NCBI GenBank assembly: GCA_003246265.1
Contig: QKAU01000012.1
Span: 1 to 64,000, forward strand
Direction of reading: 5' to 3'
Length of the DNA stretch: 64,000 bases
Source: Kiritimatiellales bacterium
GTDB taxonomy: Bacteria; Verrucomicrobiota; Kiritimatiellia; Kiritimatiellales; Pontiellaceae
Shown: positions 1-64,000 of the stretch, piece after piece
How the letters are laid out: each line of letters begins with the position of its first letter
How positions within the stretch are numbered: the first letter of the stretch is position 1
Position numbers and translations under genes: made by a program
Notes under the pieces: model-generated
The model's input: the letters and a program-made list of their open reading frames with translations, nothing else
What the model was told of the DNA's origin: nothing
Databases searched by the model: none

Positions 1-66
1 GCCGCCGCTTCATGATCTAGGGCGCGGTTCACGGATGGGATGCCGTTCTGCCGATTTCACTGGCAG

Positions 67-88
67 GGACGGCTGTCCCCAGCCGTCC
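67..88. repeat. Perfect intergenic palindrome (9-bp stem)
   Basis: GGACGGCTG (67-75) and CAGCCGTCC (80-88) are perfect complements around a 4-nt loop. There is no T-run, so it is not a canonical terminator. It could be a dispersed palindromic repeat; only one copy was noticed in this window. Confidence 0.5.
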
Positions 89-174
89 ACGGCGGTGGGG
101 AATACACCTCCACCCATTTGCGGACGACCAACCGTTATCTGCTCTAATCTGCTGGCCAAGGCGAGCGCTTGAGG

Positions 175-199
175 CCGCCCCGGATTCCGGGGCGGTTTT
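175..199 (+). terminator. Rho-independent terminator of an upstream gene
   Basis: A perfect 9-bp GC-rich stem, CCGCCCCGG (175-183) and CCGGGGCGG (187-195), with a 3-nt loop is followed by TTTT (196-199). It would end a plus-strand transcript entering from the left of the window; no upstream gene is recognisable in the first 170 bases. It insulates the sulfatase at 362. Confidence 0.75.
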
Positions 200-246
200 C
201 CATTTCTGCGACGAGAGGCCGGGGTGCACGTTGGTCCGGCATGCGG

Positions 247-285
247 TGCAAGATCGGCAAGGTCTAATATCGAAACGGCGTTGTA
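247..285 (+). promoter_or_regulatory. Family 2 regulatory/promoter element, copy A
   Basis: TGCAAGATCG starts at 247, TAATAT at 265 (+18) and CGGC..TGT follows with GGC at 277 (+30). The same blocks at the same spacing recur at 17135 (partly), 23735, 25726 and 28854. The TAAT block resembles a -10 element. The sulfatase start lies about 80 nt downstream. The binding factor is unknown. Confidence 0.5.
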
Positions 286-361
286 CAGCCGTGCCTTCCC
301 GTGGGATAGTGGAATCCGACAGGCAGTGGGTGGAAATAGCGCAAGGAAGGGCTGGGTGCAT

Positions 362-1990
362 ATGATGAAAAAATGGCTGGTTGTTGCGTTCTGTTTGGTC
401 CTCCAGATTCCGATCCTCGAGGCCGCGGCATCGAAGTCGGCATCCGCCCGGCCGAACATCCTGTTCATCGCCGTCGACGACCTGCGCCCGGAGCTGGGGT
501 GCTACGGATTCCCGGCGGTCAAGAGCCCGAACATCGACAAGCTGGCCGCCGCCGGACGCGTCTTCGACCGGGCCTATTGCCAATACGCGATCTGCGGACC
601 CTCGCGGGCGAGCCTGCTGACCGGGCTGAGGCCCGATACGCTGAAGATCGAGGAGATCGACACCCTGTTCCGCAATACGGTTCCGGACTGCGTGACGCTG
701 CCCCAGTATCTCAGGCAGAACGGCTACGAAACCCTCTACATCGGCAAGATTTTCCACCCCGGACAGGAAGACGATGCCCACTCGTGGGACCGGCGCCTCG
801 CGCTGCCGGGCAAGGGGGCCTACAATGCCGGGGGATACATGCTCCCGGAAAGCAATGCCATCGTGAAGCAACGGCGGGAAGAAGCGCTGGCCAAGTATGG
901 CCAGGAAGTCCTGCGCGAAGGGTTGGGCGGAGGTCCGGCCTGGGAGGCGGCGGACGTGCCGGACGGCGAATATCTCGACGGCCGGGTCGCCGACGGGGCC
1001 ATCGAGACCCTGAAGGAGCTGAAGAAGGGCGGGAAGCCGTTCTTCCTGGGCGTCGGCTTCCACAAGCCCCACCTCCCGTTTGTCGCCCCAAAGAAGTATT
1101 TCGACCTCTACGATCTCGACAAGATCGAGCTGACCGGCGTGCGCAATCCTCCGGTCAACGGCCCGACGATCGCCCTGCACAGTTCCTTCGAGCTGCGTAC
1201 CCGCACCCTGGTGCCGACCAGCGGCCCGATCGACGACGCCACCTCGCGCGAGCTGCTGCGCGCCTACTATGCCTGCGCCAGCTTCATCGATGCGCAGGTG
1301 GGCCGCGTGCTCGCCGAACTCGATGCGCAGGGGCTGCGCGACAGCACCATCATCGTCCTGTGGGGCGACCACGGCTGGCATCTGGGCGAGTACGGCATCT
1401 GGGGCAAGGCCACGGACTACGAGGTGGCTACCCGCGTCCCGCTCATCGTTTCCACGCCCGCCATGGCCAGCCCCGGAGCCAAGACGGAAGGGCTGGTCGA
1501 ATTCGTCGACATCTATCCGACCCTGTGCGAGCTTGCCGGGCTGCCGCCTCCCGCCGAACTGGAGGGGGCCAGCTTCGTGCCCCTGCTCAAGGATCCCGCC
1601 GCCGTCGTGAAGGATGCCGCCTTCAGCCAGTTCCCGTCGCCGGCCCTGCGCGAATGGGCGGCGCGGCCGCTCTCGGCGGCCATGCGCGAAACCTTTTTCG
1701 GTCCCGTCATCGCCGAGGTGGAGTCCCAGTTGAAGCAGGAGCATGGGGACCGCTACGATGAAGACCTCTTCTCGAACCACCTGATGGGCTACTCGATGCG
1801 CACCGACCGCTACCGCCTGACCCTCTGGCTGGACCGCCGCGACCTGTCGGTCCCGCCACTGGCCGTGGAACTCTACGACCACGAGGCCGATCCGGACGAA
1901 ACCGTGAACATCGCGCAAAGCCATCCCGAGCTGGTGGCGGAGCTGTCGAAGCGGCTCCACGCCGGCTGGAAGGAAAGCCTGCGGCAATAG
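362..1990 (+). CDS. Secreted formylglycine sulfatase, iduronate-2-sulfatase-like
   Basis: This is a type I sulfatase of the alkaline phosphatase superfamily, predicted to remove sulfate esters from a polysaccharide outside the cytoplasm. The start at 362 (MMKKW) gives a signal peptide (residues 1-22) and has AAGGAAGGG about 12 nt upstream; an in-frame extension back to 224 lacks a signal sequence. The metal-binding DD follows RPNILFIAVDD. The formylglycine site is C78 in CGPSRAS, and WGDHGWHLGEYGIWGK is the typical late metal/active-site block. Length (542 aa) is normal for the family. It is a close paralogue of the sulfatase at 38932. No sulfatase-maturating radical SAM enzyme is encoded in this window, so maturation must depend on a gene elsewhere. 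It appears monocistronic, preceded by a family 2 element. The exact substrate cannot be read from sequence. Confidence 0.93.
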   Translation: MMKKWLVVAFCLVLQIPILEAAASKSASARPNILFIAVDDLRPELGCYGFPAVKSPNIDKLAAAGRVFDRAYCQYAICGPSRASLLTGLRPDTLKIEEIDTLFRNTVPDCVTLPQYLRQNGYETLYIGKIFHPGQEDDAHSWDRRLALPGKGAYNAGGYMLPESNAIVKQRREEALAKYGQEVLREGLGGGPAWEAADVPDGEYLDGRVADGAIETLKELKKGGKPFFLGVGFHKPHLPFVAPKKYFDLYDLDKIELTGVRNPPVNGPTIALHSSFELRTRTLVPTSGPIDDATSRELLRAYYACASFIDAQVGRVLAELDAQGLRDSTIIVLWGDHGWHLGEYGIWGKATDYEVATRVPLIVSTPAMASPGAKTEGLVEFVDIYPTLCELAGLPPPAELEGASFVPLLKDPAAVVKDAAFSQFPSPALREWAARPLSAAMRETFFGPVIAEVESQLKQEHGDRYDEDLFSNHLMGYSMRTDRYRLTLWLDRRDLSVPPLAVELYDHEADPDETVNIAQSHPELVAELSKRLHAGWKESLRQ

Positions 1991-2043
1991 CCCGAATGGA
2001 AGCATGGTGCGCCCTGCTACCGCGGGTACGTCGTCTCCCCTAC

Positions 2044-2088
2044 CTGTTTATTTGACTAGTAGACGCCATCCCGAAGCCTGCCTAACGT
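2044..2088 (+). promoter_or_regulatory. Family 1 operator/promoter, copy 1 (upstream of sensor kinase)
   Basis: CTGTTTA (2044-2050), two bases, then TGACTAG (2053-2059) followed by TAGA form the weakest of four dyads. A TAACGT hexamer lies 30 nt after the start of TGACTAG (2083-2088). Its location ahead of the two-component genes would allow autoregulation if the cognate regulator binds here. Confidence 0.55.
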
Positions 2089-2220
2089 CTGGCCCTGACG
2101 GTGGGGTGTTGGGCCCTGGAGGCAGGGTGGATCATCGGCGACATGTATTGACGGCTCCGCAGCGCCTGGCCACACTTTCTCTCCAGGTTTCGTGAACCGA
2201 CGGCAAGGAGCGGCACAAGG

Positions 2221-5052
2221 ATGTGGAGCGTGAAGACGATGAATTCCAGGCCGGGCGCGCCCGGGGCCATATCGATGCTCCTGCTGCTTGCGCTGCAAGT
2301 CGCCAGCGCACAGACCATCCAGTTCGACTTCTGCGAGCTGGAAGGCTTTGAGAGCGGCGACATCAACAACCATCCCCGCTGGGTGAGCTACGCCAAGGCC
2401 AACGTGGTCGATGCGGCGGGGTCGGGCCATGTGCAACTCTCGCCCGAAGCGGAATGGGTGAATTCCATCTGCGCCATCGGCGTAGCGTCGAAGGATGCGC
2501 TGCTCAAGGCGTCTGCGCGGCTTTCCTTTTCCGAAGGGTTTGCCAGTGGGCGCGGCGATCTTTTCAGCCTCGTTGCGATGGAGTCCCCCCACATCGACGT
2601 GCCGGCTTTGCGCGTTGCCTTGAGGCGGGTCGACGACCGCTACCTGCTGTTCTTCAAGTCCTCCGCCGGGAATCCGGTCTTTTCCCGCGCGGTGGACCGG
2701 TCGGAACTTGGGTTTGGCGGGGAACTCCACAGGTCCGGCGACGAACTCGGACTGACGATGGGCCTGCTCCGGGGAAGCAAACCCGAAATATGGGTCGTGG
2801 AAACGGTGCTTTCGAACCTGACCCGGTCGGTCGAGCTCCTCTCTCTATCCCTCACCAATGTGGCAACGACCGCCGAATTCCACGACGCTCCCGCATGCTA
2901 TTTCGGTTTCAGCTCATCCATGCGGGAAAAGAGCCATGGTGCCGAAAACCGGCAGGTAGGCTACTTCGAAGTCGCGCGGAGCGGTGCCGAGGATCCGGCG
3001 TTGCCGGCGGCGAACGGCACGGCGGCGACTCCGAGGTTCGGCTTCAGCCCCCTGTACGGCGCGGGCCGCGGGTCCGACGGTTGGACCGCCGGGAAAAAAG
3101 TGGCGTTGCTCGACATCCCCCACACGGTGAACGAACTGAGGGACAAGCAGCAGGGACTGCAGGCGGAACTGGCCATGCTGCCCATGCTCAACGACACCCT
3201 CCAGTTCGAAGCCTATGGATACCACAGCGGCTACTTCCCGGTACTCCGCGAACTTCCCGCCAATCCCCGTTGGACGCTCGATTTCACCTTCAACCCCAAC
3301 ATCTCGCTCTCCAAGATCATCCTCGTGCCGGCGGTGGACCACCGCTACGGCCAATTGAGCAGCTATGGCTTTCCGGAACGCTTCCGCGTGCTGACGGTAT
3401 CCGCCGACGGCAGCGCCCACGTGGCGCAGGAGTGGATGGATGCGGACTGTCCGGATCCCGGCCGATATCCGGTGATCATCGATGTGCCGCACGCCGGCGA
3501 CTGCAAGGTCCGGATCGAGGTTTTCCGCGGATGCGAGGATGGCGGCCGGGAAATGTTCGCACTCGATGAACTCTTCGGGGTCATGGGCATGGCGGACCAC
3601 CCCTGCATCGAAGTGAAGGCCAGCTCCGAATTCGAGTCGCCTCCCTACTGGGGGAAGCGGTTCCTGATCGACCGCAAGACCAGCCTGGGGCTGCCGCTGG
3701 ATGTACGGTTCGACATCGGGGCCAATGGTTCCGATAAGGATTTTGTCGTTACGTTCGATGCCCCGCCGCCCTCCAACAGCTGCGTGGTCGAACTGGATTT
3801 GGGCGAAAACAGGAAAATGGGGTGGATTACGCTCTTCCCGGCCCAGTCGTCGCAAGGGATCATGACGCCGGGATTCGGCTTTCCTGCAACCTTGGCGCTG
3901 GAGATGGTCGTGGATGCCGGCGACGGGGAGCGCGGCGTGACGCGGCGCGTTCCGTGGGACTGGAGAACGCTCAGGCCCGGCAACAACATCGTGCGGCTTC
4001 CAGGCGCGGACATGAGTGGAAGGTGGATGCGGATCCACGTCGACGACCTGCCCTTGCGCAACGGGAAGCCCACGTTCGCCATGGGGGAATTCCATGTTTT
4101 CCGCCAGGAAACAACCTATCCCATCAGGGCGATCCGCCTGGAGGGCTTCCCCGAGGAGGCGGCTTCCCGCATCCATCTGCTGATGGACGGGAAGTCGGGA
4201 GGGCATCCAATCATGTTTCCGATGGATTGGCTCCACCTGATCGAACGCCGAAACCATCTCACCCATTCCCTGACGGAGGTCACCGAGGCCGAAAACCTGC
4301 TGCAGCAGCAGTGGAACCGGTTCTGGAGAATCTCCATTTCCAGCACGGTCCTCCTCCTGGCACTCGCTGCGGTTGCCATAGCGGTGACGGTGACCCTTCA
4401 GCGGCAGAAGTCGCTCCGGGAGCTGAAATGGCGCATAGCGCGCGACCTGCATGACGAGGTGGGCAGCAGCCTGGGCAGCATCTCGCTTACGGCAGAGCGG
4501 CTGGAGGCCGACCTTCAGGACGCAGGCATGCGAAGCGACCTGTTCGAATTGGGTCTCCTGGCGCGCGAGGCTTCGGCCTCGCTCCGCGACGTGGTCTGGG
4601 TGATCGACCAGAGCGAAATCCGCCTCCCCGTGCTGGTACAAAAGCTCATCGACCGGGCGGAACGGACGCTGCGCGGCATGGAACTGACGGTGGAGGTGCC
4701 CTCGGACATTCCGGACCACGTGGTCCCGCTGAGTTGCAAGCGGCATCTGATCATGTTCTTCAAGGAGGTCATCCACAACTGTGCCCGGCACTCGGGGGCA
4801 ACGAAGGTATCCATCGCCATATCGACGGGCAACAACCACCTGCAATTGAGCATACGCGACAACGGGTGCGGCTTCGACCCCGGCCAGGCGAGGGATGGAT
4901 GGGGGCTCGACAGCCTGAGGAAGCGGGCCGAAGAGCTGGGTGGAACCGTCAGGATCCATACCGCCCCGGGAGAGGGCACCGCGATCGAACTGGCCATTCC
5001 CCAGTCAACGTTGTTTACCCGGAACGACCACTATTATAAAACATCGAACTAG
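2221..5052 (+). CDS. Membrane sensor histidine kinase, NarL/DegS type, with a giant periplasmic sensor
   Basis: This is the sensor half of a two-component system. Order in 943 aa: signal peptide (about 1-30), a beta-rich domain (about 35-265), two discoidin/galactose-binding-like repeats (about 310-480 and 490-665), one membrane helix (about 704-726), then a HisKA_3 dimerisation helix with H744 in RDLHDEVG and a HATPase_c domain (about 835-935) with FKEVIHNCARHS and DNGCGFD. The sensor's start (EGFESGD) and end resemble the first domains of the secreted proteins at 8942 and 23905, suggesting related ligands. The start at 2221 has AAGGAG at 2205; M7 is an alternative. The response regulator follows 20 nt downstream. 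A family 1 dyad lies upstream. The ligand is unknown; a galactan oligosaccharide is an inference from context. Confidence 0.88.
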   Translation: MWSVKTMNSRPGAPGAISMLLLLALQVASAQTIQFDFCELEGFESGDINNHPRWVSYAKANVVDAAGSGHVQLSPEAEWVNSICAIGVASKDALLKASARLSFSEGFASGRGDLFSLVAMESPHIDVPALRVALRRVDDRYLLFFKSSAGNPVFSRAVDRSELGFGGELHRSGDELGLTMGLLRGSKPEIWVVETVLSNLTRSVELLSLSLTNVATTAEFHDAPACYFGFSSSMREKSHGAENRQVGYFEVARSGAEDPALPAANGTAATPRFGFSPLYGAGRGSDGWTAGKKVALLDIPHTVNELRDKQQGLQAELAMLPMLNDTLQFEAYGYHSGYFPVLRELPANPRWTLDFTFNPNISLSKIILVPAVDHRYGQLSSYGFPERFRVLTVSADGSAHVAQEWMDADCPDPGRYPVIIDVPHAGDCKVRIEVFRGCEDGGREMFALDELFGVMGMADHPCIEVKASSEFESPPYWGKRFLIDRKTSLGLPLDVRFDIGANGSDKDFVVTFDAPPPSNSCVVELDLGENRKMGWITLFPAQSSQGIMTPGFGFPATLALEMVVDAGDGERGVTRRVPWDWRTLRPGNNIVRLPGADMSGRWMRIHVDDLPLRNGKPTFAMGEFHVFRQETTYPIRAIRLEGFPEEAASRIHLLMDGKSGGHPIMFPMDWLHLIERRNHLTHSLTEVTEAENLLQQQWNRFWRISISSTVLLLALAAVAIAVTVTLQRQKSLRELKWRIARDLHDEVGSSLGSISLTAERLEADLQDAGMRSDLFELGLLAREASASLRDVVWVIDQSEIRLPVLVQKLIDRAERTLRGMELTVEVPSDIPDHVVPLSCKRHLIMFFKEVIHNCARHSGATKVSIAISTGNNHLQLSIRDNGCGFDPGQARDGWGLDSLRKRAEELGGTVRIHTAPGEGTAIELAIPQSTLFTRNDHYYKTSN

Positions 5053-5072
5053 GCAGGTAGGCGGAGAGGCAC

Positions 5073-5708
5073 ATGATACCGATCGATGTATGGATTGTCG
5101 AGGATGACGCAGGCTACCGCCGGAACCTGCGCCAGTCGCTCGCGCGGGAGAAGCACATTACATGCAGCCGGGTTTTCCCTTCCTGCGTCGAATTCCTGCA
5201 GGCCATCCGGTCGGGGGATTCCCCGGACCTGGTCCTCATGGATCTGGGATTGCCGGGGATGGGCGGCGTCGAAGGCATACGGGAACTCGGGAAGATCGCT
5301 CCGGATGTCACCGTCATCGTGCTGACCGTAATGGAGAACAAGGAAAAGGTGATCGAATCGCTGGATGCCGGTGCGGCGGGCTATCTGTTGAAATCCTCCT
5401 CCATCCGCGAAATCGTCGAAGGGCTGCAGCAGGTCTTCGTGGGCGGGGCCGCACTGAGCCCCGCCGTGGCCAAGATCGTGCTCGAAGAGGTCCGCAAGCC
5501 CGCGCCCACCGAGTCCTTCAACCTGTCCGATCGCGAGGTGGACGTGCTGGAGCAGCTGGCGGAAGGGTTGTCGGTGAAGGAGATCGCCGCGGTGCTGGAC
5601 ATCAGCCGTGCCACGGCCGCGTTCCACCTCGGCAACATCTACCAGAAGCTCAATGTGCAGTCCCAGACCGGCGCAGTGGCCAAGGCCCTGCGCGCCGGCA
5701 TCATCTAG
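5073..5708 (+). CDS. NarL/LuxR-family response regulator
   Basis: This 211-aa response regulator has an N-terminal receiver domain (acidic cluster EDD at about 10-12, phosphoacceptor D57 in LMDLGLPG, conserved K107 in YLLKS) and a C-terminal LuxR-type helix-turn-helix (about 147-208; LSDREVDVLEQLAEGLSVKEIA). It is the evident partner of the HisKA_3 kinase just upstream, with which it should be co-transcribed. NarL-family regulators bind DNA as dimers at short inverted repeats. That makes the four CTAkTCA-N2-TGACTAG dyads upstream of 2221, 5928, 13966 and 19230 the best candidate targets. The assignment of these targets is inference; the gene identity is secure. Confidence 0.95.
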   Translation: MIPIDVWIVEDDAGYRRNLRQSLAREKHITCSRVFPSCVEFLQAIRSGDSPDLVLMDLGLPGMGGVEGIRELGKIAPDVTVIVLTVMENKEKVIESLDAGAAGYLLKSSSIREIVEGLQQVFVGGAALSPAVAKIVLEEVRKPAPTESFNLSDREVDVLEQLAEGLSVKEIAAVLDISRATAAFHLGNIYQKLNVQSQTGAVAKALRAGII

Positions 5709-5791
5709 CGCCTCCCAGCGGTCTTGCCCGGCAACCGGCCGCGGACATGCGCAAAGGGCTCTCCCATCGCCGGTTTGGTCCCGGATCCGGC

Positions 5792-5837
5792 CTATTCACA
5801 TGACTAGTAGATCTGGCCAATTCCCCTGGTGTAAACC
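5792..5837 (+). promoter_or_regulatory. Family 1 operator/promoter, copy 2 (upstream of giant sulfatase)
   Basis: CTATTCA (5792-5798), two bases, TGACTAG (5801-5807) and TAGA form a near-perfect dyad (one mismatch). TAAACC at 5832 lies 31 nt after the TGACTAG start. The dyad centre would sit roughly 40-45 nt upstream of a start site, typical for an activator adjoining the -35 region. Confidence 0.6.
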
Positions 5838-5927
5838 TATCCGTATCTGGTCGGGAAAGTAGCCGGGCCAAGGAGGGCATCCCACGTGCGGATGTGCTGG
5901 ACCAGGCAAAAAGGAAGGGAACCGGGG

Positions 5928-8816
5928 ATGAAAAAGTTGGCAATTGGTATTTCGGCATGGGTAGTGGTCGCGGTTGCGCAGGGCGGCACGATGGTCCATT
6001 GGGGGGCCGCGGATACGGGCGCGGACATGTTTGCCGCTTCGGCGAACCATAATCCCAAGCCGTCGGCCTACTATACCCCCGGCAACGTGTTTGGCGATGA
6101 AACCGTGCACGACGGCTCTTCCGTGGCGCCGGTCGAGTCGCAGACCTACAACGTCGCCGCCTATGCGGACGGCGTCCTGAGCATCTCCAAGGACATCGAT
6201 TCCGTGGTCGGTGCCGCCGCCACGGAGGGCGGGGACTCCATCTTTGTCCAGGACGCCCTGTGGACCTCCATGCAGGCGATGGTCGTATGGGAAAACTTCG
6301 CCACCACCAACACCACGCTCGAGTCCATTGCCATGGGCGGACGGTGCGTCGGCGACAGCGGCACCCTCTGCTACCTGATCGAGAAGGACAACGGTGGATC
6401 CACGGCATGGTACATCAGTGCGCCGAGCCTTACGCTCGGTACCGCCTACGTTTCCACCTCCACCACCAATCCCGCTGCGCTTAGCTGGTACGAATTCACC
6501 CCGCTCAGCGGCGACGGCGGGATCATCGGCGATGTGGCCTTCCCAGGCATGGACAACATCACCTCCGTCGGCGTCTACGTCGACGTCGTCAAGGCCACCA
6601 GCGGGAACGTCGGCTTCAAGCTCAACTATTTCAGCGCCACCTCGGCGGGCACCAACGCACCTCCCGCCAACCAGCCGCCCATGTTCACCAGCAATCCGAT
6701 CATCAAGCCGAACGCCGATATCGGCGAGGCCTACACCAACAGCATCGCCGGCGACGCCACCGATCCGGAGGGCGATCCGATGGGCTTCTCGAAGGCCTCC
6801 GGTCCGGACTGGCTGCAAGTGGCGGCCGACGGCACGATCTCGGGTACACCGGCTTCGACCAATGTGGGGTTGAACGTTTTCGCTGTCCATGTATCGGCGA
6901 CGGGCGGCGTGGATAGCGCCACGTTGCGGATTACGGTCAATGCCCCGCCGCCGGACCCGACCGGATGGGACGATTTCGTGGCCGCCTTTGGCCTGGGCGG
7001 CACCATGGACGACGATGCCGACCACGACGGCGTGCTGGACGTCTACGAATTCGCGCACGGCGGCAACCCGACGAATCCGGCGGACCGGGGAACCGAACCC
7101 CGCATCGCCTATGGTTCCAACGATGTCGTGAGCTTCATCTGCATGGAAACCGCCCACACCAACCCGGGCATCGCCTATACGGCCGAATGGATCGATCGGC
7201 TGACCACCAACACCTGGAGCCAGGATTGGGACCGCACCAACACGGTGGCGGCCGCGCTCGCCGGCTACAACGAAGTGGAGCGGCAAATCAGCGGGGCTGG
7301 CCGCGAGCAGCTCTTCTTCCGCAACCGGCTCTTCCCCGCGACCGTTCCGCCTTCCGGCGGCCGCCCCAACATCGTCTTCATCCTGTGCGACGATCTGGGC
7401 TATTCCGATGTTGGATTCAGTGCCGAATACAGCCGTGCCCGCTGGGGATCGCAGACGACCCTGGTACAGAAGAGCCCAGCGGTGGAAACCCCCGAGATCG
7501 ACAGCCTGGCCAACAACGGCATGATCTTCGCGCAGGCCTACATTCCCCATCCGTTCTGCGGGCCCAGCCGCATGGGACTCATGTCCGGACGCTATCCGCA
7601 CCATTTCGGCGCGGTGGAGAACCTGCCGTACGAAACCGCGGACCGTCCCGCCCAGGATATCCGCGATACCTACGGCTACCTGCCCGCGAACGATCTCGGG
7701 CTGCCGACCAGCGAAGTGACCATGGCCACCGTCCTCCAGGACGCCGGCTACCACACCGGTGCGATCGGCAAGTGGCACATGGGGGTTGCGCCCAACTACC
7801 ATCCGAACAACCGCGGCTTCGACTACTGGTTCGGATTCCTGGGCGGCGGCCACAACTACTATGCGCCGTGGATCTCCAAGTACGATCCCTCCGTGGTCAA
7901 CGACTACCAGTTCTGGCTGACCCGCAACAACGCCGAGACCAACATCCTCTCCGGGTACCTGACGGACATCCTTTCGGAGGACGCGGTCCACTTCATCAAC
8001 GACGCCCCGGCGGACCAGCCCTTCTTCCTCTACCTCTGCTACAACGCGCCGCACTCCCCGATGCAGGGCAAGTCCGAGGACCTGGTTGCGCGGTTCGGCG
8101 GCACCGGAGTCTATTCCAGCTATTCGGACCGGCAGAACCTCGTGGCCATGATGGATGCGGTCGACCGCGGCGTGGGGCAGATCGTCGACGCCCTGACGGC
8201 CAAGGGCGCGATGAACAATACGCTGATCGTCTTCCTCAGCGACAACGGCGGACGGGAGGTCGAGGACGATGCCGACAACTATCCGCTGCAGGGCGGGAAG
8301 GGCGACACGTACGACGGCGGCGTGCGCACGCCGATGTTCATGCACTATCCGGGGGTCATCCCCGCCGGCTCGATCTACGACCACGTGGTGACCGCATACG
8401 ACTTCTATCCGACCTTCGCCCGGCTGGGCGAGGCGACGATCCCCGGGACGAAGGTCCTTTCGGGCAGGGATATCTGGGATGCGGTCCTGTCCAACCAGAA
8501 CGCCCACCTCGACGACGTCATCATCTGGGCCCGCTACCAGAGCAACGGGTGGTCGCTGGGGCTGCGCAAGAACAACTACAAGGCCTGGCGCAAGAACTAC
8601 GGGGTCTGGGCCGTCTACGACCTGGCCCAGGACATCGACGAGAACAGCAGCATCGTCAACCAGCCCGCCGCGTCCGCCGCGCTCGACGCCATGCTTTCCA
8701 CGGCCCAGGAGTGGGGAACCCACGGGGAGGATCCGGAATGGTTCGATACGGACCAGTCGTATCTCAACTGGGAAGAGAACGGGATGCCGAAGTGGAACCA
8801 GTCGTTCAGCCGATAA
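5928..8816 (+). CDS. Giant multidomain secreted sulfatase
   Basis: The start at 5928 (MKKLAIG) has AAGGAAGGGA at 5911-5920 and leads into a signal peptide; the frame stays open 14 codons further upstream without one. Order in 962 aa: signal (1-20), beta-rich N-terminal domain (about 21-245), cadherin-like/He_PIG domain (about 249-345, starting NQPPMFTSNP), a Ca-loop module (DDDADHDGV to GGNPTNP, about 346-390) with a beta segment ending FFRNRLF, then a complete sulfatase domain (about 478-962). The sulfatase part has RPNIVFILCDD, formylglycine site C544 in CGPSRMG, GKWHMG and FLSDNGGR. Accessory modules placed N-terminal to the catalytic domain are unusual, since most sulfatases are about 500 aa and single-domain. 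The modules may anchor or target the enzyme to polymer (inference). Its architecture matches the protein at 11075. A family 1 element precedes it. Confidence 0.9.
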   Translation: MKKLAIGISAWVVVAVAQGGTMVHWGAADTGADMFAASANHNPKPSAYYTPGNVFGDETVHDGSSVAPVESQTYNVAAYADGVLSISKDIDSVVGAAATEGGDSIFVQDALWTSMQAMVVWENFATTNTTLESIAMGGRCVGDSGTLCYLIEKDNGGSTAWYISAPSLTLGTAYVSTSTTNPAALSWYEFTPLSGDGGIIGDVAFPGMDNITSVGVYVDVVKATSGNVGFKLNYFSATSAGTNAPPANQPPMFTSNPIIKPNADIGEAYTNSIAGDATDPEGDPMGFSKASGPDWLQVAADGTISGTPASTNVGLNVFAVHVSATGGVDSATLRITVNAPPPDPTGWDDFVAAFGLGGTMDDDADHDGVLDVYEFAHGGNPTNPADRGTEPRIAYGSNDVVSFICMETAHTNPGIAYTAEWIDRLTTNTWSQDWDRTNTVAAALAGYNEVERQISGAGREQLFFRNRLFPATVPPSGGRPNIVFILCDDLGYSDVGFSAEYSRARWGSQTTLVQKSPAVETPEIDSLANNGMIFAQAYIPHPFCGPSRMGLMSGRYPHHFGAVENLPYETADRPAQDIRDTYGYLPANDLGLPTSEVTMATVLQDAGYHTGAIGKWHMGVAPNYHPNNRGFDYWFGFLGGGHNYYAPWISKYDPSVVNDYQFWLTRNNAETNILSGYLTDILSEDAVHFINDAPADQPFFLYLCYNAPHSPMQGKSEDLVARFGGTGVYSSYSDRQNLVAMMDAVDRGVGQIVDALTAKGAMNNTLIVFLSDNGGREVEDDADNYPLQGGKGDTYDGGVRTPMFMHYPGVIPAGSIYDHVVTAYDFYPTFARLGEATIPGTKVLSGRDIWDAVLSNQNAHLDDVIIWARYQSNGWSLGLRKNNYKAWRKNYGVWAVYDLAQDIDENSSIVNQPAASAALDAMLSTAQEWGTHGEDPEWFDTDQSYLNWEENGMPKWNQSFSR

Positions 8817-8941
8817 CCGGGGTGTGGCGCTTGGAGGAAAACAGGTGGCATGGATGGGAGTCTGCGGACTCGGGGGATTGCAGCCCGGTGCCAGGGCTGG
8901 AGGATGAAAAGGGAACGATGCAAACCAGAGGAGAAGGAGAG

Positions 8942-10981
8942 ATGAAAATGGAGAACAGGAAACCAATCGCGTCGATGATCGCCGTGGCGTGCGCCGTGGT
9001 GTTGGCGGCGGGGCAGTCGCAGGCGGCCTTCACCGGATTCACGGCGGAAGAGGGCTATACGAACGGCTATCTTCGGGGACAGAACAATTGGCAGACGGCC
9101 TGGTCCGACACCAACCTGCCTCCGACCGCCTATGAGGTAGACACCACTGCCGCAGGGTATGGCGGTGCGCTGGGCATTGCGGTCATGAACGAGGGCTGGG
9201 CCTTCTGGAGCGAAAGCGTCGATCTGGTGAACCGGGGCGACACGGCGGTTGCCAAGGCCGTCTTCCGCTACAATGCGCAGGGGCAGACGCCGGCAGCCAA
9301 TGGCCAGCTCATGGAAATCGCCTTCCTGGGAACCGGCGGCAACGACCAGATCCGGGTCACGCTGCGCCGCACCGAGAAGCGGCCCAACGACGGGAACCGG
9401 AGCCGGATGTCGTTCCAGCTCGCCTCCACCGGAACGGGCGGCCTGTCTGCGCTGGCACTGGAATCCCACTACGAAGCGCACAACGGGGTCGGAACCACAG
9501 GCATCGGGCAAAGCGATTGGCTTGAGTTCACCGCCAAGCTCATGCGCGGCAAGACGCGCCTGGACTGGAAGCTGGACGTTATCGTTAAGAACCTGCAGAC
9601 CGGCGAGGTGGCCATCGCGGGGCGCTGGACGATCAAGTCGTCGTCCAACTTCTTCAATGTGGGCAACTACATCGCCCGGCTCAACGGCAAGGACATCGTG
9701 GAGAACAACATCGTGGCGGGCAGCCGGCAGATCGATTCGTATGAGATCTACTCCTACCCCCAGACCATCCTGTACGACGAGGTATGCGACGGAAACATCG
9801 ATGGCGCCAAGTCGAAGACCGAGGAAACCAGTACCCAGGGCGCTTCCGGAAACTGGACCATCGACAATTCCGATCCCTGGTACCATTGGGGATATCTGGC
9901 CAGCGTCAACTTCATCGGCAGCGTCGGCCACGATGCGTTTGGCAAGTTCGGTTCGCACAAGTCCAGCGATTGGGCCGTCAACCAGACGGGCCGCAAATGG
10001 ATATCCGGCATCGGCCGCTCTCCGGACATCGGCGAAACGGTCGAATGGAGCGTCAACTACCGGATGACCGCCGCGCCGGGCGATATCGACCAGCCCCATC
10101 TGGACCTCTATTTGACGGCCAACGGCATCGCCTTGACGTCAGGGACCGATGCCTCGACGAAGATCGCCTATGCCACCAACCAGGTGGCCGATGTGGAAGC
10201 GACCTATCCAAATGAGTACATGAAGATGCTTGGCGTCCGCATCTCCCAATACAACAGCCACATGGCCATCCATCTGAGGCCGGCGATCAACTACAGCAGT
10301 GTCGGATCGTCGAACACCGTCACCGGGTTCATCCCCCTTTCGGATATCGGCATCGCCGGCACCGACCGCGAAGGCGACCACCTGAACGTGGCCTTCCGGG
10401 CGAAGAAGCTCGAAACCCCCACGCTGTGGGATTGCAGCGTGATCATCTCCAATATCGATACCGGGGCGACGTGGACCTTCGCGGAGGACGGTCTGGCCAA
10501 TGCGCCACTCTACTATTCGGGGGCCTCCATCTATCCCACCGTCTACTCCCCCAAGGCGTTCAACGACGGGGATGGGTTCGAGATCGACGACCTGATCTGC
10601 CGCATCTACTACTCCTACGCCTTCACCGGGCCATGGAACATCTACGCGACCGAGCATGGGTTGAGCGGCGTCAAGACCGCCGACTGGGACAACGACGGCA
10701 TGAACGACTGGGGCGAGTACGTCTTCGGCGGCAATCCGACCAATCCGGCATCCATGGGCGCGTTGCCGACGTATGACGGCGTGTCCGGCGCCTATACCTT
10801 CCCGCTCCGGGGCGATCCGACGATCGTGGCGCACGTCATGACCAACGCCGATCTGGTCAATGGAGCGTGGGGCCTCTTCGAAACCATCTCCGTGGGCACG
10901 GCCGACGGTGTGGTCAGCAACTACACCAGCATCGTCGATACGGTGGGTTCCGCGGGCTATATCAAGCTCGAGGTTGAATAG
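8942..10981 (+). CDS. Exported beta-rich protein with C-terminal GGNPTNP module
   Basis: I do not recognise a named family. The 679-aa product has a signal peptide (about 1-27) and a first domain (about 28-270) beginning with EEGYTNG that resembles the exported protein at 23905 and the distal domain of the kinase at 2221. A second beta-rich region (about 300-560) contains GSVGHDAFGKFG. It ends with the shared Ca-loop (DWDNDGMNDWGEY), GGNPTNP and a beta domain ending IKLEVE. Two starts are possible, 8942 and 8948; the AAGGAG at 8934 fits the second better. It follows the sulfatase by 125 nt with no terminator seen between them, so co-transcription is likely. A terminator closes it. Lectin-like laminarin/galactan binding is possible but unproven. 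Confidence 0.75.
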   Translation: MKMENRKPIASMIAVACAVVLAAGQSQAAFTGFTAEEGYTNGYLRGQNNWQTAWSDTNLPPTAYEVDTTAAGYGGALGIAVMNEGWAFWSESVDLVNRGDTAVAKAVFRYNAQGQTPAANGQLMEIAFLGTGGNDQIRVTLRRTEKRPNDGNRSRMSFQLASTGTGGLSALALESHYEAHNGVGTTGIGQSDWLEFTAKLMRGKTRLDWKLDVIVKNLQTGEVAIAGRWTIKSSSNFFNVGNYIARLNGKDIVENNIVAGSRQIDSYEIYSYPQTILYDEVCDGNIDGAKSKTEETSTQGASGNWTIDNSDPWYHWGYLASVNFIGSVGHDAFGKFGSHKSSDWAVNQTGRKWISGIGRSPDIGETVEWSVNYRMTAAPGDIDQPHLDLYLTANGIALTSGTDASTKIAYATNQVADVEATYPNEYMKMLGVRISQYNSHMAIHLRPAINYSSVGSSNTVTGFIPLSDIGIAGTDREGDHLNVAFRAKKLETPTLWDCSVIISNIDTGATWTFAEDGLANAPLYYSGASIYPTVYSPKAFNDGDGFEIDDLICRIYYSYAFTGPWNIYATEHGLSGVKTADWDNDGMNDWGEYVFGGNPTNPASMGALPTYDGVSGAYTFPLRGDPTIVAHVMTNADLVNGAWGLFETISVGTADGVVSNYTSIVDTVGSAGYIKLEVE

Positions 10982-10995
10982 CCTGTTCAATGGGG

Positions 10996-11024
10996 AAGGG
11001 CGCCCGGCAGGGCGCCCTTCTTTT
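10996..11024 (+). terminator. Rho-independent terminator after 8942 gene
   Basis: AAGGGCGCC (10996-11004) pairs perfectly with GGCGCCCTT (11011-11019) around a 6-nt loop and is followed by CTTTT. It closes the 5928-10981 unit and sits only 51 nt before the next start. Confidence 0.85.
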
Positions 11025-11074
11025 CCTGGGTGAAGTGTGTTGGGGATGGAATCCACCATCCGGACGGGAGACGC

Positions 11075-13738
11075 GTGAAAGGAACCCTGGCAGCCATCAT
11101 TGGAATCGCACTGTCGGCGGCAGGTCCGGGATGGGGAACCATCATCGTATCGGGGTCGGTGGGCAATGGCGACTTCGAAGCCACCGAGCCGGCGGCATCC
11201 GGGCCCGAGTCCTTCGCGGACACCCCCTTCTGGTACAATGCGAGCGGTCCCGAAACGGCTGGGTGTACCGTGGATACGGGCACCTCGGGAAGCCCGCAAC
11301 CCGATTCGCGCGCAGCCGTTCCCTCCACGGACCAGGCCGTCAACGCCGCCGGCCATGTGGTGGCAGCGGCCGGCGAAACGCTCAGCATCGCCCTCTCCGT
11401 GCACAAATGGGGCAGCGGTTCCAAATACCAGGGCGATGAAACGGTCCGCATCAGCCTGTTCGTGGCTTCGGCCGTGGTCGATGACGGCCTGACGACCAAC
11501 GATCTCGCCGAAGTGGCCCACCTCTCCTTCAACATCGATGGAACCTGGGTGGACCATCCCTCGACACCCATCTATACCACCACTGCATCCGATGTGGGCA
11601 AGACGCTCCATCTCGGGTACCGGCTGGAAGACCCCACCCCCCCGAATCCAACCCCCCGCATGGATGTCCTGGAGCTGACCGTGGACGCCGGGATCTCCAA
11701 CGATCCGCCGGCATTCGCCACCGACCCGATCACCAAGCCGGACGCCCACGAGGGCGTGGCCTATGCCGGACAATCGCTTGCCGGCGACGCTTCCGACCCG
11801 GAGTCCGACCCGATCAGCTTCGCCAAGGTATTTGGTCCCGACTGGCTGCAGGTCGCGCCCGATGGCGCCTTGTCGGGAACGCCAGGTGCAGGTGACGCGG
11901 GGACGAACAACTTTGTCGTGCTGGCCAGCGCCCTGGGCGGTTCCGACGTCGCGACGCTGACCCTCCATGTCGAGCCCGTTCCGGTTGTGCTCGACGGCTG
12001 GGGGGAGTTTGTCGAGGTGTTCGGGTTGGGCGGACGAAAGTTCATCGATACCGACGGGGACGGCATGCTGGACATCTATGAATTCGCCCATGGGGGCGAT
12101 CCAACCAATCCGGTCAGCCGGGGCATCCTGCCCTACGTGGAATATGCCACGAACGGAACGGTTTCCTTCCACAGCACGGAATGCACCCACGACAATCCCG
12201 GCATCGCCTATACGGCGGAATGGACCGACAACCTGGCCACCGGCGGGTGGAGCACCGCCTGGAGCACGTCGGACAGCATGCCTGCGGCCATTCCGGGCTA
12301 CGTCGATGTGGTGCGGACGCTTCAGGGCGACAACGGGGACCAGCTCTACTTCCGCAACCGGCTCTTCACCTTCCGCCCCAACATCCTGGTCATCATGGCC
12401 GACGACCTCGGCTATGCGGACGTCGGCTTCAACGGATCCACCGACATCATTACCCCGGAACTGGACCGGCTGGCGTCCAATGGCACCGTTTTCACCTCCG
12501 CCTATGTCGTCCATCCCTTCTGCGGACCTAGCCGCATGGGGCTCTTTTCCGGACGATATCCGCATGAATACGGCGGACCCTTCAACCTGCCGAACTTCAG
12601 CACGGGGCAGTATGCCGACCAGGGCATACCCGTTGAAGAAACCCTGATCAGCTCGGTGCTCCAGAAGGCCGGGTACTTCACGGGCATCATGGGGAAATGG
12701 CACATGGGCCAGCAATCCATTCACCATCCGAACAACCGCGGCTTCGACGATTTCTACGGATTCCTGGGCGGCGGGCACGACTACTTCGGCCCCTATGGAT
12801 ATGCCAGCGACTACCGGACCTATCCCGAGCACAACGGCGTGGCCGACACCTCGCTCACCATGACCAACTACATCACCGATGTGCTGACCGAGTACGGGGT
12901 GCGCTTCCTGAACGAAGCCGTGGTTCGGGAACAGCCCTTTTTCCTCTTCATGTCCTACAATGCACCCCACACGCCGCTGGAGGCCAAGGACGAAGACCGG
13001 GCGGTCTTTCCCGACATCATCAACTATACCCGGCAGACCTATGCGGCCATGGTCTATGCACTGGACCGCGGCGTCGGAAGGCTGGTGGATGCCCTCGAAG
13101 CCCATGGCGAGCTCGACAACACCCTGATCATTTTCCTGAGCGACAACGGCGGCCGCACCGACCAGGGGGCTTCCAACTGGCCGCTGCGCGGCCGCAAGGG
13201 CGATGTCGTGGAAGGAGGGGTCCGCGTACCGTTCCTCATGCACTGGCCAAACGTCATTCCAGCGGGCACCACCTATGACCACCCCATATCGGCAATCGAT
13301 TTCTACCCGACCTTCGCGCGGTTGGCGCACGCCGAAATTCCCGCCGGCAAGGAGATCGATGGCGTCGACGTCTGGGATGCCATCCTTTCCGGAACCAGCG
13401 GCCGGGTCGGCCATCCGATCTTCACCCTGCGGCACAATCCCGGCTATGGCGCGACCGGCGAGCACAGCGTGGGCGTCCGGCAGGATCAATGGAAGGCGGT
13501 CCGATGGACCGAATTCGGTGCGCCCGTGACGTGGCGACTGTTCAACATCGAAGAGGACATCCACGAGGACAACGACCTGGGCGCCCTCTATCCAGCCATC
13601 CTGAGCAACCTGGTGCACGAGGCGAAGCTCTGGAGCGATACCCATGTCCAGCCGCTGTGGTTCGACGACTACGACCAGGAGCAGCTCTGGAACGACCGCA
13701 ACCTGCCGCTCTACGACCAGGTATTCTCCCTCCCTTAG
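11075..13738 (+). CDS. Giant multidomain secreted sulfatase (second copy)
   Basis: The likely start is GTG at 11075 (product MKGTLAAIIG, signal peptide 1-20) with GGGAG at 11066-11070; the frame stays open back to 11030. Order in 887 aa: an N-terminal beta domain (about 22-205) with GNGDFE, C-T-V-D-T and TTASDVGKT motifs shared with the C-terminus of the GH16 protein and the middle of the 23905 protein; a He_PIG domain (about 209-305); a Ca-loop/GGDPTNP module (about 306-350) ending YFRNRLF; and a full sulfatase domain (about 434-887) with RPNILVIMADD, C483 in CGPSRMG, GKWHMG and FLSDNGGR. From the He_PIG domain on it parallels the 5928 sulfatase, but the N-terminal domain differs. That indicates domain swapping after duplication. 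No regulatory element of either family is visible in the 93-nt gap, so it may depend on read-through or an unrecognised promoter. Confidence 0.88.
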   Translation: MKGTLAAIIGIALSAAGPGWGTIIVSGSVGNGDFEATEPAASGPESFADTPFWYNASGPETAGCTVDTGTSGSPQPDSRAAVPSTDQAVNAAGHVVAAAGETLSIALSVHKWGSGSKYQGDETVRISLFVASAVVDDGLTTNDLAEVAHLSFNIDGTWVDHPSTPIYTTTASDVGKTLHLGYRLEDPTPPNPTPRMDVLELTVDAGISNDPPAFATDPITKPDAHEGVAYAGQSLAGDASDPESDPISFAKVFGPDWLQVAPDGALSGTPGAGDAGTNNFVVLASALGGSDVATLTLHVEPVPVVLDGWGEFVEVFGLGGRKFIDTDGDGMLDIYEFAHGGDPTNPVSRGILPYVEYATNGTVSFHSTECTHDNPGIAYTAEWTDNLATGGWSTAWSTSDSMPAAIPGYVDVVRTLQGDNGDQLYFRNRLFTFRPNILVIMADDLGYADVGFNGSTDIITPELDRLASNGTVFTSAYVVHPFCGPSRMGLFSGRYPHEYGGPFNLPNFSTGQYADQGIPVEETLISSVLQKAGYFTGIMGKWHMGQQSIHHPNNRGFDDFYGFLGGGHDYFGPYGYASDYRTYPEHNGVADTSLTMTNYITDVLTEYGVRFLNEAVVREQPFFLFMSYNAPHTPLEAKDEDRAVFPDIINYTRQTYAAMVYALDRGVGRLVDALEAHGELDNTLIIFLSDNGGRTDQGASNWPLRGRKGDVVEGGVRVPFLMHWPNVIPAGTTYDHPISAIDFYPTFARLAHAEIPAGKEIDGVDVWDAILSGTSGRVGHPIFTLRHNPGYGATGEHSVGVRQDQWKAVRWTEFGAPVTWRLFNIEEDIHEDNDLGALYPAILSNLVHEAKLWSDTHVQPLWFDDYDQEQLWNDRNLPLYDQVFSLP

Positions 13739-13774
13739 GTGGAAGCTGCGCGGGAGCCGACTTCCCGCATTCGC

Positions 13775-13820
13775 CTATTCACCTGACTAGTAGACGTTGA
13801 ACCTGCCCGGAAGATACAAC
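13775..13820 (+). promoter_or_regulatory. Family 1 operator/promoter, copy 3 (upstream of subtilase)
   Basis: CTATTCA (13775-13781), CC, TGACTAG (13784-13790) and TAGA form the dyad. TACAAC at 13815-13820 lies 31 nt after the TGACTAG start. Sequence beyond the hexamer (CTATCC, then GTCG) also resembles copy 2. Confidence 0.6.
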
Positions 13821-13965
13821 TATCCACACTTTGTCGATCGGCATGGAAGATCTATTTCCTAGTCCAATGTGATATTCGGGGTGGCCGGTCCGGGTGGTCC
13901 GGGTGTTGAAGAATGCAGGTCGTAAGGCGGAGCTGAAGAGCCCCGCCATCATTCATGGAGGAAGT

Positions 13966-16900
13966 ATGGGCGGAAAAAGGGGCAACGTATTCTTGGGCGT
14001 GCTACTGGCGGTTCTGGCGGCGGAAGCCATTCACGCGGAGACGTATGAGATCGACGAGGGAGGTTCCAGGAGAAGATTCGAATTGGCCATGGACGAAGTC
14101 CGCGTTGTCGCGTCGGGGCGCAAGGGCGGTCGGGGTGAGCTTCGCCGCATCGCGTCCCAAAGGGACGGGCATGCGATGAAACGCTATGTTCGCGACATGG
14201 CGGTCCGCCCGGGTGAAAAGGCGCAGCTTGTGCTCTATGAGGCGGGCCGTCCCCGCAGCGAATGGACCCGCTACTTTGTGACGGACGGGATTGTGGTCAA
14301 GTTGGGGCCGGATGCGGACATCAAGGCGATTGCCGTGTCCGCCGATGGCTATTGCGCGGGCCGACTCCCCTTCGCCTGCGATTTCGCGGTGGTCAATATC
14401 CGCAAGGGCAATGCGTTGGACGCGGCCGAAATCCTGCGGATGCAGCCGGGCGTCGTGTCGGCCGAGCCGCTGCTCGACCGGAAGCGTTCCAAACGCATGG
14501 TGCCCAACGATACCTTCTTCCCCCAGCAGTGGCATTTGCAGAATACGGCCCAGAATGCGGGAGCCGTGGCCGGGATGGATCTCAACTGCGTACCGGCGTG
14601 GGATTCGGCCACCGGAGCAGGCGTGGTGATCGGCATCCTGGACGACGGATTGGAAACCTCGCACACGGATTTGGCGGGCAATGTCGACCTGTCGCTCTGC
14701 TACGACTTCAACGAGGGGGACGCCGATCCCTCGCCCGATCCCGACTTTGATTACCACGGTACCGCCTGCGCCGGATGCGCCGCGGCCGTGGGCAACAACA
14801 GCAAGGGGGTCTCCGGCGTGGCGCCGCAGGCGAAACTGGCGGGGTTGAGGATGCTGGCCGGCGAGGAGAGCGACCTGGTCGAGGCCCAGTCGATGTACTT
14901 CAGCAACGGCGTCATTGCCGTCAAGAGCTGCAGCTGGGGTCCCGACGACTTCTTCTCCGAGACCGTCCAGGGTCCCGGCCAGCTTACGGAGCAATCCTGG
15001 ATCCATGCCGTCACCCATGGGCGGGGCGGATTGGGCACGGTCTTCCTGTTTGCCGCCGGCAACGGCGGGGAGGACGATTGGCAGACCGCCAACATGGACG
15101 GCTACGCCAACTCCATCTACACGATTGCCGTCGGCGGGGTAGGCGACCAGGGGACGCGGGTGGCCTACAGCGAGAAGGGTTCCTGCGTCGTCGTCTGCGC
15201 CCCCACCATCGACGACATCAACTCTCGGCCGGGGATCTGGACGACGGACCTGACGGGCAATGCGGGCTACAATCCCTACGATGAGACGATCTCGCCCAAC
15301 AAGAGCTTCACGGCCACCTTTGGCGGCACGTCGGCATCCTGTCCGCTGGCTGCCGGGGCCGTCGCCCTCATGCTCGAGGAGAATCCGGGCCTGGGATGGC
15401 GCGACGTGCAGGAGATCCTGATGGTCTCGGCCACGAAGAACGATGCGGCCAACCCGGGCTGGTTCACGAATGGCGGCGGGTTGGAATTCAACCATGAATA
15501 CGGTGCCGGACTGATCGACGCGAATGCCGCGGTCCAGCTTGCCGGCGTATGGACCAACCTGGGCCCCCAGGTATCCATCGCCCACGAAGAGGACGGGGTT
15601 GCACTGGCGATCCCCGACAACCATCCGGCCGGCGTGGCACGGAGCCATGCCTGCACCAAGGAGATCCGCCTCGAACATGTGGTCCTCACGGTCGATATTG
15701 CGCATGCCCGTCGTGGCAACCTGCAGATCGAGCTCACTTCGCCCTCCGGGACGCGAAGCGTCATGATGGATGCGCGCCCGAGCGATGATACCAGCGACTA
15801 CGACCACTGGAGCATGATGACGGTGCACAACTGGGGGGAGTCTTCCCTGGGCACATGGACCGTCAAGGTCATCGATACGGTTGCCGGCACGGCCGGAACA
15901 CTCAACGGGTACAAGCTCGAATTTTTCGGGACGGCGGACGATGCCCCGGTCGTGGAAATCGCTACCCAGCCGGCCAAGGTAGGCGCGGGGACGACCAGCT
16001 ATGTGGTCGAAGGATCCGTGACCGGCAATGTGGTGGGCAATCTTGCATGGCGCAACGACGCCAATGGGGCAACCGGCACCATTCCGGCGACCGCAAGCTG
16101 GACCGTGCCCTCGGTACCGCTGGTACCCGGACCGAACCCCATATGGATCATGGCGGAAAACAGTGCCGGCATTCCGGCGGCAAGGAGCGTGGTCATTACC
16201 CGCACACGGCCACCGCTGGCCCCGTGGTTCCAGGGTTTTGAAACGGTGCAGACGGAACTGACGTGGGAGCCCTTGGATACCTGGGAGCCGATTGACGGAG
16301 CCGGAGCCGTCTCTGGATACAGTGGCGGGTACGACTATCCGATCTACCAAACCATCAGGACCGGCCTGCAATCCTGGCAGTCATGGATGATCGAAAGCGG
16401 AACGCCGACCCTCGAGCTTGCGGAGGTATCGGTCGCCGCCTTGGCCGGCGTGAAGACGCTGACGGCGCATCTGTCCGCAACGACCTACGAAAACGACATG
16501 CTTGACCTGGTCGGCATGACGGACGGTGCTTCGTTGAAGGTCTACGTAGCCCTCGACGGGGCTGCCTATCCGGCCACGCCCGACCTCACCGTCCGGGGGA
16601 AAGGCTCGGTCGATGGCGCCCGGTGGGGCTATGACGCCACCGGCGTTGCCTCTGCGACGGCCGGTGTGCCAGCCATCTTCCAGCCTGCCGCGGAAGGCGA
16701 GCTGGCCGATGGATATTCCACCTTGCGCATCGCCATCCCGGCAGGGGCATCGACGGTGAAGATCAAATTCGTAGCCGACAACGGCGGGCTGTACGAGCCC
16801 AGCTGGAACATCGACGACATTGCCCTGGCGGGCGAAACCGGCACGCTCCGCCTCAATGCCATCAAGGTGGCTGGCGGGGCCGTTCATCTTGGGTGGCAGG

Positions 16901-17064
16901 GCGGGAATCCTTTCGCAACGCAGATCGTGGAATGCAAGACGAACCTGGTGGATGCGGGCGAAGCATGGAAAGCGCTGTACATCGCAGCGCCGGGCGAGAC
17001 GAACCATGTCCATGCGGTTCCCTCCGGCGACACCCTCTACTATCGTATCAGAACCCAACCCTGA
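13966..17064 (+). CDS. Secreted S8 subtilisin/kexin-like protease with P-domain
   Basis: The start at 13966 (MGGKRGN) has GGAGGA at 13957 and gives a signal peptide (1-24). A propeptide-like region (about 25-190) precedes the S8 catalytic domain (about 200-500), with D226 in GILDDGLETSHTDL, H264 in DYHGTACAG, a likely oxyanion N in FAAGNGG and S456 in GGTSASCP. A P-domain (proprotein convertase type, about 550-655) follows, with LEHVVLTVDIAHARRGNLQI and WTVKVIDT. Further beta-rich regions run to 1032 aa and end in LYYRIRTQP, the C-terminal pattern seen in other secreted proteins here. It could process locus proteins or act on algal glycoproteins; that role is inference. A family 1 element precedes it and a strong terminator follows. 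Confidence 0.9.
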   Translation: MGGKRGNVFLGVLLAVLAAEAIHAETYEIDEGGSRRRFELAMDEVRVVASGRKGGRGELRRIASQRDGHAMKRYVRDMAVRPGEKAQLVLYEAGRPRSEWTRYFVTDGIVVKLGPDADIKAIAVSADGYCAGRLPFACDFAVVNIRKGNALDAAEILRMQPGVVSAEPLLDRKRSKRMVPNDTFFPQQWHLQNTAQNAGAVAGMDLNCVPAWDSATGAGVVIGILDDGLETSHTDLAGNVDLSLCYDFNEGDADPSPDPDFDYHGTACAGCAAAVGNNSKGVSGVAPQAKLAGLRMLAGEESDLVEAQSMYFSNGVIAVKSCSWGPDDFFSETVQGPGQLTEQSWIHAVTHGRGGLGTVFLFAAGNGGEDDWQTANMDGYANSIYTIAVGGVGDQGTRVAYSEKGSCVVVCAPTIDDINSRPGIWTTDLTGNAGYNPYDETISPNKSFTATFGGTSASCPLAAGAVALMLEENPGLGWRDVQEILMVSATKNDAANPGWFTNGGGLEFNHEYGAGLIDANAAVQLAGVWTNLGPQVSIAHEEDGVALAIPDNHPAGVARSHACTKEIRLEHVVLTVDIAHARRGNLQIELTSPSGTRSVMMDARPSDDTSDYDHWSMMTVHNWGESSLGTWTVKVIDTVAGTAGTLNGYKLEFFGTADDAPVVEIATQPAKVGAGTTSYVVEGSVTGNVVGNLAWRNDANGATGTIPATASWTVPSVPLVPGPNPIWIMAENSAGIPAARSVVITRTRPPLAPWFQGFETVQTELTWEPLDTWEPIDGAGAVSGYSGGYDYPIYQTIRTGLQSWQSWMIESGTPTLELAEVSVAALAGVKTLTAHLSATTYENDMLDLVGMTDGASLKVYVALDGAAYPATPDLTVRGKGSVDGARWGYDATGVASATAGVPAIFQPAAEGELADGYSTLRIAIPAGASTVKIKFVADNGGLYEPSWNIDDIALAGETGTLRLNAIKVAGGAVHLGWQGGNPFATQIVECKTNLVDAGEAWKALYIAAPGETNHVHAVPSGDTLYYRIRTQP

Positions 17065-17083
17065 TCGCATTTTCATGGGTCCG

Positions 17084-17123
17084 GGGCGGTGCGCATCGGG
17101 TGATGCGCGCCGCCCTGTTTTTT
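17084..17123 (+). terminator. Strong Rho-independent terminator after subtilase
   Basis: GGGCGG-T-GCGCATC (17084-17097) pairs with GATGCGC-G-CCGCCC (17102-17115) with one internal T-G wobble and a 4-nt loop. TGTTTTTT follows. It isolates the subtilase from the GH16 gene. Confidence 0.85.
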
Positions 17124-17134
17124 ATCCGCGAAGG

Positions 17135-17173
17135 GTTTGGATCGGCATATAATTTTGAAAAATCGGCCCTGTC
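17135..17173 (+). promoter_or_regulatory. Family 2 regulatory/promoter element, copy B
   Basis: GGATCG at 17139-17144 matches the GATCG part of the first block, with GGC exactly 25 nt after GATCG as in copies A and D. GGCCCTGTC starts at 17165. A perfect TATAAT is present at 17148-17153, a few bases out of register with the other copies. The GH16 start is at 17283. Confidence 0.5.
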
Positions 17174-17282
17174 ACACCGATTGATGACATGAATACTCAA
17201 CGATTGCACTCGGGCAATCTCTAACGGGTTGCCGCTGTGCCAAAGGTGGAAATGCGTTTCCTCCGCGGAAAAGAGGGAAAAG

Positions 17283-19088
17283 ATGAAAAGTACACTGCTA
17301 TCGTTGCTCATGCTCCTTCCGGCCACCGGTGCCGTGGCGTCCTATCCGCATACGGATCCCGGCAATGTCGGGAACTGGGTGCTGCTCGAAGGGATGAGCG
17401 ACGAGTTCGAGACCGCTCCGCTGGATGAGGCCAAATGGCTGGTCCAGGGCCGCAATGGCCAGTTCCAGTCCAACTTCCGGGGCCGCGGGTACACGGATGC
17501 CGAAGGGGGAGGGGGCTGGCAGTTTTCGCCGGACAACGTCCGGGTGGAGAACGGCCTGCTGAAGATTACGACGAAGTACGAGCCCGACTACCCGTGGATC
17601 GACCTGGGCAACGGCACCAACGACTTCGACTTCACGACCGGCGCCGTGATCACGAAGCAGACGTTCCTCCGCGGGTACATGGAGATCCGCTGCAAGGCCG
17701 CCAATGCCAAGACGACCAGCTCGTTCTGGACGACCGGCAACGGGGCGGAACTGGACGTTTTCGAAGCCATCGGAAGCCATGCGACGCGGACGGACAAGAT
17801 GTGGTCGACCATCCACGACTGGCAGTTGCCGTCGACGCCCAACTATGTCTGGACGGAAACGGCGACCCTTCCCTTCGATTTCGGGGACGGGTTCCACACC
17901 TATGCCGCCGAGTGGGACGACACGTCGGTGAAATTCTATGCCGATGGCCAGTTGATTACTACGGCGACCAAGGCGTGGGTCGAGCAGAACGGCATCTATT
18001 CGCAGCGCTGGCCCCTGACCGGCGGCCAATACGTCTGGGCCGACTCCGAAATCTTTCCGTGGTGGGGCGTGCCCCCTACGAACAGCCTGCCCGCCGACTA
18101 CGAGATCGAATATATCCGGGTGTGGCAGCGGAGCGAACGCACCCCCTGGCAGGAGTTCGCCTTCCAGTACGGGCTGCCCGGATACAAGAGCGCGCACAGC
18201 GACGCGGATGATCGCGACGACTGGAGCGAATACGTGCTCGGGGGCAATCCGACCAATCCGGCCGACATCGGGGTGATGCCTTCGTTCGATGCCCAGACGG
18301 GGGCCTTCCTCTACCAGGTCAGGAACGATACCTCGCTGGTGGCCCGTGTGGTTTCCAAGACGGACCTGGCGGCGCCGGCGTGGACCACCAATGGAACCGT
18401 CCATGTCGCCAGCCATGACGGCGGGATGGGGAACTACACCAACCTGCTGGGCACGGCGGCCTCCAATCTCTTCGCGAAGCTGGTGGTGGAGGATCTTTAC
18501 GGCGTGGGCTACCACATCGTGATCGGTGAAGGCGGCAGCAATGGCGTGCCGAGCAGCGGGAATGGAAACTTCGAGGCCGGGACGGGTTCGGGGGCCGGGT
18601 ATGCGATATCGCTGATGCCGCACTGGCACAACCTCACCGCGGCCGAGTCGCAGACCTGCGGGACCACGACCGGGATGGAAGGCAGCCCGGAGCCGAACTC
18701 GCACGGGTGCTGGCTCTTCCAAAGCTTCACCGTCGCGAACGATACCGGATATACGGTCGTGGCTCCCGGGGAGCGGTTCTATCTCTCCCTGCATGGCAAG
18801 GCGCATGGCGACCCCTCCGTCTACAACGGCGACGAGAAGGTGGTGCTGATCCTGTTCACGACACCCTCGGGCGTTACCGATGCGACGGGCATGGGGGACA
18901 TCACGGTCCTGGGCACCACCAAGCTTCCGGTGAGCGGCGGATGGGCTCCCTACGTTGCGGATTCCGTATACCTGTCGACACCCGCGGACGTGGGGAAGAC
19001 GGTCTACCTGGGGTTGACGCTCGAAAATCCCACGGGGTCCAATGTCTTTCCGCGCTTCGACCGCATCGTGCTCGAAGTGAACAAGTAG
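17283..19088 (+). CDS. Secreted glycoside hydrolase family 16 enzyme
   Basis: GH16 enzymes are retaining endo-hydrolases of beta-glucans or galactans (laminarin, agar, porphyran, carrageenan). The start at 17283 follows an AGAGGG site and gives a signal peptide (about 1-19). The catalytic domain (about 20-285) carries the diagnostic ELDVFE, with nucleophile E156, D158 and acid/base E161. MSDEFE and IEYIRVWQR mark its two ends. Next come a Ca-loop/GGNPTNP module (about 290-415, ending LFAKLVVED) and a C-terminal domain (about 425-601) with GNGNFE and STPADVGKT, homologous in pattern to domains in 11075 and 23905. The subfamily cannot be assigned by eye. The neighbouring sulfatases and anhydrogalactose genes favour a sulfated galactan substrate. 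A family 2 element precedes it. Confidence 0.9.
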   Translation: MKSTLLSLLMLLPATGAVASYPHTDPGNVGNWVLLEGMSDEFETAPLDEAKWLVQGRNGQFQSNFRGRGYTDAEGGGGWQFSPDNVRVENGLLKITTKYEPDYPWIDLGNGTNDFDFTTGAVITKQTFLRGYMEIRCKAANAKTTSSFWTTGNGAELDVFEAIGSHATRTDKMWSTIHDWQLPSTPNYVWTETATLPFDFGDGFHTYAAEWDDTSVKFYADGQLITTATKAWVEQNGIYSQRWPLTGGQYVWADSEIFPWWGVPPTNSLPADYEIEYIRVWQRSERTPWQEFAFQYGLPGYKSAHSDADDRDDWSEYVLGGNPTNPADIGVMPSFDAQTGAFLYQVRNDTSLVARVVSKTDLAAPAWTTNGTVHVASHDGGMGNYTNLLGTAASNLFAKLVVEDLYGVGYHIVIGEGGSNGVPSSGNGNFEAGTGSGAGYAISLMPHWHNLTAAESQTCGTTTGMEGSPEPNSHGCWLFQSFTVANDTGYTVVAPGERFYLSLHGKAHGDPSVYNGDEKVVLILFTTPSGVTDATGMGDITVLGTTKLPVSGGWAPYVADSVYLSTPADVGKTVYLGLTLENPTGSNVFPRFDRIVLEVNK

Positions 19089-19160
19089 CCTGCTGCACAC
19101 GCCGCCGCCGCACCTTGACGTTCAATCGAAGCGGAGGAGCTTGGCGGGTTAAGGTTTCGC

Positions 19161-19205
19161 CTAGTCAGTTGACTAGTAGAATTTCTCCATGACCCGGGCT
19201 ACAAC
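19161..19205 (+). promoter_or_regulatory. Family 1 operator/promoter, copy 4 (perfect dyad)
   Basis: CTAGTCA (19161-19167), GT, TGACTAG (19170-19176) is a perfect 7+7 inverted repeat followed by TAGA. TACAAC at 19200-19205 is 30 nt after the TGACTAG start. It ends 24 nt before the PEP-CTERM gene and defines the symmetry of the family. Confidence 0.65.
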
Positions 19206-19229
19206 GTTGCCAACCATTCGGGGGGCAAG

Positions 19230-19925
19230 ATGAACAACGGGGGCAGGAACATGGGAAGGATTCTGGGCGTGATGCTGATGGCCGTTTCGGCATCGGTGGC
19301 GAATGCAACCATCTACTACTGGTATAGCGATGCGGATTTGGGTGGCAGCGATCCGGGATACGATTTGAAAACCCTGACCGGCAAGGGGGCGCAGGGCGGC
19401 AACATGGCGGTACTCTACAAGGCCGGCACCGCGCGCACCACCGGCACCTGGTACCAGGATCTTATGATCTATGATGATTTCTCCACCAGCCAGGGGGATG
19501 TCAAGGTGACCCAAACCACGCTGCTCAACGATCTCGGATGGATCTATATCGACAAGGAGGTCGATATCGATGACGGCGGCAACTATTTCACCGTGTTGTT
19601 CAACGTGGCGGTCGGAAGCCTTTCGGCCGGCAACCGGTTCATCGTCATGGATAAGGTGACGCAGCCTGCCAACGACCCCAGCGGCTGGGGAGAAATCTTG
19701 TGCTTCGACTCCCTGAAGGACAATGCAGGCATCCAATGGAACACGGTGCAGCAGGCCGTGCCCGAGCCGGCGACCTTGTCGCTTCTGGGCGCGGGCGGGC
19801 TGGGTTCGTGGCTCATGCGCCGGAGACAGCGGCGGATAGTGCGGCGCTGGGGCAAGGCATTCGAGGAGCTGGAGTACCACGCCTCGTTCCTCGAGGAAGA
19901 GCGCCTTGCCCCCGGCCTCCGCTGA
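19230..19925 (+). CDS. PEP-CTERM sorting-signal protein
   Basis: This 231-aa exported protein has a signal peptide (about 1-26), a beta-rich body of unknown function, then VPEP (177-180), a short hydrophobic stretch and an arginine cluster (MRRRQRR), the tripartite PEP-CTERM signal recognised by exosortase. Unusually, about 27 residues follow the basic cluster (to ERLAPGLR), whereas the signal normally ends the protein within a few residues. No exosortase gene is in the window. A second start (M8, at 19251) is possible; both have purine-rich sites. The only promoter candidate is the perfect family 1 dyad directly upstream. Its role may be in the extracellular matrix, but this is unproven. Confidence 0.8.
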   Translation: MNNGGRNMGRILGVMLMAVSASVANATIYYWYSDADLGGSDPGYDLKTLTGKGAQGGNMAVLYKAGTARTTGTWYQDLMIYDDFSTSQGDVKVTQTTLLNDLGWIYIDKEVDIDDGGNYFTVLFNVAVGSLSAGNRFIVMDKVTQPANDPSGWGEILCFDSLKDNAGIQWNTVQQAVPEPATLSLLGAGGLGSWLMRRRQRRIVRRWGKAFEELEYHASFLEEERLAPGLR

Positions 19926-20220
19926 GAGCGGCCGGATGGGTGATCCATCGGGCCGGCGCGGGTTCGCTGGCGCGGGCAGCTTGGCCGGTTTGGCCGGCCC
20001 CAACCCTCCTTTCAGCGGCACCGGAAGCATGCCGTTGCCTGCTCCCTTTGCGTCTCAATCGACCGGTGCGGGTGGTGTCCGGCAGGACCCGGATGAGCAT
20101 GATCCGCATGGTTTGTTGCAGAATTGCCTGTGGCATCCATACTGGATTGGTGCTTACATCCGTGGTTGGGCTTGAACCATCGGTCGGGCGCTCGTGCCCG
20201 GTCTGTTCAGGGATGCCGGT

Positions 20221-23200
20221 ATGGTTGCACGCAACGCACAACTGATCTCTCTTGCCGCTGCCGTCGCGCTGTTTTCCCCATCGGGGCGGTGCGGCATCTA
20301 TTCGGGCGCGGTCACGGCCGGCGCCTACGACCAGTTGCGGACCGATCTCCAGGAAAGAAGCACGGCCTTGTCCAACAAGGTGGCCGAGGCCCGGCAGGCC
20401 GGGATCGTCACCGACTATGCCAGCGTCTCGCTGGTGACGATCGGTTTGTTCAGGGAGCTGTATGTCCCATGGGACCGGGCCAACCCGAACGAAATCGATG
20501 CGATGTACCAGGCCAAGCCATGGATAGGCGCCAACGATCCGGTCTATGCCGCCCTGGGTGCCGACGGGCTCCCGTTCGACGAGCTGGCCGACTGCATCGA
20601 GGTCGCCGACGCGGCGATTGCCGAACTGGACCTGCAGCTGGCCGGCACCCTGTTTTTGCAGCCCCCCCCCGACTTTTCGTCGGGCCAGGTGGTGCTGGAC
20701 GGCTCCCATTACGAGCAGTACGGGAAGGTGGTCTTTCCGCACTACTTCTTTTGGCATCCCTTCCAGGAAGAAGTCATGCAGGCCTTTGGGCGCAGCGGTG
20801 AAGGGTACTATTCCGTGATGGACATGGGCTCCAGCAACACGATCAACTACACCAAAAGGGATAATTTCATTGCGCTCATGACCGATCAGGACGCGGCCAA
20901 CCGCGCTCCGATCCAGTTCTTCCTGGGGCACAAGGTCTATGGAACCAACTCGTGGCACAAGATAGAGCACCCCGATGCGTTCAACGTCGGCCGGCGGCTG
21001 TTCACGGATTATGACATCGATTATCCATGGGTCACCAACTGGCTGGATTTCCTCTTCCTCGAGGAGGTGGCCCCGGCGGTCCGCTTCTGCCGGAAGCAGT
21101 CGCGGGTCCACATGCTGTCGAACGAGCCGGTCTTCTCCATCCGGGCAGGCGGCGTCGACGCCGAGAGGGGCGTGTCGGCGTTCACCTGTGGCAAGTTCGG
21201 CACTTGGCTGGAGGGCAAGTACACGACGATTTCAAACCTCAATGCCGTCTATGCCGCGAGCCATCCCGGTTTTCTGGACGCGGCCACAAGCTATTATGCT
21301 CCGGGCATCGGGGTGGATACCAACCTCCAGGGCGGTCCCGTCTGGTACGACTGGTGCCGGTTCAACATGGACCGCGTGAACGAGTGGTTCGCCTACCTTC
21401 ACAACCGCGCCAAGGCCGTCGATCCGGAGGGAAGGACCCACATCAAGCTCATGGGCGAGCGATCCATGCATGCCGAGTTCCACGACGAGGGGCTCGACTT
21501 CGAAGCGATCGCCAGGCTGGTGGATATTCCCGGCGCCGACAACCAGACCAATCCGGCCCGCGGCGAATACGACGAACGCCTGCATGCCCGGGATTGGCGC
21601 GACCGCTACCACATGGAGTGGGTCAAGCAATCGATCATGCTCGATTTCGTAAAGTCGATCGCGCCGGACAAACCCTTCTACGATTCCGAATGGCACGGCT
21701 TTTCCGCCTCGAGATGGCGCGATTTCCACATGGAGCCGGCCTATGTGCGCTGCGCGTTGTGGATGGCCATGACCCACGGCGTTTCCGCCATCAACGCATG
21801 GGTCTGGAACCGCAGGGACGATGGATCGATCGATCCGCGGGCCGACTTCATCGGCACGACCCTGACCCAGCCGCTCCAACTCGACGCATGGGGCCGCACG
21901 ATGAAGGAGATCAACGCCCATGCCGACGCGTTTGCATCGCTGGTGCCGGCCAGGCGGTACTACATGGTCTATTACAGCCAGGATGCGGCGATCCAGGACA
22001 GGACCTATACGGGGGAAATGGAATCGGTCTACGAGGCGCTCAAGCTGCTGAACATTCCCGTCGGCTTTGCCACCTCCAGCGAGCTGGAGAACCTGGATGT
22101 GGAATCCCAAACCCTGGTGGTAAGTCCAACCGGGTTCATGTCCGATGACGATCTGGCCGGGCTCCAGGCCTTCGCGGCAGCCGGCGGGAAGATCGTACTC
22201 GTCGGGGCCGCCGCCAGCTTCCTGAAGGACGAGCTTGGTTTTGACAGATCAGGTGGATCCGGACTGTCGACCTATGCCGCCATCGACTTGGGTGGCGTGG
22301 AGGCGATGGCCGATGCGCTCGCGACCGCCTTGGCTGCGCGCCGGCCAGAAATGCCCGTGGAGATCCTGGTGGCCGATACCAACGGGACGCCCCGATACGG
22401 CGTGCTGGCATCCCAGTACGAGGCGTGTGCCTCGGGCAACCAGACAATCTCGCTGATCAACCTGGGCAAGGATGCGCGCCGGGTGGAGCTCAAGCTGTAT
22501 GGCGCACATCCTGCCGGGATCACCAACATGGTGACCGGGCAGGCCTTCCCCAATTCCTTCACGATGGAGCCGCAAGAGGCATTGCTTCTGCATCTGGCCT
22601 ACGGAGGAAGCAACAACCGCCTCTGGAACAGCTTCGTGTCCGCATACGGGCTGGATGGCTCCAAGGGTGGAAACCAGGACGGCGATGGCCGCTGCGACTG
22701 GGACGAATATGTGTTCGGCGGCGACCCGACCAACGCCAGCGCCGCCGGTGCGGCCCCGTTGCTCGATCCCGGATCGGGAGACTTGCGGTTCGATATCCGG
22801 AACGATCCGGTCCTCCGTGCCCACGTCCTGGCAACCTCCGATCTGAGCGACGGTGCATGGACCACCAATGAAAGCTTTGTTGCCCCGTCCGGCGACGGGA
22901 CGATGATGGCCACCAACAGCCTGGTAGGCACCGGTCCGGCACAGCTTTTCGCGAAGCTGCTGGTGGAGGAGGGCAACCGGCCGCCCGCATTCTTCGCCGA
23001 TCCCTTCGGCAAGCCCCGTGCGAATGCCGGCGTAGCGTATGGGGGTTCGCTGGACTGCGATGCGGCCGATCCCGAATTCGATCCGCTTGCGTTCTCCAAG
23101 CTGGCGGGGCCGGACTGGCTGGATCTGGCGTCCAGCGGGGAGCTTGGCGGAATCCCGTCGGAAACCGACGTTGGCCTGAATGTCTTCACGGTGCAGGTGG

Positions 23201-23718
23201 CCACCGCAACCGGAAGCGACACGGCCACCATGACCATCCTCGTGGATCCGCCGCCGGCGGAGGAGCTGGCCAACGATGATTTCGAGGGGGGCGACCTGGG
23301 CCGCTGGCTGGATGCCGGTGCCGATTCGCGGTGGCTGGCCAACCCCTCATGGTCGATTGGTACCGCCTGTGCGCACATTCGAGGCGGCAGTGCATCTTCC
23401 AACATCACGCTGGCCCACCCGCTCGACCTCGCCGCGCGAACACGGCTTGCCGTCGAATTCTCCTACATCTGCAACGGCATGGAGACGGGCGAGGATTTCT
23501 GGCTGCAGTTCAGCGGCGACAACGGTACGAGCTGGACCACCGTCGCCACCTACGTGGCGGACACGGATTTCACCAACGGTGCGCGGCGCTATCCCCGGGT
23601 GGTCCTCGACAGCACCAGCCATGCCTTTACCGGAAATGCATTGGTCCGGTTTGTCTGCGATGCGTCGGACACCAGCGACAACGTCTACCTCGACAATATC
23701 CTTCTCCTTGCCGAATAG
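20221..23718 (+). CDS. Large secreted clan GH-A glycoside hydrolase (GH42/GH50-like)
   Basis: The start at 20221 (MVARNAQLI) has AGGGA at 20209 and gives a signal peptide. The frame also stays open to an upstream GTG at 20194. Order in 1165 aa: a (beta/alpha)8 catalytic region (about 150-560) with acid/base candidate E302 in SNEPVF and nucleophile candidate E490 in YDSEWHGF; a Rossmann-like middle domain (about 575-700) resembling the GH42 trimerisation domain; a Ca-loop/GGDPTN module (about 805-915, ending LFAKLLVEE); a He_PIG domain (about 920-1010); and a C-terminal jelly-roll-like domain (about 1015-1165). Such enzymes are beta-galactosidases or beta-agarases. The family call is by motif pattern only. 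The 295-nt upstream gap has neither regulatory element. Confidence 0.75.
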   Translation: MVARNAQLISLAAAVALFSPSGRCGIYSGAVTAGAYDQLRTDLQERSTALSNKVAEARQAGIVTDYASVSLVTIGLFRELYVPWDRANPNEIDAMYQAKPWIGANDPVYAALGADGLPFDELADCIEVADAAIAELDLQLAGTLFLQPPPDFSSGQVVLDGSHYEQYGKVVFPHYFFWHPFQEEVMQAFGRSGEGYYSVMDMGSSNTINYTKRDNFIALMTDQDAANRAPIQFFLGHKVYGTNSWHKIEHPDAFNVGRRLFTDYDIDYPWVTNWLDFLFLEEVAPAVRFCRKQSRVHMLSNEPVFSIRAGGVDAERGVSAFTCGKFGTWLEGKYTTISNLNAVYAASHPGFLDAATSYYAPGIGVDTNLQGGPVWYDWCRFNMDRVNEWFAYLHNRAKAVDPEGRTHIKLMGERSMHAEFHDEGLDFEAIARLVDIPGADNQTNPARGEYDERLHARDWRDRYHMEWVKQSIMLDFVKSIAPDKPFYDSEWHGFSASRWRDFHMEPAYVRCALWMAMTHGVSAINAWVWNRRDDGSIDPRADFIGTTLTQPLQLDAWGRTMKEINAHADAFASLVPARRYYMVYYSQDAAIQDRTYTGEMESVYEALKLLNIPVGFATSSELENLDVESQTLVVSPTGFMSDDDLAGLQAFAAAGGKIVLVGAAASFLKDELGFDRSGGSGLSTYAAIDLGGVEAMADALATALAARRPEMPVEILVADTNGTPRYGVLASQYEACASGNQTISLINLGKDARRVELKLYGAHPAGITNMVTGQAFPNSFTMEPQEALLLHLAYGGSNNRLWNSFVSAYGLDGSKGGNQDGDGRCDWDEYVFGGDPTNASAAGAAPLLDPGSGDLRFDIRNDPVLRAHVLATSDLSDGAWTTNESFVAPSGDGTMMATNSLVGTGPAQLFAKLLVEEGNRPPAFFADPFGKPRANAGVAYGGSLDCDAADPEFDPLAFSKLAGPDWLDLASSGELGGIPSETDVGLNVFTVQVATATGSDTATMTILVDPPPAEELANDDFEGGDLGRWLDAGADSRWLANPSWSIGTACAHIRGGSASSNITLAHPLDLAARTRLAVEFSYICNGMETGEDFWLQFSGDNGTSWTTVATYVADTDFTNGARRYPRVVLDSTSHAFTGNALVRFVCDASDTSDNVYLDNILLLAE

Positions 23719-23734
23719 GAATCCAGACCGACCG

Positions 23735-23773
23735 TGCAATCGAGGCTAGGTTTAATATAAAAACGGCTATGTC
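23735..23773 (+). promoter_or_regulatory. Family 2 regulatory/promoter element, copy C
   Basis: TGCAATCG starts at 23735, TTTAATAT at 23751 (TAAT at +18) and GGCTATGTC at 23765 (+30). It also shares AGGC after the first block with copy E. The coding start is at 23905. Confidence 0.55.
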
Positions 23774-23904
23774 AATTTTCCCGGGGAGAGGCATCCTATA
23801 AATGAGTCCATGCCCCTGGATTGAAATAGTGAAACGGCGGGCATGCAATGAGGAGAACCTTTGGGCGCGTCGACGATGCGAACCAAAAAACTAGGAGTAG
23901 ACCC

Positions 23905-25596
23905 ATGAAGCTTAGCATTCCAATTATCGCAGCCTCGCTGCTGGCCGGCATAGGAACGGCCCACGCCACGGTCGTCGAATTCACCAGCGGTGAAGGCTAT
24001 TCCAACGGATGGATCACAGCCTATGCGGACTGGGATGGCGCCGTAACCAACAACGTGGTTGATGCGACCGGAACCGGCTACAACGGCGCGACCGGCATTG
24101 TCGACTTGTCGGATACCGCATGGACCGATGCGACGTTCACGGAGAACATCGAGATGAACTCGGCCGGCGACACTATGACGGCCAGGTTCCGCTTCCGCTA
24201 CACGGCCACCCAGGTGCCGATCGGCATCGCCCAGCGCGGGGTCTTCAGCGCCTCGATCGTGGGCGTGGAGACCAACGGCGAAGCCCGTTGCGGAGTTAGG
24301 CGCGTACAATCCGGCGGCGTTCTGCGGTTGTTCCATCAGAGCGCCAGTGGCGGATCCAATGGTAGCTCAGTGCCGGAAACCATGGTGGGCATCACCAATG
24401 TGAACGACACGAGCGACTGGCTTGAACTTACGCTCGAGCTGGTCAAGAACGGACCCGGCGCCGCCGATTTCATCTACACGCGCACGCTTAGCAACCTGGT
24501 CTCTGGCGTGGAGCTGATGAGCGACAAGACGGTGGGCTATGAGCCTCAGTTCGCCCTGTACTTGAGTCCCCATGCGCGGGCAAAGTTCAGTTCCGGTTGG
24601 GAGCCCAACCTGAGCGGCACCACCAACCGGGTCCTTGACCGCTTCGAAGTGTTCAGTTCCTTCACGCCCAAGACCACCGTGATCCTCAGTTCGAATACGG
24701 GCAATGGCGGTTTCCAGGACCTGTATGTGGCGGGAACTGGCAGTCAGGCCTATACCAACGTGCCGCACTGGTTCAACATGGGCGGGCCCGAGACCACTAC
24801 TTGCAGCACGGATACCAGCATGAACTGGAACGGCGGCGGTCGCGGCGGCTATCCGTTCGACAATCGCCACATGGTCAACGACACCGGCTATACCTGCGTG
24901 TCGACGGGAGAAGTGTTCAGTCTGACCTATGGTTTCGCCACTGTGGGTGCCAATTGGGATGGGAACGAAACCAACCGCACCTACCTGTTTACAACGGCTG
25001 TGCCAGTGGATGGAAACATCACGACCGCAGACAGGACGACCGTTGTGGGCGTCATTGATTTCGCTGTCACGACGAACGTCTTTGCCGAGTTTCCGATCTT
25101 CGATGCCTTCTACACCACCACGGCATCCGACGTGGGCAAGACCTTCTACTTCGCCAGCGTGCTGATCGATCCTTCCGTAACGAAGGTCACCAATGCACGC
25201 CTGGACGACTTCGCCCTGTCCGTTAAGACCTATGGTTCCGTTCTGGCTCCGTGGGATCAGTTTGTGGAAGACTATGGCATCACGAACGGTCCGTCCGGAG
25301 ACCAGGACCTTGACGGCGAGAACAACTACTACGAATATGTCCTGGGTGGCGACCCGACCAACGGGGCGGTCAAGGGGCAGCAGCCGGTGTTTGACCCTGC
25401 CGGCAAGTACCTCTTCTCCCTCCGCGGGGACAGCACCCTCTCCTATTCGGTGCTCACGAATACCGATCTGATATTCGGCTCGTGGGGGACCAACGGCCCG
25501 ATCGCGGTCGGCGAAAACGACGGGGCGATGCATGCCCTCACCAATACGGTCGGTACGGCCAGCAGTGAGCTGTTCATGAAGCTGATCGTCGAATAG
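23905..25596 (+). CDS. Exported beta-rich protein, paralogue of the 8942 product
   Basis: The start at 23905 (MKLSIP) has AGGAG at 23893 with 7-nt spacing and gives a signal peptide (1-21). The first domain (about 22-255) begins SGEGYSNGW and resembles the 8942 product and the kinase sensor. The second (about 262-440) has GNGGF, C-S-T-D-T and TTASDVGKT, the motif set shared with the 11075 and GH16 proteins. The third (about 450-563) is the Ca-loop (DQDLDGENN), GGDPTN and a terminal beta domain ending LFMKLIVE. No catalytic motif is visible. A carbohydrate-binding or surface protein is plausible, but I do not recognise a named family. It is monocistronic: family 2 element upstream, 12-bp-stem terminator downstream. 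Confidence 0.75.
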   Translation: MKLSIPIIAASLLAGIGTAHATVVEFTSGEGYSNGWITAYADWDGAVTNNVVDATGTGYNGATGIVDLSDTAWTDATFTENIEMNSAGDTMTARFRFRYTATQVPIGIAQRGVFSASIVGVETNGEARCGVRRVQSGGVLRLFHQSASGGSNGSSVPETMVGITNVNDTSDWLELTLELVKNGPGAADFIYTRTLSNLVSGVELMSDKTVGYEPQFALYLSPHARAKFSSGWEPNLSGTTNRVLDRFEVFSSFTPKTTVILSSNTGNGGFQDLYVAGTGSQAYTNVPHWFNMGGPETTTCSTDTSMNWNGGGRGGYPFDNRHMVNDTGYTCVSTGEVFSLTYGFATVGANWDGNETNRTYLFTTAVPVDGNITTADRTTVVGVIDFAVTTNVFAEFPIFDAFYTTTASDVGKTFYFASVLIDPSVTKVTNARLDDFALSVKTYGSVLAPWDQFVEDYGITNGPSGDQDLDGENNYYEYVLGGDPTNGAVKGQQPVFDPAGKYLFSLRGDSTLSYSVLTNTDLIFGSWGTNGPIAVGENDGAMHALTNTVGTASSELFMKLIVE

Positions 25597-25624
25597 GCAG
25601 GCCGGTCGCCCTTGGACCGGAATT

Positions 25625-25661
25625 CCCGTTCTCCCGCGATATCCCGGGAGAACGGGTTTTT
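25625..25661 (+). terminator. Rho-independent terminator after 23905 gene
   Basis: A perfect 12-bp stem, CCCGTTCTCCCG (25625-25636) and CGGGAGAACGGG (25645-25656), with an 8-nt loop is followed by TTTTTCTTTT. Confidence 0.9.
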
Positions 25662-25725
25662 CTTTTCCTGTCGAGGCGGCGGGCATATACTCTGCTCCGT
25701 TGGGGGCGGTGCAGTCCACTTGTCA

Positions 25726-25764
25726 TGCAAGATCGTATTGGATTAATGAAAGAATGGCTATGTG
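25726..25764 (+). promoter_or_regulatory. Family 2 regulatory/promoter element, copy D
   Basis: TGCAAGATCG at 25726 is identical to copy A over 10 bases. TAAT lies at 25744 (+18) and GGCTATGTG at 25756 (+30). A TTGTCA at 25720 could be a -35, 16 nt before an ATTAAT -10. The next start is 25817. Confidence 0.55.
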
Positions 25765-25816
25765 GTGGCGGTGGAAGACCTGCTAGCTTATCGGGTGCAA
25801 AGGATGGGATGCGACT

Positions 25817-27718
25817 ATGAATAAAACAACCGATGGCAAGAGACGCGGAGTGGTCAAGGGTGCGCCGAGCGGCTTCGTGGTGAGCCTGCTGTTCCACGCG
25901 GCGGCTTTCCTGATCGCCGGAGCCTTTGTTGTATTCACGGTGGTGAACAAGGAGGAGCAGCGTTTTGTTCCGCCCAAGCCGGTGGATCGGCCGAAGATGA
26001 AGCTCAAGAAGCCCAAGGTCCAGGTCAAGAAGAACACCAAGCCCCGCTCCACCACGCGCATCGTGGCGAAGGTCCGGCAGGCCAGCATGCCCGAGATCCA
26101 GCTGCCCGAGATGAGCGGCATCGGCGAGGGGCTCGGGACCGGCGGGCTCGACGGCCTCAGCATGATGCCGGACCTGACGACCGAAACCTTCTTCGGCAAT
26201 GCGCAGTCGATCGGCAACGACTTCGTAGGCACCTTCTACGATTTCACGCGGGACCGGCTGGGCAAGCCTACGCTGCTCGCGCCGGAAAACATGTTCCAGA
26301 AGGTCAAGGACTTCATGGTCAAGGGCTGGAATCCCAACGTGTTCTCCCAGTACTACCGCTCCCCGAACAAGCTCTACGCCACCTTCTTCTGCGTCCCTAC
26401 CGAATACTCCACCCTCGGGCCGGCCGCGTTCGGACATCCCGAAGCATCCAGCTGGTGCTGGATCGTCCACTACAAGGGCAAGCTGGTCTACAAGGACGAC
26501 ATCACCTTCCGCTTCTGGGGGCAGGGCGACGACTACATGATCGTGCGGGTGGACGGCCAGATCGTGCTGATCGCCTGCTGGCCCCAAAGCGCGGAACCCT
26601 ACTATACCCAGCTCTGGCGTTCGACCTCGCCGGACAACCGCATCTATCCGCTGGGCAACAACCGCTCCGTGGTCGGCGACTGGGTCGAACTGAAGGCCGG
26701 GGAGCCGAAAGACATGGAAGTGCTCATCGGCGAGGGGAAGGGAGGGCTCTTCGCGGCCCTGCTGACGGTCGAGGTCAAGGGGGAGAAGTATGACCAGAAC
26801 CCCTTCCTGGGCGGGCCCACGCTCCCCATCTTCAAGACCGAGGAGTTGAGCCAGAGCATGGTCGAGGACATCGGGAACATGCTCCACGAAGGGGACGCCT
26901 GCCTGACGAACGGACCCGTCTTCAAAGACTACGAATCGCGCCAGGCCCCGGCAGTGGCGGTCGAGCCGGTCGCCGCTCCCGAACCGGAAACCGCAGTGCC
27001 GCCAGCGGTGGATCCTCGAGCCACCCGGGTGTGGACCTCCGTTGACGGGAAGACGATGGAGGGGGAATATGTCACGAAGCTGGGTAACCAGGCGGTGATC
27101 CAGGTCGGCAAGGGCAAGCAGATCAAGATTCCGCTCGACCAGCTTGCCGGGGAGGATCGCAGCTTCATCGAACTCGAGAATCCCCCGGAACTCTACATCG
27201 ATTTCTACAAGGCCAGCGACCAGATCCCGCCCCCGCACGAAAGCCCCTACGTCGACCTGCACTTTCCCATCCGGATCAGCGACTTTACCTTCGGCGTCCA
27301 GATCAAGCAGAAGACGACGGATCCCTACAACCACCGGCTCCACGTCGAATACTTCGCCATCGGGGAGGAGGTGGACGGGAACAACTATGTCCTGCTCGAC
27401 CACAGGGATACCTGGTTCGACCTCAACGAGGCGAACAAGCGCGAGTTCCAGTTCCTGGGCGACAAGGTGCGGGTCCAGAGCAAGGCCACTTGGCCCAATT
27501 CCCCTATGCGCGGCGTCAAGTACGGCGGATACCTGGTCATCGTGACCGATGAGCGGGGGAAGGTGGTGCAGTACGCCGCCTCCAGCAAGTTCCTCTACGA
27601 CTATGTCGAGAACCTGCGGAAGATCCCTCTGACCAGGCACTTCGACCGGGAATGCTTGCGCGTCGCCCCTCCGCGGCCCACGTTCGACGATCGCAACCCC
27701 TACATCTGGAACCGATAG
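25817..27718 (+). CDS. TonB-like membrane-anchored protein with PA14-like and SHD1 domains
   Basis: This 633-aa protein has one N-terminal membrane helix (about 20-42) followed by a Pro/Lys-rich stretch (VPPKPVDRPKMKLKKPKVQ), as in TonB. The usual C-terminal TonB domain is replaced. Residues about 140-310 look like a PA14-type beta-barrel (DDITFRFWGQGDDYMIVRVDG). Residues about 404-450 fit an SHD1 domain (RVWTSVDGKTMEGEYV, then IKIPLDQLAGEDRSFI). A further beta domain completes the protein. It is presumably anchored in the inner membrane with the bulk in the periplasm. Binding of glycans or partner proteins is plausible; its function is not known. A family 2 element precedes it. Domain calls are by eye. 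Confidence 0.7.
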   Translation: MNKTTDGKRRGVVKGAPSGFVVSLLFHAAAFLIAGAFVVFTVVNKEEQRFVPPKPVDRPKMKLKKPKVQVKKNTKPRSTTRIVAKVRQASMPEIQLPEMSGIGEGLGTGGLDGLSMMPDLTTETFFGNAQSIGNDFVGTFYDFTRDRLGKPTLLAPENMFQKVKDFMVKGWNPNVFSQYYRSPNKLYATFFCVPTEYSTLGPAAFGHPEASSWCWIVHYKGKLVYKDDITFRFWGQGDDYMIVRVDGQIVLIACWPQSAEPYYTQLWRSTSPDNRIYPLGNNRSVVGDWVELKAGEPKDMEVLIGEGKGGLFAALLTVEVKGEKYDQNPFLGGPTLPIFKTEELSQSMVEDIGNMLHEGDACLTNGPVFKDYESRQAPAVAVEPVAAPEPETAVPPAVDPRATRVWTSVDGKTMEGEYVTKLGNQAVIQVGKGKQIKIPLDQLAGEDRSFIELENPPELYIDFYKASDQIPPPHESPYVDLHFPIRISDFTFGVQIKQKTTDPYNHRLHVEYFAIGEEVDGNNYVLLDHRDTWFDLNEANKREFQFLGDKVRVQSKATWPNSPMRGVKYGGYLVIVTDERGKVVQYAASSKFLYDYVENLRKIPLTRHFDRECLRVAPPRPTFDDRNPYIWNR

Positions 27719-27792
27719 GCGCGGCTGGCCGGACCCCGGGGAATGAGCGGGCCGCGCGCCATTTCCCGGATGTGTGTCCGGTTGCGGCCGCC

Positions 27793-27862
27793 TTGACGGT
27801 GTTTCAAGGCTTTGAAATTCATTGCGGGCATGGTAGGTTCGATGGCGCACGAAAAGTGCGCC
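27793..27862 (+). promoter_or_regulatory. AraC-gene leader: promoter-like -35, palindrome and hairpin
   Basis: TTGACG (27793-27798) could be a -35. Right after it TTTCAA-GGCT-TTGAAA (27802-27817) is a perfect palindrome that could be an operator. GGCGCAC-GAAAA-GTGCGCC (27844-27862) is a perfect 7-bp hairpin ending 8 nt before the AGGAGG ribosome site of the regulator. Autoregulation or RNA-level control is possible; no good -10 is visible. Confidence 0.35.
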
Positions 27863-27881
27863 GATGCCAAAGGAGGAGCCG

Positions 27882-28826
27882 ATGTCGCTGGTAAAATCCA
27901 AGGAAATCTTCGCCGAGTCGTCCTTTCCCATCACTGTGGATACCGTGGTGGAGCGGACGCTGATCCAGAAGGAGCTGCACCGGCACGAATACTTCGAGAT
28001 GCTCTATGTCGAACGCGGAACCCTGGTCAACCGGTTCAAGGGGGACGAGGTCAAGTTGAAGGCTGGCGACCTGCTGATCATGAAGCCCTACGTACTACAC
28101 GTGCTTGAAGACCGGATGCCCAGCAACGCGCGCAAGGCCTACTGCCTCAGCTTCCTGCCCCAGGCCATCGACTACGGCATCCAGTCGCTCGAGGAGCTGA
28201 AGGTCTCCAAATCGCCCAACAAGTATTTTTTCAAGCCCTTCCTGTCGCTCACGGAAGAGGGCAGTTCCGCGGTGAAGCTCAGCATCGAGCCGGAGCGGAG
28301 GGAGGAGCTGGCGGAGCTTTTTTCCAACCTCAAGCTGGCAACGCACGACTACAGCGACAAGGGCCTTGCCCTGGCCCGCTGCCACCTGCTCAACCTGCTC
28401 ATCCTGCTGGCGGAGCAGCACGACAACAACATCCTCCTCAAAAAGCCGGTGAAGATCGAGCTCGAGGTGTCGGTCTCCCGCTACCAGGACGGCCTGCGCA
28501 AAACGCTCAACTACATCCACGACCATTTCACCGAGCCGCTGTCGCTCGAGGAGATGGCGGCCATGAGCGGCGCGTCGGAAACCTACTTCTGCCGGTTGTT
28601 CAAGCACGAGACGGGAATGTCTTTCCTTAACTATGTCAACGGGTTGCGCATCGAGCGCGCCTGTGTGCTGCTGCGGGATACCTGCGACAACGCCCTGGAC
28701 GTCTGCTATAAGGTGGGATTCAACGACTATACGCACTTCGGCCGACAGTTCAGGAAGAACACCGGCATGTCTCCGGCCGACTACCGCAAGCGGAAGCAGG
28801 GCCTCCGGCAGATCCGCGAGTTCTAG
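27882..28826 (+). CDS. AraC-family transcriptional regulator
   Basis: This 314-aa regulator has an N-terminal cupin sensor (about 1-140; HRHEYFEMLYVERG and LKAGDLLIMKPYVLH) and a C-terminal double helix-turn-helix (about 205-310; LSLEEMAAMSGASETYFCRLFK and the signature region CYKVGFNDYTHFGRQFRKNTGMSPADYRK). The start is placed at 27882 because AGGAGG (27871-27876) lies 5 nt upstream; the alternative ATG at 27864 would put that site inside the gene. It sits just before the sugar-catabolic operon at 29034 and is a candidate ligand-responsive activator of it, and possibly of the family 2 elements. That target assignment is inference. Confidence 0.93.
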   Translation: MSLVKSKEIFAESSFPITVDTVVERTLIQKELHRHEYFEMLYVERGTLVNRFKGDEVKLKAGDLLIMKPYVLHVLEDRMPSNARKAYCLSFLPQAIDYGIQSLEELKVSKSPNKYFFKPFLSLTEEGSSAVKLSIEPERREELAELFSNLKLATHDYSDKGLALARCHLLNLLILLAEQHDNNILLKKPVKIELEVSVSRYQDGLRKTLNYIHDHFTEPLSLEEMAAMSGASETYFCRLFKHETGMSFLNYVNGLRIERACVLLRDTCDNALDVCYKVGFNDYTHFGRQFRKNTGMSPADYRKRKQGLRQIREF

Positions 28827-28853
28827 CAGCGGCGATGGGTTGCCGCGTGTGGC

Positions 28854-28892
28854 TGTAATATAGGCATACCATAATGAAATATCGCCTATGTC
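28854..28892 (+). promoter_or_regulatory. Family 2 regulatory/promoter element, copy E
   Basis: TGTAATATAGGC starts at 28854, CATAAT at 28870 (TAAT at +18) and GCCTATGTC at 28884 (+30). ATAGGC (28860-28865) and GCCTAT (28884-28889) also form an inverted repeat. It precedes the sugar-catabolic operon; the first start is 29034. Confidence 0.55.
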
Positions 28893-29033
28893 CCCCCCGC
28901 GGAAACTGTGCGATCAATTATTCATGGAATCCTGCCGGTTTATCGGTGTGCCCGGCAGGGAGTGGCAATGTGGGGCTTGCCGCGACCGTTCGGTGCCGTC
29001 CGGGTGGGTAGCGGATAGAGATGGAGATATGCG

Positions 29034-30068
29034 ATGAATGAGTTGTTGCTTCCGATCATGATCGTGGTTCTGGCGAGTCTGTTCCAGGGAACCTTCGGCA
29101 TTGGCATGAAATACGTTAAGCCCCTGGCCTGGGAGGCCTGGTGGATTGTCCACGCAACGGTCGCCATGGTTGTTTTCCCCCTGGCCTGGGCCCTCCTCGT
29201 GGTTCCCGACCTCTGCGGAGTCATCGCCCAGGCGCCCACCAACGAGCTCGTGGCCGGCGCGGCGCTGGGCTTCGCCTGGGGTATCGGCGGCATCATGTTC
29301 GGCGTCTCCGTCGGCTACATCGGCGTGTCGCTCACCTACGGCATCGTCATGGGCCTCTGTTCCATCGCCGGCGCCCTGATCCCGTTCTTCCTGCGCTTCG
29401 ATTCCATCAACAAGGCCAGCATCCCATTCATCCTGGCAGGACTGGCCCTGCTGGCCGTCGCCGTCTACATCGTGACCATCGCCGGCCTCCGGCGCGACAA
29501 GAAGCTCGCGGAAGTGGGGGGCGAGATCCAGGGCATCAAGAAGGGCAAGGCGTTCCGGACCGGCCTGGTCATCGCCTCCGCCAGCGGGCTCCTCTCCGCC
29601 ATGCTGGCGGTCGGCTTCGACAACACCGTTGAGATCGGAAAACTCGCCGAACAGGCCGGGGCCATTCCCCGCAATACCGCGCTCGCCCGCTGGGTAGTCG
29701 TGCTGGCCGGGGCCTATCTCATGAACGCGGGCTATGCCGTCATGCTCCTCATCAAGAACAAGTCGTTCGGTTCGTTCAAGACCCCCGGAATGGGCAAGGC
29801 CCTCAAATGGGCCGTCATTGCCGGGCTGCTCTGGTTCGCGGCCCTCGGCACCTACGGGCAGGGCGTGGCACTCATGGGCGACATGGGCACCATGATCTGC
29901 TGGCCGACCATGCTCGGCCTCTCGCTGATCGTCAGCAACATCGCCGCGCTCATGACCGGCGAGTGGAAGGGGATGGCCGGGCCGCTCAAGCTCATGTCGC
30001 TCGGTGTCCTCGTGATCATCGTGGCAACGGTCCTCATGTCCTACGCCTCAACGCTGAAGGGTGCATAG
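29034..30068 (+). CDS. RhaT-family sugar/proton symporter
   Basis: This 344-aa integral membrane protein has about ten hydrophobic segments and an N-terminal pattern (LFQGTFGIGMKYVKPLAWEAWW) like the L-rhamnose-proton symporter family of the drug/metabolite transporter superfamily. It is the first gene of the catabolic operon, 2 nt before the cycloisomerase. There are no rhamnose isomerase, kinase or aldolase genes nearby. The neighbours make anhydrogalactose or another deoxy/anhydro sugar a more likely cargo than rhamnose; that is inferred from context. ATG at 29034 is preceded by a GGAGAT purine stretch. Confidence 0.82.
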   Translation: MNELLLPIMIVVLASLFQGTFGIGMKYVKPLAWEAWWIVHATVAMVVFPLAWALLVVPDLCGVIAQAPTNELVAGAALGFAWGIGGIMFGVSVGYIGVSLTYGIVMGLCSIAGALIPFFLRFDSINKASIPFILAGLALLAVAVYIVTIAGLRRDKKLAEVGGEIQGIKKGKAFRTGLVIASASGLLSAMLAVGFDNTVEIGKLAEQAGAIPRNTALARWVVVLAGAYLMNAGYAVMLLIKNKSFGSFKTPGMGKALKWAVIAGLLWFAALGTYGQGVALMGDMGTMICWPTMLGLSLIVSNIAALMTGEWKGMAGPLKLMSLGVLVIIVATVLMSYASTLKGA

Positions 30069-30070
30069 CC

Positions 30071-31282
30071 ATGATCCAGGCCATCAAAACCTACCGTTTG
30101 CAGCACAAGCTCGAGGAGTCGTTCGGCTTCTCCCAGTGGCACTACGACAAGCGCAACGCCCTGATCGTCGAAATCATCGACGAATCGGGCGCCTGCGGCT
30201 GGGGCGAGTGCTACGGCCCCGCCACCGTCACGCAGAACGCCATCGACACCTTCTATGCGCCGCTGCTGATGGGCTGGGATCCGCTCCGCAACGAGGCGGC
30301 GTGGAACCACTGCTGGCGCTCATCGCTGGACTTTGCCATGAAGGGGCCCATGATGGGCGCCATCTCCGGCATCGACATGGCCCTGCTCGATCTCAAGGGG
30401 AAGCTGCTGGGCGTCTCCGCCTCGGAGCTCATGGGCGGCCGCGTGCGCGACCGGGTCGAGTGCTATGCCACCGGCATGTACTTCCGGCAGCAGTCCGAGC
30501 AGCAGCTGCTCGAAACCATCCTGTCCGAGGCGGCGGACTATGTCGGCCAGGGCTACAAGGCGCTGAAGATCAAGGTCGGCAAGAACATGGCCTTCGACAA
30601 GAAACTCATCGAAGCCATGCGCCGCACCTTCCCGGACTCCCGGCTCATGGCCGATTCCAACCACGCCTACGACCTGCCCGAGGCGATCGAGATCGGCCAC
30701 CAGCTGGCGCGCTACGACTACAAGTGGTTCGAGGAGCCACTCTCCCCGTCGCATCCCGCGCTCTTCCGCCAGTTGGCGGACAAGGTCGATGTCCCGATCG
30801 CCACCGGCGAATGCGAACAGACCCGCTTCGGTTTCCAGGAACTGCTCTCCAAGGGCGGCGTGCAGATCGCCCAGCCCGACCTCGCCTACTGCGGCGGGCC
30901 GACCGAGGCGGTCAAGATCCGCACCGTCGCCGCCTCGATGGGGATCAATACCGTGGCCCACTGCTGGGGCACGCAATTGAACCTTGCGAGCGCGCTGCAC
31001 TTCCTGGCGACGACCTATGTCGAGCCGGGGCGCGCTGAAATCACCGAGCCCCTGCTCGAACGCGACCTGACCTGCAATCCGATGCGCGATGAAATGTATG
31101 CCGTGGGCCTCGAAATCGAGTCGGGATTTGCCAAGGTCCCCGTAGCCCCGGGCCTCGGCGTGGAACCGGACCGCGCATCCATGGAACAATTTTGTGTCCA
31201 GAAAACGGAGAAGCACCATGTCGGGAAAAATGCACCCCATGCTGATCAACGGCGAAAAGCTGACCGCGAAGAGGTCGTTTGA
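30071..31282 (+). CDS. Enolase-superfamily cycloisomerase, probable 3,6-anhydrogalactonate cycloisomerase
   Basis: This mandelate racemase/muconate-lactonizing-type enzyme (403 aa) would convert 3,6-anhydrogalactonate to 2-keto-3-deoxygalactonate in the cytoplasm. Visible are the K166-x-K168 catalytic lysines (LKIKVG), metal ligands D195 (MADSNHAY), E221 (WFEEP) and E247 (ATGECEQ), and H297 (VAHCWG). From memory, GWGECYGPA, SGIDMALLDLKGK, YATG, QPDLAYCGG and HCWGTQLNLASALHF closely follow the galactarolactone/anhydrogalactonate cycloisomerase group. A rhamnonate, fuconate or galactonate dehydratase remains possible. The last about 25 residues (KTEKHHVGKNAP onward) are low-complexity and overlap the next gene by 65 nt, which suggests loss of an earlier stop codon. 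It lies between transporter and dehydrogenase genes in one operon. Confidence 0.8.
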   Translation: MIQAIKTYRLQHKLEESFGFSQWHYDKRNALIVEIIDESGACGWGECYGPATVTQNAIDTFYAPLLMGWDPLRNEAAWNHCWRSSLDFAMKGPMMGAISGIDMALLDLKGKLLGVSASELMGGRVRDRVECYATGMYFRQQSEQQLLETILSEAADYVGQGYKALKIKVGKNMAFDKKLIEAMRRTFPDSRLMADSNHAYDLPEAIEIGHQLARYDYKWFEEPLSPSHPALFRQLADKVDVPIATGECEQTRFGFQELLSKGGVQIAQPDLAYCGGPTEAVKIRTVAASMGINTVAHCWGTQLNLASALHFLATTYVEPGRAEITEPLLERDLTCNPMRDEMYAVGLEIESGFAKVPVAPGLGVEPDRASMEQFCVQKTEKHHVGKNAPHADQRRKADREEVV

Positions 31283-32618
31283 CGTTGTAAACCCCGCTAC
31301 CGGCACCGTGATCGGCCAGGTGCCGGAGGTCGATGCCGAAAGCATCCAGCTGGCGCTCAAGGCTGCGAAGCGCGGCTTCGAGGTCTGGTCGAAGAAGACC
31401 CCGGCCCAGCGGAAGGCCGTGATCCTGCGCTATGCGCAGCTGCTGCAGGAAAACAGCGAACGCCTCATCGCCCTGCTGATCGAGGAGACCGGAAAGCCGC
31501 GCGACAACGCGGAATACGACTTCGGCATGCTCGGCAACTGCCTGCACTTCTTCGCCGAGGAGTTCGAGCGGCTCGACCAGCCCGTGCTCCACGATCCGGA
31601 CGGACGTTTCCTGCACTACATACTCCGCCAGCCGCTGGGCGTCTGCGTCGGGATGCTGGCGTGGAACTTCCCGCTGCTCAACGTGGCCTACAAGATCGGC
31701 CCGGCCTTGGCCGCCGGCTGCTCCGTCATCCTCAAGCCGTCGTCCGAAACCCCGCTGGCATCGCTCGAGGTGGGCTATCTGGCCAGGGAGGCCGGCCTGC
31801 CCGACGGCGTCATCAACATGATCACCAGCACCGACCACAGCGTTACCCGGGCGCTGATGCAAAGCGACATCCCGGCGATGGTCACCATGATCGGGTCGAC
31901 CCGCGGCGGGCTGGAGGTCATGAACGCGGCCACGACCAGCGTAAAGCACTTTTCCGTCGAACTGGGCGGCAACGCCCCGGTCGTCGTCTATCCGGACGCC
32001 GACATCGTCGCTGCCGCGAACAAGGTGGTGGACCTCAAGTTCGCCAACTGCGGGCAGGTCTGCGTATCGCCGAACCGCTGCTTCGTGCATGAATCGGTCT
32101 ACGACGAATTCGTCGCCGCCGCCAAGGCGCGTGCCGCCCGGATCACCATGGGGCCGATGATCTCCGACAAGGCCCGCCGCTATGTACTCGGTCTCGTCGA
32201 ATCCGCCATCGCCGACGGGGCGGAGGTGGTATGCGGCGGCAAGGCGGTCGAGGGTCCCGGCTACTTCATGGAGCCGACCATCCTGAAGAACGTGGTGGTC
32301 AGGATGAAGGTGGCCTACGAGGAGATCTTCGGACCGGTGCTCCCGATCATCAAGTACACCGATGCCGACGACGAGATCGCGCTGGCCAACAATACGCAGT
32401 ACGGCCTCACCGCCTACGTGTTCACCTCCAGCCTCGGGAAAGGCCTGCGCGCCGCGCGCGATATCCAGGCCGGCAGCGTATGCGTCAACGAGGCGCACTA
32501 TTCCGTCCAGCTGCCCCATGGCGGCCTCAAGCAGAGCGGCGTCGGCAAGGATTGCTCGCGCTACAGCCTCGAGGAATACTTGACGGTCAAACGCGTTTCG
32601 GTGTTACTGGAAGGCTGA
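31218..32618 (+). CDS. Aldehyde dehydrogenase, probable 3,6-anhydrogalactose dehydrogenase
   Basis: This 466-aa NAD(P)-dependent aldehyde dehydrogenase has the MLAWNFPLLN cofactor region, general base E248 (ELGGNAP) and catalytic C282 (FANCGQVC). The start at 31218 (MSGKMHP) has GGAG at 31207; the open frame to 31194 overlaps the previous gene even further. In the anhydrogalactose route it would oxidise the aldehyde to 3,6-anhydrogalactonate, the substrate of the neighbouring cycloisomerase. A lactaldehyde or succinate-semialdehyde dehydrogenase would look alike by eye, so the substrate call rests on the operon. Confidence 0.85.
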   Translation: MSGKMHPMLINGEKLTAKRSFDVVNPATGTVIGQVPEVDAESIQLALKAAKRGFEVWSKKTPAQRKAVILRYAQLLQENSERLIALLIEETGKPRDNAEYDFGMLGNCLHFFAEEFERLDQPVLHDPDGRFLHYILRQPLGVCVGMLAWNFPLLNVAYKIGPALAAGCSVILKPSSETPLASLEVGYLAREAGLPDGVINMITSTDHSVTRALMQSDIPAMVTMIGSTRGGLEVMNAATTSVKHFSVELGGNAPVVVYPDADIVAAANKVVDLKFANCGQVCVSPNRCFVHESVYDEFVAAAKARAARITMGPMISDKARRYVLGLVESAIADGAEVVCGGKAVEGPGYFMEPTILKNVVVRMKVAYEEIFGPVLPIIKYTDADDEIALANNTQYGLTAYVFTSSLGKGLRAARDIQAGSVCVNEAHYSVQLPHGGLKQSGVGKDCSRYSLEEYLTVKRVSVLLEG

Positions 32619-32638
32619 ACCTGGAAGGAGCTGAAACC

Positions 32639-33286
32639 ATGTCGTTCCCTGTGGATATGCTGCAGCGGATGGAAAAGTCGGCGGTCGTGGCCGGCTTTTC
32701 CGTCGAGAAGACGGAGCATGCGGTTCCCCTTGCCAGGGCGCTGCTGGCCGGAGGCATCGATGTGGTTGAACTGACCCTGCGAACGCCTGCCGCCATGGAG
32801 GCCGTCAAGGCGATCGCCCGGGAGGTGCCGGAAACCCTGCTGGGGGTCGGCACGATCCTGACGCCCGCGCAAGCCCGCGAAACGAAGGCGGCCGGTGCGC
32901 ACTTCGGGGTTTCTCCGGGCATGAACCCCCGCGTCATCCAGGCCGCCAGCGAAGCGGGGCTGCCGTTTGCGCCGGGCATCTGCACGCCGTCCGACCTGGA
33001 GGCGGCCATCGAACTGGGCTGCCGTTTCGTGAAGTTCTTTCCGGCCGAGGCGAGCGGCGGCGTGGCCTACCTCAAGAGCATGGCCGCCCCCTACAAGCAT
33101 CTGGGGATACGATATTTCCCGCTGGGCGGGTTGAATGCCGGCAACATGGCCGACTATCTGGCCATGGACGACGTTCCCACCATTGGCGGTTCGTGGATCG
33201 TGAAAAAGGAACTGGTCGACCGCGGGGACTGGGAGGGCATTACGGCCCGCGCCGCCGAGGTCATGGCCATTTGCAGGAAGGGATAG
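32639..33286 (+). CDS. KDPG/KDPGal aldolase
   Basis: This class I aldolase (215 aa, normal length) splits 2-keto-3-deoxy-6-phospho-gluconate or -galactonate into pyruvate and glyceraldehyde-3-phosphate. The Schiff-base lysine is K132 in RFVKFFPAE; VELTLRT carries the conserved Glu. The start at 32639 has GGAAGGAG (32623-32630) at 8-nt spacing. It stands between the dehydrogenase and the kinase whose product it would cleave. The epimer (gluconate or galactonate) is set by context and favours galactonate. Confidence 0.9.
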   Translation: MSFPVDMLQRMEKSAVVAGFSVEKTEHAVPLARALLAGGIDVVELTLRTPAAMEAVKAIAREVPETLLGVGTILTPAQARETKAAGAHFGVSPGMNPRVIQAASEAGLPFAPGICTPSDLEAAIELGCRFVKFFPAEASGGVAYLKSMAAPYKHLGIRYFPLGGLNAGNMADYLAMDDVPTIGGSWIVKKELVDRGDWEGITARAAEVMAICRKG

Positions 33287-33289
33287 GAT

Positions 33290-34381
33290 ATGGGCAACAC
33301 CGTAGTCACGTTTGGGGAAATCATGTGCCGCCTGGCTTCGCCGGATTTCCTGCGTCTGCGCCAGGCGCGCGAATTCGAGGTCACCTATGCCGGCGCGGAG
33401 GCCAGCGTGGCCGCCTCGATCTGCAACTTCGGCGGCTCGGCCCGCTACGTCACCGCGCTGCCGAAGCATGCCTTGGCGGAAGCGACGATGGACACCGTCC
33501 GCGCCGTCGGCATCGATACGCGCTTCATCCTGCGTACCGACAAGGGCCGGCTCGGCCTCTACTTCCTCGAAACCGGTGCCAACCAGCGTCCCAGCAATGT
33601 CATCTACGACCGCGCAGACTCCGCCATCGCCATCACATCGGCCGATCGCTATGACTGGGCATCCATTTTCGAAGGCGCCTGCTGGCTGCACCTGAGCGGC
33701 ATTACGCCCGCCCTCTCGAAAAACGCCGCTGCCGCCACCCTCGTGGCTGCGCAGAAGGCCAAGGCCGCCGGATGCCAGGTGTCGATCGACCTCAACTTCC
33801 GCGGCAAGCTCTGGAAGTGGGATCCGCCGAAAACCTCGCGCGAACTGGCGCAGGAGACCATGCGCGGCATCCTGCCTTTCATCGACGTGGTCATCGCCAA
33901 CGAGGAGGACTGCCACGACGTGCTGGGCATCCGTGCCGGCGATACGGATGTCCATTCGGGCGCGCTCGATACCGCCCGCTATCCGGATGTCGCCCGCCAG
34001 GTGGTCAAGCAGTTTCCGAACATCGGCAAGGTGGCCATCACCCTGCGCGAAAGCCATTCGGCCACCCACAACAACTGGGGCGCCATGCTCTACGACGCCG
34101 CGAAGGAGACGCCGCACTTTGCGCCGCTGGATGCCGACGGCGCCTACAGGCCGTATGAAATCAGGAACATCGTCGACCGCGTCGGCGGCGGCGACTCGTT
34201 TGCCGGCGGCCTGATCTTCGCGTTGACGACGCCCGAACTCGGCGATCCGGCCGACGCGATCCGCTACGCGGTGGCGGCTTCGTGCCTGAAGCATTCGATC
34301 AAGGGCGATTTCAACTTCTCGACCCGTGCGGAAGTCGAGGCCCTGATGGGTGGCTCCGCGTCCGGACGCGTGGTAAGGTAG
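33290..34381 (+). CDS. PfkB-family sugar kinase, probable 2-keto-3-deoxy-gluconate/galactonate kinase
   Basis: This 363-aa ribokinase-family enzyme would phosphorylate 2-keto-3-deoxy-galactonate before aldol cleavage. FGEIMCRLASP is the KDG-kinase-type N-terminus, AGAEASVAASICNFGG binds sugar, and DRVGGGDSFAGG holds the catalytic base D302 (GGGD rather than the usual GAGD). Only three bases separate it from the aldolase stop codon, so the two are translationally close. Together they give a phosphorylative Entner-Doudoroff-type ending to the pathway. Confidence 0.9.
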   Translation: MGNTVVTFGEIMCRLASPDFLRLRQAREFEVTYAGAEASVAASICNFGGSARYVTALPKHALAEATMDTVRAVGIDTRFILRTDKGRLGLYFLETGANQRPSNVIYDRADSAIAITSADRYDWASIFEGACWLHLSGITPALSKNAAAATLVAAQKAKAAGCQVSIDLNFRGKLWKWDPPKTSRELAQETMRGILPFIDVVIANEEDCHDVLGIRAGDTDVHSGALDTARYPDVARQVVKQFPNIGKVAITLRESHSATHNNWGAMLYDAAKETPHFAPLDADGAYRPYEIRNIVDRVGGGDSFAGGLIFALTTPELGDPADAIRYAVAASCLKHSIKGDFNFSTRAEVEALMGGSASGRVVR

Positions 34382-34461
34382 TCCGCCGGGAGGCCGAACC
34401 GGCTACGCAACATGGTTCGGCAGTTGCTTTTCCGTCTATGGCAGGGGTATGGGGGGAGGGC

Positions 34462-36390
34462 ATGAAAAGGTCGGATTTCTTCAGGAAGGGTGCCGAAGGG
34501 GCGGTGGCCGCGGGATTGGTCTCCATGGCGGGACGCGCCGCGGCGGATCCGGGCGAAGGCGCCGGGCGCACCACCGACAACTGGATCCAGGTGGCCACCG
34601 GGGAGCGCGGGCTGCCGGTCCGCAAGAAGTCGGTTGACTGCGACGTCGCGGTCCTCGGCGGGGGTATCGCGGGCGTCTGCGCGGCGGTTTCGGCGGCGCG
34701 CAACGGGGCGAAGACCGTCCTGGTGCAGGACCGGCCGGTCCTCGGCGGCAATGCGTCGAGCGAAATGCGGGTGCACCTCAACGGCGTCAACCACCTGAGG
34801 CCCGACAACTATGCCGAGCGCGAAACCGGGGTCATCGAGGAGATCCTGCTGCACAACCGCTTCTGCAACAAGCAGGAGTCCTGGACGGTCTGGGACCATG
34901 TGCTCTACGACTTCGTCGTGCGCGAACCCAATCTGGAGCTGATGCTCAACACGCAGGCGACCGATGCCGTCATGCGCGGCAATGCGATTGCGGCTGCCAA
35001 GTGCTGGCAGTTGACGACCGAGACGGAAATCACCCTCCATGCGAAGCAGTTCATCGACTGCTCGGGCGACGGCCTGCTGGCCGCCACGGCCGGCGCCGAA
35101 TACCGCACCGGCCGCGAGGGCAAGCAGGAGTTCGGCGAAAAATACGCGCCCGACGAGCCCGACGGCTGGCAGATGGGCTGCACGCTGCTGATGCATTCGA
35201 AGGACATGGGCAGGCCGATGCCCTATTCCCCGCCCTCGTTCGTCCTCAAGTACGAGGCGGAGAAGTCGAACCCGAGACGCAGCATCCAGGAGTTCAAGGA
35301 TGGCATCTGGTGGGTGGAGGTCGGCAGCAAGGGCGACATCATCGCCGAGCAGGAGACCATCCGGCACAAGCTGATGGGCTACATGCACGGCGTCTGGGAC
35401 TACATCAAGAATTCCGGCAAGTTCCCCGAAGCCGAGAACCATGCGCTGACATGGGTCCAGTCGATCCCGGGCCGCCGGGAGTCGCGCCGCTTCATGGGCG
35501 ACTACATCCTGCGCGAAGGCGACCTGGTCGGCCACACCCATTTCGAGGATGCGGTGGCGTTCGGCGGCTGGTCGCTCGACGAGCATTGCTGGGGCGGCAT
35601 CGAGAACCTCGACGATCCGCCGAGCTATTTCCATTACCATTTCAAGAAGGTCTACGAGATTCCCTACCGCAGCCTCTACTCGCGGAATATCGAGAACCTC
35701 TCCTTCGCCGGCCGCAACATCAGCCAGACGCACATCGCACTTTCGTCCTCGCGTGTCATGGCCACCTGCGCGACCATGGGCATGGCGGCCGGCACGGCCG
35801 CCGCCCTGTGCGTCCGCAAGGAGTGCAACCCGCGCGATATCGCCACCAGTCACATCGGCGAGCTCCAGGAGCAGCTGTTGCGCGACGACGCCTTCATTCC
35901 GCACCGCCCGGCCAACGACCCGGAGGACCTGGTCCGCAAGGCGGCGCTGATTGCCGCTTCCTCCACCAAGTCTGGCGATCCGAAGCTGCTGGCCGACGGC
36001 TGGTCGCGCGACTTCGAGGGCGTCGAGCATGGCTGGGAATCGATCGGGCTTCCCGCCGAGGTGCTGCTCGAATGGGCGCAGCCGGTCCGGTTGTCCAGGG
36101 TGGAGATCAAGTGCGACACCAACGTGAAGCGCAACATCATGATGCGCAAGGATTCCAAGGTGAGCTTCAATTACTGGAACGACGTGCCGACCGAGATGGT
36201 GAAGTCGCTGGACGTGGAGGCGCGCGTTGACGGCAAATGGGTGAAGGTCGGGGACAACGGCGACAACCGTACGCGGCTGGTCAGGTTCCGCTTCGACCCG
36301 GTGCGCACCACGGGAATCCGGATCAACCTGAAGGAAACCTACGGGGCCCCGAACGCCAAGCTGTTCGAGGTGCGCTGCTACGAGTCATGA
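34462..36390 (+). CDS. Exported FAD-dependent oxidoreductase with C-terminal discoidin-like domain
   Basis: This 642-aa protein starts MKRSDFFRKGAEGAV, a Tat-like leader. A Rossmann FAD-binding motif follows (VAVLGGGIAGVCAA, about residues 61-75), then VLGGNASSEMRVHLNG and FAGRNISQTHIALSSSRVMATCATMG, as in the FAD_oxidored family common in polysaccharide loci of PVC bacteria and Bacteroidota. The last about 140 residues (VEHGWESIGLPAEVLLEW onward) look like an F5/8-type galactose-binding domain. Substrate and product are unknown; oxidation of a glycan-derived sugar is a guess. The start at 34462 is chosen for its leader; the frame is open upstream. Its stop overlaps the GH2 start by ATGA. Confidence 0.8.
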   Translation: MKRSDFFRKGAEGAVAAGLVSMAGRAAADPGEGAGRTTDNWIQVATGERGLPVRKKSVDCDVAVLGGGIAGVCAAVSAARNGAKTVLVQDRPVLGGNASSEMRVHLNGVNHLRPDNYAERETGVIEEILLHNRFCNKQESWTVWDHVLYDFVVREPNLELMLNTQATDAVMRGNAIAAAKCWQLTTETEITLHAKQFIDCSGDGLLAATAGAEYRTGREGKQEFGEKYAPDEPDGWQMGCTLLMHSKDMGRPMPYSPPSFVLKYEAEKSNPRRSIQEFKDGIWWVEVGSKGDIIAEQETIRHKLMGYMHGVWDYIKNSGKFPEAENHALTWVQSIPGRRESRRFMGDYILREGDLVGHTHFEDAVAFGGWSLDEHCWGGIENLDDPPSYFHYHFKKVYEIPYRSLYSRNIENLSFAGRNISQTHIALSSSRVMATCATMGMAAGTAAALCVRKECNPRDIATSHIGELQEQLLRDDAFIPHRPANDPEDLVRKAALIAASSTKSGDPKLLADGWSRDFEGVEHGWESIGLPAEVLLEWAQPVRLSRVEIKCDTNVKRNIMMRKDSKVSFNYWNDVPTEMVKSLDVEARVDGKWVKVGDNGDNRTRLVRFRFDPVRTTGIRINLKETYGAPNAKLFEVRCYES

Positions 36391-38921
36391 ACAAGCTGGT
36401 CCCGGTTGTTCTCGTCATCGGATCCGCCCTGGCCTGGGGCGCTCCGATCGACTTCAATGAGGACTGGCTGTTTACGGAAACGGATTCCCCCGACTACACG
36501 CTGGCCACCTATCGGCCGGACGGCTGGCGACGGCTGGATCTGCCGCACGACTGGTCGATCGAGAAGGATTTTTCACGGGAACTGGAAGGGTGCACCGCCT
36601 TCATGCCCGGCGGCATCGGCTGGTACACCAAGATGTTCAAGACGCCGATCCAGGGCAACCAGAAGTGCTACGTCATCTTCGACGGCGTCTACAACAACGC
36701 CGAATACTGGCTCAACGGCATGAAGATTGGCGACCACCCCTACGGCTATGCCCCGATCTGGTACGACCTGACCGACCTGCTCGCACCAAGCGGCCAGGAA
36801 AACCGACTGTCGGTGCGCGTCGACCACGGCCGCTACGCCGACTCGCGCTGGTACACCGGCTCCGGCATCTATCGCAACGTCCAGCTGCTCGTCGCGGACA
36901 GGCTGCACATTCCGGTATGGGGTACCTGCATCACCACGCCGGAGGTTTCAGATGACCGCGCCGTGGTCGAGCTGGAGATCGAGGTCCAGAACGACTGTGA
37001 AGAACCGCGCAAGGGCAACGTTGTTACCGGGCTCTTTGACGCCGGGGGCAACATGGTCGCCAGCGTCGGTACCCCCTTCGTTGCCCCCGCGGGCACGCGC
37101 ATCGTTGCGGTGCAGCGCGCGATGGTGCCGAAGCCGCGCCTGTGGGGAATCGACCATCCGCATCTCTACACGGCGAAGACCCGGATCGAAGCGGACGGGG
37201 TCGTGCCCGAAGAACGCGCCACGCGCTTCGGCATCCGCACCATCCGCTTCGATGCCGACAAGGGCTTCTTCCTCAACGGCGGAAACATGAAGGTCAAGGG
37301 GGTCTGCCTGCACCACGATGCGGGCATCGTCGGAGCCGCCGTTCCAAAGGATGTCTGGAAGCGGCGCCTCGGGTGGCTGAAGGAGGGCGGCTGCAACGCC
37401 ATCCGCTGCGCTCACAATCCGCCGTCGGATGAATTCCTGGATCTCTGCGACGAACTGGGCTTGCTGGTGCAGAGCGAGTTCTACGACGAGTGGGACCTGC
37501 CGAAGGACAAGCGCTACAACATGCAGGACAAGGAGGTCGACACCATCACCCGCGGCCACGCGCAGCATTTCCAGCGCTGGGCGGAGACCGACCTGAAGAA
37601 CACCATGCGCTCCAGCCGCAACCATCCATGCATCTTCCAGTGGAGCATCGGCAACGAGATCGAGTGGACCTATCCGGGAAACCGCGAGGCGACGGGTATC
37701 TTCAAGGGCACCGATGCGGGCGACAGGATGGACTGGACGCTATGGCGGACAGAGACTCCGCCGAACACGCCGGAGCAGGTCCGCGAATTCTGGGCGCACT
37801 ATCCGGAACAGACCTTCCGCATCGGCGAAACGGCCCGCAAGCTGGCGGCGTGGACCCGGGAGATGGACGCCACCCGTCCGGTCACAGCCAACTGCATCCT
37901 GCCGACCTCCAGCTTTGAAACCGGCTACGCCGACGTGCTGGATGTGGTTGGCTTCAGCTACAAGCCGGAGAAGTACGACTATTTCCACAAGACCTATCCG
38001 GGCAAGCCGATGATGGGCACCGAAAACGTGCCGCGGTGGTACGAATGGAAGGCGGTCATCGAACGCGACTTCATTCCCGGCCTTTTCCTCTGGACCGGCG
38101 TGGACTACATGGGCGAATGCCGCAAGGGAGATTGGCCGGTCAAGGCCACGCCGCACGGGCCGCTCGACCTGGCCGGCTTCCCGCGGGGCTCGTTCTACCA
38201 GTTCAGGTCTTTCTGGCGCGACGACGTTCCCACGCTGGCCATCTATACGCAAACGGAAACGAAGTCCATCTTCCGGAAGGACAAGGACGGCCGGGCCGTC
38301 GAGAAGAAGAAGGAATACTGGAAGCTCGCCCCGCGCACTTGGCAGGACGTCAATCCGCATTGGAACTATGACGATGGCGAGGCGGCCATGGTCGAGATCT
38401 ACTCCAACTGCGAAGCCGTCGAACTCTTCCTCAACGGCCGGTCGCTGGGCAGGCAGTTCCTCAAGGACCAGGAGGACCGCATCTACAAGTGGCCGGTGGA
38501 CTACGCCGCGGGCGAGCTGGTCGCCATGGGCGTCTGGAACGGTGGAAAGGTCGTTGGAAGCCTTGAAACAACCGGGGCGCCGGCGGCCATCCGGCTGACG
38601 CCCGACCGTGAAAAGATGGCCGCAAACAAGACGGACGTGGTGCACGTCGTCGCCCAGCTGGTGGACGCCCAGGGCCGCGAGGTCAGGCATGTGGATGATG
38701 AAGTCACCTTCCATGTCGAAGGTGCTCATAAATTCCTCGGCACCGACTGCGGCGATACGGCCAGGCTGCTGAACTTCAGGGGCAAAACCGTTCCGACGGC
38801 ATATGGTCGCTGCCTGCTGATGCTGCAGGCCACGGACCAGCCTGCGACATTGTGCATTTCCGCCACGGCCGGAAAAGGAAGTCTGGTATCATCGGCGCCG
38901 GCCGTGGTCGGCGTGGAATAG
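36387..38921 (+). CDS. Glycoside hydrolase family 2 beta-galactosidase-like enzyme, exported
   Basis: This 844-aa enzyme has a signal peptide (1-18), an N-terminal sugar-binding jelly roll (about 20-190), an Ig-like domain, a TIM-barrel catalytic domain (about 300-620) with acid/base E424 in SIGNEIEW and nucleophile E546 in MGTENVPRW, and C-terminal Ig-like domains (about 660-844; FLNGRSLG). The layout matches bacterial GH2 beta-galactosidases. It would release galactose from galactan oligosaccharides, probably in the periplasm. Its start overlaps the stop of the oxidoreductase, so translation is coupled. The sulfatase at 38932 follows after 10 nt. Confidence 0.92.
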   Translation: MNKLVPVVLVIGSALAWGAPIDFNEDWLFTETDSPDYTLATYRPDGWRRLDLPHDWSIEKDFSRELEGCTAFMPGGIGWYTKMFKTPIQGNQKCYVIFDGVYNNAEYWLNGMKIGDHPYGYAPIWYDLTDLLAPSGQENRLSVRVDHGRYADSRWYTGSGIYRNVQLLVADRLHIPVWGTCITTPEVSDDRAVVELEIEVQNDCEEPRKGNVVTGLFDAGGNMVASVGTPFVAPAGTRIVAVQRAMVPKPRLWGIDHPHLYTAKTRIEADGVVPEERATRFGIRTIRFDADKGFFLNGGNMKVKGVCLHHDAGIVGAAVPKDVWKRRLGWLKEGGCNAIRCAHNPPSDEFLDLCDELGLLVQSEFYDEWDLPKDKRYNMQDKEVDTITRGHAQHFQRWAETDLKNTMRSSRNHPCIFQWSIGNEIEWTYPGNREATGIFKGTDAGDRMDWTLWRTETPPNTPEQVREFWAHYPEQTFRIGETARKLAAWTREMDATRPVTANCILPTSSFETGYADVLDVVGFSYKPEKYDYFHKTYPGKPMMGTENVPRWYEWKAVIERDFIPGLFLWTGVDYMGECRKGDWPVKATPHGPLDLAGFPRGSFYQFRSFWRDDVPTLAIYTQTETKSIFRKDKDGRAVEKKKEYWKLAPRTWQDVNPHWNYDDGEAAMVEIYSNCEAVELFLNGRSLGRQFLKDQEDRIYKWPVDYAAGELVAMGVWNGGKVVGSLETTGAPAAIRLTPDREKMAANKTDVVHVVAQLVDAQGREVRHVDDEVTFHVEGAHKFLGTDCGDTARLLNFRGKTVPTAYGRCLLMLQATDQPATLCISATAGKGSLVSSAPAVVGVE

Positions 38922-38931
38922 GAGTCGAAAA

Positions 38932-40539
38932 ATGAAAGCGTCCATCGCAGCGCTGCTTCTCTCGTCGGCGGCCACCGCCTTGGCGGCGCAGCCACCCAAT
39001 ATCCTGTTCATCGGGGTCGACGACCTGCGTCCCGAACTGGGCTGCTACGGCTCCCCGGTGGCGGTCACGCCCAACCTCGACCGGCTGGCCTCCGACGGCC
39101 TGCGGTTCAACCGGGCCTACTGCCAGCAGGCCATCTGCGGGCCGTCGCGTGCCAGCCTGATGACCGGCCTCCGGCCGGATACCAGCGGCGTCGTCCACAA
39201 CTACCTCGACTTCCGCGAGCTCGATCCCGAGGTCGTCACGCTGCCGCAGTATTTCCGACAGCACGGCTACGAGACCGCCTTCCTCGGCAAGATCTTCCAC
39301 GGCCAGCAGACCGACGACGAACACTCCTGGAGCCGTGCGCCCGCCAAGAGCGGCCTGCCCCAGGCCAAGGGGTTCGCGCTGCCGGAAAACATCGCCATCC
39401 AGCAGGAGATGCGGAAGGAGATGTTCGCCAAGTACGGCGATGTGGCGAAATACGGCCTGGCCATGGGCCCCGCCTACGAATGCGCGGATGTTCCGGACGA
39501 AACCTACGAGGATGGACGCAACACGCGCATCGCCATCGATACGATGAAGGAGATGGCCAGGGAGGGAAAACCATTCTTCCTGGCCCTCGGCTTCCACAAG
39601 CCGCACCTCAACTGGATTGCTCCGAAGAAGTACTGGGACCTGTACGACCGCGCGATGATTCCCCTGGCAACGAATACCCACGCCCCGGTGGACGGCGCGG
39701 CGATGGGGCTGCATCCCTCCTTCGAGCTGCGCGTGCGCGACGGCATCCCCAAGGAGGGAAAACCCTTCGACGAGGATCTTGCACGGACCCTGAAGCACGC
39801 CTATCTCGCCTGCGCCAGCTACATCGATGCCCAGGTCGGCCTGATGGTCGATGCGATCGGCGAGGCCGGCCTGCGCGACAACACGATCATCATCGTCTGG
39901 TCCGACCATGGCTGGCACCTCGGCGACATGGGGGTCTGGGGCAAGGCGACGGACTATGAAGTCGCAACCCGCGTGCCGCTGATCCTCTGGGCACCGGGGA
40001 TGCCGAAGGCGGTCCGGGGGCAGGGAAGCGATGCGCTGGTGGAGCTTGTCGACATGTATCCGTCGCTTTGCGAGCTGGCCGGCCTGCCGGTGCCTGCCCA
40101 TCTGGACGGATGCAGCTTTGCTCCGCTGGTGGCCAATCCCTCGGCCCCGTGGAAGAGCGCGGCCTTCAGCCAGTTCCCGACCCCCGCCCTGAGGGAGTGG
40201 GGGTCCATCGCCCTGCGCCCGGCGATGCGCGAAACCTACTTCGGCCCGCTCGTGGAGGAGATGGAGCGACGCATCGAACAGCAGCTGCCCGACGCCTGGG
40301 AACGGACCCTGTTCGAGGAAAACGTGACCGGCTATGCGATGCGTACCGACCGCTACCGTTTCGTCGTGTGGAAGGATGTCGGGAATCCGCGGTCCAAGCC
40401 GCTGTTCATTGAACTCTACGACCACGAAGCCGATCCCCTCGAAACGCGGAACATCGCCAAGGAGCATCCGGAACTCGTCGGTGTCCTGATGGAGCAGTTC
40501 AACCGGGGATGGAAGGGAAACCTGCCGAAGGCCGACTAG
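38932..40539 (+). CDS. Secreted formylglycine sulfatase, iduronate-2-sulfatase-like
   Basis: This 535-aa sulfatase has a signal peptide (1-19), PPNILFIGVDDLRPELGCYG, formylglycine site C69 in CGPSRAS, and SDHGWHLGDMGVWGKATDYEVATRVPL. It is collinear throughout with the sulfatase at 362, a paralogue 37 kb away. TAGGAGTCG precedes the start. It belongs to the catabolic operon behind GH2, which suggests the two act in sequence on sulfated galactosyl ends. The sulfate position attacked is not readable. Confidence 0.93.
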   Translation: MKASIAALLLSSAATALAAQPPNILFIGVDDLRPELGCYGSPVAVTPNLDRLASDGLRFNRAYCQQAICGPSRASLMTGLRPDTSGVVHNYLDFRELDPEVVTLPQYFRQHGYETAFLGKIFHGQQTDDEHSWSRAPAKSGLPQAKGFALPENIAIQQEMRKEMFAKYGDVAKYGLAMGPAYECADVPDETYEDGRNTRIAIDTMKEMAREGKPFFLALGFHKPHLNWIAPKKYWDLYDRAMIPLATNTHAPVDGAAMGLHPSFELRVRDGIPKEGKPFDEDLARTLKHAYLACASYIDAQVGLMVDAIGEAGLRDNTIIIVWSDHGWHLGDMGVWGKATDYEVATRVPLILWAPGMPKAVRGQGSDALVELVDMYPSLCELAGLPVPAHLDGCSFAPLVANPSAPWKSAAFSQFPTPALREWGSIALRPAMRETYFGPLVEEMERRIEQQLPDAWERTLFEENVTGYAMRTDRYRFVVWKDVGNPRSKPLFIELYDHEADPLETRNIAKEHPELVGVLMEQFNRGWKGNLPKAD

Positions 40540-40702
40540 GCCGCGGCGGCAAGGGTATTGGATGGCCGGGGGATGCAATGTCCAAAATATGCCCGGACTG
40601 CCGTTGGGTGACGTAATCGCGCATCTGTTTTACGCAATTGCGGGGTTCAACGCCGGATTCGTCTGCTATGGTGCAGGGGTGGATCGTTGGAAAGGGTGTG
40701 GA

Positions 40703-42220
40703 ATGAAAACGTTTCTTGCGGCAATGCTCCTCGTGGGCTGGGTAGGGGCTCCCGCCTTGGGCCAGGCGGGCGGCGGGCGGCCCAACATCCTTTTCATCAT
40801 CGCCGATGACGCGTCGATGCAAACGTTCGGCGCCTACGGCGGCACGATGATCGAGACGCCGGCCGTCGACCGGCTGGCCACGGGTGGTGCCGTGTTCCGC
40901 AACGCCTACAACTGCAACCCCAAGTGCGCGCCTGCCCGGGCCTGCCTGGTGACCGGCCGCTACAGCTGGCAGCTCGAGGCGGCCTGCGACCACTTCTGCC
41001 ATTTCCCCGCCAAGTTCACCTTCTATCCCCATCTGCTGATGGAGGCGGGATTCCATGTCGGGCTTACGGGGAAAGGGTGGGGGCCCGGAACCTACGATAC
41101 CGAATTCAATCCGGCCGGACCCGCTTACGACGAGATCAAGCTGGATCCGCCCTACAAGGGCATCAACGCCATCGACTACGCCGCCAATTTCGAGGCTTTT
41201 CTCGACCGGAAGCCGGAGGAGAAGCCCTTCTGCTTCTGGCTCGGCACCTATGAGCCGCACCGCGCCTACGAAAAGGATTCGTGGAAGAGGGAGGGGATGC
41301 GCCTGGATAGCGCGGTCGTTCCGCCCTTCTACCCCGACAACGACATCATCCGCGGCGACCTGCTCGACTATGCCATCGAGGTCAAGTGGTTCGACCGCCA
41401 TGTCGGCCTGGCCATCGAAGCCCTGGAAAAGCGCGGTCTGCTCGACAACACGCTCATTCTCGTCACGTCGGACCATGGCATGCCGTTTCCGCGCGTCAAG
41501 GGCCAGCTCTACGAGGAGGGGTTCCATGTCCCGCTGATCGCCTACTGGAAGGGGGTTGTCCAGCCCGGCCGCATCGTCGACGACTTCGTCAGCTTCCCCG
41601 ACGTGGCCCCGACGATCATGGAGGCGGTCGGTTTGGCGCCCCATGGGCAGATGACCGGCAAGAGCTTTCTGGATCTCCTCCGGTCGCCGAAGTCCGGGCA
41701 GGTCGATCCCTCGCGCGACCACGTCCTGCTGGGCAAGGAGCGCCACGACACGGGGAGGGCCGACGAGACCGGCACCGACCTCGGCTATCCCGTCCGCGCC
41801 ATCCGGACGAAGGAGTTCCTCTACGTCCACAATATCAAGCCCAACCTTTGGCCCGTCGGCAACCCGGAATATGGATTCCGGAACTGCGACGGCTCCCCGA
41901 CGAAGGACTACCTGGTCCGGCTCAAGCCCGAAGATGCCGATTACAGGTACTTCCTGATGTGCTTCGACAAACGGCCCGAAGAGGAGCTCTACCAGATCCA
42001 GAAGGATCCGAATTGCATGGAAAACCTGGCCGGCAATCCGGAATACGCCACGCTCAAGGTCCGGCTGCGCGAACAGATGGAGCGCGAACTGACCGACCAG
42101 AAGGATCCGCGCACCCTCGGCAACGGCGATCTGTTCGACAAGTATCCCTATGTCGGGAACCCGTTCGACTATTCGAAGAAACCCAGGACCAGGCCGCGCC
42201 CAAAGGAGGACACCCCATGA
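40703..42220 (+). CDS. Secreted sulfatase, heparan N-sulfatase-like subgroup
   Basis: The start at 40703 (MKTFLAAML) has AAAGGG upstream and gives a signal peptide (about 1-22); the frame is open back to 40562. In 505 aa it shows RPNILFIIADDASMQTFGAYGG, formylglycine site C75 in CAPARACLVTGR (Ala in place of the usual Ser two residues after Cys-x-Pro, still within C-x-P-x-R) and VTSDHGMPFPR. The DDAS and SDHGMPFP patterns fit the sulfamidase-like branch of type I sulfatases. Family members attack various sulfated sugars, so N-sulfate specificity is not implied. Its stop overlaps the start of the next sulfatase (ATGA). It follows the previous sulfatase after 163 nt. Confidence 0.9.
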   Translation: MKTFLAAMLLVGWVGAPALGQAGGGRPNILFIIADDASMQTFGAYGGTMIETPAVDRLATGGAVFRNAYNCNPKCAPARACLVTGRYSWQLEAACDHFCHFPAKFTFYPHLLMEAGFHVGLTGKGWGPGTYDTEFNPAGPAYDEIKLDPPYKGINAIDYAANFEAFLDRKPEEKPFCFWLGTYEPHRAYEKDSWKREGMRLDSAVVPPFYPDNDIIRGDLLDYAIEVKWFDRHVGLAIEALEKRGLLDNTLILVTSDHGMPFPRVKGQLYEEGFHVPLIAYWKGVVQPGRIVDDFVSFPDVAPTIMEAVGLAPHGQMTGKSFLDLLRSPKSGQVDPSRDHVLLGKERHDTGRADETGTDLGYPVRAIRTKEFLYVHNIKPNLWPVGNPEYGFRNCDGSPTKDYLVRLKPEDADYRYFLMCFDKRPEEELYQIQKDPNCMENLAGNPEYATLKVRLREQMERELTDQKDPRTLGNGDLFDKYPYVGNPFDYSKKPRTRPRPKEDTP

Positions 42221-43581
42221 AGAAACTCCTGCTCGCCATACTGTTTGCCGCAACGGTGGCCGTTGCCGCGCCGTCAAGGAAACCCAATATCGTCCTGCTT
42301 TTCGTCGACGACTGGGGCTGGGCCGACATGGGCTGCCGCCAGCCCGCCGTATTCGAGACGCCGAACATCGACCGGCTCGTATCCGAGGGGATCGATTTCC
42401 GCCAGGCCTACATTGCCTGCCCGACCTGCAGCCCGAGCCGGGGAACCCTCCTCACCGGACAGCATCCCGCCCGGCTCAAATTGGTCCGCCACATCTACAA
42501 CGACAGTCCCGAAGCCGGATTCGACAAGTCCGGACACACCACCCAGGAGTTTGCCCTGCTCAAGACCGATCCGGCCCAGTTCCCCAGCCGCAACTGGCTC
42601 CCCTTGGACTGCGTTACCTACGCCGAAGCCCTCAAGGACCTCGGATACTACAACTGCTTCGTCGGCAAGTGGCATCTCGGCACGGAGGAGTACCATCCCG
42701 TCCATCAGGGATTCGAGTGCGAAATCGGCACCTCGAACGCCGGCCATCCCCGCTCCTACTATCCGCCCTACTTCAACAACTCCGATGTCCTGGCCGATGA
42801 AAAGGAGGCCTACCTCACCGACAAGCTCACCGACGAGACCGTCCATTTCATCCAAACCTACGACAAGCCCCAGCCTTTCATGGTGTCGCTCTGGTACTAC
42901 AACGTCCATGGCCCGCACATCGGACGCAAGGATCTCGTGAAGCATTTCGAGGCGAAGGGGCTTGCCGGCGATTACGCGAAATATGCCGCCCAGGTCGGCG
43001 CCGTCGACGAATCGGTCGGTCGGATCCGTGCCGCCCTCGAAAAGAAGGGCCTCGCCGACGACACCATCGTCATCCTGCTCTCCGACCAGGGCGGCGCATT
43101 CGACAACCCGCCATTCCATGGCGGGAAGAAATCCGATACCCTCTACGAGGGCGGCGCGCGCGTCCCGTTCGTCTTCCATTGGCCGGGCGTCACCAGGGAC
43201 GGCTCCGTCAACAACAGCATCGTGCAGTCGACCGATCTGTTTCCCACCCTGGTCGAAATCGCGGGGGGCGATCCTTTGAAATTCAAGGATATCGACGGCA
43301 TCTCCCTGTTGAAGACCATCCGGGAGAACAGCGAGCTCCAGCGCCCCGGGCCGATCGTGGGCTATCGCGCCTACGAGGATCTCTACGCATCCGTTCGCGA
43401 GGGCGACTGGAAGCTGATCGCCTACCGGTCCGGCACGCTCAAGCTCTACAACATCGCGGAGGACGAGGGCGAAAGGAACGACGTCGCCGCCGCCCATCCT
43501 GAAAAGGTCGCGGAATTGAAGCAATTCCTGGCCGGGTGGGAGCGGGAGATGGCGGTCGCGCAATACTCCGGAGTGCAGTAG
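42217..43581 (+). CDS. Secreted arylsulfatase-like enzyme
   Basis: This 454-aa sulfatase has a signal peptide (1-18), KPNIVLLFVDDWGWADMGC, formylglycine site C71 in CSPSRGTLLTGQ, GKWHLG and LSDQGGAFDNPP (the more common SDNGG reads SDQGG). It belongs to the arylsulfatase A-like branch. AAAGGAGGA lies 10 nt before the ATG, inside the previous gene, and the two genes overlap by four bases, so their translation is coupled. It is the last gene of the run that begins at 29034. Confidence 0.92.
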   Translation: MKKLLLAILFAATVAVAAPSRKPNIVLLFVDDWGWADMGCRQPAVFETPNIDRLVSEGIDFRQAYIACPTCSPSRGTLLTGQHPARLKLVRHIYNDSPEAGFDKSGHTTQEFALLKTDPAQFPSRNWLPLDCVTYAEALKDLGYYNCFVGKWHLGTEEYHPVHQGFECEIGTSNAGHPRSYYPPYFNNSDVLADEKEAYLTDKLTDETVHFIQTYDKPQPFMVSLWYYNVHGPHIGRKDLVKHFEAKGLAGDYAKYAAQVGAVDESVGRIRAALEKKGLADDTIVILLSDQGGAFDNPPFHGGKKSDTLYEGGARVPFVFHWPGVTRDGSVNNSIVQSTDLFPTLVEIAGGDPLKFKDIDGISLLKTIRENSELQRPGPIVGYRAYEDLYASVREGDWKLIAYRSGTLKLYNIAEDEGERNDVAAAHPEKVAELKQFLAGWEREMAVAQYSGVQ

Positions 43582-44263
43582 CGAAGACCTTGCGACAGTG
43601 GCGCATTCATGCGCCACCGAAGGGCTTGCCGGCAATCGCTATGCTTTGAAGTCCGCCGGTATCCCCACCAACTACACCGTTCAGGCCGGCGACGTGCTCC
43701 AGATTCAGAACGGCGTCACCATCGCCATCATCTGGGGTAGGGAGTGCTATCCCCAGCGCGCCGCTTTTTTTTCCCTAATGCCTTCGGAAGCTAAGCGATA
43801 GATAATTTGCGAAAGCAAATAGCGAGCAGCGCGAGCGGTTCATACCTAGTGTGACGTTGCCCCCTTATCGAGAAAGCCTCTTGGTGATGGGGAGGCTGCT
43901 TCACAGGCATCTTGATCTAACAATCTCGATCCCGCCAGAACTAGCACGCAGAACCTGTCACGTTTCCAACTGCCTACAGCTCAGTGCGAGGTGCCCTTTG
44001 TGCCTTCCGGTTCCTGTAGGCCCGGGGACCTCACCAGGCGGATCCGTCAGTCCCAAAGTCCACCTCGCGGCGCTTCGTATGCCCCCCAATCCCCCCGCTC
44101 ATTTGAGCGTTTGTCTTTTCCGAAGGTTGCCGATGGCTTTGTTGCAAAAATCCTTGCTAAAGAAAATAAATTGGATTGCGATCCGCCCGGACAGAGTATA
44201 AATGCCCACTTGAATTAAGGGTTTTGCGCACGGACTGTTATTTTATATTGCAGGAGGTGTGTT
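43582..44263. other. Lower-GC gene-poor interval with hairpins
   Basis: About 680 bases without a convincing gene. It holds a perfect hairpin GTGGCGCA-TTCA-TGCGCCAC (43598-43617), a T8 run near 43766, a hairpin ATTTGC-GAAA-GCAAAT with a GNRA loop (43805-43820), CGCTCA-TT-TGAGCG followed by TTTGTCTTTT (44096-44118), and GGCTTTGTTGCAAA (44135-44148), which resembles IS6-family ends. A TATAAA at 44197 could be the -10 for the next gene. Base composition drops after about 43750. It looks like decayed or acquired DNA. Confidence 0.5.
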
Positions 44264-45538
44264 GTGAAACTGTTATCGATGCGGGCTCGCCTGTCTGTTT
44301 CCATTCTTGCGGGTTGTATATTAATTGCAATGTTTGCTTCCGCCGCTCCTTACACAAATGATGCCCACACTCTTCGGCTGGACCATCTTGATGGCACAAC
44401 GCTGGGATCCCTTCAGGGAACGGCTGGATTTGCCAACGGCCTGAGTAGTCTGAACCAATGTGCCACCCTGCCGTTGGGCGGGTTTATCATGTATTCTCCA
44501 AGCATGCCTTCTACATCTTCCGGAACCATCGAGATTTGGGTGAAGCCCCTGCAGTACCCTTGTAGCATCATGACGTATAACTGGTCCTACTCGACAAGCC
44601 AGCCGAGTGCCGGATATGTAATGCACCTTACGCTCAACCCCGATGGTACCGCTCGTTGGTATGGACTTGCTGGAGGAAGCCTTGGGCTGGATGGTATCTC
44701 GGTGGTTCCAACCAATATATGGTCTCATCTTGCGGTCACATGGGGAAGCGGCGGAACGACGATCTATGTAAATGGCATGGAAGATGCCCATACGGCTAGC
44801 AATTGGAGTCCTGGCAGTGGCTACTTGTATTTGAACAGCAGCTGGGGAAAAGCAGCGGTCGGGAGTGTTGATGAACTGCGCATTTCCGATATTGCACGAT
44901 CCGAAGCCGAACTCCGCGACCACTATCTCTCCAATCTCACAATTTATCACCAACTCCAAGTGACGGTTGATGGCTCTGGCACGGTATCGCCGACGAACGG
45001 CTGGTACGCAGAGGGCACCAATTTGAATCTGACGGCAACGCCGGATGCCGGCTGGCTGTTTACGGGATGGAGCGGGGACCTGTCTGGAGGATACGCTGCC
45101 AGCAATACAACGCTGTTGATCGATAGCGACAAACTGGTGACCGCTTCGTTTTCAGATGATGCCGATTGTGACGGTCTTTTGAATACCAATGAATGGGCAA
45201 TCGGGACGGATGCCCGTAACCGCGACTCAGACGGAGATCATTTCGATGATGGGTTTGAGGTTGCTCACGGGTATTCTCCGATGGTAAGTGATGCAGCTAT
45301 CACAGATTATATTCGGACGAACGGTACTAACTTCGATTTGTATTCATCCAACGCCGTACTGAATGTAGCAATTGGAGAAATACTGGCATACATTACCAAC
45401 AGTTCCGTGAATCTCTCGCTTCAGCTTCAGCAGACATCTGATCTAAACGGCACATGGAGCAATGCGGGACCGCATGTGGAATGGTCGATTCCTGTTGACG
45501 GAGAAAAGCAGTTCTTCCGCGTCCGAGTCGAACCATAA
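44264..45538 (+). CDS. Exported LamG-domain protein, probably acquired
   Basis: This 424-aa protein has a signal peptide (about 1-28), a LamG/concanavalin-like domain (about 35-225; SGTIEIWVKP, WSHLAVTW, VDELRISDIARSEAEL), a bacterial-repeat domain (about 230-295; GSGTVSPTNGWYAEGTNLNL and GWSGDLSG), thrombospondin type 3-like Ca-binding repeats (about 298-340; DCDGLLNTNEW, DSDGDHFDDGFE) and a terminal segment ending FFRVRVEP. The start is GTG at 44264, with a perfect AGGAGGTG at 44252. Composition and codon use are clearly less GC-rich than in neighbouring genes, suggesting recent transfer. It probably binds carbohydrate at the cell surface, and it is not obviously part of the galactan operon. 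Confidence 0.8.
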   Translation: MKLLSMRARLSVSILAGCILIAMFASAAPYTNDAHTLRLDHLDGTTLGSLQGTAGFANGLSSLNQCATLPLGGFIMYSPSMPSTSSGTIEIWVKPLQYPCSIMTYNWSYSTSQPSAGYVMHLTLNPDGTARWYGLAGGSLGLDGISVVPTNIWSHLAVTWGSGGTTIYVNGMEDAHTASNWSPGSGYLYLNSSWGKAAVGSVDELRISDIARSEAELRDHYLSNLTIYHQLQVTVDGSGTVSPTNGWYAEGTNLNLTATPDAGWLFTGWSGDLSGGYAASNTTLLIDSDKLVTASFSDDADCDGLLNTNEWAIGTDARNRDSDGDHFDDGFEVAHGYSPMVSDAAITDYIRTNGTNFDLYSSNAVLNVAIGEILAYITNSSVNLSLQLQQTSDLNGTWSNAGPHVEWSIPVDGEKQFFRVRVEP

Positions 45539-45701
45539 GGAGAGGTGGGCCCACTACACGGGCTTATCTCGGGGCTGTTTTGATTTCTCAGAGCGTGCAG
45601 AAAGTTCATTCTTGGCCCCAGACTAACACATCAGGTGGACCGAAAAAGCGAAGTCACGTCAAATTAATTTCTTTAAAACATCGCAATCTCACAAAACCCC
45701 T

Positions 45702-45733
45702 AAAAATAAAGGCCGGAACAACGTTCCGGCCTT
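45702..45733 (-). terminator. Terminator of the tRNA-fMet transcript
   Basis: AAGGCCGGAAC (45710-45720) and GTTCCGGCCTT (45723-45733) form a strong stem. On the minus strand a T-rich tract follows (complement of 45702-45709). It lies 6 nt beyond the tRNA 3' end. Confidence 0.8.
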
Positions 45734-45739
45734 CAAAGT

Positions 45740-45816
<77 letters not shown>

Positions 45817-45840
45817 GTCTTTCTCGTTAAGAGGCGGGCA

Positions 45841-45868
45841 AAGGTACACGATCCGGCCGGGGTTGCAA
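45841..45868 (-). promoter_or_regulatory. Promoter of tRNA-fMet
   Basis: On the minus strand TTGCAA (45863-45868) is followed after 16 nt by TACCTT (45841-45846), about 25 nt before the tRNA 5' end. The downstream block reads TACCTTTG. Confidence 0.55.
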
Positions 45869-45986
45869 GGGGGAAAGTGAGTTATTTTGGAAGCTTGATC
45901 ATTGGGGCTTTTAGGGGCTGCCGATGAGGGGGCCTTGACCGCTCGGCGGCGGTTGGGTAGGTTTCGGGCGCATTTTAAGGAGCGTT

Positions 45987-46661
45987 ATGCCGGACATACA
46001 GATCATGCCATCGATCCTTGCCGCCGACTTCGGCCACCTGGCCGAGGGGTGCCGTCGCGCGGTGGTGGCTGGAGCGGACCAGATCCATGTGGATGTGATG
46101 GACGGGGTATTCGTGCCGAACATCAGCTTCGGGCCGGATGTGGTGAAGATGTCGGCGGCCAGCGTGAAGATTCCGCAGAACGTACATCTGATGGTGGCCT
46201 GCCCGCAGGATCACATCCAGGCGTTCGCCGCGGCGGGATCGGATACGATCCTGATCCACATCGAAGCGAAGTGCGACGTGCCGGAGACGCTGGCGGCCAT
46301 CCGTGCGTTGGGCAAGCGCGCAGGGATCACGCTCAATCCCGAAACGCCGGCGCAGAGCGTCTTCGAGTGCCTGGACCATCGCTGGGTGGACGAGGTGCTG
46401 GTGATGTCGGTCCATCCGGGGTTCGGAGGGCAGAAGTACCTGGCCTATGTGGAGGAAAAGATCGCCGCGATCCGCCGTCGGGCGGAATGGGTCGATATCT
46501 CCATCGATGGAGGGATCGACAACCGGACGGCAGGGCGCGCCGCGGCGCACGGGGCCAACCTTTTCGTGGCGGGTTCCTATCTTTTCCGCCAGGACGACAT
46601 GGCGGCGGCGCTGGCAGATCTTCGGCAGCAGGCCGAAGAGAACTATTGCCGGCATCTTTGA
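45987..46661 (+). CDS. rpe: Ribulose-phosphate 3-epimerase
   Basis: This 224-aa TIM-barrel enzyme interconverts ribulose-5-phosphate and xylulose-5-phosphate in the pentose phosphate pathway. MPSILAADFGHL, the metal-binding IHVDVMDGVFVPNISFG, VHLMV, MSVHPGFGGQKY and DISIDGGI are family signatures. TAAGGAGCGTT lies just before the start. It is convergent with the symporter gene and stands alone. Confidence 0.96.
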   Translation: MPDIQIMPSILAADFGHLAEGCRRAVVAGADQIHVDVMDGVFVPNISFGPDVVKMSAASVKIPQNVHLMVACPQDHIQAFAAAGSDTILIHIEAKCDVPETLAAIRALGKRAGITLNPETPAQSVFECLDHRWVDEVLVMSVHPGFGGQKYLAYVEEKIAAIRRRAEWVDISIDGGIDNRTAGRAAAHGANLFVAGSYLFRQDDMAAALADLRQQAEENYCRHL

Positions 46662-46774
46662 TCCGCGGAACGACCCGCCCCTTGGTCGTTGTGCCCGGTC
46701 CCCGCTTAGCGTGCCCTGCCCAAGGGATTTTCCTGCCTCATCCAGCCGGTGTGCATTGGGCAATTCGAGGATGC

Positions 46775-48235
46775 CTAGCTTTTCCAGACGGTGAGGTCGC
46801 GGGGGGCGGGTTCGGTCTTGAAGAACTGGCTGGCCAGCGCCGTGACGAACAGGCAGGCGGCAAAGGAGAAGGGGATGTAGTAGATCTCGTGCACCTCCGT
46901 GCCCTTCTGCAGCCACAGGCTCAACGCGATCGAAGCGGCCGTTCCGGCCAGCCATCCCCTGAAGTTTCCCCGCCGGGAGAGCGTGCCGAGCAGGAAGAGG
47001 ACAAGGACAGGTACGCTGAACATTCCCATGAAGCTGAGGAAGGCCTTCAGCAGGCTTCCGATCGAGGAGACGTAGAAGGCGACGGCGGTTGCCAGCCCAC
47101 CGAGAACGACGGTGAGGATGCGGGCCATGGTGACTTCCGAGAAGCGCGGGCCGCGAGGCGTGGTGGTGAAATCCTTAATCAATACCGTCGCGATGGAGTT
47201 GATGCCGGAGTCCATGGAGGACATGGCGGCGGCAAAGATGGCGGTGATGAGCAGGCCGGAGATGCCCGCCGGCAGGTGGTGGATGATGTAGTAGGGCATC
47301 GCCTCGTCGGGGGGCATCCCTTCCGGCATGCCGTGCTGCCGGAAGAACGCGAAAAGCCCGAGGCCGATGAAGAGCAGCAGGCCGATAAGGCAGAAATCGG
47401 TGCAGGCGTTGAAGGCGACCGACTTGACGGTCTTGCGCAGGGAGCCCGTCGCCAGCAGGCGCTGGACGGTCACCTGGTCGGTGCCGTAGTCCTGCAGCAT
47501 CTGGATGAAGTAGGAGATAGCCACGACCGGACCCGACAGCGCATGGAGATCGAGTCTCCAGTCGACGATGTGCAGGCGCCCGGTATCCCGCGCCGCGGCG
47601 ACGACCTGTCCGGCGCCCCCCTCCACGCCGTGGGACAGGCTGGCCGCCAGCCATATGGCGCCGCCGACGAGGATGACGAACTGGACGACGTCGGTCCAGA
47701 CGACGGCCGAGAGGCCGCCGAGGGCGGTATAGGCCGTGGCCAGCAGGCCCATCATGCAGATGCAGGCCCAGAGCGGGATGCCCGTCACCACCGCCATCGC
47801 CATGGCCGGGGCATAGACCACCGTACCGAGCCATCCGAGGCGTGCGAGCACGAAGAGTCCCGCGACACTCCGATGGGCCGCCTTCCCGAACCGCTTCTCG
47901 ATATACTCGTAGGAAGTCGTTACGCCGAGGCGGTGGTAGAGCGGATAGAAGAGCAGCAGGATGCACGGTGCCACGACGGGGCTGACGAGGCAGACGATGA
48001 CCAGCGAAATGTTGCTGGAGTAGGCCGTGCCCGGAATGACGAGATAGGTGACGGCGCTCGTGAGCGAGGCATACATGCTCATCGCCACGGCGAGCCAGGG
48101 AAGCTTGCGGCCGCCGAGGAAGAACATCTCGCCGTCTTCCTGCCGCCGCGCAAAGAAGAGGCCGATGCCGAGCATCGCCGCCAGGTAGCAGGCGAGGATG
48201 CCGTAGTTGAGAGCTCCGAAGGTTGCCGTTTCCAT
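46775..48235 (-). CDS. Sodium:solute symporter (SSS family)
   Basis: This 486-aa membrane protein has about 13 hydrophobic segments and the SSS pattern: an N-terminal periplasmic helix, FFLGGRKLPWLAVAMSMYAS, SYEYIEKRFG and AIFAAAMSSMDSGINSIATV. It imports an organic solute with Na+. The start is the ATG complementary to 48233-48235, 2 nt after the stop of the upstream dehydrogenase gene, so the two form an operon. Substrate unknown; sialic-acid, sugar and other carriers share this fold. Confidence 0.9.
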   Translation of the reverse strand: METATFGALNYGILACYLAAMLGIGLFFARRQEDGEMFFLGGRKLPWLAVAMSMYASLTSAVTYLVIPGTAYSSNISLVIVCLVSPVVAPCILLLFYPLYHRLGVTTSYEYIEKRFGKAAHRSVAGLFVLARLGWLGTVVYAPAMAMAVVTGIPLWACICMMGLLATAYTALGGLSAVVWTDVVQFVILVGGAIWLAASLSHGVEGGAGQVVAAARDTGRLHIVDWRLDLHALSGPVVAISYFIQMLQDYGTDQVTVQRLLATGSLRKTVKSVAFNACTDFCLIGLLLFIGLGLFAFFRQHGMPEGMPPDEAMPYYIIHHLPAGISGLLITAIFAAAMSSMDSGINSIATVLIKDFTTTPRGPRFSEVTMARILTVVLGGLATAVAFYVSSIGSLLKAFLSFMGMFSVPVLVLFLLGTLSRRGNFRGWLAGTAASIALSLWLQKGTEVHEIYYIPFSFAACLFVTALASQFFKTEPAPRDLTVWKS

Positions 48236-48237
48236 GC

Positions 48238-49419
48238 CTACATACAGAGGGTGGAGTTGCCGCCAACAGGCGGGTGCAGTGCTTCCTCGAGGATCGCCGC
48301 GAGTTCGTCGTCCCTCAGTTCGATGGGATTGCCCTTCATGCTGCTGGCGTTTTTCGCCTTGGCCACGATGGCCGGGATGTCGCCCACCCCGATCCCGAAA
48401 TCGCCGAGGCCCGGAATCATCATCGATTCGCAGAGTTCCTTGAGGCGGATGGCCGCCTCGTCGAAGTCCGCGTCGCGCTGTCCGGCGAGGATACGCGCCA
48501 GTTCCCGGAACCGGCCCAGTGCCGGGTGGGTCGGGCTGCGCAGCAGGAGAGCTTGGGTGTTGGCGGCGAAGACCGCCGGGAGCAGGGCGGCGCAGACCAT
48601 GCCGTGCGGAGCATCGAACATGCCGCCGATGGGTCCGGCGAATCCGTGGACGGCGCCCAGTCCGGCGTTGGCCAGCGCCATGCCGCCGAAGAGGCTTCCC
48701 AGCGCCATGTCCGTGCGCGCGTCGAGACGGTCGCCGTGCAGGTAGGCGACGGGCAGCGCCTTCACCACCCGGGCCACCCCGTCCCGGCACAAGGCATCGG
48801 TGAGCGGATTGGCCTTCCGCGAGACAAACGCCTCCATCAACTGGGTGAGGGCGTCGAGTCCGGTCGAAGCGGTAAGGGCCGGCGGTGCGGAGAGGGCCAA
48901 TGCGGGATCGACCAGTGCGATGGCTGGCAGCATGCCGGGATGGCGCATGCTGACCTTGACCCTGTGCTCCGGCGACAGCAGGACCGCGTTGCGCGTCGCC
49001 TCCGCGCCGGTGCCGGCCGTGGTGGGGATGGCGATGCAGGGGGAGGGGGCATGGTCCAGCGGCTCACCCTTGCCGACCACTTCCAGATAGTCCGTCACCG
49101 CGCGCGTGTTGGTAAGCAGGGCGGCGACCGCCTTGCCGGCATCGAGCGCGCTCCCCCCGCCGACGGCGACGACGAAATCGCATCCGGCCGCCCGCGCCCC
49201 GGCGGCCATGGCGGCAACCTGGTGGGTGGTCGGCTCGCCTTCGACGCCGAAGGTGCACGTGCGGATGCCGGCCTTTTCCAGCGCTTCCGCCACCGGACGT
49301 CTCCGTCCGCCGCCGACCAGGGCCGCGCAGCGCCCCAGTGTTGCGGCCAATTCCGGCAGGCGGCCGATGCTTCCGGGGCCGAAAACGATGCGCTGGGCGG
49401 TAGCAAACTCAAAATCCAT
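48238..49419 (-). CDS. Iron-containing alcohol dehydrogenase
   Basis: This 393-aa group III alcohol dehydrogenase has the NAD(P)-binding VAVGGGSALDAGKA (about residues 84-97), IPTTAGTGAEAT and metal-ligand region GAVHGFAGPIGGMFDAPHG. It reduces or oxidises an alcohol/aldehyde; the substrate is unspecified. It is first in a two-gene minus-strand operon with the SSS symporter, so it may act on the imported solute. Confidence 0.92.
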   Translation of the reverse strand: MDFEFATAQRIVFGPGSIGRLPELAATLGRCAALVGGGRRRPVAEALEKAGIRTCTFGVEGEPTTHQVAAMAAGARAAGCDFVVAVGGGSALDAGKAVAALLTNTRAVTDYLEVVGKGEPLDHAPSPCIAIPTTAGTGAEATRNAVLLSPEHRVKVSMRHPGMLPAIALVDPALALSAPPALTASTGLDALTQLMEAFVSRKANPLTDALCRDGVARVVKALPVAYLHGDRLDARTDMALGSLFGGMALANAGLGAVHGFAGPIGGMFDAPHGMVCAALLPAVFAANTQALLLRSPTHPALGRFRELARILAGQRDADFDEAAIRLKELCESMMIPGLGDFGIGVGDIPAIVAKAKNASSMKGNPIELRDDELAAILEEALHPPVGGNSTLCM

Positions 49420-49483
49420 GGGCGGTCGGGTTTCCGTTGGTGGAGCCTAGCTTATCGGGGCTCGGGCGGGTGTCCAGATTGTT

Positions 49484-49511
49484 TTGACAACGAAGCCGGT
49501 TGCGATACATT
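49484..49511 (+). promoter_or_regulatory. Sigma-70-type promoter of the FmdB gene
   Basis: A consensus -35 TTGACA (49484-49489), 16-nt spacer and TACATT -10 (49506-49511) lie 33 nt before the coding start. Confidence 0.7.
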
Positions 49512-49544
49512 CCGCCCTTTTTCCAGCGAACGAAGGAGTTTGCC

Positions 49545-49826
49545 ATGCCGACCTACGACTATGAATGCACCCAATGCGGCCATGCGTTCGAAGCCTTCCA
49601 GAACATTTCGGCCCAGCCCCTGAAGAAATGCCCCGAGTGCGGCGGCCGCGTGCAGCGCCTGATCGGGACCGGCGCGGGCTTCCTGTTCAAGGGGGGCGGC
49701 TTCTACCAGACCGACTACCGGAGCGAAGGCTACAGGAAGGCCGCCGCCGCGGAAAAGGGCGGGGAAAAGACGCCCAAAAAGGATGAAAAGTCCGCTTCCA
49801 ATAAGGAGGCGAAAAAGGCAGAGTAG
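49545..49826 (+). CDS. FmdB-family zinc-ribbon protein
   Basis: This 93-aa protein has MPTYDYECTQCGHAFEAF and CPECGG, a four-cysteine zinc ribbon (C8, C11, C29, C32 approximately), as in the FmdB/CxxC regulatory family, then a charged Lys/Glu/Ala tail. GAAGGAG lies 7-9 nt before the ATG. Family members are putative regulators of unclear function. Confidence 0.9.
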   Translation: MPTYDYECTQCGHAFEAFQNISAQPLKKCPECGGRVQRLIGTGAGFLFKGGGFYQTDYRSEGYRKAAAAEKGGEKTPKKDEKSASNKEAKKAE

Positions 49827-49888
49827 GTAGCCAATATCGTTTTAGACCGCTCCGGCGGGATGCATGTAACCACGAAGGAACGAGGATC

Positions 49889-51628
49889 ATGAAGGACAAG
49901 AAGGAATTCTACACCCTGCTGGCCGAGCTGGATGGGCAACCGATTGCGGAGTACCAGCGGTTGGTCGGCGACTTCGATTTCAGCCGCTATGTCATCAAGT
50001 GCAGCAAGATCGATCTCGAAGCCGAGGAATCCCTCCTGCCGGTCTTCAGCATCCGCGTTCCGCAGACCATTGCGGAAATCCCCGACTACCTCTACGACAC
50101 TCCCGTGCGCCGTACCGCCATGGAGGACCTGCTCCTGCGCCGCATGGCCGCGAACATCGGCCGCATCGCCAACTTCGACCACAACGGCATCGCACGCCGC
50201 CACCTGCAGGTTTCGACGCCCAACCAGACCATCCTGCCGCGCAACGCGCTGCAGCTGACCAAGGAATACATCGAGCTCCGCCTCGTCGTCACCCTCCCGA
50301 TCCAGCATGTGGTGATCGAAGGCGAACCGGTGGTGGCCATCGACGGCGAGATGGCGCAGCAGATCTTTTTCGAGGATCTTCCCGAGGTCGTCAGCAACAG
50401 CCTGCTCTACTGCAACATCGATGCCGCCGAAGCAGACGAATACGTCAACAACATGGAGGACGCCGACCGTCTGCGCCAATATCTCTCCGCCAGCGGCCAG
50501 GTGGCCTTCGTGGCCGAAGGCGCGTTGGTTTCCCGCATCGCCGGCCAGGATACCCCCGACTACGAACGGCTCTCGCAGGTCGAAGTCGACGAGGCGCTGG
50601 CCGAAGAGGTGGAAGTGCCCCATGCCGGCACGATCCGTGGCGTCGGCATCCCCAATGGACTCACGCTGATCCTCGGCGAATCCAATAGCGGCCGGGTCGA
50701 TCTGATGGACGCCATCTCCCAAGGCATCTACAACCATATTCCCGGCGACGGGCGCGAACATGTCGTTACCGTGGCCGACGCCGTGAGCGTCCGCTCCGAG
50801 GTCGGCCGCTCCATCCAGCAGGTCGACATCTCCGCCTTTGCGACCGAGCTGGCCGACGGCGGCAATCCGGGCTCCTATTCCACGAAGTCGGCCGGGGCCT
50901 TCACCTCGCAGGCGGCGGCAACCGTCGAGGCGCTCGAGGCCGGTGCCCGCGTGCTGCTCTTCGACGAGCATTTCTCCTCGTCCACCTTCCTCTCGTCCGA
51001 TACCCGCGTCACCCCGCTTCTCGGCGTTTCGACGCGCAACACCCTCGCGTCCCGCGCCCGCCAGATGGTCGACGAACTGGGCCTCTCCCTGATCGTGGCC
51101 GGCAGCAGCCTGGTGGCGGAGTTCATTCCGGTGGCCGACAAGATCCTCAAGGTGGAGAATTTCCGGATCAGCGACATCACCGAGGAGGCGAAGGCGCTCG
51201 ACATCGTTCCCTCGCAGGCGGCCGACGCCACCGTCAACCTCTCCTCGATGCTCAGCCGTTCCCGCTGGATCATGCCCAGCTCCATCGACCCGAGCATCGG
51301 GCGCCAGGACCTGGTGATCGATGCCGAGGAGACCGACTTCCTGCAGTTCGGCCGCTCCCTGGTCGACCTGGGGGCCGTCAACCAGATGGCCGACACCGAC
51401 CAGGTGCGCGCCATCGGATACATCCTATACTATGCCAAGCTGCGCTACATGGACGAGGGCTACCCGCTGCGCGAAATCCTCGACCTGGTCGACCGCGACC
51501 TTTCGAACGAGGGGCTCAACTCCCTCGTGCGCGACATCCGCGGCGACCTGGCCCGTCCGCGCCGCTACGAGGTGGCCGCAACGCTCAACCGGCTGCCGGC
51601 CTTCCGTGTTTCGCACGTGACCGAATAG
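49889..51628 (+). CDS. ABC-class predicted ATPase with eroded Walker A
   Basis: This 579-aa protein is collinear with the ABC-class predicted ATPase family. Its middle reads GVGIPNGLTLILGESNSGRVDLM, then YNHIPGDGREHVVT, a family hallmark. Where relatives have a P-loop ending GKS/T, this one has GESNSGRVD (about residues 263-271), without the Lys-Ser/Thr pair. The Walker B block LLFDEHFSSSTF (family: DED-T-A-TNFM type) is altered too. It may have lost or changed ATP hydrolysis. The function of the family is poorly known. It lies 62 nt after the FmdB gene and 16 nt before dtd. Confidence 0.8.
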   Translation: MKDKKEFYTLLAELDGQPIAEYQRLVGDFDFSRYVIKCSKIDLEAEESLLPVFSIRVPQTIAEIPDYLYDTPVRRTAMEDLLLRRMAANIGRIANFDHNGIARRHLQVSTPNQTILPRNALQLTKEYIELRLVVTLPIQHVVIEGEPVVAIDGEMAQQIFFEDLPEVVSNSLLYCNIDAAEADEYVNNMEDADRLRQYLSASGQVAFVAEGALVSRIAGQDTPDYERLSQVEVDEALAEEVEVPHAGTIRGVGIPNGLTLILGESNSGRVDLMDAISQGIYNHIPGDGREHVVTVADAVSVRSEVGRSIQQVDISAFATELADGGNPGSYSTKSAGAFTSQAAATVEALEAGARVLLFDEHFSSSTFLSSDTRVTPLLGVSTRNTLASRARQMVDELGLSLIVAGSSLVAEFIPVADKILKVENFRISDITEEAKALDIVPSQAADATVNLSSMLSRSRWIMPSSIDPSIGRQDLVIDAEETDFLQFGRSLVDLGAVNQMADTDQVRAIGYILYYAKLRYMDEGYPLREILDLVDRDLSNEGLNSLVRDIRGDLARPRRYEVAATLNRLPAFRVSHVTE

Positions 51629-51644
51629 CCAGCGGCAGGCGACG

Positions 51645-52100
51645 GTGAAACTGGTGGTCCAGCGCGTCGGCCATGCTTCCGTCGAGGTCGACGGGGCTTC
51701 CGTGGCCTCCATCGGCCCCGGCCTGCTGGTGCTGGTCGGGGTGGGGCATGGCGACACCCCGGCCGATGCCGCGTTCCTGGCCCGCAAGACCGCCAGCCTG
51801 CGCATCTTCGAGGACGGCGAGGGCAAGATGAACCGCTCCGTGGCGGACGTAGGCGGCGAAATCCTCTCGGTCAGCCAGTTCACGCTCTACGGCGACTGCG
51901 ACCGGGGCAACCGCCCCAGTTTCATCGGCGCCGCCCGGCCGGAGCTGGGCGAGGCCCTCTTCAACGCCTACGTCGAAGCGCTCCAGGCGCTCGGCTTCGC
52001 GCCGCATACCGGCCGCTTCGGGGCCTCCATGAAGGTGGGGCTGCTCAACGACGGGCCGGTCACGCTCCTGCTCGAAAGCACAGGCCGCACCGGGAACTAG
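51645..52100 (+). CDS. dtd: D-aminoacyl-tRNA deacylase
   Basis: This 151-aa enzyme hydrolyses D-aminoacyl-tRNA and mischarged glycyl-tRNA(Ala). SQFTLYGD and the Gly-cisPro-containing NDGPVTLLLES are diagnostic, and the length is normal. The start is GTG at 51645 (MKLVVQRV) with GGCAGG upstream. Confidence 0.96.
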   Translation: MKLVVQRVGHASVEVDGASVASIGPGLLVLVGVGHGDTPADAAFLARKTASLRIFEDGEGKMNRSVADVGGEILSVSQFTLYGDCDRGNRPSFIGAARPELGEALFNAYVEALQALGFAPHTGRFGASMKVGLLNDGPVTLLLESTGRTGN

Positions 52101-52201
52101 GACCGGCTCCCGCGGGCGGGAACCGGCACTAATGCGCCTTTAATTGGTGGAAATCGGTGCGGATTAGTGGTTTCTTTACCTGCATCGACGCGAGGAGCGG
52201 T

Positions 52202-53578
52202 ATGGCAAAGCAGAAAACCACGGTGGGAACGATCGACAACGCAGTGCTGGCCTTCACGGCCGGCCGGGATGTGGAGCTCGACCAGGTGCTGGTCGAGGTC
52301 GACTGCATTGGGACGGCGGCCCATGTCGCCATGCTCTCGAAGATGCCGGTGAAGCCGAGACTCATCACGGAGGAGGAGCGCGGCCAGGTTGTCGAAGGGC
52401 TGGTCGAGATCATCGGGCTGGCCCGCAAGGGGAAGTTCAGGATCCAGCTGGCCGACCAGGATGTCCATCTTGCCGTCGAGCGCACCCTGACGGCGAAGCT
52501 GGGCGACCTGGGCAAGAAGGTCCACACCTGCCGCAGCCGCAACGACCAGGTGGCCGTCGACCTCCGCCTCTACGCCAAGCAGCAGCTGCTTGAAACCCTT
52601 GAAGAGACTGCCGCCCTGGCCGCCGCCCTGGTCGCCTTCGGCCGGAAGCACGAAGCGGTGCCCATGGTGGGCCGGACCCATATGCAGCCCGGCATGCCTT
52701 CCAGCGTCGGGCTGTGGGCGACGGCCCATGCCGAAAGCCTGCTCGACGATTGCGAGGGCCTCCTCCACGCCTATGCGCTGAACGACCAGTGCCCGCTCGG
52801 TTCGGCCGCCTCCTACGGCGTGCCGCTGCCGATCGACCGCCAGCTCGTCTCCGACCTGCTCGGATTTGCGCGCCCGACCCACAACGTGCTCTACGCCAAC
52901 AACGGACGCGGCAAGATGGAGACGGTCGTGCTCGGCGCGATGGCGCAGGTCATGCTCACCCTCTCCCGGCTGGCCCAGGACTTCATGCTCTTCACCATGC
53001 CGGAATTTGCCTATTTCAGGCTGCCCGCCGAATTCTGCACCGGCAGTTCCATCATGCCGCAGAAGCAGAATCCCGATGTCTGCGAGCTCGTCCGCGCCAA
53101 GGCCTCGCGCGTCAAGGCGGCCGAGCTGGGCGTCTACGATCTCGTCAAGGGATCGCCGACCGGCTACAACCGCGACCTGCAGGAGGCCAAGGAGCTCTTC
53201 ATGGAGGGCATCGCCACCACCCGCGCCTGCCTGCGCATCCTCGCCCCGATGGTGGCGGGCACGCAGGTCGACCGGCAGAAGCTGGCCGATGGCTTCACGC
53301 CGGACGTCTTCGCCACCGATCGCGCCCTGGAGCTGGTGGGCGAGGGGATGCCCTTCCGCGACGCCTACCACCACGTGAAGGAAAACCTCCACGAGCTCGA
53401 ACGCATCGATCCGGTGGCGGCGATCCGGCGGAAGACCCATCTCGGAGCCCCGATGGGCCTGGACTGGGCCTATTTCAGGCACCGCACGAACGGGGTCGAG
53501 GCGTTTGTGCGCAAGGAGCACAAGGCCTTCTCCAAGGCGGTTTCCAGGCTGTTGGGCACCGAATATCCCGCGCCGTAG
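52202..53578 (+). CDS. argH: Argininosuccinate lyase
   Basis: This 458-aa fumarase/aspartase-superfamily enzyme splits argininosuccinate to arginine and fumarate. HTCRSRNDQVAVDLRLY, MVGRTHMQPGMP and the signature loop GSSIMPQKQNPD (catalytic Ser near residue 282) are present. The start at 52202 (MAKQKTT) has GAGGAG at 52192; the frame extends upstream without a ribosome site. No other arginine genes are adjacent. Confidence 0.95.
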   Translation: MAKQKTTVGTIDNAVLAFTAGRDVELDQVLVEVDCIGTAAHVAMLSKMPVKPRLITEEERGQVVEGLVEIIGLARKGKFRIQLADQDVHLAVERTLTAKLGDLGKKVHTCRSRNDQVAVDLRLYAKQQLLETLEETAALAAALVAFGRKHEAVPMVGRTHMQPGMPSSVGLWATAHAESLLDDCEGLLHAYALNDQCPLGSAASYGVPLPIDRQLVSDLLGFARPTHNVLYANNGRGKMETVVLGAMAQVMLTLSRLAQDFMLFTMPEFAYFRLPAEFCTGSSIMPQKQNPDVCELVRAKASRVKAAELGVYDLVKGSPTGYNRDLQEAKELFMEGIATTRACLRILAPMVAGTQVDRQKLADGFTPDVFATDRALELVGEGMPFRDAYHHVKENLHELERIDPVAAIRRKTHLGAPMGLDWAYFRHRTNGVEAFVRKEHKAFSKAVSRLLGTEYPAP

Positions 53579-53596
53579 GCCTCCGGGGGGTGCGCC

Positions 53597-53791
53597 ATGC
53601 AGCTTGCTTCGACCATCCTGTTCTGGGCCGGCATCCTCCTGCTGGTCGACGGATCGATCGGCCTCCTGTTCGAGGAGCGCTGGCGCCGGATGGCGGGCAA
53701 CCTCGATATCCGCCGACTGGCGCTGGTCGAAATCGGGCTGGCCTTCGCGCTGCTGGGAATGCACGGCCTGATCGCGTTAAATCCCGATTAA
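53597..53791 (+). CDS. Small membrane protein, DUF2065/YjeT-like
   Basis: This 64-aa protein has two hydrophobic helices (about 5-22 and 43-60) flanking a basic loop (EERWRRMAGNLDIRR), similar in pattern to the DUF2065 inner-membrane family. A GGGGGG tract precedes the ATG, and it starts 18 nt after argH. Function unknown. Confidence 0.65.
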   Translation: MQLASTILFWAGILLLVDGSIGLLFEERWRRMAGNLDIRRLALVEIGLAFALLGMHGLIALNPD

Positions 53792-53806
53792 TCCGCAGTT
53801 TGCCTG

Positions 53807-53835
53807 CTTGACTTCCACCCCCCTGGTTCCTATGT
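53807..53835 (+). promoter_or_regulatory. Sigma-70-type promoter upstream of tRNA-Gln/prs
   Basis: TTGACT (53807-53812), exactly 17 nt, then TATGTT (53830-53835), about 68 nt before the tRNA. It could also serve the prs operon by read-through. Confidence 0.65.
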
Positions 53836-53903
53836 TCTTCCGCTCTTTTGAACTGGAACGGGGTCAGGAGCGTATGGCAACGGCTCGTTTCATGGGATTC
53901 CGT

Positions 53904-53977
53904 TGCCCGATGGTGTAATGGCAGCACATGTGACTTTGACTCATAGAGTCCTGGTTCGAATCCAGGTCGGGCAACCA
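53904..53977 (+). tRNA. tRNA-Gln (UUG)
   Basis: This is a 74-nt cloverleaf with CCA encoded. Acceptor TGCCCGA pairs with TCGGGCA, anticodon loop CTTTGAC gives TTG, and T-arm CCTGG-TTCGAAT-CCAGG is canonical. It ends 20 nt before prs. Confidence 0.93.
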
Positions 53978-53997
53978 TTGGTTGGGGCGGTAGAGGA

Positions 53998-54930
<933 letters not shown>

Positions 54931-54941
54931 GAGAGCATCAA

Positions 54942-55583
54942 ATGGAAGAGACAAAACTGATTGCAAAGAAGCGCATCCTGCAGGGAACCGGAAATTCCCG
55001 CCGCCTGCGCGCCACGGGCGGCCTGCCCGGCGTCATCTACGGCAGCGAAAAGGAGCCGGTTGCGATCGAGATCGACTGCCACGAGTTCGAACTGGTCCTG
55101 CACCACCACGCCAGCGAAAGCATGCTGCTGACCATCGGGCTGGAAGGCGAAGGCGACGTCGCCGTCCTCGTGAAGGAAGTCCAGCACCATCCGGTGTCGA
55201 GCGAGCTGGTCCATGTCGACTTCCAGCGCGTTTCGGCCGACCGGCCGATCCACGTAGAAATCCCGCTCGAGCTCATCGGCGAGGCCGTCGGCGTGAAGGC
55301 GGGCGGGATCCTCGACCATGTCATGCATGCGATTGCGGTGGAATGCCTCCCGGGCGACCTGGTGGAGTCCTTCGACATCGACGTATCGGGCATGTCGATC
55401 GGCGACACCCTGCACGTCTCCGACCTGCAGCTGGGCCCGAAGTTCAAGCTGCTGGCCGACGAGGATGCGATGGTGGCCGCCGTCTCCGGACCGCGCACCG
55501 AAGAGGAGGAGGCCGGGGAAGGTGCGGAAGGCTCCGCCGAGCCGGAAGTCATCTCCAGGAAGAAGGAAGAGGATTCCGAGTAG
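54942..55583 (+). CDS. rplY: 50S ribosomal protein L25/CTC family
   Basis: This 213-aa long-form (CTC-type) L25 binds 5S rRNA. The N-terminal domain (about 1-90; GNSRRLRATGGLPGVIYG) and the TL5 C-terminal beta domain (about 95-185; VHVDFQRV) are followed by an acidic tail rich in Glu. AGGAGAG lies 8-14 nt before ATG 54942. It is 11 nt after prs. Confidence 0.95.
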   Translation: MEETKLIAKKRILQGTGNSRRLRATGGLPGVIYGSEKEPVAIEIDCHEFELVLHHHASESMLLTIGLEGEGDVAVLVKEVQHHPVSSELVHVDFQRVSADRPIHVEIPLELIGEAVGVKAGGILDHVMHAIAVECLPGDLVESFDIDVSGMSIGDTLHVSDLQLGPKFKLLADEDAMVAAVSGPRTEEEEAGEGAEGSAEPEVISRKKEEDSE

Positions 55584-55612
55584 TCCGCGCCGTCCTGGCC
55601 GGGAGGTTTGTT

Positions 55613-56188
55613 TTGAAGCTGGTCGTTGGACTGGGCAATCCCGGCAAGGAATACGAGGCCACCCGCCACAACATCGGCTTCATGGTGGTGGAGGAGCTGG
55701 CCCGCCGGCATGGCGCCGCGTTCCGGAAGCTGTTCTGGCAGCCTGCGCGCCACGCCCGGGTACGGATCGGGGCGGAAGAGGTGGGCCTGGTCGAACCGAC
55801 CACCTACATGAACCGCAGCGGGCGCGCCGTCTGGGGGGCCATGCGGAAATGGAAGGTCGATCCGGCCGGAACGGTGGTGGTCTACGACGATGTCGACCTG
55901 GAGTTCGGCGCCATCCGCGTGCGGGCGCAGGGATCGGCCGGAAGCCACAACGGCATGAAGTCGGTGCTGGAGTGGCTGCAGACCGGGGCGTTCCCCCGCG
56001 TGAGGGTGGGCATCGGCCCCAAGCCGGCTGGCGAGGATATGGTCGGGTTCGTGCTCGGCGGGTTCGCCGGGGAGGAGCTTTTGAAGCTGGAAAAGGTTGT
56101 CGGACGGGCCGCCGATGCGGTAGAAAGCACCCTTTCCATCGGGACTGAACGGACCATGAATGCGTTCAACCAGTCAATGATAGGTTAA
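55613..56188 (+). CDS. pth: Peptidyl-tRNA hydrolase
   Basis: This 191-aa enzyme recycles peptidyl-tRNA. GLGNPGKEYEATRHNIGF contains the catalytic His, and TYMNRSG, VYDDVDLEFG and GSAGSHNGMKS complete the signature. The start is placed at TTG 55613 with GGGAGG 6 nt upstream, which aligns exactly with the usual N-terminus (MKLVVGLGN). Confidence 0.95.
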   Translation: MKLVVGLGNPGKEYEATRHNIGFMVVEELARRHGAAFRKLFWQPARHARVRIGAEEVGLVEPTTYMNRSGRAVWGAMRKWKVDPAGTVVVYDDVDLEFGAIRVRAQGSAGSHNGMKSVLEWLQTGAFPRVRVGIGPKPAGEDMVGFVLGGFAGEELLKLEKVVGRAADAVESTLSIGTERTMNAFNQSMIG

Positions 56189-56203
56189 GCAAGGAGAAAG
56201 AAA

Positions 56204-56515
56204 TTGAAGACGCTGTATGAAGGATTGTTCATCTTTCCCGAATCGCTGGACGAAGAAGGTCTCGACCAGTCGATCGCCCGCGTGAAGGAAGAACTGGAAA
56301 AGCTGGGCGGCTCGCTCGAGAGCACCACCCGCATGGGCAAGAAGACGTTCGCGCGGCCGTTGAAGAAGCAGAAGGCCGGGCTCTACGTGGTGATGATGTT
56401 CAGGCTCGAAGGCACGAAGATCGATGCGTTCAAGCACCGCCTGAAGCTCACCTCCAACGTGTTCCGCCACCAGTTCGTCGAAGCCGCCGTGGCGGGAGCC
56501 GCCCAGGAGGCCTAG
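56204..56515 (+). CDS. rpsF: 30S ribosomal protein S6
   Basis: This 103-aa protein begins YEGLFIFPESLDEEG and has the S6 beta-alpha-beta-beta fold pattern with GKKTFARPLKK. The start is TTG at 56204 with AAGGAG at 56191 (7-nt spacing). S6 pairs with S18 on the 30S platform. Confidence 0.93.
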   Translation: MKTLYEGLFIFPESLDEEGLDQSIARVKEELEKLGGSLESTTRMGKKTFARPLKKQKAGLYVVMMFRLEGTKIDAFKHRLKLTSNVFRHQFVEAAVAGAAQEA

Positions 56516-56947
56516 ATGGCTAGCTGCAACCGAGTCCTGTTGATGGGCAACCTGACGCGCAATCCGGAGATCCGGTACACGCCGTCGGGCACCGCCGTGG
56601 CCGACCTGGGGCTGGCTATCAACGAGAGCTTCAGGAACAAGTCGGGCGAAACGGTCGAGCAGACCTGCTTCGTCGACGTGGTGGTCTGGGGGCGGCAGGC
56701 CGAGACGGCCGCCGAATACCTCCACAAGGGATCGCCGGTGTTCGTGGAGGGGCGGTTGCAGCTCGACCAGTGGGAGAACCAGCAGGGGGAGAAGCGCAGC
56801 AAGCTGCGCGTGCGCGCCGACCGCGTCCAGTTCCTCGGGGCGCCCGGCAAGGGCTCGGAGTATGCCGGCGGGCCGTCGTCCGCCTCCGGCGCGCAGGGCG
56901 GCCATCCGCCGCACGAGATGGACGACGACGATGACGTGCCGTTTTAA
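56516..56947 (+). CDS. ssb: Single-stranded DNA-binding protein
   Basis: This 143-aa protein has an OB fold (about 1-108; NRVLLMGNLTRNPEIRYTPSG, FVDVVVWGRQAE, VFVEGRLQLDQWEN) and the acidic C-terminal tip DDDDDVPF that binds partner proteins. The ATG directly follows the rpsF stop codon. The conserved rpsF-ssb-rpsR order supports the call. Confidence 0.97.
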   Translation: MASCNRVLLMGNLTRNPEIRYTPSGTAVADLGLAINESFRNKSGETVEQTCFVDVVVWGRQAETAAEYLHKGSPVFVEGRLQLDQWENQQGEKRSKLRVRADRVQFLGAPGKGSEYAGGPSSASGAQGGHPPHEMDDDDDVPF

Positions 56948-56962
56948 AGAAAGGATATGATT

Positions 56963-57175
56963 ATGGGTCGTAGAGAGAGAGAAGACTACAAGCGCGATCC
57001 GGAGCTCCTGCGGGGAGTCACCGAGATCGACTACAAGGATGCGGAACTGCTCAAGAAGTTCATGACCGATCGCGGCAAGATCCTTCCGCGCCGCCTGACG
57101 GGGGCGAATGCCCAGCAGCAGCGCCAGATCAAGACCGCCATCCGCCGCGCGCGGGTGATGGGTCTGGTCCGCTAG
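56963..57175 (+). CDS. rpsR: 30S ribosomal protein S18
   Basis: This is a 70-aa protein, with [18 protein letters not shown]-like core (visible as [13 protein letters not shown]) and [19 protein letters not shown]. The start at 56963 is preferred over 56957 because AAGGA (56951) is then 7 nt away. Confidence 0.94.
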
Positions 57176-57192
57176 GTTGAAAGGAGAGCCCT

Positions 57193-57645
57193 ATGTCTGT
57201 TGAAGTTCTATTGATGGACCAGGTCGAAGGCCTGGGTATTGAAGGCGACGTGGTGAAGGTGGCCGACGGCTATGCCCGCAACTTCCTCTTCCCGCGCGGC
57301 ATCGCCACCGAGGTGACCGAAGGCAAGAAGCGCCAGATCGAGAAGAAGCGGCTGGCCCGCCTCGCCCAGCTCGAGAAGGAGAAGTCCGCCGCGACGGAAC
57401 TGGCCAGGAAGATCGAGGCGGTCGAGTGCACCATCGCCGCCAAGGTGGGCGAAACCGGCAAGATGTTCGGTTCCGTCGGCGTTCCGCAGATCGTCGAAAA
57501 GCTCGCGGAGCAGGGGATCCAGATCGACCGCGCCAAGGTGGTCCTGTCCGCCCCGCTGCATGAGCTCGGCGTGTTCGATGTGGCCATCAAGCTGCATCCG
57601 GAAATCCAGGGAACGCTCAAGGTCTGGATCGTAGAAGATAAATGA
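57193..57645 (+). CDS. rplI: 50S ribosomal protein L9
   Basis: This 150-aa protein has the L9 N-terminal signature VVKVADGYARNFLFPRGIA, the long connecting helix rich in Lys/Glu/Ala, and a C-terminal RNA-binding domain (FGSVGVPQIVEKL). AAAGGAGAG lies upstream. Its stop overlaps the dnaB start (ATGA). Confidence 0.96.
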   Translation: MSVEVLLMDQVEGLGIEGDVVKVADGYARNFLFPRGIATEVTEGKKRQIEKKRLARLAQLEKEKSAATELARKIEAVECTIAAKVGETGKMFGSVGVPQIVEKLAEQGIQIDRAKVVLSAPLHELGVFDVAIKLHPEIQGTLKVWIVEDK

Positions 57646-59033
57646 TCCCCGGGGATCCAGGAACACTGCGGATTCCCCCGCACAGCGAGGAAGCCGAGCG
57701 GGGGGTTCTCGGTTCCATTCTCCTGGACCCCGAAAACGCCATTGACAAGTGCCATGCCAAGCGCCTGGCCGGCGGTGCGTTCTACGACCGCCGCCACCAG
57801 GCGCTTTTCGATCATCTGGTCGACATGCACCAGAGCGGCACCAAGATGGATGCCATCACCATCGCCGAATGGCTGAAGAGCCGCGGCGCCCTCGACAAGG
57901 TCGGCGGCTACGACTACCTCATCCAGCTCCAGGACAGCACCCTCGTCCCGGCGCACGTCGAGTTCTACTGCGACATCGTCCTGGAAAAGAAGCTCTACCG
58001 CAACCTGATCGAGCACTCCTCGAACACCATCGATGCCGCCTACAAGGGCGAGGAGGAGGCGGCGTTGCTGGTGAGCGAGGCCGAGGCCTCGCTCTTCGAG
58101 CTCGGCAACCACGGCGCGGAGCAGACCCCCCAATGGCGGGATTCGGTGAAGTCGGCGTTCGCCGAGATCGAGACCACCAATCCCAACGACCTCAGCGGGC
58201 GCGTGACCACCGGCTACATCGGGCTCAACCGGCAGCTCGGGGGGCTCGGCAAGACCGACATGGTCGTCCTGGCCGCCCGGCCCGCCATGGGGAAGACCTC
58301 GCTGGCGATGAACATTGCCGAAAACGCGGCGCTCGGCGTGCTTGCGCATAACAACGAAGGGGTGCCCGTGGGCATCTTCAGCCTCGAAATGTCGCGCGAG
58401 CAGCTCGTGAAGCGCATGCTCTTCAGCAACGCGCGCGTCCCCGCCCAGAAGATCCGCACCCACCTCTCCAAGGACGACCACCGCAAGCTCGCCAGCGCGG
58501 TCGACCGCCTGCTCAAGGCGAAGATCTACATCGACGATACGCCGGGCCTCGAGGCCGTCGAGCTGCGGTCGCGCGCGCGCCGCATGAAAAGCCGCTACGG
58601 CATCGGACTGGTCGTCATCGACTACCTCCAGCTCATGAACTATTCGAAGTTTGCGAGGGAGGGCCGCCAGCGCGAAACCATGGCCATTTCCGGCGCCATC
58701 AAGGCGATGGCCAAGGAGCTCGAGATCCCCGTGATCGTCCTCAGCCAGCTCAGCCGCGCCTCGGAGCAGCGCGGCGGCGACAACCGGCCCAAGCTCTCCG
58801 ACCTGCGCGACTCCGGCGCCATCGAGCAGGATGCCGACGTCGTCCTCCTGCTCTACCGCGCCAGCTACTACAAGCAGGGGGAGGAGCGCAACGACGACAT
58901 CTCGGCCATCGTCGACGTCGCCAAGTTCCGCCACGGCTCCACCGGCGAGGTGAAGATGAACTTCATCCGCGACTACACCCGTTTCGAAGACCGCGACGAC
59001 CGCGAAGACGACTATGCCCCGATCGATTCCTGA
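57642..59033 (+). CDS. dnaB: Replicative DNA helicase DnaB
   Basis: This 463-aa hexameric helicase has an N-terminal primase-interaction domain (about 1-130; EEAERGVLGSILLDPE) and a RecA-like domain (about 190-455) with Walker A AARPAMGKTSLA, Walker B VVIDYLQLM and LSQLSRASEQR. No intein is present. It overlaps rplI by four bases. Confidence 0.96.
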   Translation: MIPGDPGTLRIPPHSEEAERGVLGSILLDPENAIDKCHAKRLAGGAFYDRRHQALFDHLVDMHQSGTKMDAITIAEWLKSRGALDKVGGYDYLIQLQDSTLVPAHVEFYCDIVLEKKLYRNLIEHSSNTIDAAYKGEEEAALLVSEAEASLFELGNHGAEQTPQWRDSVKSAFAEIETTNPNDLSGRVTTGYIGLNRQLGGLGKTDMVVLAARPAMGKTSLAMNIAENAALGVLAHNNEGVPVGIFSLEMSREQLVKRMLFSNARVPAQKIRTHLSKDDHRKLASAVDRLLKAKIYIDDTPGLEAVELRSRARRMKSRYGIGLVVIDYLQLMNYSKFAREGRQRETMAISGAIKAMAKELEIPVIVLSQLSRASEQRGGDNRPKLSDLRDSGAIEQDADVVLLLYRASYYKQGEERNDDISAIVDVAKFRHGSTGEVKMNFIRDYTRFEDRDDREDDYAPIDS

Positions 59034-59055
59034 CCCGCAGCCCCGGACCCGAAGC

Positions 59056-61380
59056 ATGAGAACGACCAGCCTCCTTGTTGCAATCCTGCTGGCGGTCCTG
59101 CCGGCGCTGGGCGAAACCATCAAGGATATCCGCATCATCAACCAGGCGGGCGTGGCGTACGATATCAGTTCGGTGGCGGCCTATACCTCCTTCAAGGTCG
59201 GCCAGGAGGTCACGGACCAGGCAACGATCCTGTCGGCGATCGCGGTCGACGTCAACCGCATGCGCGAATCGGGGCGCTTCTCCTACGTGGATGCGCGCAT
59301 GGACGTCGAGGCCGACGGCATCGTGCTGGTCTATACGGTGGTCTCCAAGCACCGGCTGAAGCGGATCGAGATCCGCGGGGCCGACGCCATGCGCGGTAGC
59401 AAGGTGCGCAAGAAGCTCGAACTGGAGATCGGCCAGTTCGCCGACGACGCCACCTTCGAGCAGGCCGCCGCCAAGCTCCGGCAGGCCTACCGCGACTTCT
59501 GGTGCCCGGATACCAAGGTGGCCTGGAAGGCCACCACCAACGACGAGCTGGGCACGGTGGAAGTGGCCTACACGATCGACGAAGGCGACAAGCTGGCCAT
59601 CCGGCGGATCGAGTTCGAGGGCAACGCGACGATAGACGACAAGCAACTGCGGAAGCTCATGCAGCAGAAGCAGAAGTCGTGGATCCCGCTCTGGTCGCGG
59701 ATTACCGGCTCGGGCAAGTACAAGGAGGAGGTGGTCGATGCCGACGTCTTCGCCATCAAGTCCTTCTACATGAACAACGGCTTCCTCGATGTGCAGGTCT
59801 CCGAGCCGGAGCTCGACGACGCCAACCCGAAGCGCTCGACGTTGTCCTTCGGCATCGTCGAGGGCCAGCGCTATCGCGTTGGCAAGGTTTCGCTTTCGGG
59901 CATGCAGGTCTTCCCCGAGGAGGAACTGCACCGCGGCATCCGCATGCGCCCCGGCGACATCGCCGCCTACGAGGCCGTCCAGGATGCGAGCGAAAGCATC
60001 CAGGCCTACTACGGCAACCGCGGCTATGTCCGCACCGGGGTGCGGCCCGTTTTCGACGCCGATGCGGACACGGGCGTGGTCGACATCGAATACGCGATCA
60101 CCGAAGGCAGCGTGGGCTACATCGACAAGGTCTCGATCTCCGGCAACGAGCGGACGCTCGACCGGGTCATCCGCCGCGAGCTCATCGTCTATCCCGGCGA
60201 GAAGTACCACCGCAGCCGCACCCGGACCTCGGAAAGCATCCTGCGCAACCTCAACTACTTCGAGATGGTCTCCATCGCCCCGGAACCGACCGGCGACAGC
60301 GGGAAATACGACCTCAACGTCGTCGTGAAGGAGAAGCCCACGGGCCAGTTCGGCGCGGGGATCGGCTTCTCGAGCGTCGATTCGCTGGTCGGCTACGTGG
60401 AACTTTCTCAGGGCAACTTCAACTACAAGACCTGGCCGCCGGTCGGCGCGGGCCAGAAGTTCAAGGTGCGCGCCCAGCTCGGCACGCAGCGCAACGACCT
60501 CGACATCTCCTTCGTCGAACCGTGGTTCATGGACCGCAAGCTGTCCCTGGGGCTCGACCTCTACCACCGCGAGTCGCGCTACTTCTCCGACGCCTACGAC
60601 CAGCGCACCGACGGCGCGCGCATCTCGCTCGGCAACCCCCTTTCGCGCTTCACCCGCGGCACGCTGGCCTACTCGATCGAACAGTTCGACATATACGACG
60701 TTGCGGCCACCGCCTCCCAGGCCATCCGCGACGAAGAGGGCAAGCGCATCAAGAGCGGCGTCGAATACACCTGGTCGTTCGACTCGCGCGACCGCTTCTT
60801 CAGCCCGACCCGGGGCAACCGCACCACCGTCTCCCCCTACGTGGCCGGCGGGCCGCTGGGAGGCGAGACCGACATCTACGGTGCGCGGGTCCGCTCGACC
60901 CAGTACTGGCCGCTGCTCTGGAATATGATCTTCAACCTGCGCGGCCAGGCCGAAACCGTCGAGGCCTACGGCGACAGCAAGGAGCAGGCGACGACCTACG
61001 GCGAAGGCGTCCCGATCTTCGACCGCCTTTTCCTCGGCGGCTCCTATTCGCTGCGCGGCTACGAATACCGCGATGTCGGCCCCAAGGATCCCGCCACCGG
61101 CGAACCGGTGGGGGGCAACAGCTCGGCCTACGCCACGGCGGAGCTGACCTATCCCATCTGGAACAAGATCCGCGGCGCCCTCTTCTACGACTGGGGCTTC
61201 GTCAACGTCGATACCTGGGACTTCAACACCGCCGGCTACAACGACAACTGGGGCATCGGCCTGCGCTTCGACCTGCCGGGCTTCCCCCTCCAGCTCGACT
61301 ACGCCTGGCCCATCACCTACGACGAAAAGTTCCAGGACGGCAACGGCCGCTTCAACTTCCTCATCGGCCACACCTTCTAG
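59056..61380 (+). CDS. bamA: Outer-membrane assembly factor BamA
   Basis: This 774-aa protein has a signal peptide (about 1-18), five POTRA-type repeats (about 20-365; for example KRIEIRGADAMRGSKVRKKLEL and IDKVSISGNERTLDRVIRREL) and a 16-strand beta-barrel (about 400-774) ending in Phe, the Bam recognition residue. FDRLFLGGSYSLRGYEYRDVGP is the conserved VRGF/Y-type loop. It inserts outer-membrane proteins and confirms a diderm envelope. The ATG at 59056 is chosen for its signal peptide. Confidence 0.95.
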   Translation: MRTTSLLVAILLAVLPALGETIKDIRIINQAGVAYDISSVAAYTSFKVGQEVTDQATILSAIAVDVNRMRESGRFSYVDARMDVEADGIVLVYTVVSKHRLKRIEIRGADAMRGSKVRKKLELEIGQFADDATFEQAAAKLRQAYRDFWCPDTKVAWKATTNDELGTVEVAYTIDEGDKLAIRRIEFEGNATIDDKQLRKLMQQKQKSWIPLWSRITGSGKYKEEVVDADVFAIKSFYMNNGFLDVQVSEPELDDANPKRSTLSFGIVEGQRYRVGKVSLSGMQVFPEEELHRGIRMRPGDIAAYEAVQDASESIQAYYGNRGYVRTGVRPVFDADADTGVVDIEYAITEGSVGYIDKVSISGNERTLDRVIRRELIVYPGEKYHRSRTRTSESILRNLNYFEMVSIAPEPTGDSGKYDLNVVVKEKPTGQFGAGIGFSSVDSLVGYVELSQGNFNYKTWPPVGAGQKFKVRAQLGTQRNDLDISFVEPWFMDRKLSLGLDLYHRESRYFSDAYDQRTDGARISLGNPLSRFTRGTLAYSIEQFDIYDVAATASQAIRDEEGKRIKSGVEYTWSFDSRDRFFSPTRGNRTTVSPYVAGGPLGGETDIYGARVRSTQYWPLLWNMIFNLRGQAETVEAYGDSKEQATTYGEGVPIFDRLFLGGSYSLRGYEYRDVGPKDPATGEPVGGNSSAYATAELTYPIWNKIRGALFYDWGFVNVDTWDFNTAGYNDNWGIGLRFDLPGFPLQLDYAWPITYDEKFQDGNGRFNFLIGHTF

Positions 61381-61587
61381 AATCAAACTCGGTTCGAACG
61401 CCGCAGGCGCAACGCCTCGGTATGTTCTGTGACATCGCTGGAAGCGAAGAAAGGCGGTTGCGACAAGCGGCCCGTCGTAGCCGCGAGGCATGCCAAATCC
61501 CCTGTATTTCGGCCGGCTTCACCCCACTTCAGGCTGGCCCTTCCCACCTTCGCGCATCCCTACGACCCCCGATCGGATTGACTCTTC

Positions 61588-61778
61588 GTGCACTGCAACC
61601 CGATCACGAACTTTGATCCGCTTGGGTTGAACTGGTGGAGCAATACATGGAAGGGCGATTCCGACTATCCGGGACAACATGGGGCGGAGTCGCCGGGCAG
61701 GTTGGCGTTGGATTGATTCCTGTTGTTGGGCAGATCGCAGATGCCCGAGATGCGTCGAAACCAGCCAGCATGCCCTAG
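61588..61778 (+). pseudogene. Decayed Rhs/polymorphic-toxin C-terminal fragment
   Basis: From 61588 one frame reads HCNPITNFDPLGLNWWSN, carrying the DPLGL hallmark that closes Rhs core repeats. It stops at 61714. A frame change near 61677 continues as TWGGVAGQVGVGLIPVVGQ then IADARD, a pre-toxin segment typical of Rhs and related toxins, ending at TAG 61776-61778. No Rhs core precedes it. It is a frameshifted remnant with no intact toxin or immunity gene. Confidence 0.65.
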
Positions 61779-62221
61779 CCGACAGCGACCTTGACCACGA
61801 CCTTGTGGATCGGGCCGTCGCCGATCAGCGGCATGTGGGCGTCGGTGGGCAGGAAGATGGCGAAGGAGCCGGGCGGAACGCGCACGATGCTTTCCGGTCC
61901 GCCCTGGAAGAATTCGAGATCCTTCTTTTCGTCGTATTCGGTGGCGTTGGAGCATCCGGCGCGTGGAGCCCAGCCCATCGACTCGTCGCCGCTGACGACA
62001 TACTGGATGTCCGTGTATTTCCTGTGTCCCTCGAGTCTGCCTTCCGCCAGCGGAACGCCCTGCCTGCGTTGGATGATGGCGTAGAGCCGGTCGCCGGCGA
62101 TTTCGTAGCGGCCGTCCGGGAGGTCGGTCAGTCCCGGCTGGTCGAGAAATCCAAATGCTTCCGCGCATCCATCCCTGAGTCCGGCGTATTTCGCCGCGTT
62201 GGCCAACGTATCCAGTATCAT
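61775..62221 (-). CDS. YhcH/YjgK/YiaL (DUF386) family protein
   Basis: This 148-aa cupin-like protein matches the YhcH/YjgK/YiaL family (also the beta-galactosidase EbgC subunit type): GRLEGHRKYTDIQYVVSGDE, FAIFLPTDAHMPLIGDGPI and KVVVKVAVG. Conserved His residues probably bind metal. Members occur with sialic-acid and sugar-acid catabolism, perhaps as sugar anomerases. It follows ligA after 15 nt on the minus strand and ends inside the Rhs remnant. Confidence 0.9.
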   Translation of the reverse strand: MILDTLANAAKYAGLRDGCAEAFGFLDQPGLTDLPDGRYEIAGDRLYAIIQRRQGVPLAEGRLEGHRKYTDIQYVVSGDESMGWAPRAGCSNATEYDEKKDLEFFQGGPESIVRVPPGSFAIFLPTDAHMPLIGDGPIHKVVVKVAVG

Positions 62222-62236
62222 TTCATTTCCTCCAGG

Positions 62237-64000
<1,764 letters not shown>

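Follow-up and report, generated by a model that had tools for sequence, protein, structure and literature searches.

A predicted NarL-type operator at four promoters of a Kiritimatiellales sulfatase cluster and its counterparts in a paralogous regulator family

Introduction

Regulation by NarL-type proteins from a 7-2-7 site, i.e. a pair of inverted heptamers with a 2-bp spacing, is already known. In Escherichia coli, NarL activates ogt from such a site at -44.5 abutting the -35 element (PMC7419079), and the 7-2-7 site from which it activates napF lies at -40 to -49 (PMC4549865). The cluster described here has in common with the NarL/NarP operators of E. coli (the ogt NarL II site, napF and yeaR) a 7-2-7 arrangement near -44.5 abutting the -35 element (PMC7419079, PMC4549865), and with NarL/NarP systems the combination of a HisKA_3 kinase and a GerE-type regulator. 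It differs from them in that its heptamer, CTAGTCA, is not the NarL consensus, there is no sign of a nitrate signal, and the predicted regulon is a local enzyme cluster.

The hybrid two-component systems (HTCS) of Bacteroides polysaccharide utilization loci mostly control adjacent loci. In two accounts of them, polysaccharide genes are under the control of numerous paralogous membrane sensors (PMC11253607, PMC3878776), which is a likeness to the family presented here. Unlike HTCS, the kinase and regulator of our cluster are separate, unfused ORFs, the DNA-binding domain is of the GerE/NarL type, and the host organisms belong to the Kiritimatiellae and other Verrucomicrobiota.

Sulfatases and glycosidases abound in Pontiella-type bacteria. 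For Pontiella agarivorans, PF07730 kinases and response regulators have been reported near GHs and sulfatases and joint regulation has been suggested, in an account from the same genus that gives no operator, promoter, regulator family or specificity (PMC10880615). In the literature searched, we found nothing on how Pontiella-type sulfatase/glycosidase clusters are switched on, and no description of the expanded regulator family or its operators, which appear to be readable from genomes.

Here, we describe a gene cluster in the window, by which we mean the whole stretch of DNA analysed (64,000 nucleotides of contig QKAU01000012.1 from a Kiritimatiellales bacterium). The genome it belongs to is of the Pontiella type (3.0 Mb; 2,997,214 bases in 81 contigs, 96% complete). 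An operator, together with its promoter geometry, regulator and regulon, predicts sets of co-regulated enzymes, and therefore which enzymes are partners in handling one sulfated polysaccharide. The paralogous family also supplies about 30 natural pairs of helix and operator from which the NarL-type DNA code could be learned, and is a source for insulated regulator-promoter pairs.

Four dyads in one cluster

An earlier note on this DNA had proposed a four-copy dyad operator, each copy standing just upstream of a gene and followed by TAGA. Four such dyads are indeed present at the positions it gave, on the plus strand (Table 1), and the right arm TGACTAG is identical in all of them, as is the TAGA directly after it. 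The left arm that had been proposed, CTAkTCA, is wrong for copy 1, which departs from it by two mismatches and has only 4/7 palindromic pairs; copies 2 and 3 have 6/7 each, and copy 4 is the perfect inverted repeat it was said to be, with all seven pairs. One copy does precede the regulator's own operon, but this putative autoregulatory site is copy 1, with its poor left arm the weakest of the four. Every copy is intergenic and lies on the strand of its gene, in a region of which intergenic DNA makes up 7%.

Table 1. Coordinates of the dyads, predicted promoters and genes of the cluster, and of receiver-only proteins at other loci
Feature	Source	Position	Strand	Remark
Dyad copy 1	window	2044..2059	+	CTGTTTA-TT-TGACTAG; before kinase-regulator operon; weakest left arm
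Promoter 1	window	2060..2088	+	-35-like TAGACG 2060-2065, 17 bp, -10-like TAACGT 2083-2088
Sensor histidine kinase	window	2221..5052	+	HisKA_3 + HATPase_c; CBM32-like ectodomain fold (model)
NarL-type response regulator	window	5073..5708	+	receiver + GerE HTH; predicted dyad binder
Dyad copy 2	window	5792..5807	+	CTATTCA-CA-TGACTAG
Promoter 2	window	5808..5837	+	-35-like TAGATC, 18 bp, -10-like TAAACC 5832-5837
Sulfatase	window	5928..8816	+	with Ig-like domain; first gene behind copy 2
Secreted protein	window	8942..10981	+	no family assigned; second gene behind copy 2; terminator-like hairpin after
Dyad copy 3	window	13775..13790	+	CTATTCA-CC-TGACTAG
Promoter 3	window	13791..13820	+	-35-like TAGACG, 18 bp, -10-like TACAAC 13815-13820
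Subtilase	window	13966..17064	+	Peptidase_S8 + P_proprotein; behind copy 3
Dyad copy 4	window	19161..19176	+	CTAGTCA-GT-TGACTAG; perfect 7-2-7
Promoter 4	window	19177..19205	+	-35-like TAGAAT, 17 bp, -10-like TACAAC 19200-19205
PEP-CTERM protein	window	19230..19925	+	behind copy 4
Receiver-only protein	L130	9209-9592		
Receiver-only protein	L131	3806-4195		
Receiver-only protein	L134	8056-8430		
Receiver-only protein	L136	8786-9157		
Receiver-only protein	L137	10804-11202		

With up to two mismatches, there were seven dyad matches against 0.11 expected from shuffled windows. A matrix scan of the window scored the four sites at 31-37, the next sequence that was not a mirror match at 7.4 and the best site of the reversed window at 15.3, and found no additional weaker sites. 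Our genome-wide statements come from pattern searches: at up to two mismatches, the genome yielded the four sites plus one mirror-strand match, and a search for the right half-site with a TA at the fitting distance (TGACTAGTWG-N20/21-TA) yielded exactly four matches, every one inside the cluster. The objection that the dyad might be randomly scattered fails because the genome holds no other copy, and the predicted regulon is confined to the cluster at 2044-19205. The dyad was also considered as an RNA element and rejected as such, with no Rfam match in positions 1-28000 and a two-base loop that cannot make a hairpin.

Promoter anatomy

In every copy, the TA hexamer begins 30 or 31 nt on from the initial T of TGACTAG, in line with the spacing noted earlier. 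From the regulator family as a whole we collected 35 dyad promoters, in which a hexamer TAGAC- or TTGAC- directly follows the dyad. This hexamer had to begin with T and to have G as its third base, whereas positions 4 and 5 were left free; A is seen at position 4 in 25 of the 35 and C at position 5 in 20. In 30 of them, the TA hexamer lies 17 or 18 bp behind the -35-like hexamer. Sequences matching TATAAT at four or more of six positions peak at offsets 30 (12/35) and 31 (16/35), other offsets having 0-8; TA at 30/31 is part of the site score, which makes the -10 phase partly circular, while hexamer positions 3-6 are unscored and independent. Because of this hexamer pattern and the 17-18 bp spacing, we take TAGA to open a -35 element, with the TA hexamer as the -10 element.

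Counting from the predicted -10 element, the dyad would span about -52 to -37, with its centre near -43.5 or -44.5. The typical activator position claimed in the earlier note is thereby upheld at the level of prediction, the dyad abutting the putative -35 element with a centre near -44, as in the NarL sites of E. coli. All four promoters fail a simple scan for the sigma-70 consensus, a result to be expected if these promoters need an activator.

The regulator and its orthologues

The regulator has both a receiver domain (PF00072, 74.9 bits) and a GerE domain (PF00196, 66.1 bits) above cut-off. It falls far below the cut-offs for NarL (110.2 of 250 bits) and NarP (113.8 of 343 bits). Its best-scoring named family is that of the MadR-type response regulators (NCBIfam NF047785), of which it is not a member, since it scores 122 bits and the cut-off is 300.

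Relatives that are 71-82% identical occur in Pontiella sulfatireligans (L045/L126), in further genomes of the genus, in G022 (L020) and G027 (L127), in the order-level relative G107 (L152) and in an Opitutaceae MAG (L049). Downstream of the regulator, at a distance of 6-561 nt, the dyad recurs with unchanged promoter spacing at L126 (minus strand, near 9528), L020, L127, L152 and L049, and a variant of it lies downstream of the regulator at L150. No recognisable dyad was found near the clade members at L128, L139, L145, L154 and L050, two of which are on short contigs.

Across 29 genomes of the family, the pattern TGACTAGTWG-N20/21-TA occurs only in G000 (four times), G022 (once), G027 (twice) and G028 (once), all of which encode an orthologue at least 80% identical. 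In G002, the regulator is 82% identical and the dyad is absent beside it; one exact dyad stands on another contig, before an AraC-family gene. Orthologues that share the recognition helix thus have the dyad either next to them or at another place in their genome. Exact dyads are present in 4 of 376 genomes of the phylum, three of them with a regulator of the same clade. Two kinds of match were set aside as chance: the exact dyad of G339, which falls within sequence that is apparently coding and has no TA hexamer at 30/31, and the one-mismatch TAGTCANNTGACTA matches in other genomes of the family, which lack the -35/-10 context, with the exception of the second G027 site, the one on contig C8 of G002 and the matches that neighbour orthologues.

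Paralogous regulators and their dyads

Paralogous regulators, 61-75% identical, have different dyads in the same place: CTGTCCA-TA-TGGACAG, CTATCAA-TT-TTGACAG, CTGGCCA-TT-TGGCCAG, CTAGAGA-TT-TCTCCAG, CGGGTCA-TT-TGACCCG and CTGTAAA-AT-CTTACAG. The 7-2-7 geometry of the cluster is retained beside them. A scan based mainly on this geometry and blind to the letters of the half-sites found 13 sites in 548 kb, against none in the reversed sequence and 0-1 in Markov sequence. With automatic assignment, a downstream site scoring at least 10 was found for 24 of 40 regulators, compared with 6.8% of Markov controls; the identical scan behind distant NarL-type regulators gave 4 of 25 (Fisher p 7e-4). The genome G027 alone has eight regulators of the clade, with differing operators.

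We think it probable that these proteins form a family, undescribed so far and spread by horizontal transfer, of split two-component systems that serve polysaccharide loci in the Kiritimatiellae and in some other Verrucomicrobiota. In such a family, helix and operator would have co-diversified, giving up to eight regulators with distinct operators per genome (G027) and a readable helix-to-operator code that predicts each regulon.

Variants of this arrangement were also seen. In a subclade whose helix ends in NLYxKL (L140 at 4194, L141 after 2646, L146 at 8079 and L156 at 9562), dyads such as CCTGTAGG-TT-CCTACAGG are followed directly by TAGAC, with a one-base shift relative to the -35 element that represents a variant geometry. 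In one subclade, five regulators have behind them a CTAGAGA-type dyad with promoter and then a receiver-only protein of 124-133 aa, which resembles the regulator's receiver without the HTH; a phosphate sink or a feedback part is a possible role.

Covariation of helix and dyad

Dyad distance correlates with recognition-helix distance (r 0.58). The correlation persists when receiver distance is controlled (partial Mantel r 0.549, permutation p 2e-4, n 31, a run in which a few dyads were picked by eye) and, under the same control, when dyads are assigned automatically (r 0.540, p 5e-4, n 24); with the helix controlled, that between dyad and receiver is 0.088 (p 0.16). The best of 122 protein columns is helix position 8, and positions 7 and 11 are within the best eleven. 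By alignment, helix positions 8, 7 and 11 correspond to NarL residues 189, 188 and 192, which we take to be DNA contacts in the NarL-DNA complex. On the regulator tree, dyad classes track clades that mix genera and families, with 4 changes compared with 16.5 after shuffling.

Linkage contributes to the correlation because dyad and regulator are mostly neighbours and are inherited together. This concern is partly countered by the control for the receiver and by the unlinked sites in G002 and G027. The covariation is the pattern expected of a regulator-operator pair, and we regard it as strong but not final. Together with conservation beside orthologues and near-absence elsewhere, it supports the earlier suggestion that the local NarL-type regulator binds the dyad, which is very probably its operator.

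Proposed regulation and alternatives

The best explanation, which we hold with considerable confidence, is that the dyad serves as operator of the regulator at 5073-5708 in a local, autoregulated polysaccharide regulon, with the regulator as activator at four promoters. The membrane kinase, whose outer part is modelled with a carbohydrate-binding-like fold, would sense a polysaccharide or its fragments and phosphorylate the regulator. A regulator dimer would then bind the 7-2-7 dyad abutting the weak -35 element (TAGAC) and recruit a sigma-70-type RNA polymerase at the promoters of its own operon, the sulfatase operon, the subtilase and the PEP-CTERM surface protein. The pair would be one of an expanded paralogous family in Kiritimatiellae and other Verrucomicrobiota, each regulator having its own dyad. 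Because the four dyads are very probably bound by a regulator encoded among them, the cluster probably switches itself on when the sensor meets food. The sequences themselves show the sites, their spacing, exclusivity and conservation, and the covariation of helix and dyad; binding, phosphorylation, the ligand, and activation rather than repression, are inferred. The earlier reading, an undescribed autoregulated regulon, appears right in substance, given that the dyad is conserved beside orthologues and its letters track the helix.

Could the same regulator instead be a repressor or a dual switch? A protein sitting at the -35 element, perhaps unphosphorylated, would block RNA polymerase until the signal arrives. 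At some promoters NarL, too, acts as a repressor (PMC4549865), the dyad lies directly against the -35 element, and the sign of regulation is unreadable from sequence. We nevertheless consider this improbable: a position near -44 upstream of a poor -35 element is the NarL activator position, the weak match of the promoters to the consensus suits activation, and all 35 sites lie upstream at one constant spacing, whereas a repressor site would usually overlap the start or the core promoter.

It is less probable still that the dyad belongs to a regulator encoded elsewhere, i.e. one of the eight other GerE-type proteins, for which the genome has that many further domain matches, or the AraC-family protein at 27864. 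Adjacency by itself is no proof of binding, but across genera and classes the dyad is found together with orthologues of the regulator at 5073-5708 and its letters track that regulator's helix, while the dimeric 7-2-7 geometry fits a NarL-type protein rather than an AraC-type binder. Finally, duplication could produce 20-bp repeats within 17 kb, but a short repeat family or duplicated promoter fragments without specific regulator binding are scarcely credible, as the copies are unrelated outside the dyad, -35 and -10 elements, recur in distant genomes beside the orthologous regulator and have no counterparts elsewhere in their own genome.

The sensor kinase

The kinase, which adjoins the regulator, matches PF07730 (38.1 bits) and PF02518 (45.5 bits), and its ectodomain has no Pfam match. 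In the structure models, residues from about 500 to 630 appear to resemble CBM32/F5-8C domains: the best VIA-align Z is 9.7, to a galactose-binding CBM32 (2.4 Å over 106 residues), in models of modest confidence with a mean pLDDT of 55 and 61. Over its first 230 residues the kinase model stays below a pLDDT of 50, and this part was left uninterpreted.

At the sequence level, residues 31-265 (2311-3015 in the window) show clear homology to a secreted protein that the cluster also encodes, at 23905-25593 (E 2e-9), so that the two proteins may have a binding domain in common. Between the kinase N-terminus and 8942-10978 the similarity (E 0.01) is too weak for homology to be claimed. From the resemblance of the models to CBM32 and the N-terminal homology to the cluster's secreted protein, we would guess that the ligand is a polysaccharide or its fragments. 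The GH16 enzyme is weakly similar to kappa-carrageenase (51 bits, cut-off 350), which hints at a sulfated galactan.

Genes behind the dyads

Copy 2 precedes the sulfatase operon, 5928-10981, and a strong terminator-like hairpin lies behind the subtilase at 17082-17117. Neither the sulfatase gene at 11078 nor the GH16 gene at 17283 has its own dyad, and they may stand outside the dyad regulon because terminator-like hairpins precede both, at 10982-11077 (read by eye) and 17082-17117, respectively.

In other genomes, the first genes behind dyads encode sulfatases (L126, L049 and L136), GH95 (L155 and L147), a GH29 fucosidase (L155), GH2 (L150), a SASA esterase (L160) and an AraC regulator (L067); receiver-only proteins (five loci) and unknown secreted proteins are also found there. 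At L134, L147 and L160, a further dyad stands before the ORF directly 5' of the regulator, taken as the kinase by position and length.

Two of these loci deserve a separate description. At L155, in a genome outside Kiritimatiellae (G197), dyads at 9789 and 9609 precede the GH95 gene and a third, at 2425, precedes the GH29 fucosidase gene 7 kb away; this set is likely to be a fucan regulon. The AraC-family gene behind the exact dyad on contig C8 of G002 (L067, 1500-2563) encodes a protein 52% identical to the AraC protein of the window (27864-28826), which suggests a regulatory cascade.

Follow-up and report, generated by a model that had tools for sequence, protein, structure and literature searches.

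A predicted 3,6-anhydro-D-galactose operon with a PfkB-family kinase and an Eda-type aldolase in a carrageenan-related locus of a Kiritimatiellales bacterium

The window analyzed in this study is a 64,000-nucleotide stretch of contig QKAU01000012.1 from a marine, Pontiella-like Kiritimatiellales bacterium (GCA_003246265.1). Five tightly packed genes on its + strand occupy positions 29034 to 34381, and all of their reading frames are open over the positions given here. In order, they encode a RhaT-like DMT sugar/H+ symporter (29034-30068; PF06379, RhaT 3.5e-23), an enolase superfamily cycloisomerase with a KxK base (putative dauB, 30071-31213; MR_MLE_N and MR_MLE_C, 4e-54), an ALDH superfamily dehydrogenase (putative dauA, 31218-32618; Pfam Aldedh, 1e-141), an Eda/KDPG-type aldolase (32639-33286; PF01081, KDPG/KHG aldolase, 2e-60), and a PfkB-family kinase (33290-34381; PF00294, 9e-27). 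The Pfam scores of all five products were above cut-off. The intergenic gaps are 2, 4, 20, and 3 nt in gene order, in agreement with the original prediction of an adjacent and nearly gapless set of these five genes, and because almost no gaps separate them, they likely share one predicted transcript. A sigma-70 promoter scan, which was uninformative here, found no promoter. An AraC-family regulator gene (27864-28826, + strand; Pfam HTH_18/AraC_binding) lies 207 nt upstream of the operon. Directly upstream of the AraC gene, the protein encoded at 25817-27718 has a TonB-like N-terminus (a membrane helix, then a Lys/Pro-rich stretch) and no Pfam match.

Genes resembling those for carrageenan degradation, all on the + strand, surround the operon. 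On the upstream side, two S1_19-like carrageenan sulfatases with an extra N-terminal region (5886-8816, matching 9hh3/6bia at 1e-106 to 1e-108; 11030-13738, matching 6bia/6b0j, iota-carrageenan sulfatase, at about 1e-145) are followed by a GH16 endo-hydrolase (17229-19088; PF00722) and a GH167 exo-enzyme (20194-23718; 6ptm, 2.1e-68; 9whd, GH167, 4.5e-66), a family that releases beta-neocarrabiose (PMC6923384). GH167 and S1_19 sulfatases have both been characterized in Pseudoalteromonas PS47. The GH16 product is possibly a carrageenase and not a typical kappa-carrageenase: it matched 9ijc at 1.5e-56 (our literature search returned no paper on this entry) and kappa-carrageenase 9xkt at 1.5e-11, and it scored 51 bits with the NCBIfam K_carrageenase model, whose cut-off is 350. 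On the downstream side, there are a PF12831 FAD-dependent oxidoreductase that is likely part of the carrageenan locus (34462-36390), a GH2 beta-galactosidase (36387-38921; best PDB match 5t9a, 1074 bits), a sulfatase whose best match was the arylsulfatase 6hhm (38932-40539; 63% identity to the sulfatase adjoining the dau operon of Pontiella sulfatireligans), and a further sulfatase nearest to S1_8A (40562-42220). CAZymes of the genome were searched one at a time, and the single GH127 (DagA-like) was located outside the window, on contig C26, where it adjoins sulfatases, a LacZ-type GH2, and two GH16 genes. This GH127 shows 68% identity to that of Zobellia uliginosa and 71% to a GH127 from the dau locus of P. 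sulfatireligans; among NCBIfam models, it scored best with aceric acid hydrolase, below the cut-off. A query with Zobellia DagB, run with no positive control, had no match in the genome.

A search of all PDB sequences placed 5olc first for the cycloisomerase encoded at 30071-31213 (E 4.5e-96, 43% identity). This entry is Zobellia DauB, the 3,6-anhydro-D-galactonate cycloisomerase, and the catalytic residues named for DauB (PMC5698469) are conserved in the alignment (K168, D195, E221, E247, and H297). In the DauB tree of 59 rows, the clade of the window, which comprises sequences from Kiritimatiellota, Verrucomicrobiota, Planctomycetota, and Gammaproteobacteria including Colwellia echini, was sister to the Zobellia DauB clade, and both DauB clades were apart from AtGCI, VejACI, RhmD, and DgoD, with long outgroup branches. 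Seventeen positions are common to both DauB clades at ≥95% and different in AtGCI, including C248 and E249 directly after the metal ligand, and the 20s loop differs too. Because the patterns with which loci were fetched overlap positions 20-25 and 48, agreement there arises partly by construction, whereas R83, Y137, A199, C248, E249, and G320 lie outside the patterns. A structure model built from the family alignment (pLDDT 94) had a TMt of 0.97 to 5olc. A fold search with this model ranked 4hpn (AtGCI) first and 5olc second, and the structure search alone gave no separation of DauB from AtGCI. From the match and the conserved residues, we infer the reaction of a 3,6-anhydro-D-galactonate cycloisomerase for this product.

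The dehydrogenase encoded at 31218-32618 had 267 PDB matches, the best of which was 6pnu, reported in the DauA work on Pseudoalteromonas PS47 (PMC6923384). Its E-value was 9.7e-112 vs 2.6e-96 for the next match, a lead of 15 orders of magnitude, and the identity to PS47 DauA was 40%. In the dehydrogenase tree, which had two ALDH outgroups, the product grouped with the DauA rows (support 100/99). The same two clades appeared as in the DauB tree, with PS47 DauA in the other clade. The best match and the operon context point to a 3,6-anhydro-D-galactose dehydrogenase. Overall, DauA and DauB of the window are 40-43% identical to assayed enzymes, and we know of no assayed member of their own clade.

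The symporter encoded at 29034-30068 is 49% identical to the one adjoining dauB in Z. uliginosa, and ZGAL_3157, the Zobellia symporter at the corresponding position, was induced 7.0 log2 on D-AnG (PMC5698469). Position and homology suggest that the product may be a D-anhydrogalactose importer. The AraC gene probably regulates the dau operon, from a CgrA-like position; its product shares just 26% identity with the Z. uliginosa counterpart, and homologues with 56-70% identity adjoin dau genes in loci L004, L006, L007, and L010.

Together, these features make it very probable that the operon serves the uptake and catabolism of 3,6-anhydro-D-galactose from carrageenan. The anhydrogalactose pathway proposed in the original prediction is accordingly supported and narrowed to the D enantiomer, with Zobellia DauB (5olc) as the best solved match of the cycloisomerase and PS47 DauA as that of the dehydrogenase. 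The proposed food, a red-algal galactan, narrows to carrageenan, as follows from the D enantiomer, and S1_19 sulfatases and GH167 are present in the window. The sugar would be supplied by the S1_19 sulfatases, GH16, GH167, and GH2 of the window together with the DagA-like GH127 on the other contig, and the RhaT-like symporter would bring it in with protons, judging by its position and homologues. DauA would then convert the free aldehyde to 3,6-anhydro-D-galactonate. In DauB, Lys168 would take the C2 proton, helped by a metal held by Asp195, Glu221, and Glu247, and the 3,6-ether would open to give 2-keto-3-deoxy-D-galactonate (KDGal). Subsequently, the PfkB kinase would phosphorylate O6, and the Eda-type aldolase would cleave the resulting KDPGal to pyruvate and glyceraldehyde 3-phosphate. 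AraC would probably control the operon in response to the pathway.

Other substrates were weighed against this assignment. If the operon served 3,6-anhydro-L-galactose, the source would be agar or porphyran, which fits the neighboring GH2 (36387-38921), closest to 5t9a, which we take to be an agarose-pathway enzyme, and the agar-type operon that the organism also has. We nevertheless regard this use as improbable, since VejACI, the L-form enzyme, matched the 30071-31213 product at only 7e-27 vs 4.5e-96 for DauB, and the true VejACI orthologue (1.6e-183 to 5xd7) sits with the two oxidoreductases needed for the L route on contig C5 (L094 2951-14422), not in the window operon. Besides the VejACI orthologue, the row of genes on contig C5 includes a Zn-dehydrogenase and an SDR, a GH2, a RhaT-like symporter, an aldolase, and a PfkB kinase with 35% identity to the window kinase; one further protein looks like GH117, for which Pfam gives GH43, and another was read as an aldose epimerase. 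These data support a separate operon for L-anhydrogalactose elsewhere in the genome and a D-specific operon in the window. A galactarate or galacturonate operon with an AtGCI-type galactarolactone cycloisomerase appears very improbable: AtGCI was the second-best PDB sequence match (4ggb, 2e-80) and the best by fold (4hpn), but a dicarboxylic intermediate would give a C6 kinase nothing to act on, AtGCI stands apart in the tree, there are differences at positions 248-249 and in the 20s loop, and the genes around the operon encode carrageenan enzymes. Least probable of all is that the operon degrades rhamnonate, fuconate, or galactonate through a dehydratase. The RhaT-like symporter is in line with such a pathway, as are the top NCBIfam raw scores of the 30071-31213 product (arabinonate/galactonate dehydratase), all of them far under cut-off, whereas PDB rhamnonate and fuconate dehydratases matched only at about 1e-21 to 1e-23, Escherichia coli RhmD has Pro and DgoD has Asn in place of the general base Lys168, and the five genes include no SDR-type sugar dehydrogenase or lactonase. 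Grouping with such dehydratases, which the original prediction had named as evidence against itself, was not seen for rhamnonate and galactonate dehydratases in the tree (RhmD, DgoD, and TalrD represented the sugar-acid dehydratases there), fuconate dehydratase being compared by score only.

The D-anhydrogalactose pathway as such is already known, and the difference here is the type of the kinase and aldolase of the last two steps. The nearest fold to the kinase encoded at 33290-34381 (model pLDDT 79) is the Thermotoga maritima KDG kinase 2afb, at 44%, and the aldolase encoded at 32639-33286 passed the TIGR01182 eda model (219 vs a cut-off of 156 bits), failed the DgoA model, and is 28% identical to the Z. 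uliginosa aldolase. By family, both enzymes are thus of the gluco type (KDG/KDPG), unlike the characterized DGOK/DgoA type, to which the Z. uliginosa copy of DauC (DGOK-family) and Zobellia DauD (DgoA-like) belong. The enzyme set of the original prediction therefore stood in that Pfam recovered all five families, while its labels "KDGal kinase" and "KDPGal aldolase" did not hold at the family level. DGOK (PF05035) was absent from the genome in a search whose control gave a hit in E. coli. As a matter of chemistry, not of test, DauB cannot alter C4 when it opens the ring, so its product must be KDGal; it follows that the PfkB kinase must accept KDGal if the pathway runs as drawn and that this kinase and aldolase of gluco families must handle a galacto substrate. 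The 33290-34381 product is thus a candidate KDGal kinase that would replace the DGOK-type DauC.

To place these two enzymes in context, we surveyed 81 dauB loci, namely 80 fetched loci and the window. PfkB with an Eda-type aldolase was found in 22 of them and DGOK with a DgoA-type aldolase in 24; one had DGOK alone, and 34 had neither kinase type within the locus stretch covered. Mixed modules (PfkB with DgoA-type or DGOK with Eda-type) were absent from all 81 loci, and a more distant locus, G001, also has dauA-dauB-aldolase-PfkB. On the DauB tree, there are six changes of the kinase/aldolase label, of which five or more fall on supported branches, and an independent-pairs test of kinase vs aldolase type gave perfect agreement with only 4 pairs (p 0.125). 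The PfkB subfamily of the window occurs in Kiritimatiellota, Planctomycetota, Verrucomicrobiota, and Bacteroidota, and between most PfkB dau loci the kinase is 80-87% identical across phyla compared with about 42% for DauB, which points to kinase transfer. The aldolase is about 50% identical between loci, so kinase and aldolase may have moved separately in some cases, and the kinase tree was too flat for placing the transfer. The kinase is not exclusive to dau loci, as relative G256 has a 77% identical copy with no dau neighbor.

According to a proposal by Ficko-Blean et al. (PMC5698469), species that lack dauC use a non-phosphorylative route. Applied to the window, 2-keto-3-deoxygalactonate from D-anhydrogalactose would be cleaved unphosphorylated and the PfkB kinase would serve another sugar acid, as the G256 copy might suggest. 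We consider this unlikely, given that the kinase lies inside the operon and always occurs with an Eda-type aldolase, never with DGOK (22 vs 24+1 loci). Rather, there are probably two interchangeable, never-mixed KDGal modules, with the window PfkB being a KDGal kinase that arose among KDG kinases and was passed from phylum to phylum; the "lack of dauC" would then reflect replacement by a non-orthologous gene rather than a non-phosphorylative route. The PfkB and Eda-type module therefore offers a candidate explanation for the published observation that some carrageenan loci lack dauC. A figure legend of the paper with this observation includes an unassigned "SK, sugar kinase", which means that a kinase gene had been seen there. 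None of the open-access papers in our literature search named a PfkB kinase in the D-anhydrogalactose pathway.

Comparison with known systems showed how far the likeness extends. The dauABCD region of Zobellia galactanivorans (ZGAL_3145-3159; PMC5698469) resembles the window in having symporter-dauB-dauA behind AraC, GH127, and sulfatases. Orthology of DauA and DauB is at the sister-clade level (DauA about 38% for the Z. uliginosa copy, DauB 43%), and Zobellia has DGOK and a DgoA-type aldolase where the window has PfkB and the Eda type. Unlike Zobellia, the window operon has no adjoining GntP permease, and no DagB was found. DauA and DauB of Colwellia echini, from carrageenan loci (PMC6952198, PMC6923384), belong to the clade of the window with 58-61% identity, yet this organism also has DGOK and a DgoA-type aldolase. 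A further counterpart is P. sulfatireligans F21 (L010), which is reported to grow on kappa- and iota-carrageenan (PMC7356697). It has AraC, symporter, dauB, dauA, aldolase, and PfkB in the same order with 63-87% identity (76-87% for DauB, DauA, aldolase, and kinase), although an MFS permease and two GH127 genes adjoin its operon, unlike that of the window. Neither of two Pontiella papers, one of them PMC7356697, was found to describe the pathway genes, and the word cycloisomerase is absent from their main texts. The VejACI-type L-anhydrogalactose pathway of Vibrio EJY3 and Paraglaciecola, present here on contig C5, has analogous first two steps, but it acts on the other enantiomer with a distant cycloisomerase and two extra oxidoreductases.

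Among 288 genomes of the phylum, nine had a dauB match at 1e-60, and four of these, including that of the window, were ≥75% identical. GH127 was present in the genome studied here and in all three sampled phylum genomes with 75-84% identical dauB. Within the genus, dauB occurred in three of seven sampled genomes (that of the window included), and the same three had the VejACI orthologue. One genome of the Pontiella group may hold complete candidate pathways for D- and L-anhydrogalactose, and such paired operons bear on the recycling of red-algal carbon by anaerobic sediment bacteria.

Further features of the carrageenan-related proteins were observed. The PF12831 oxidoreductase recurs in some dau loci, with 79% identity in P. 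sulfatireligans (L010 642-2558) and 65% in Flavivirga (L047). Three sulfatases (5886-8816, 11030-13738, and L093 1250-4234) have about 450-520 extra residues N-terminal to the catalytic domain, and two of the three carry a He_PIG Ig-like domain. In addition, the GH16 (17229-19088) and GH167 (20194-23718) proteins have in common a 116-residue stretch with 44% identity, which is probably an accessory domain.
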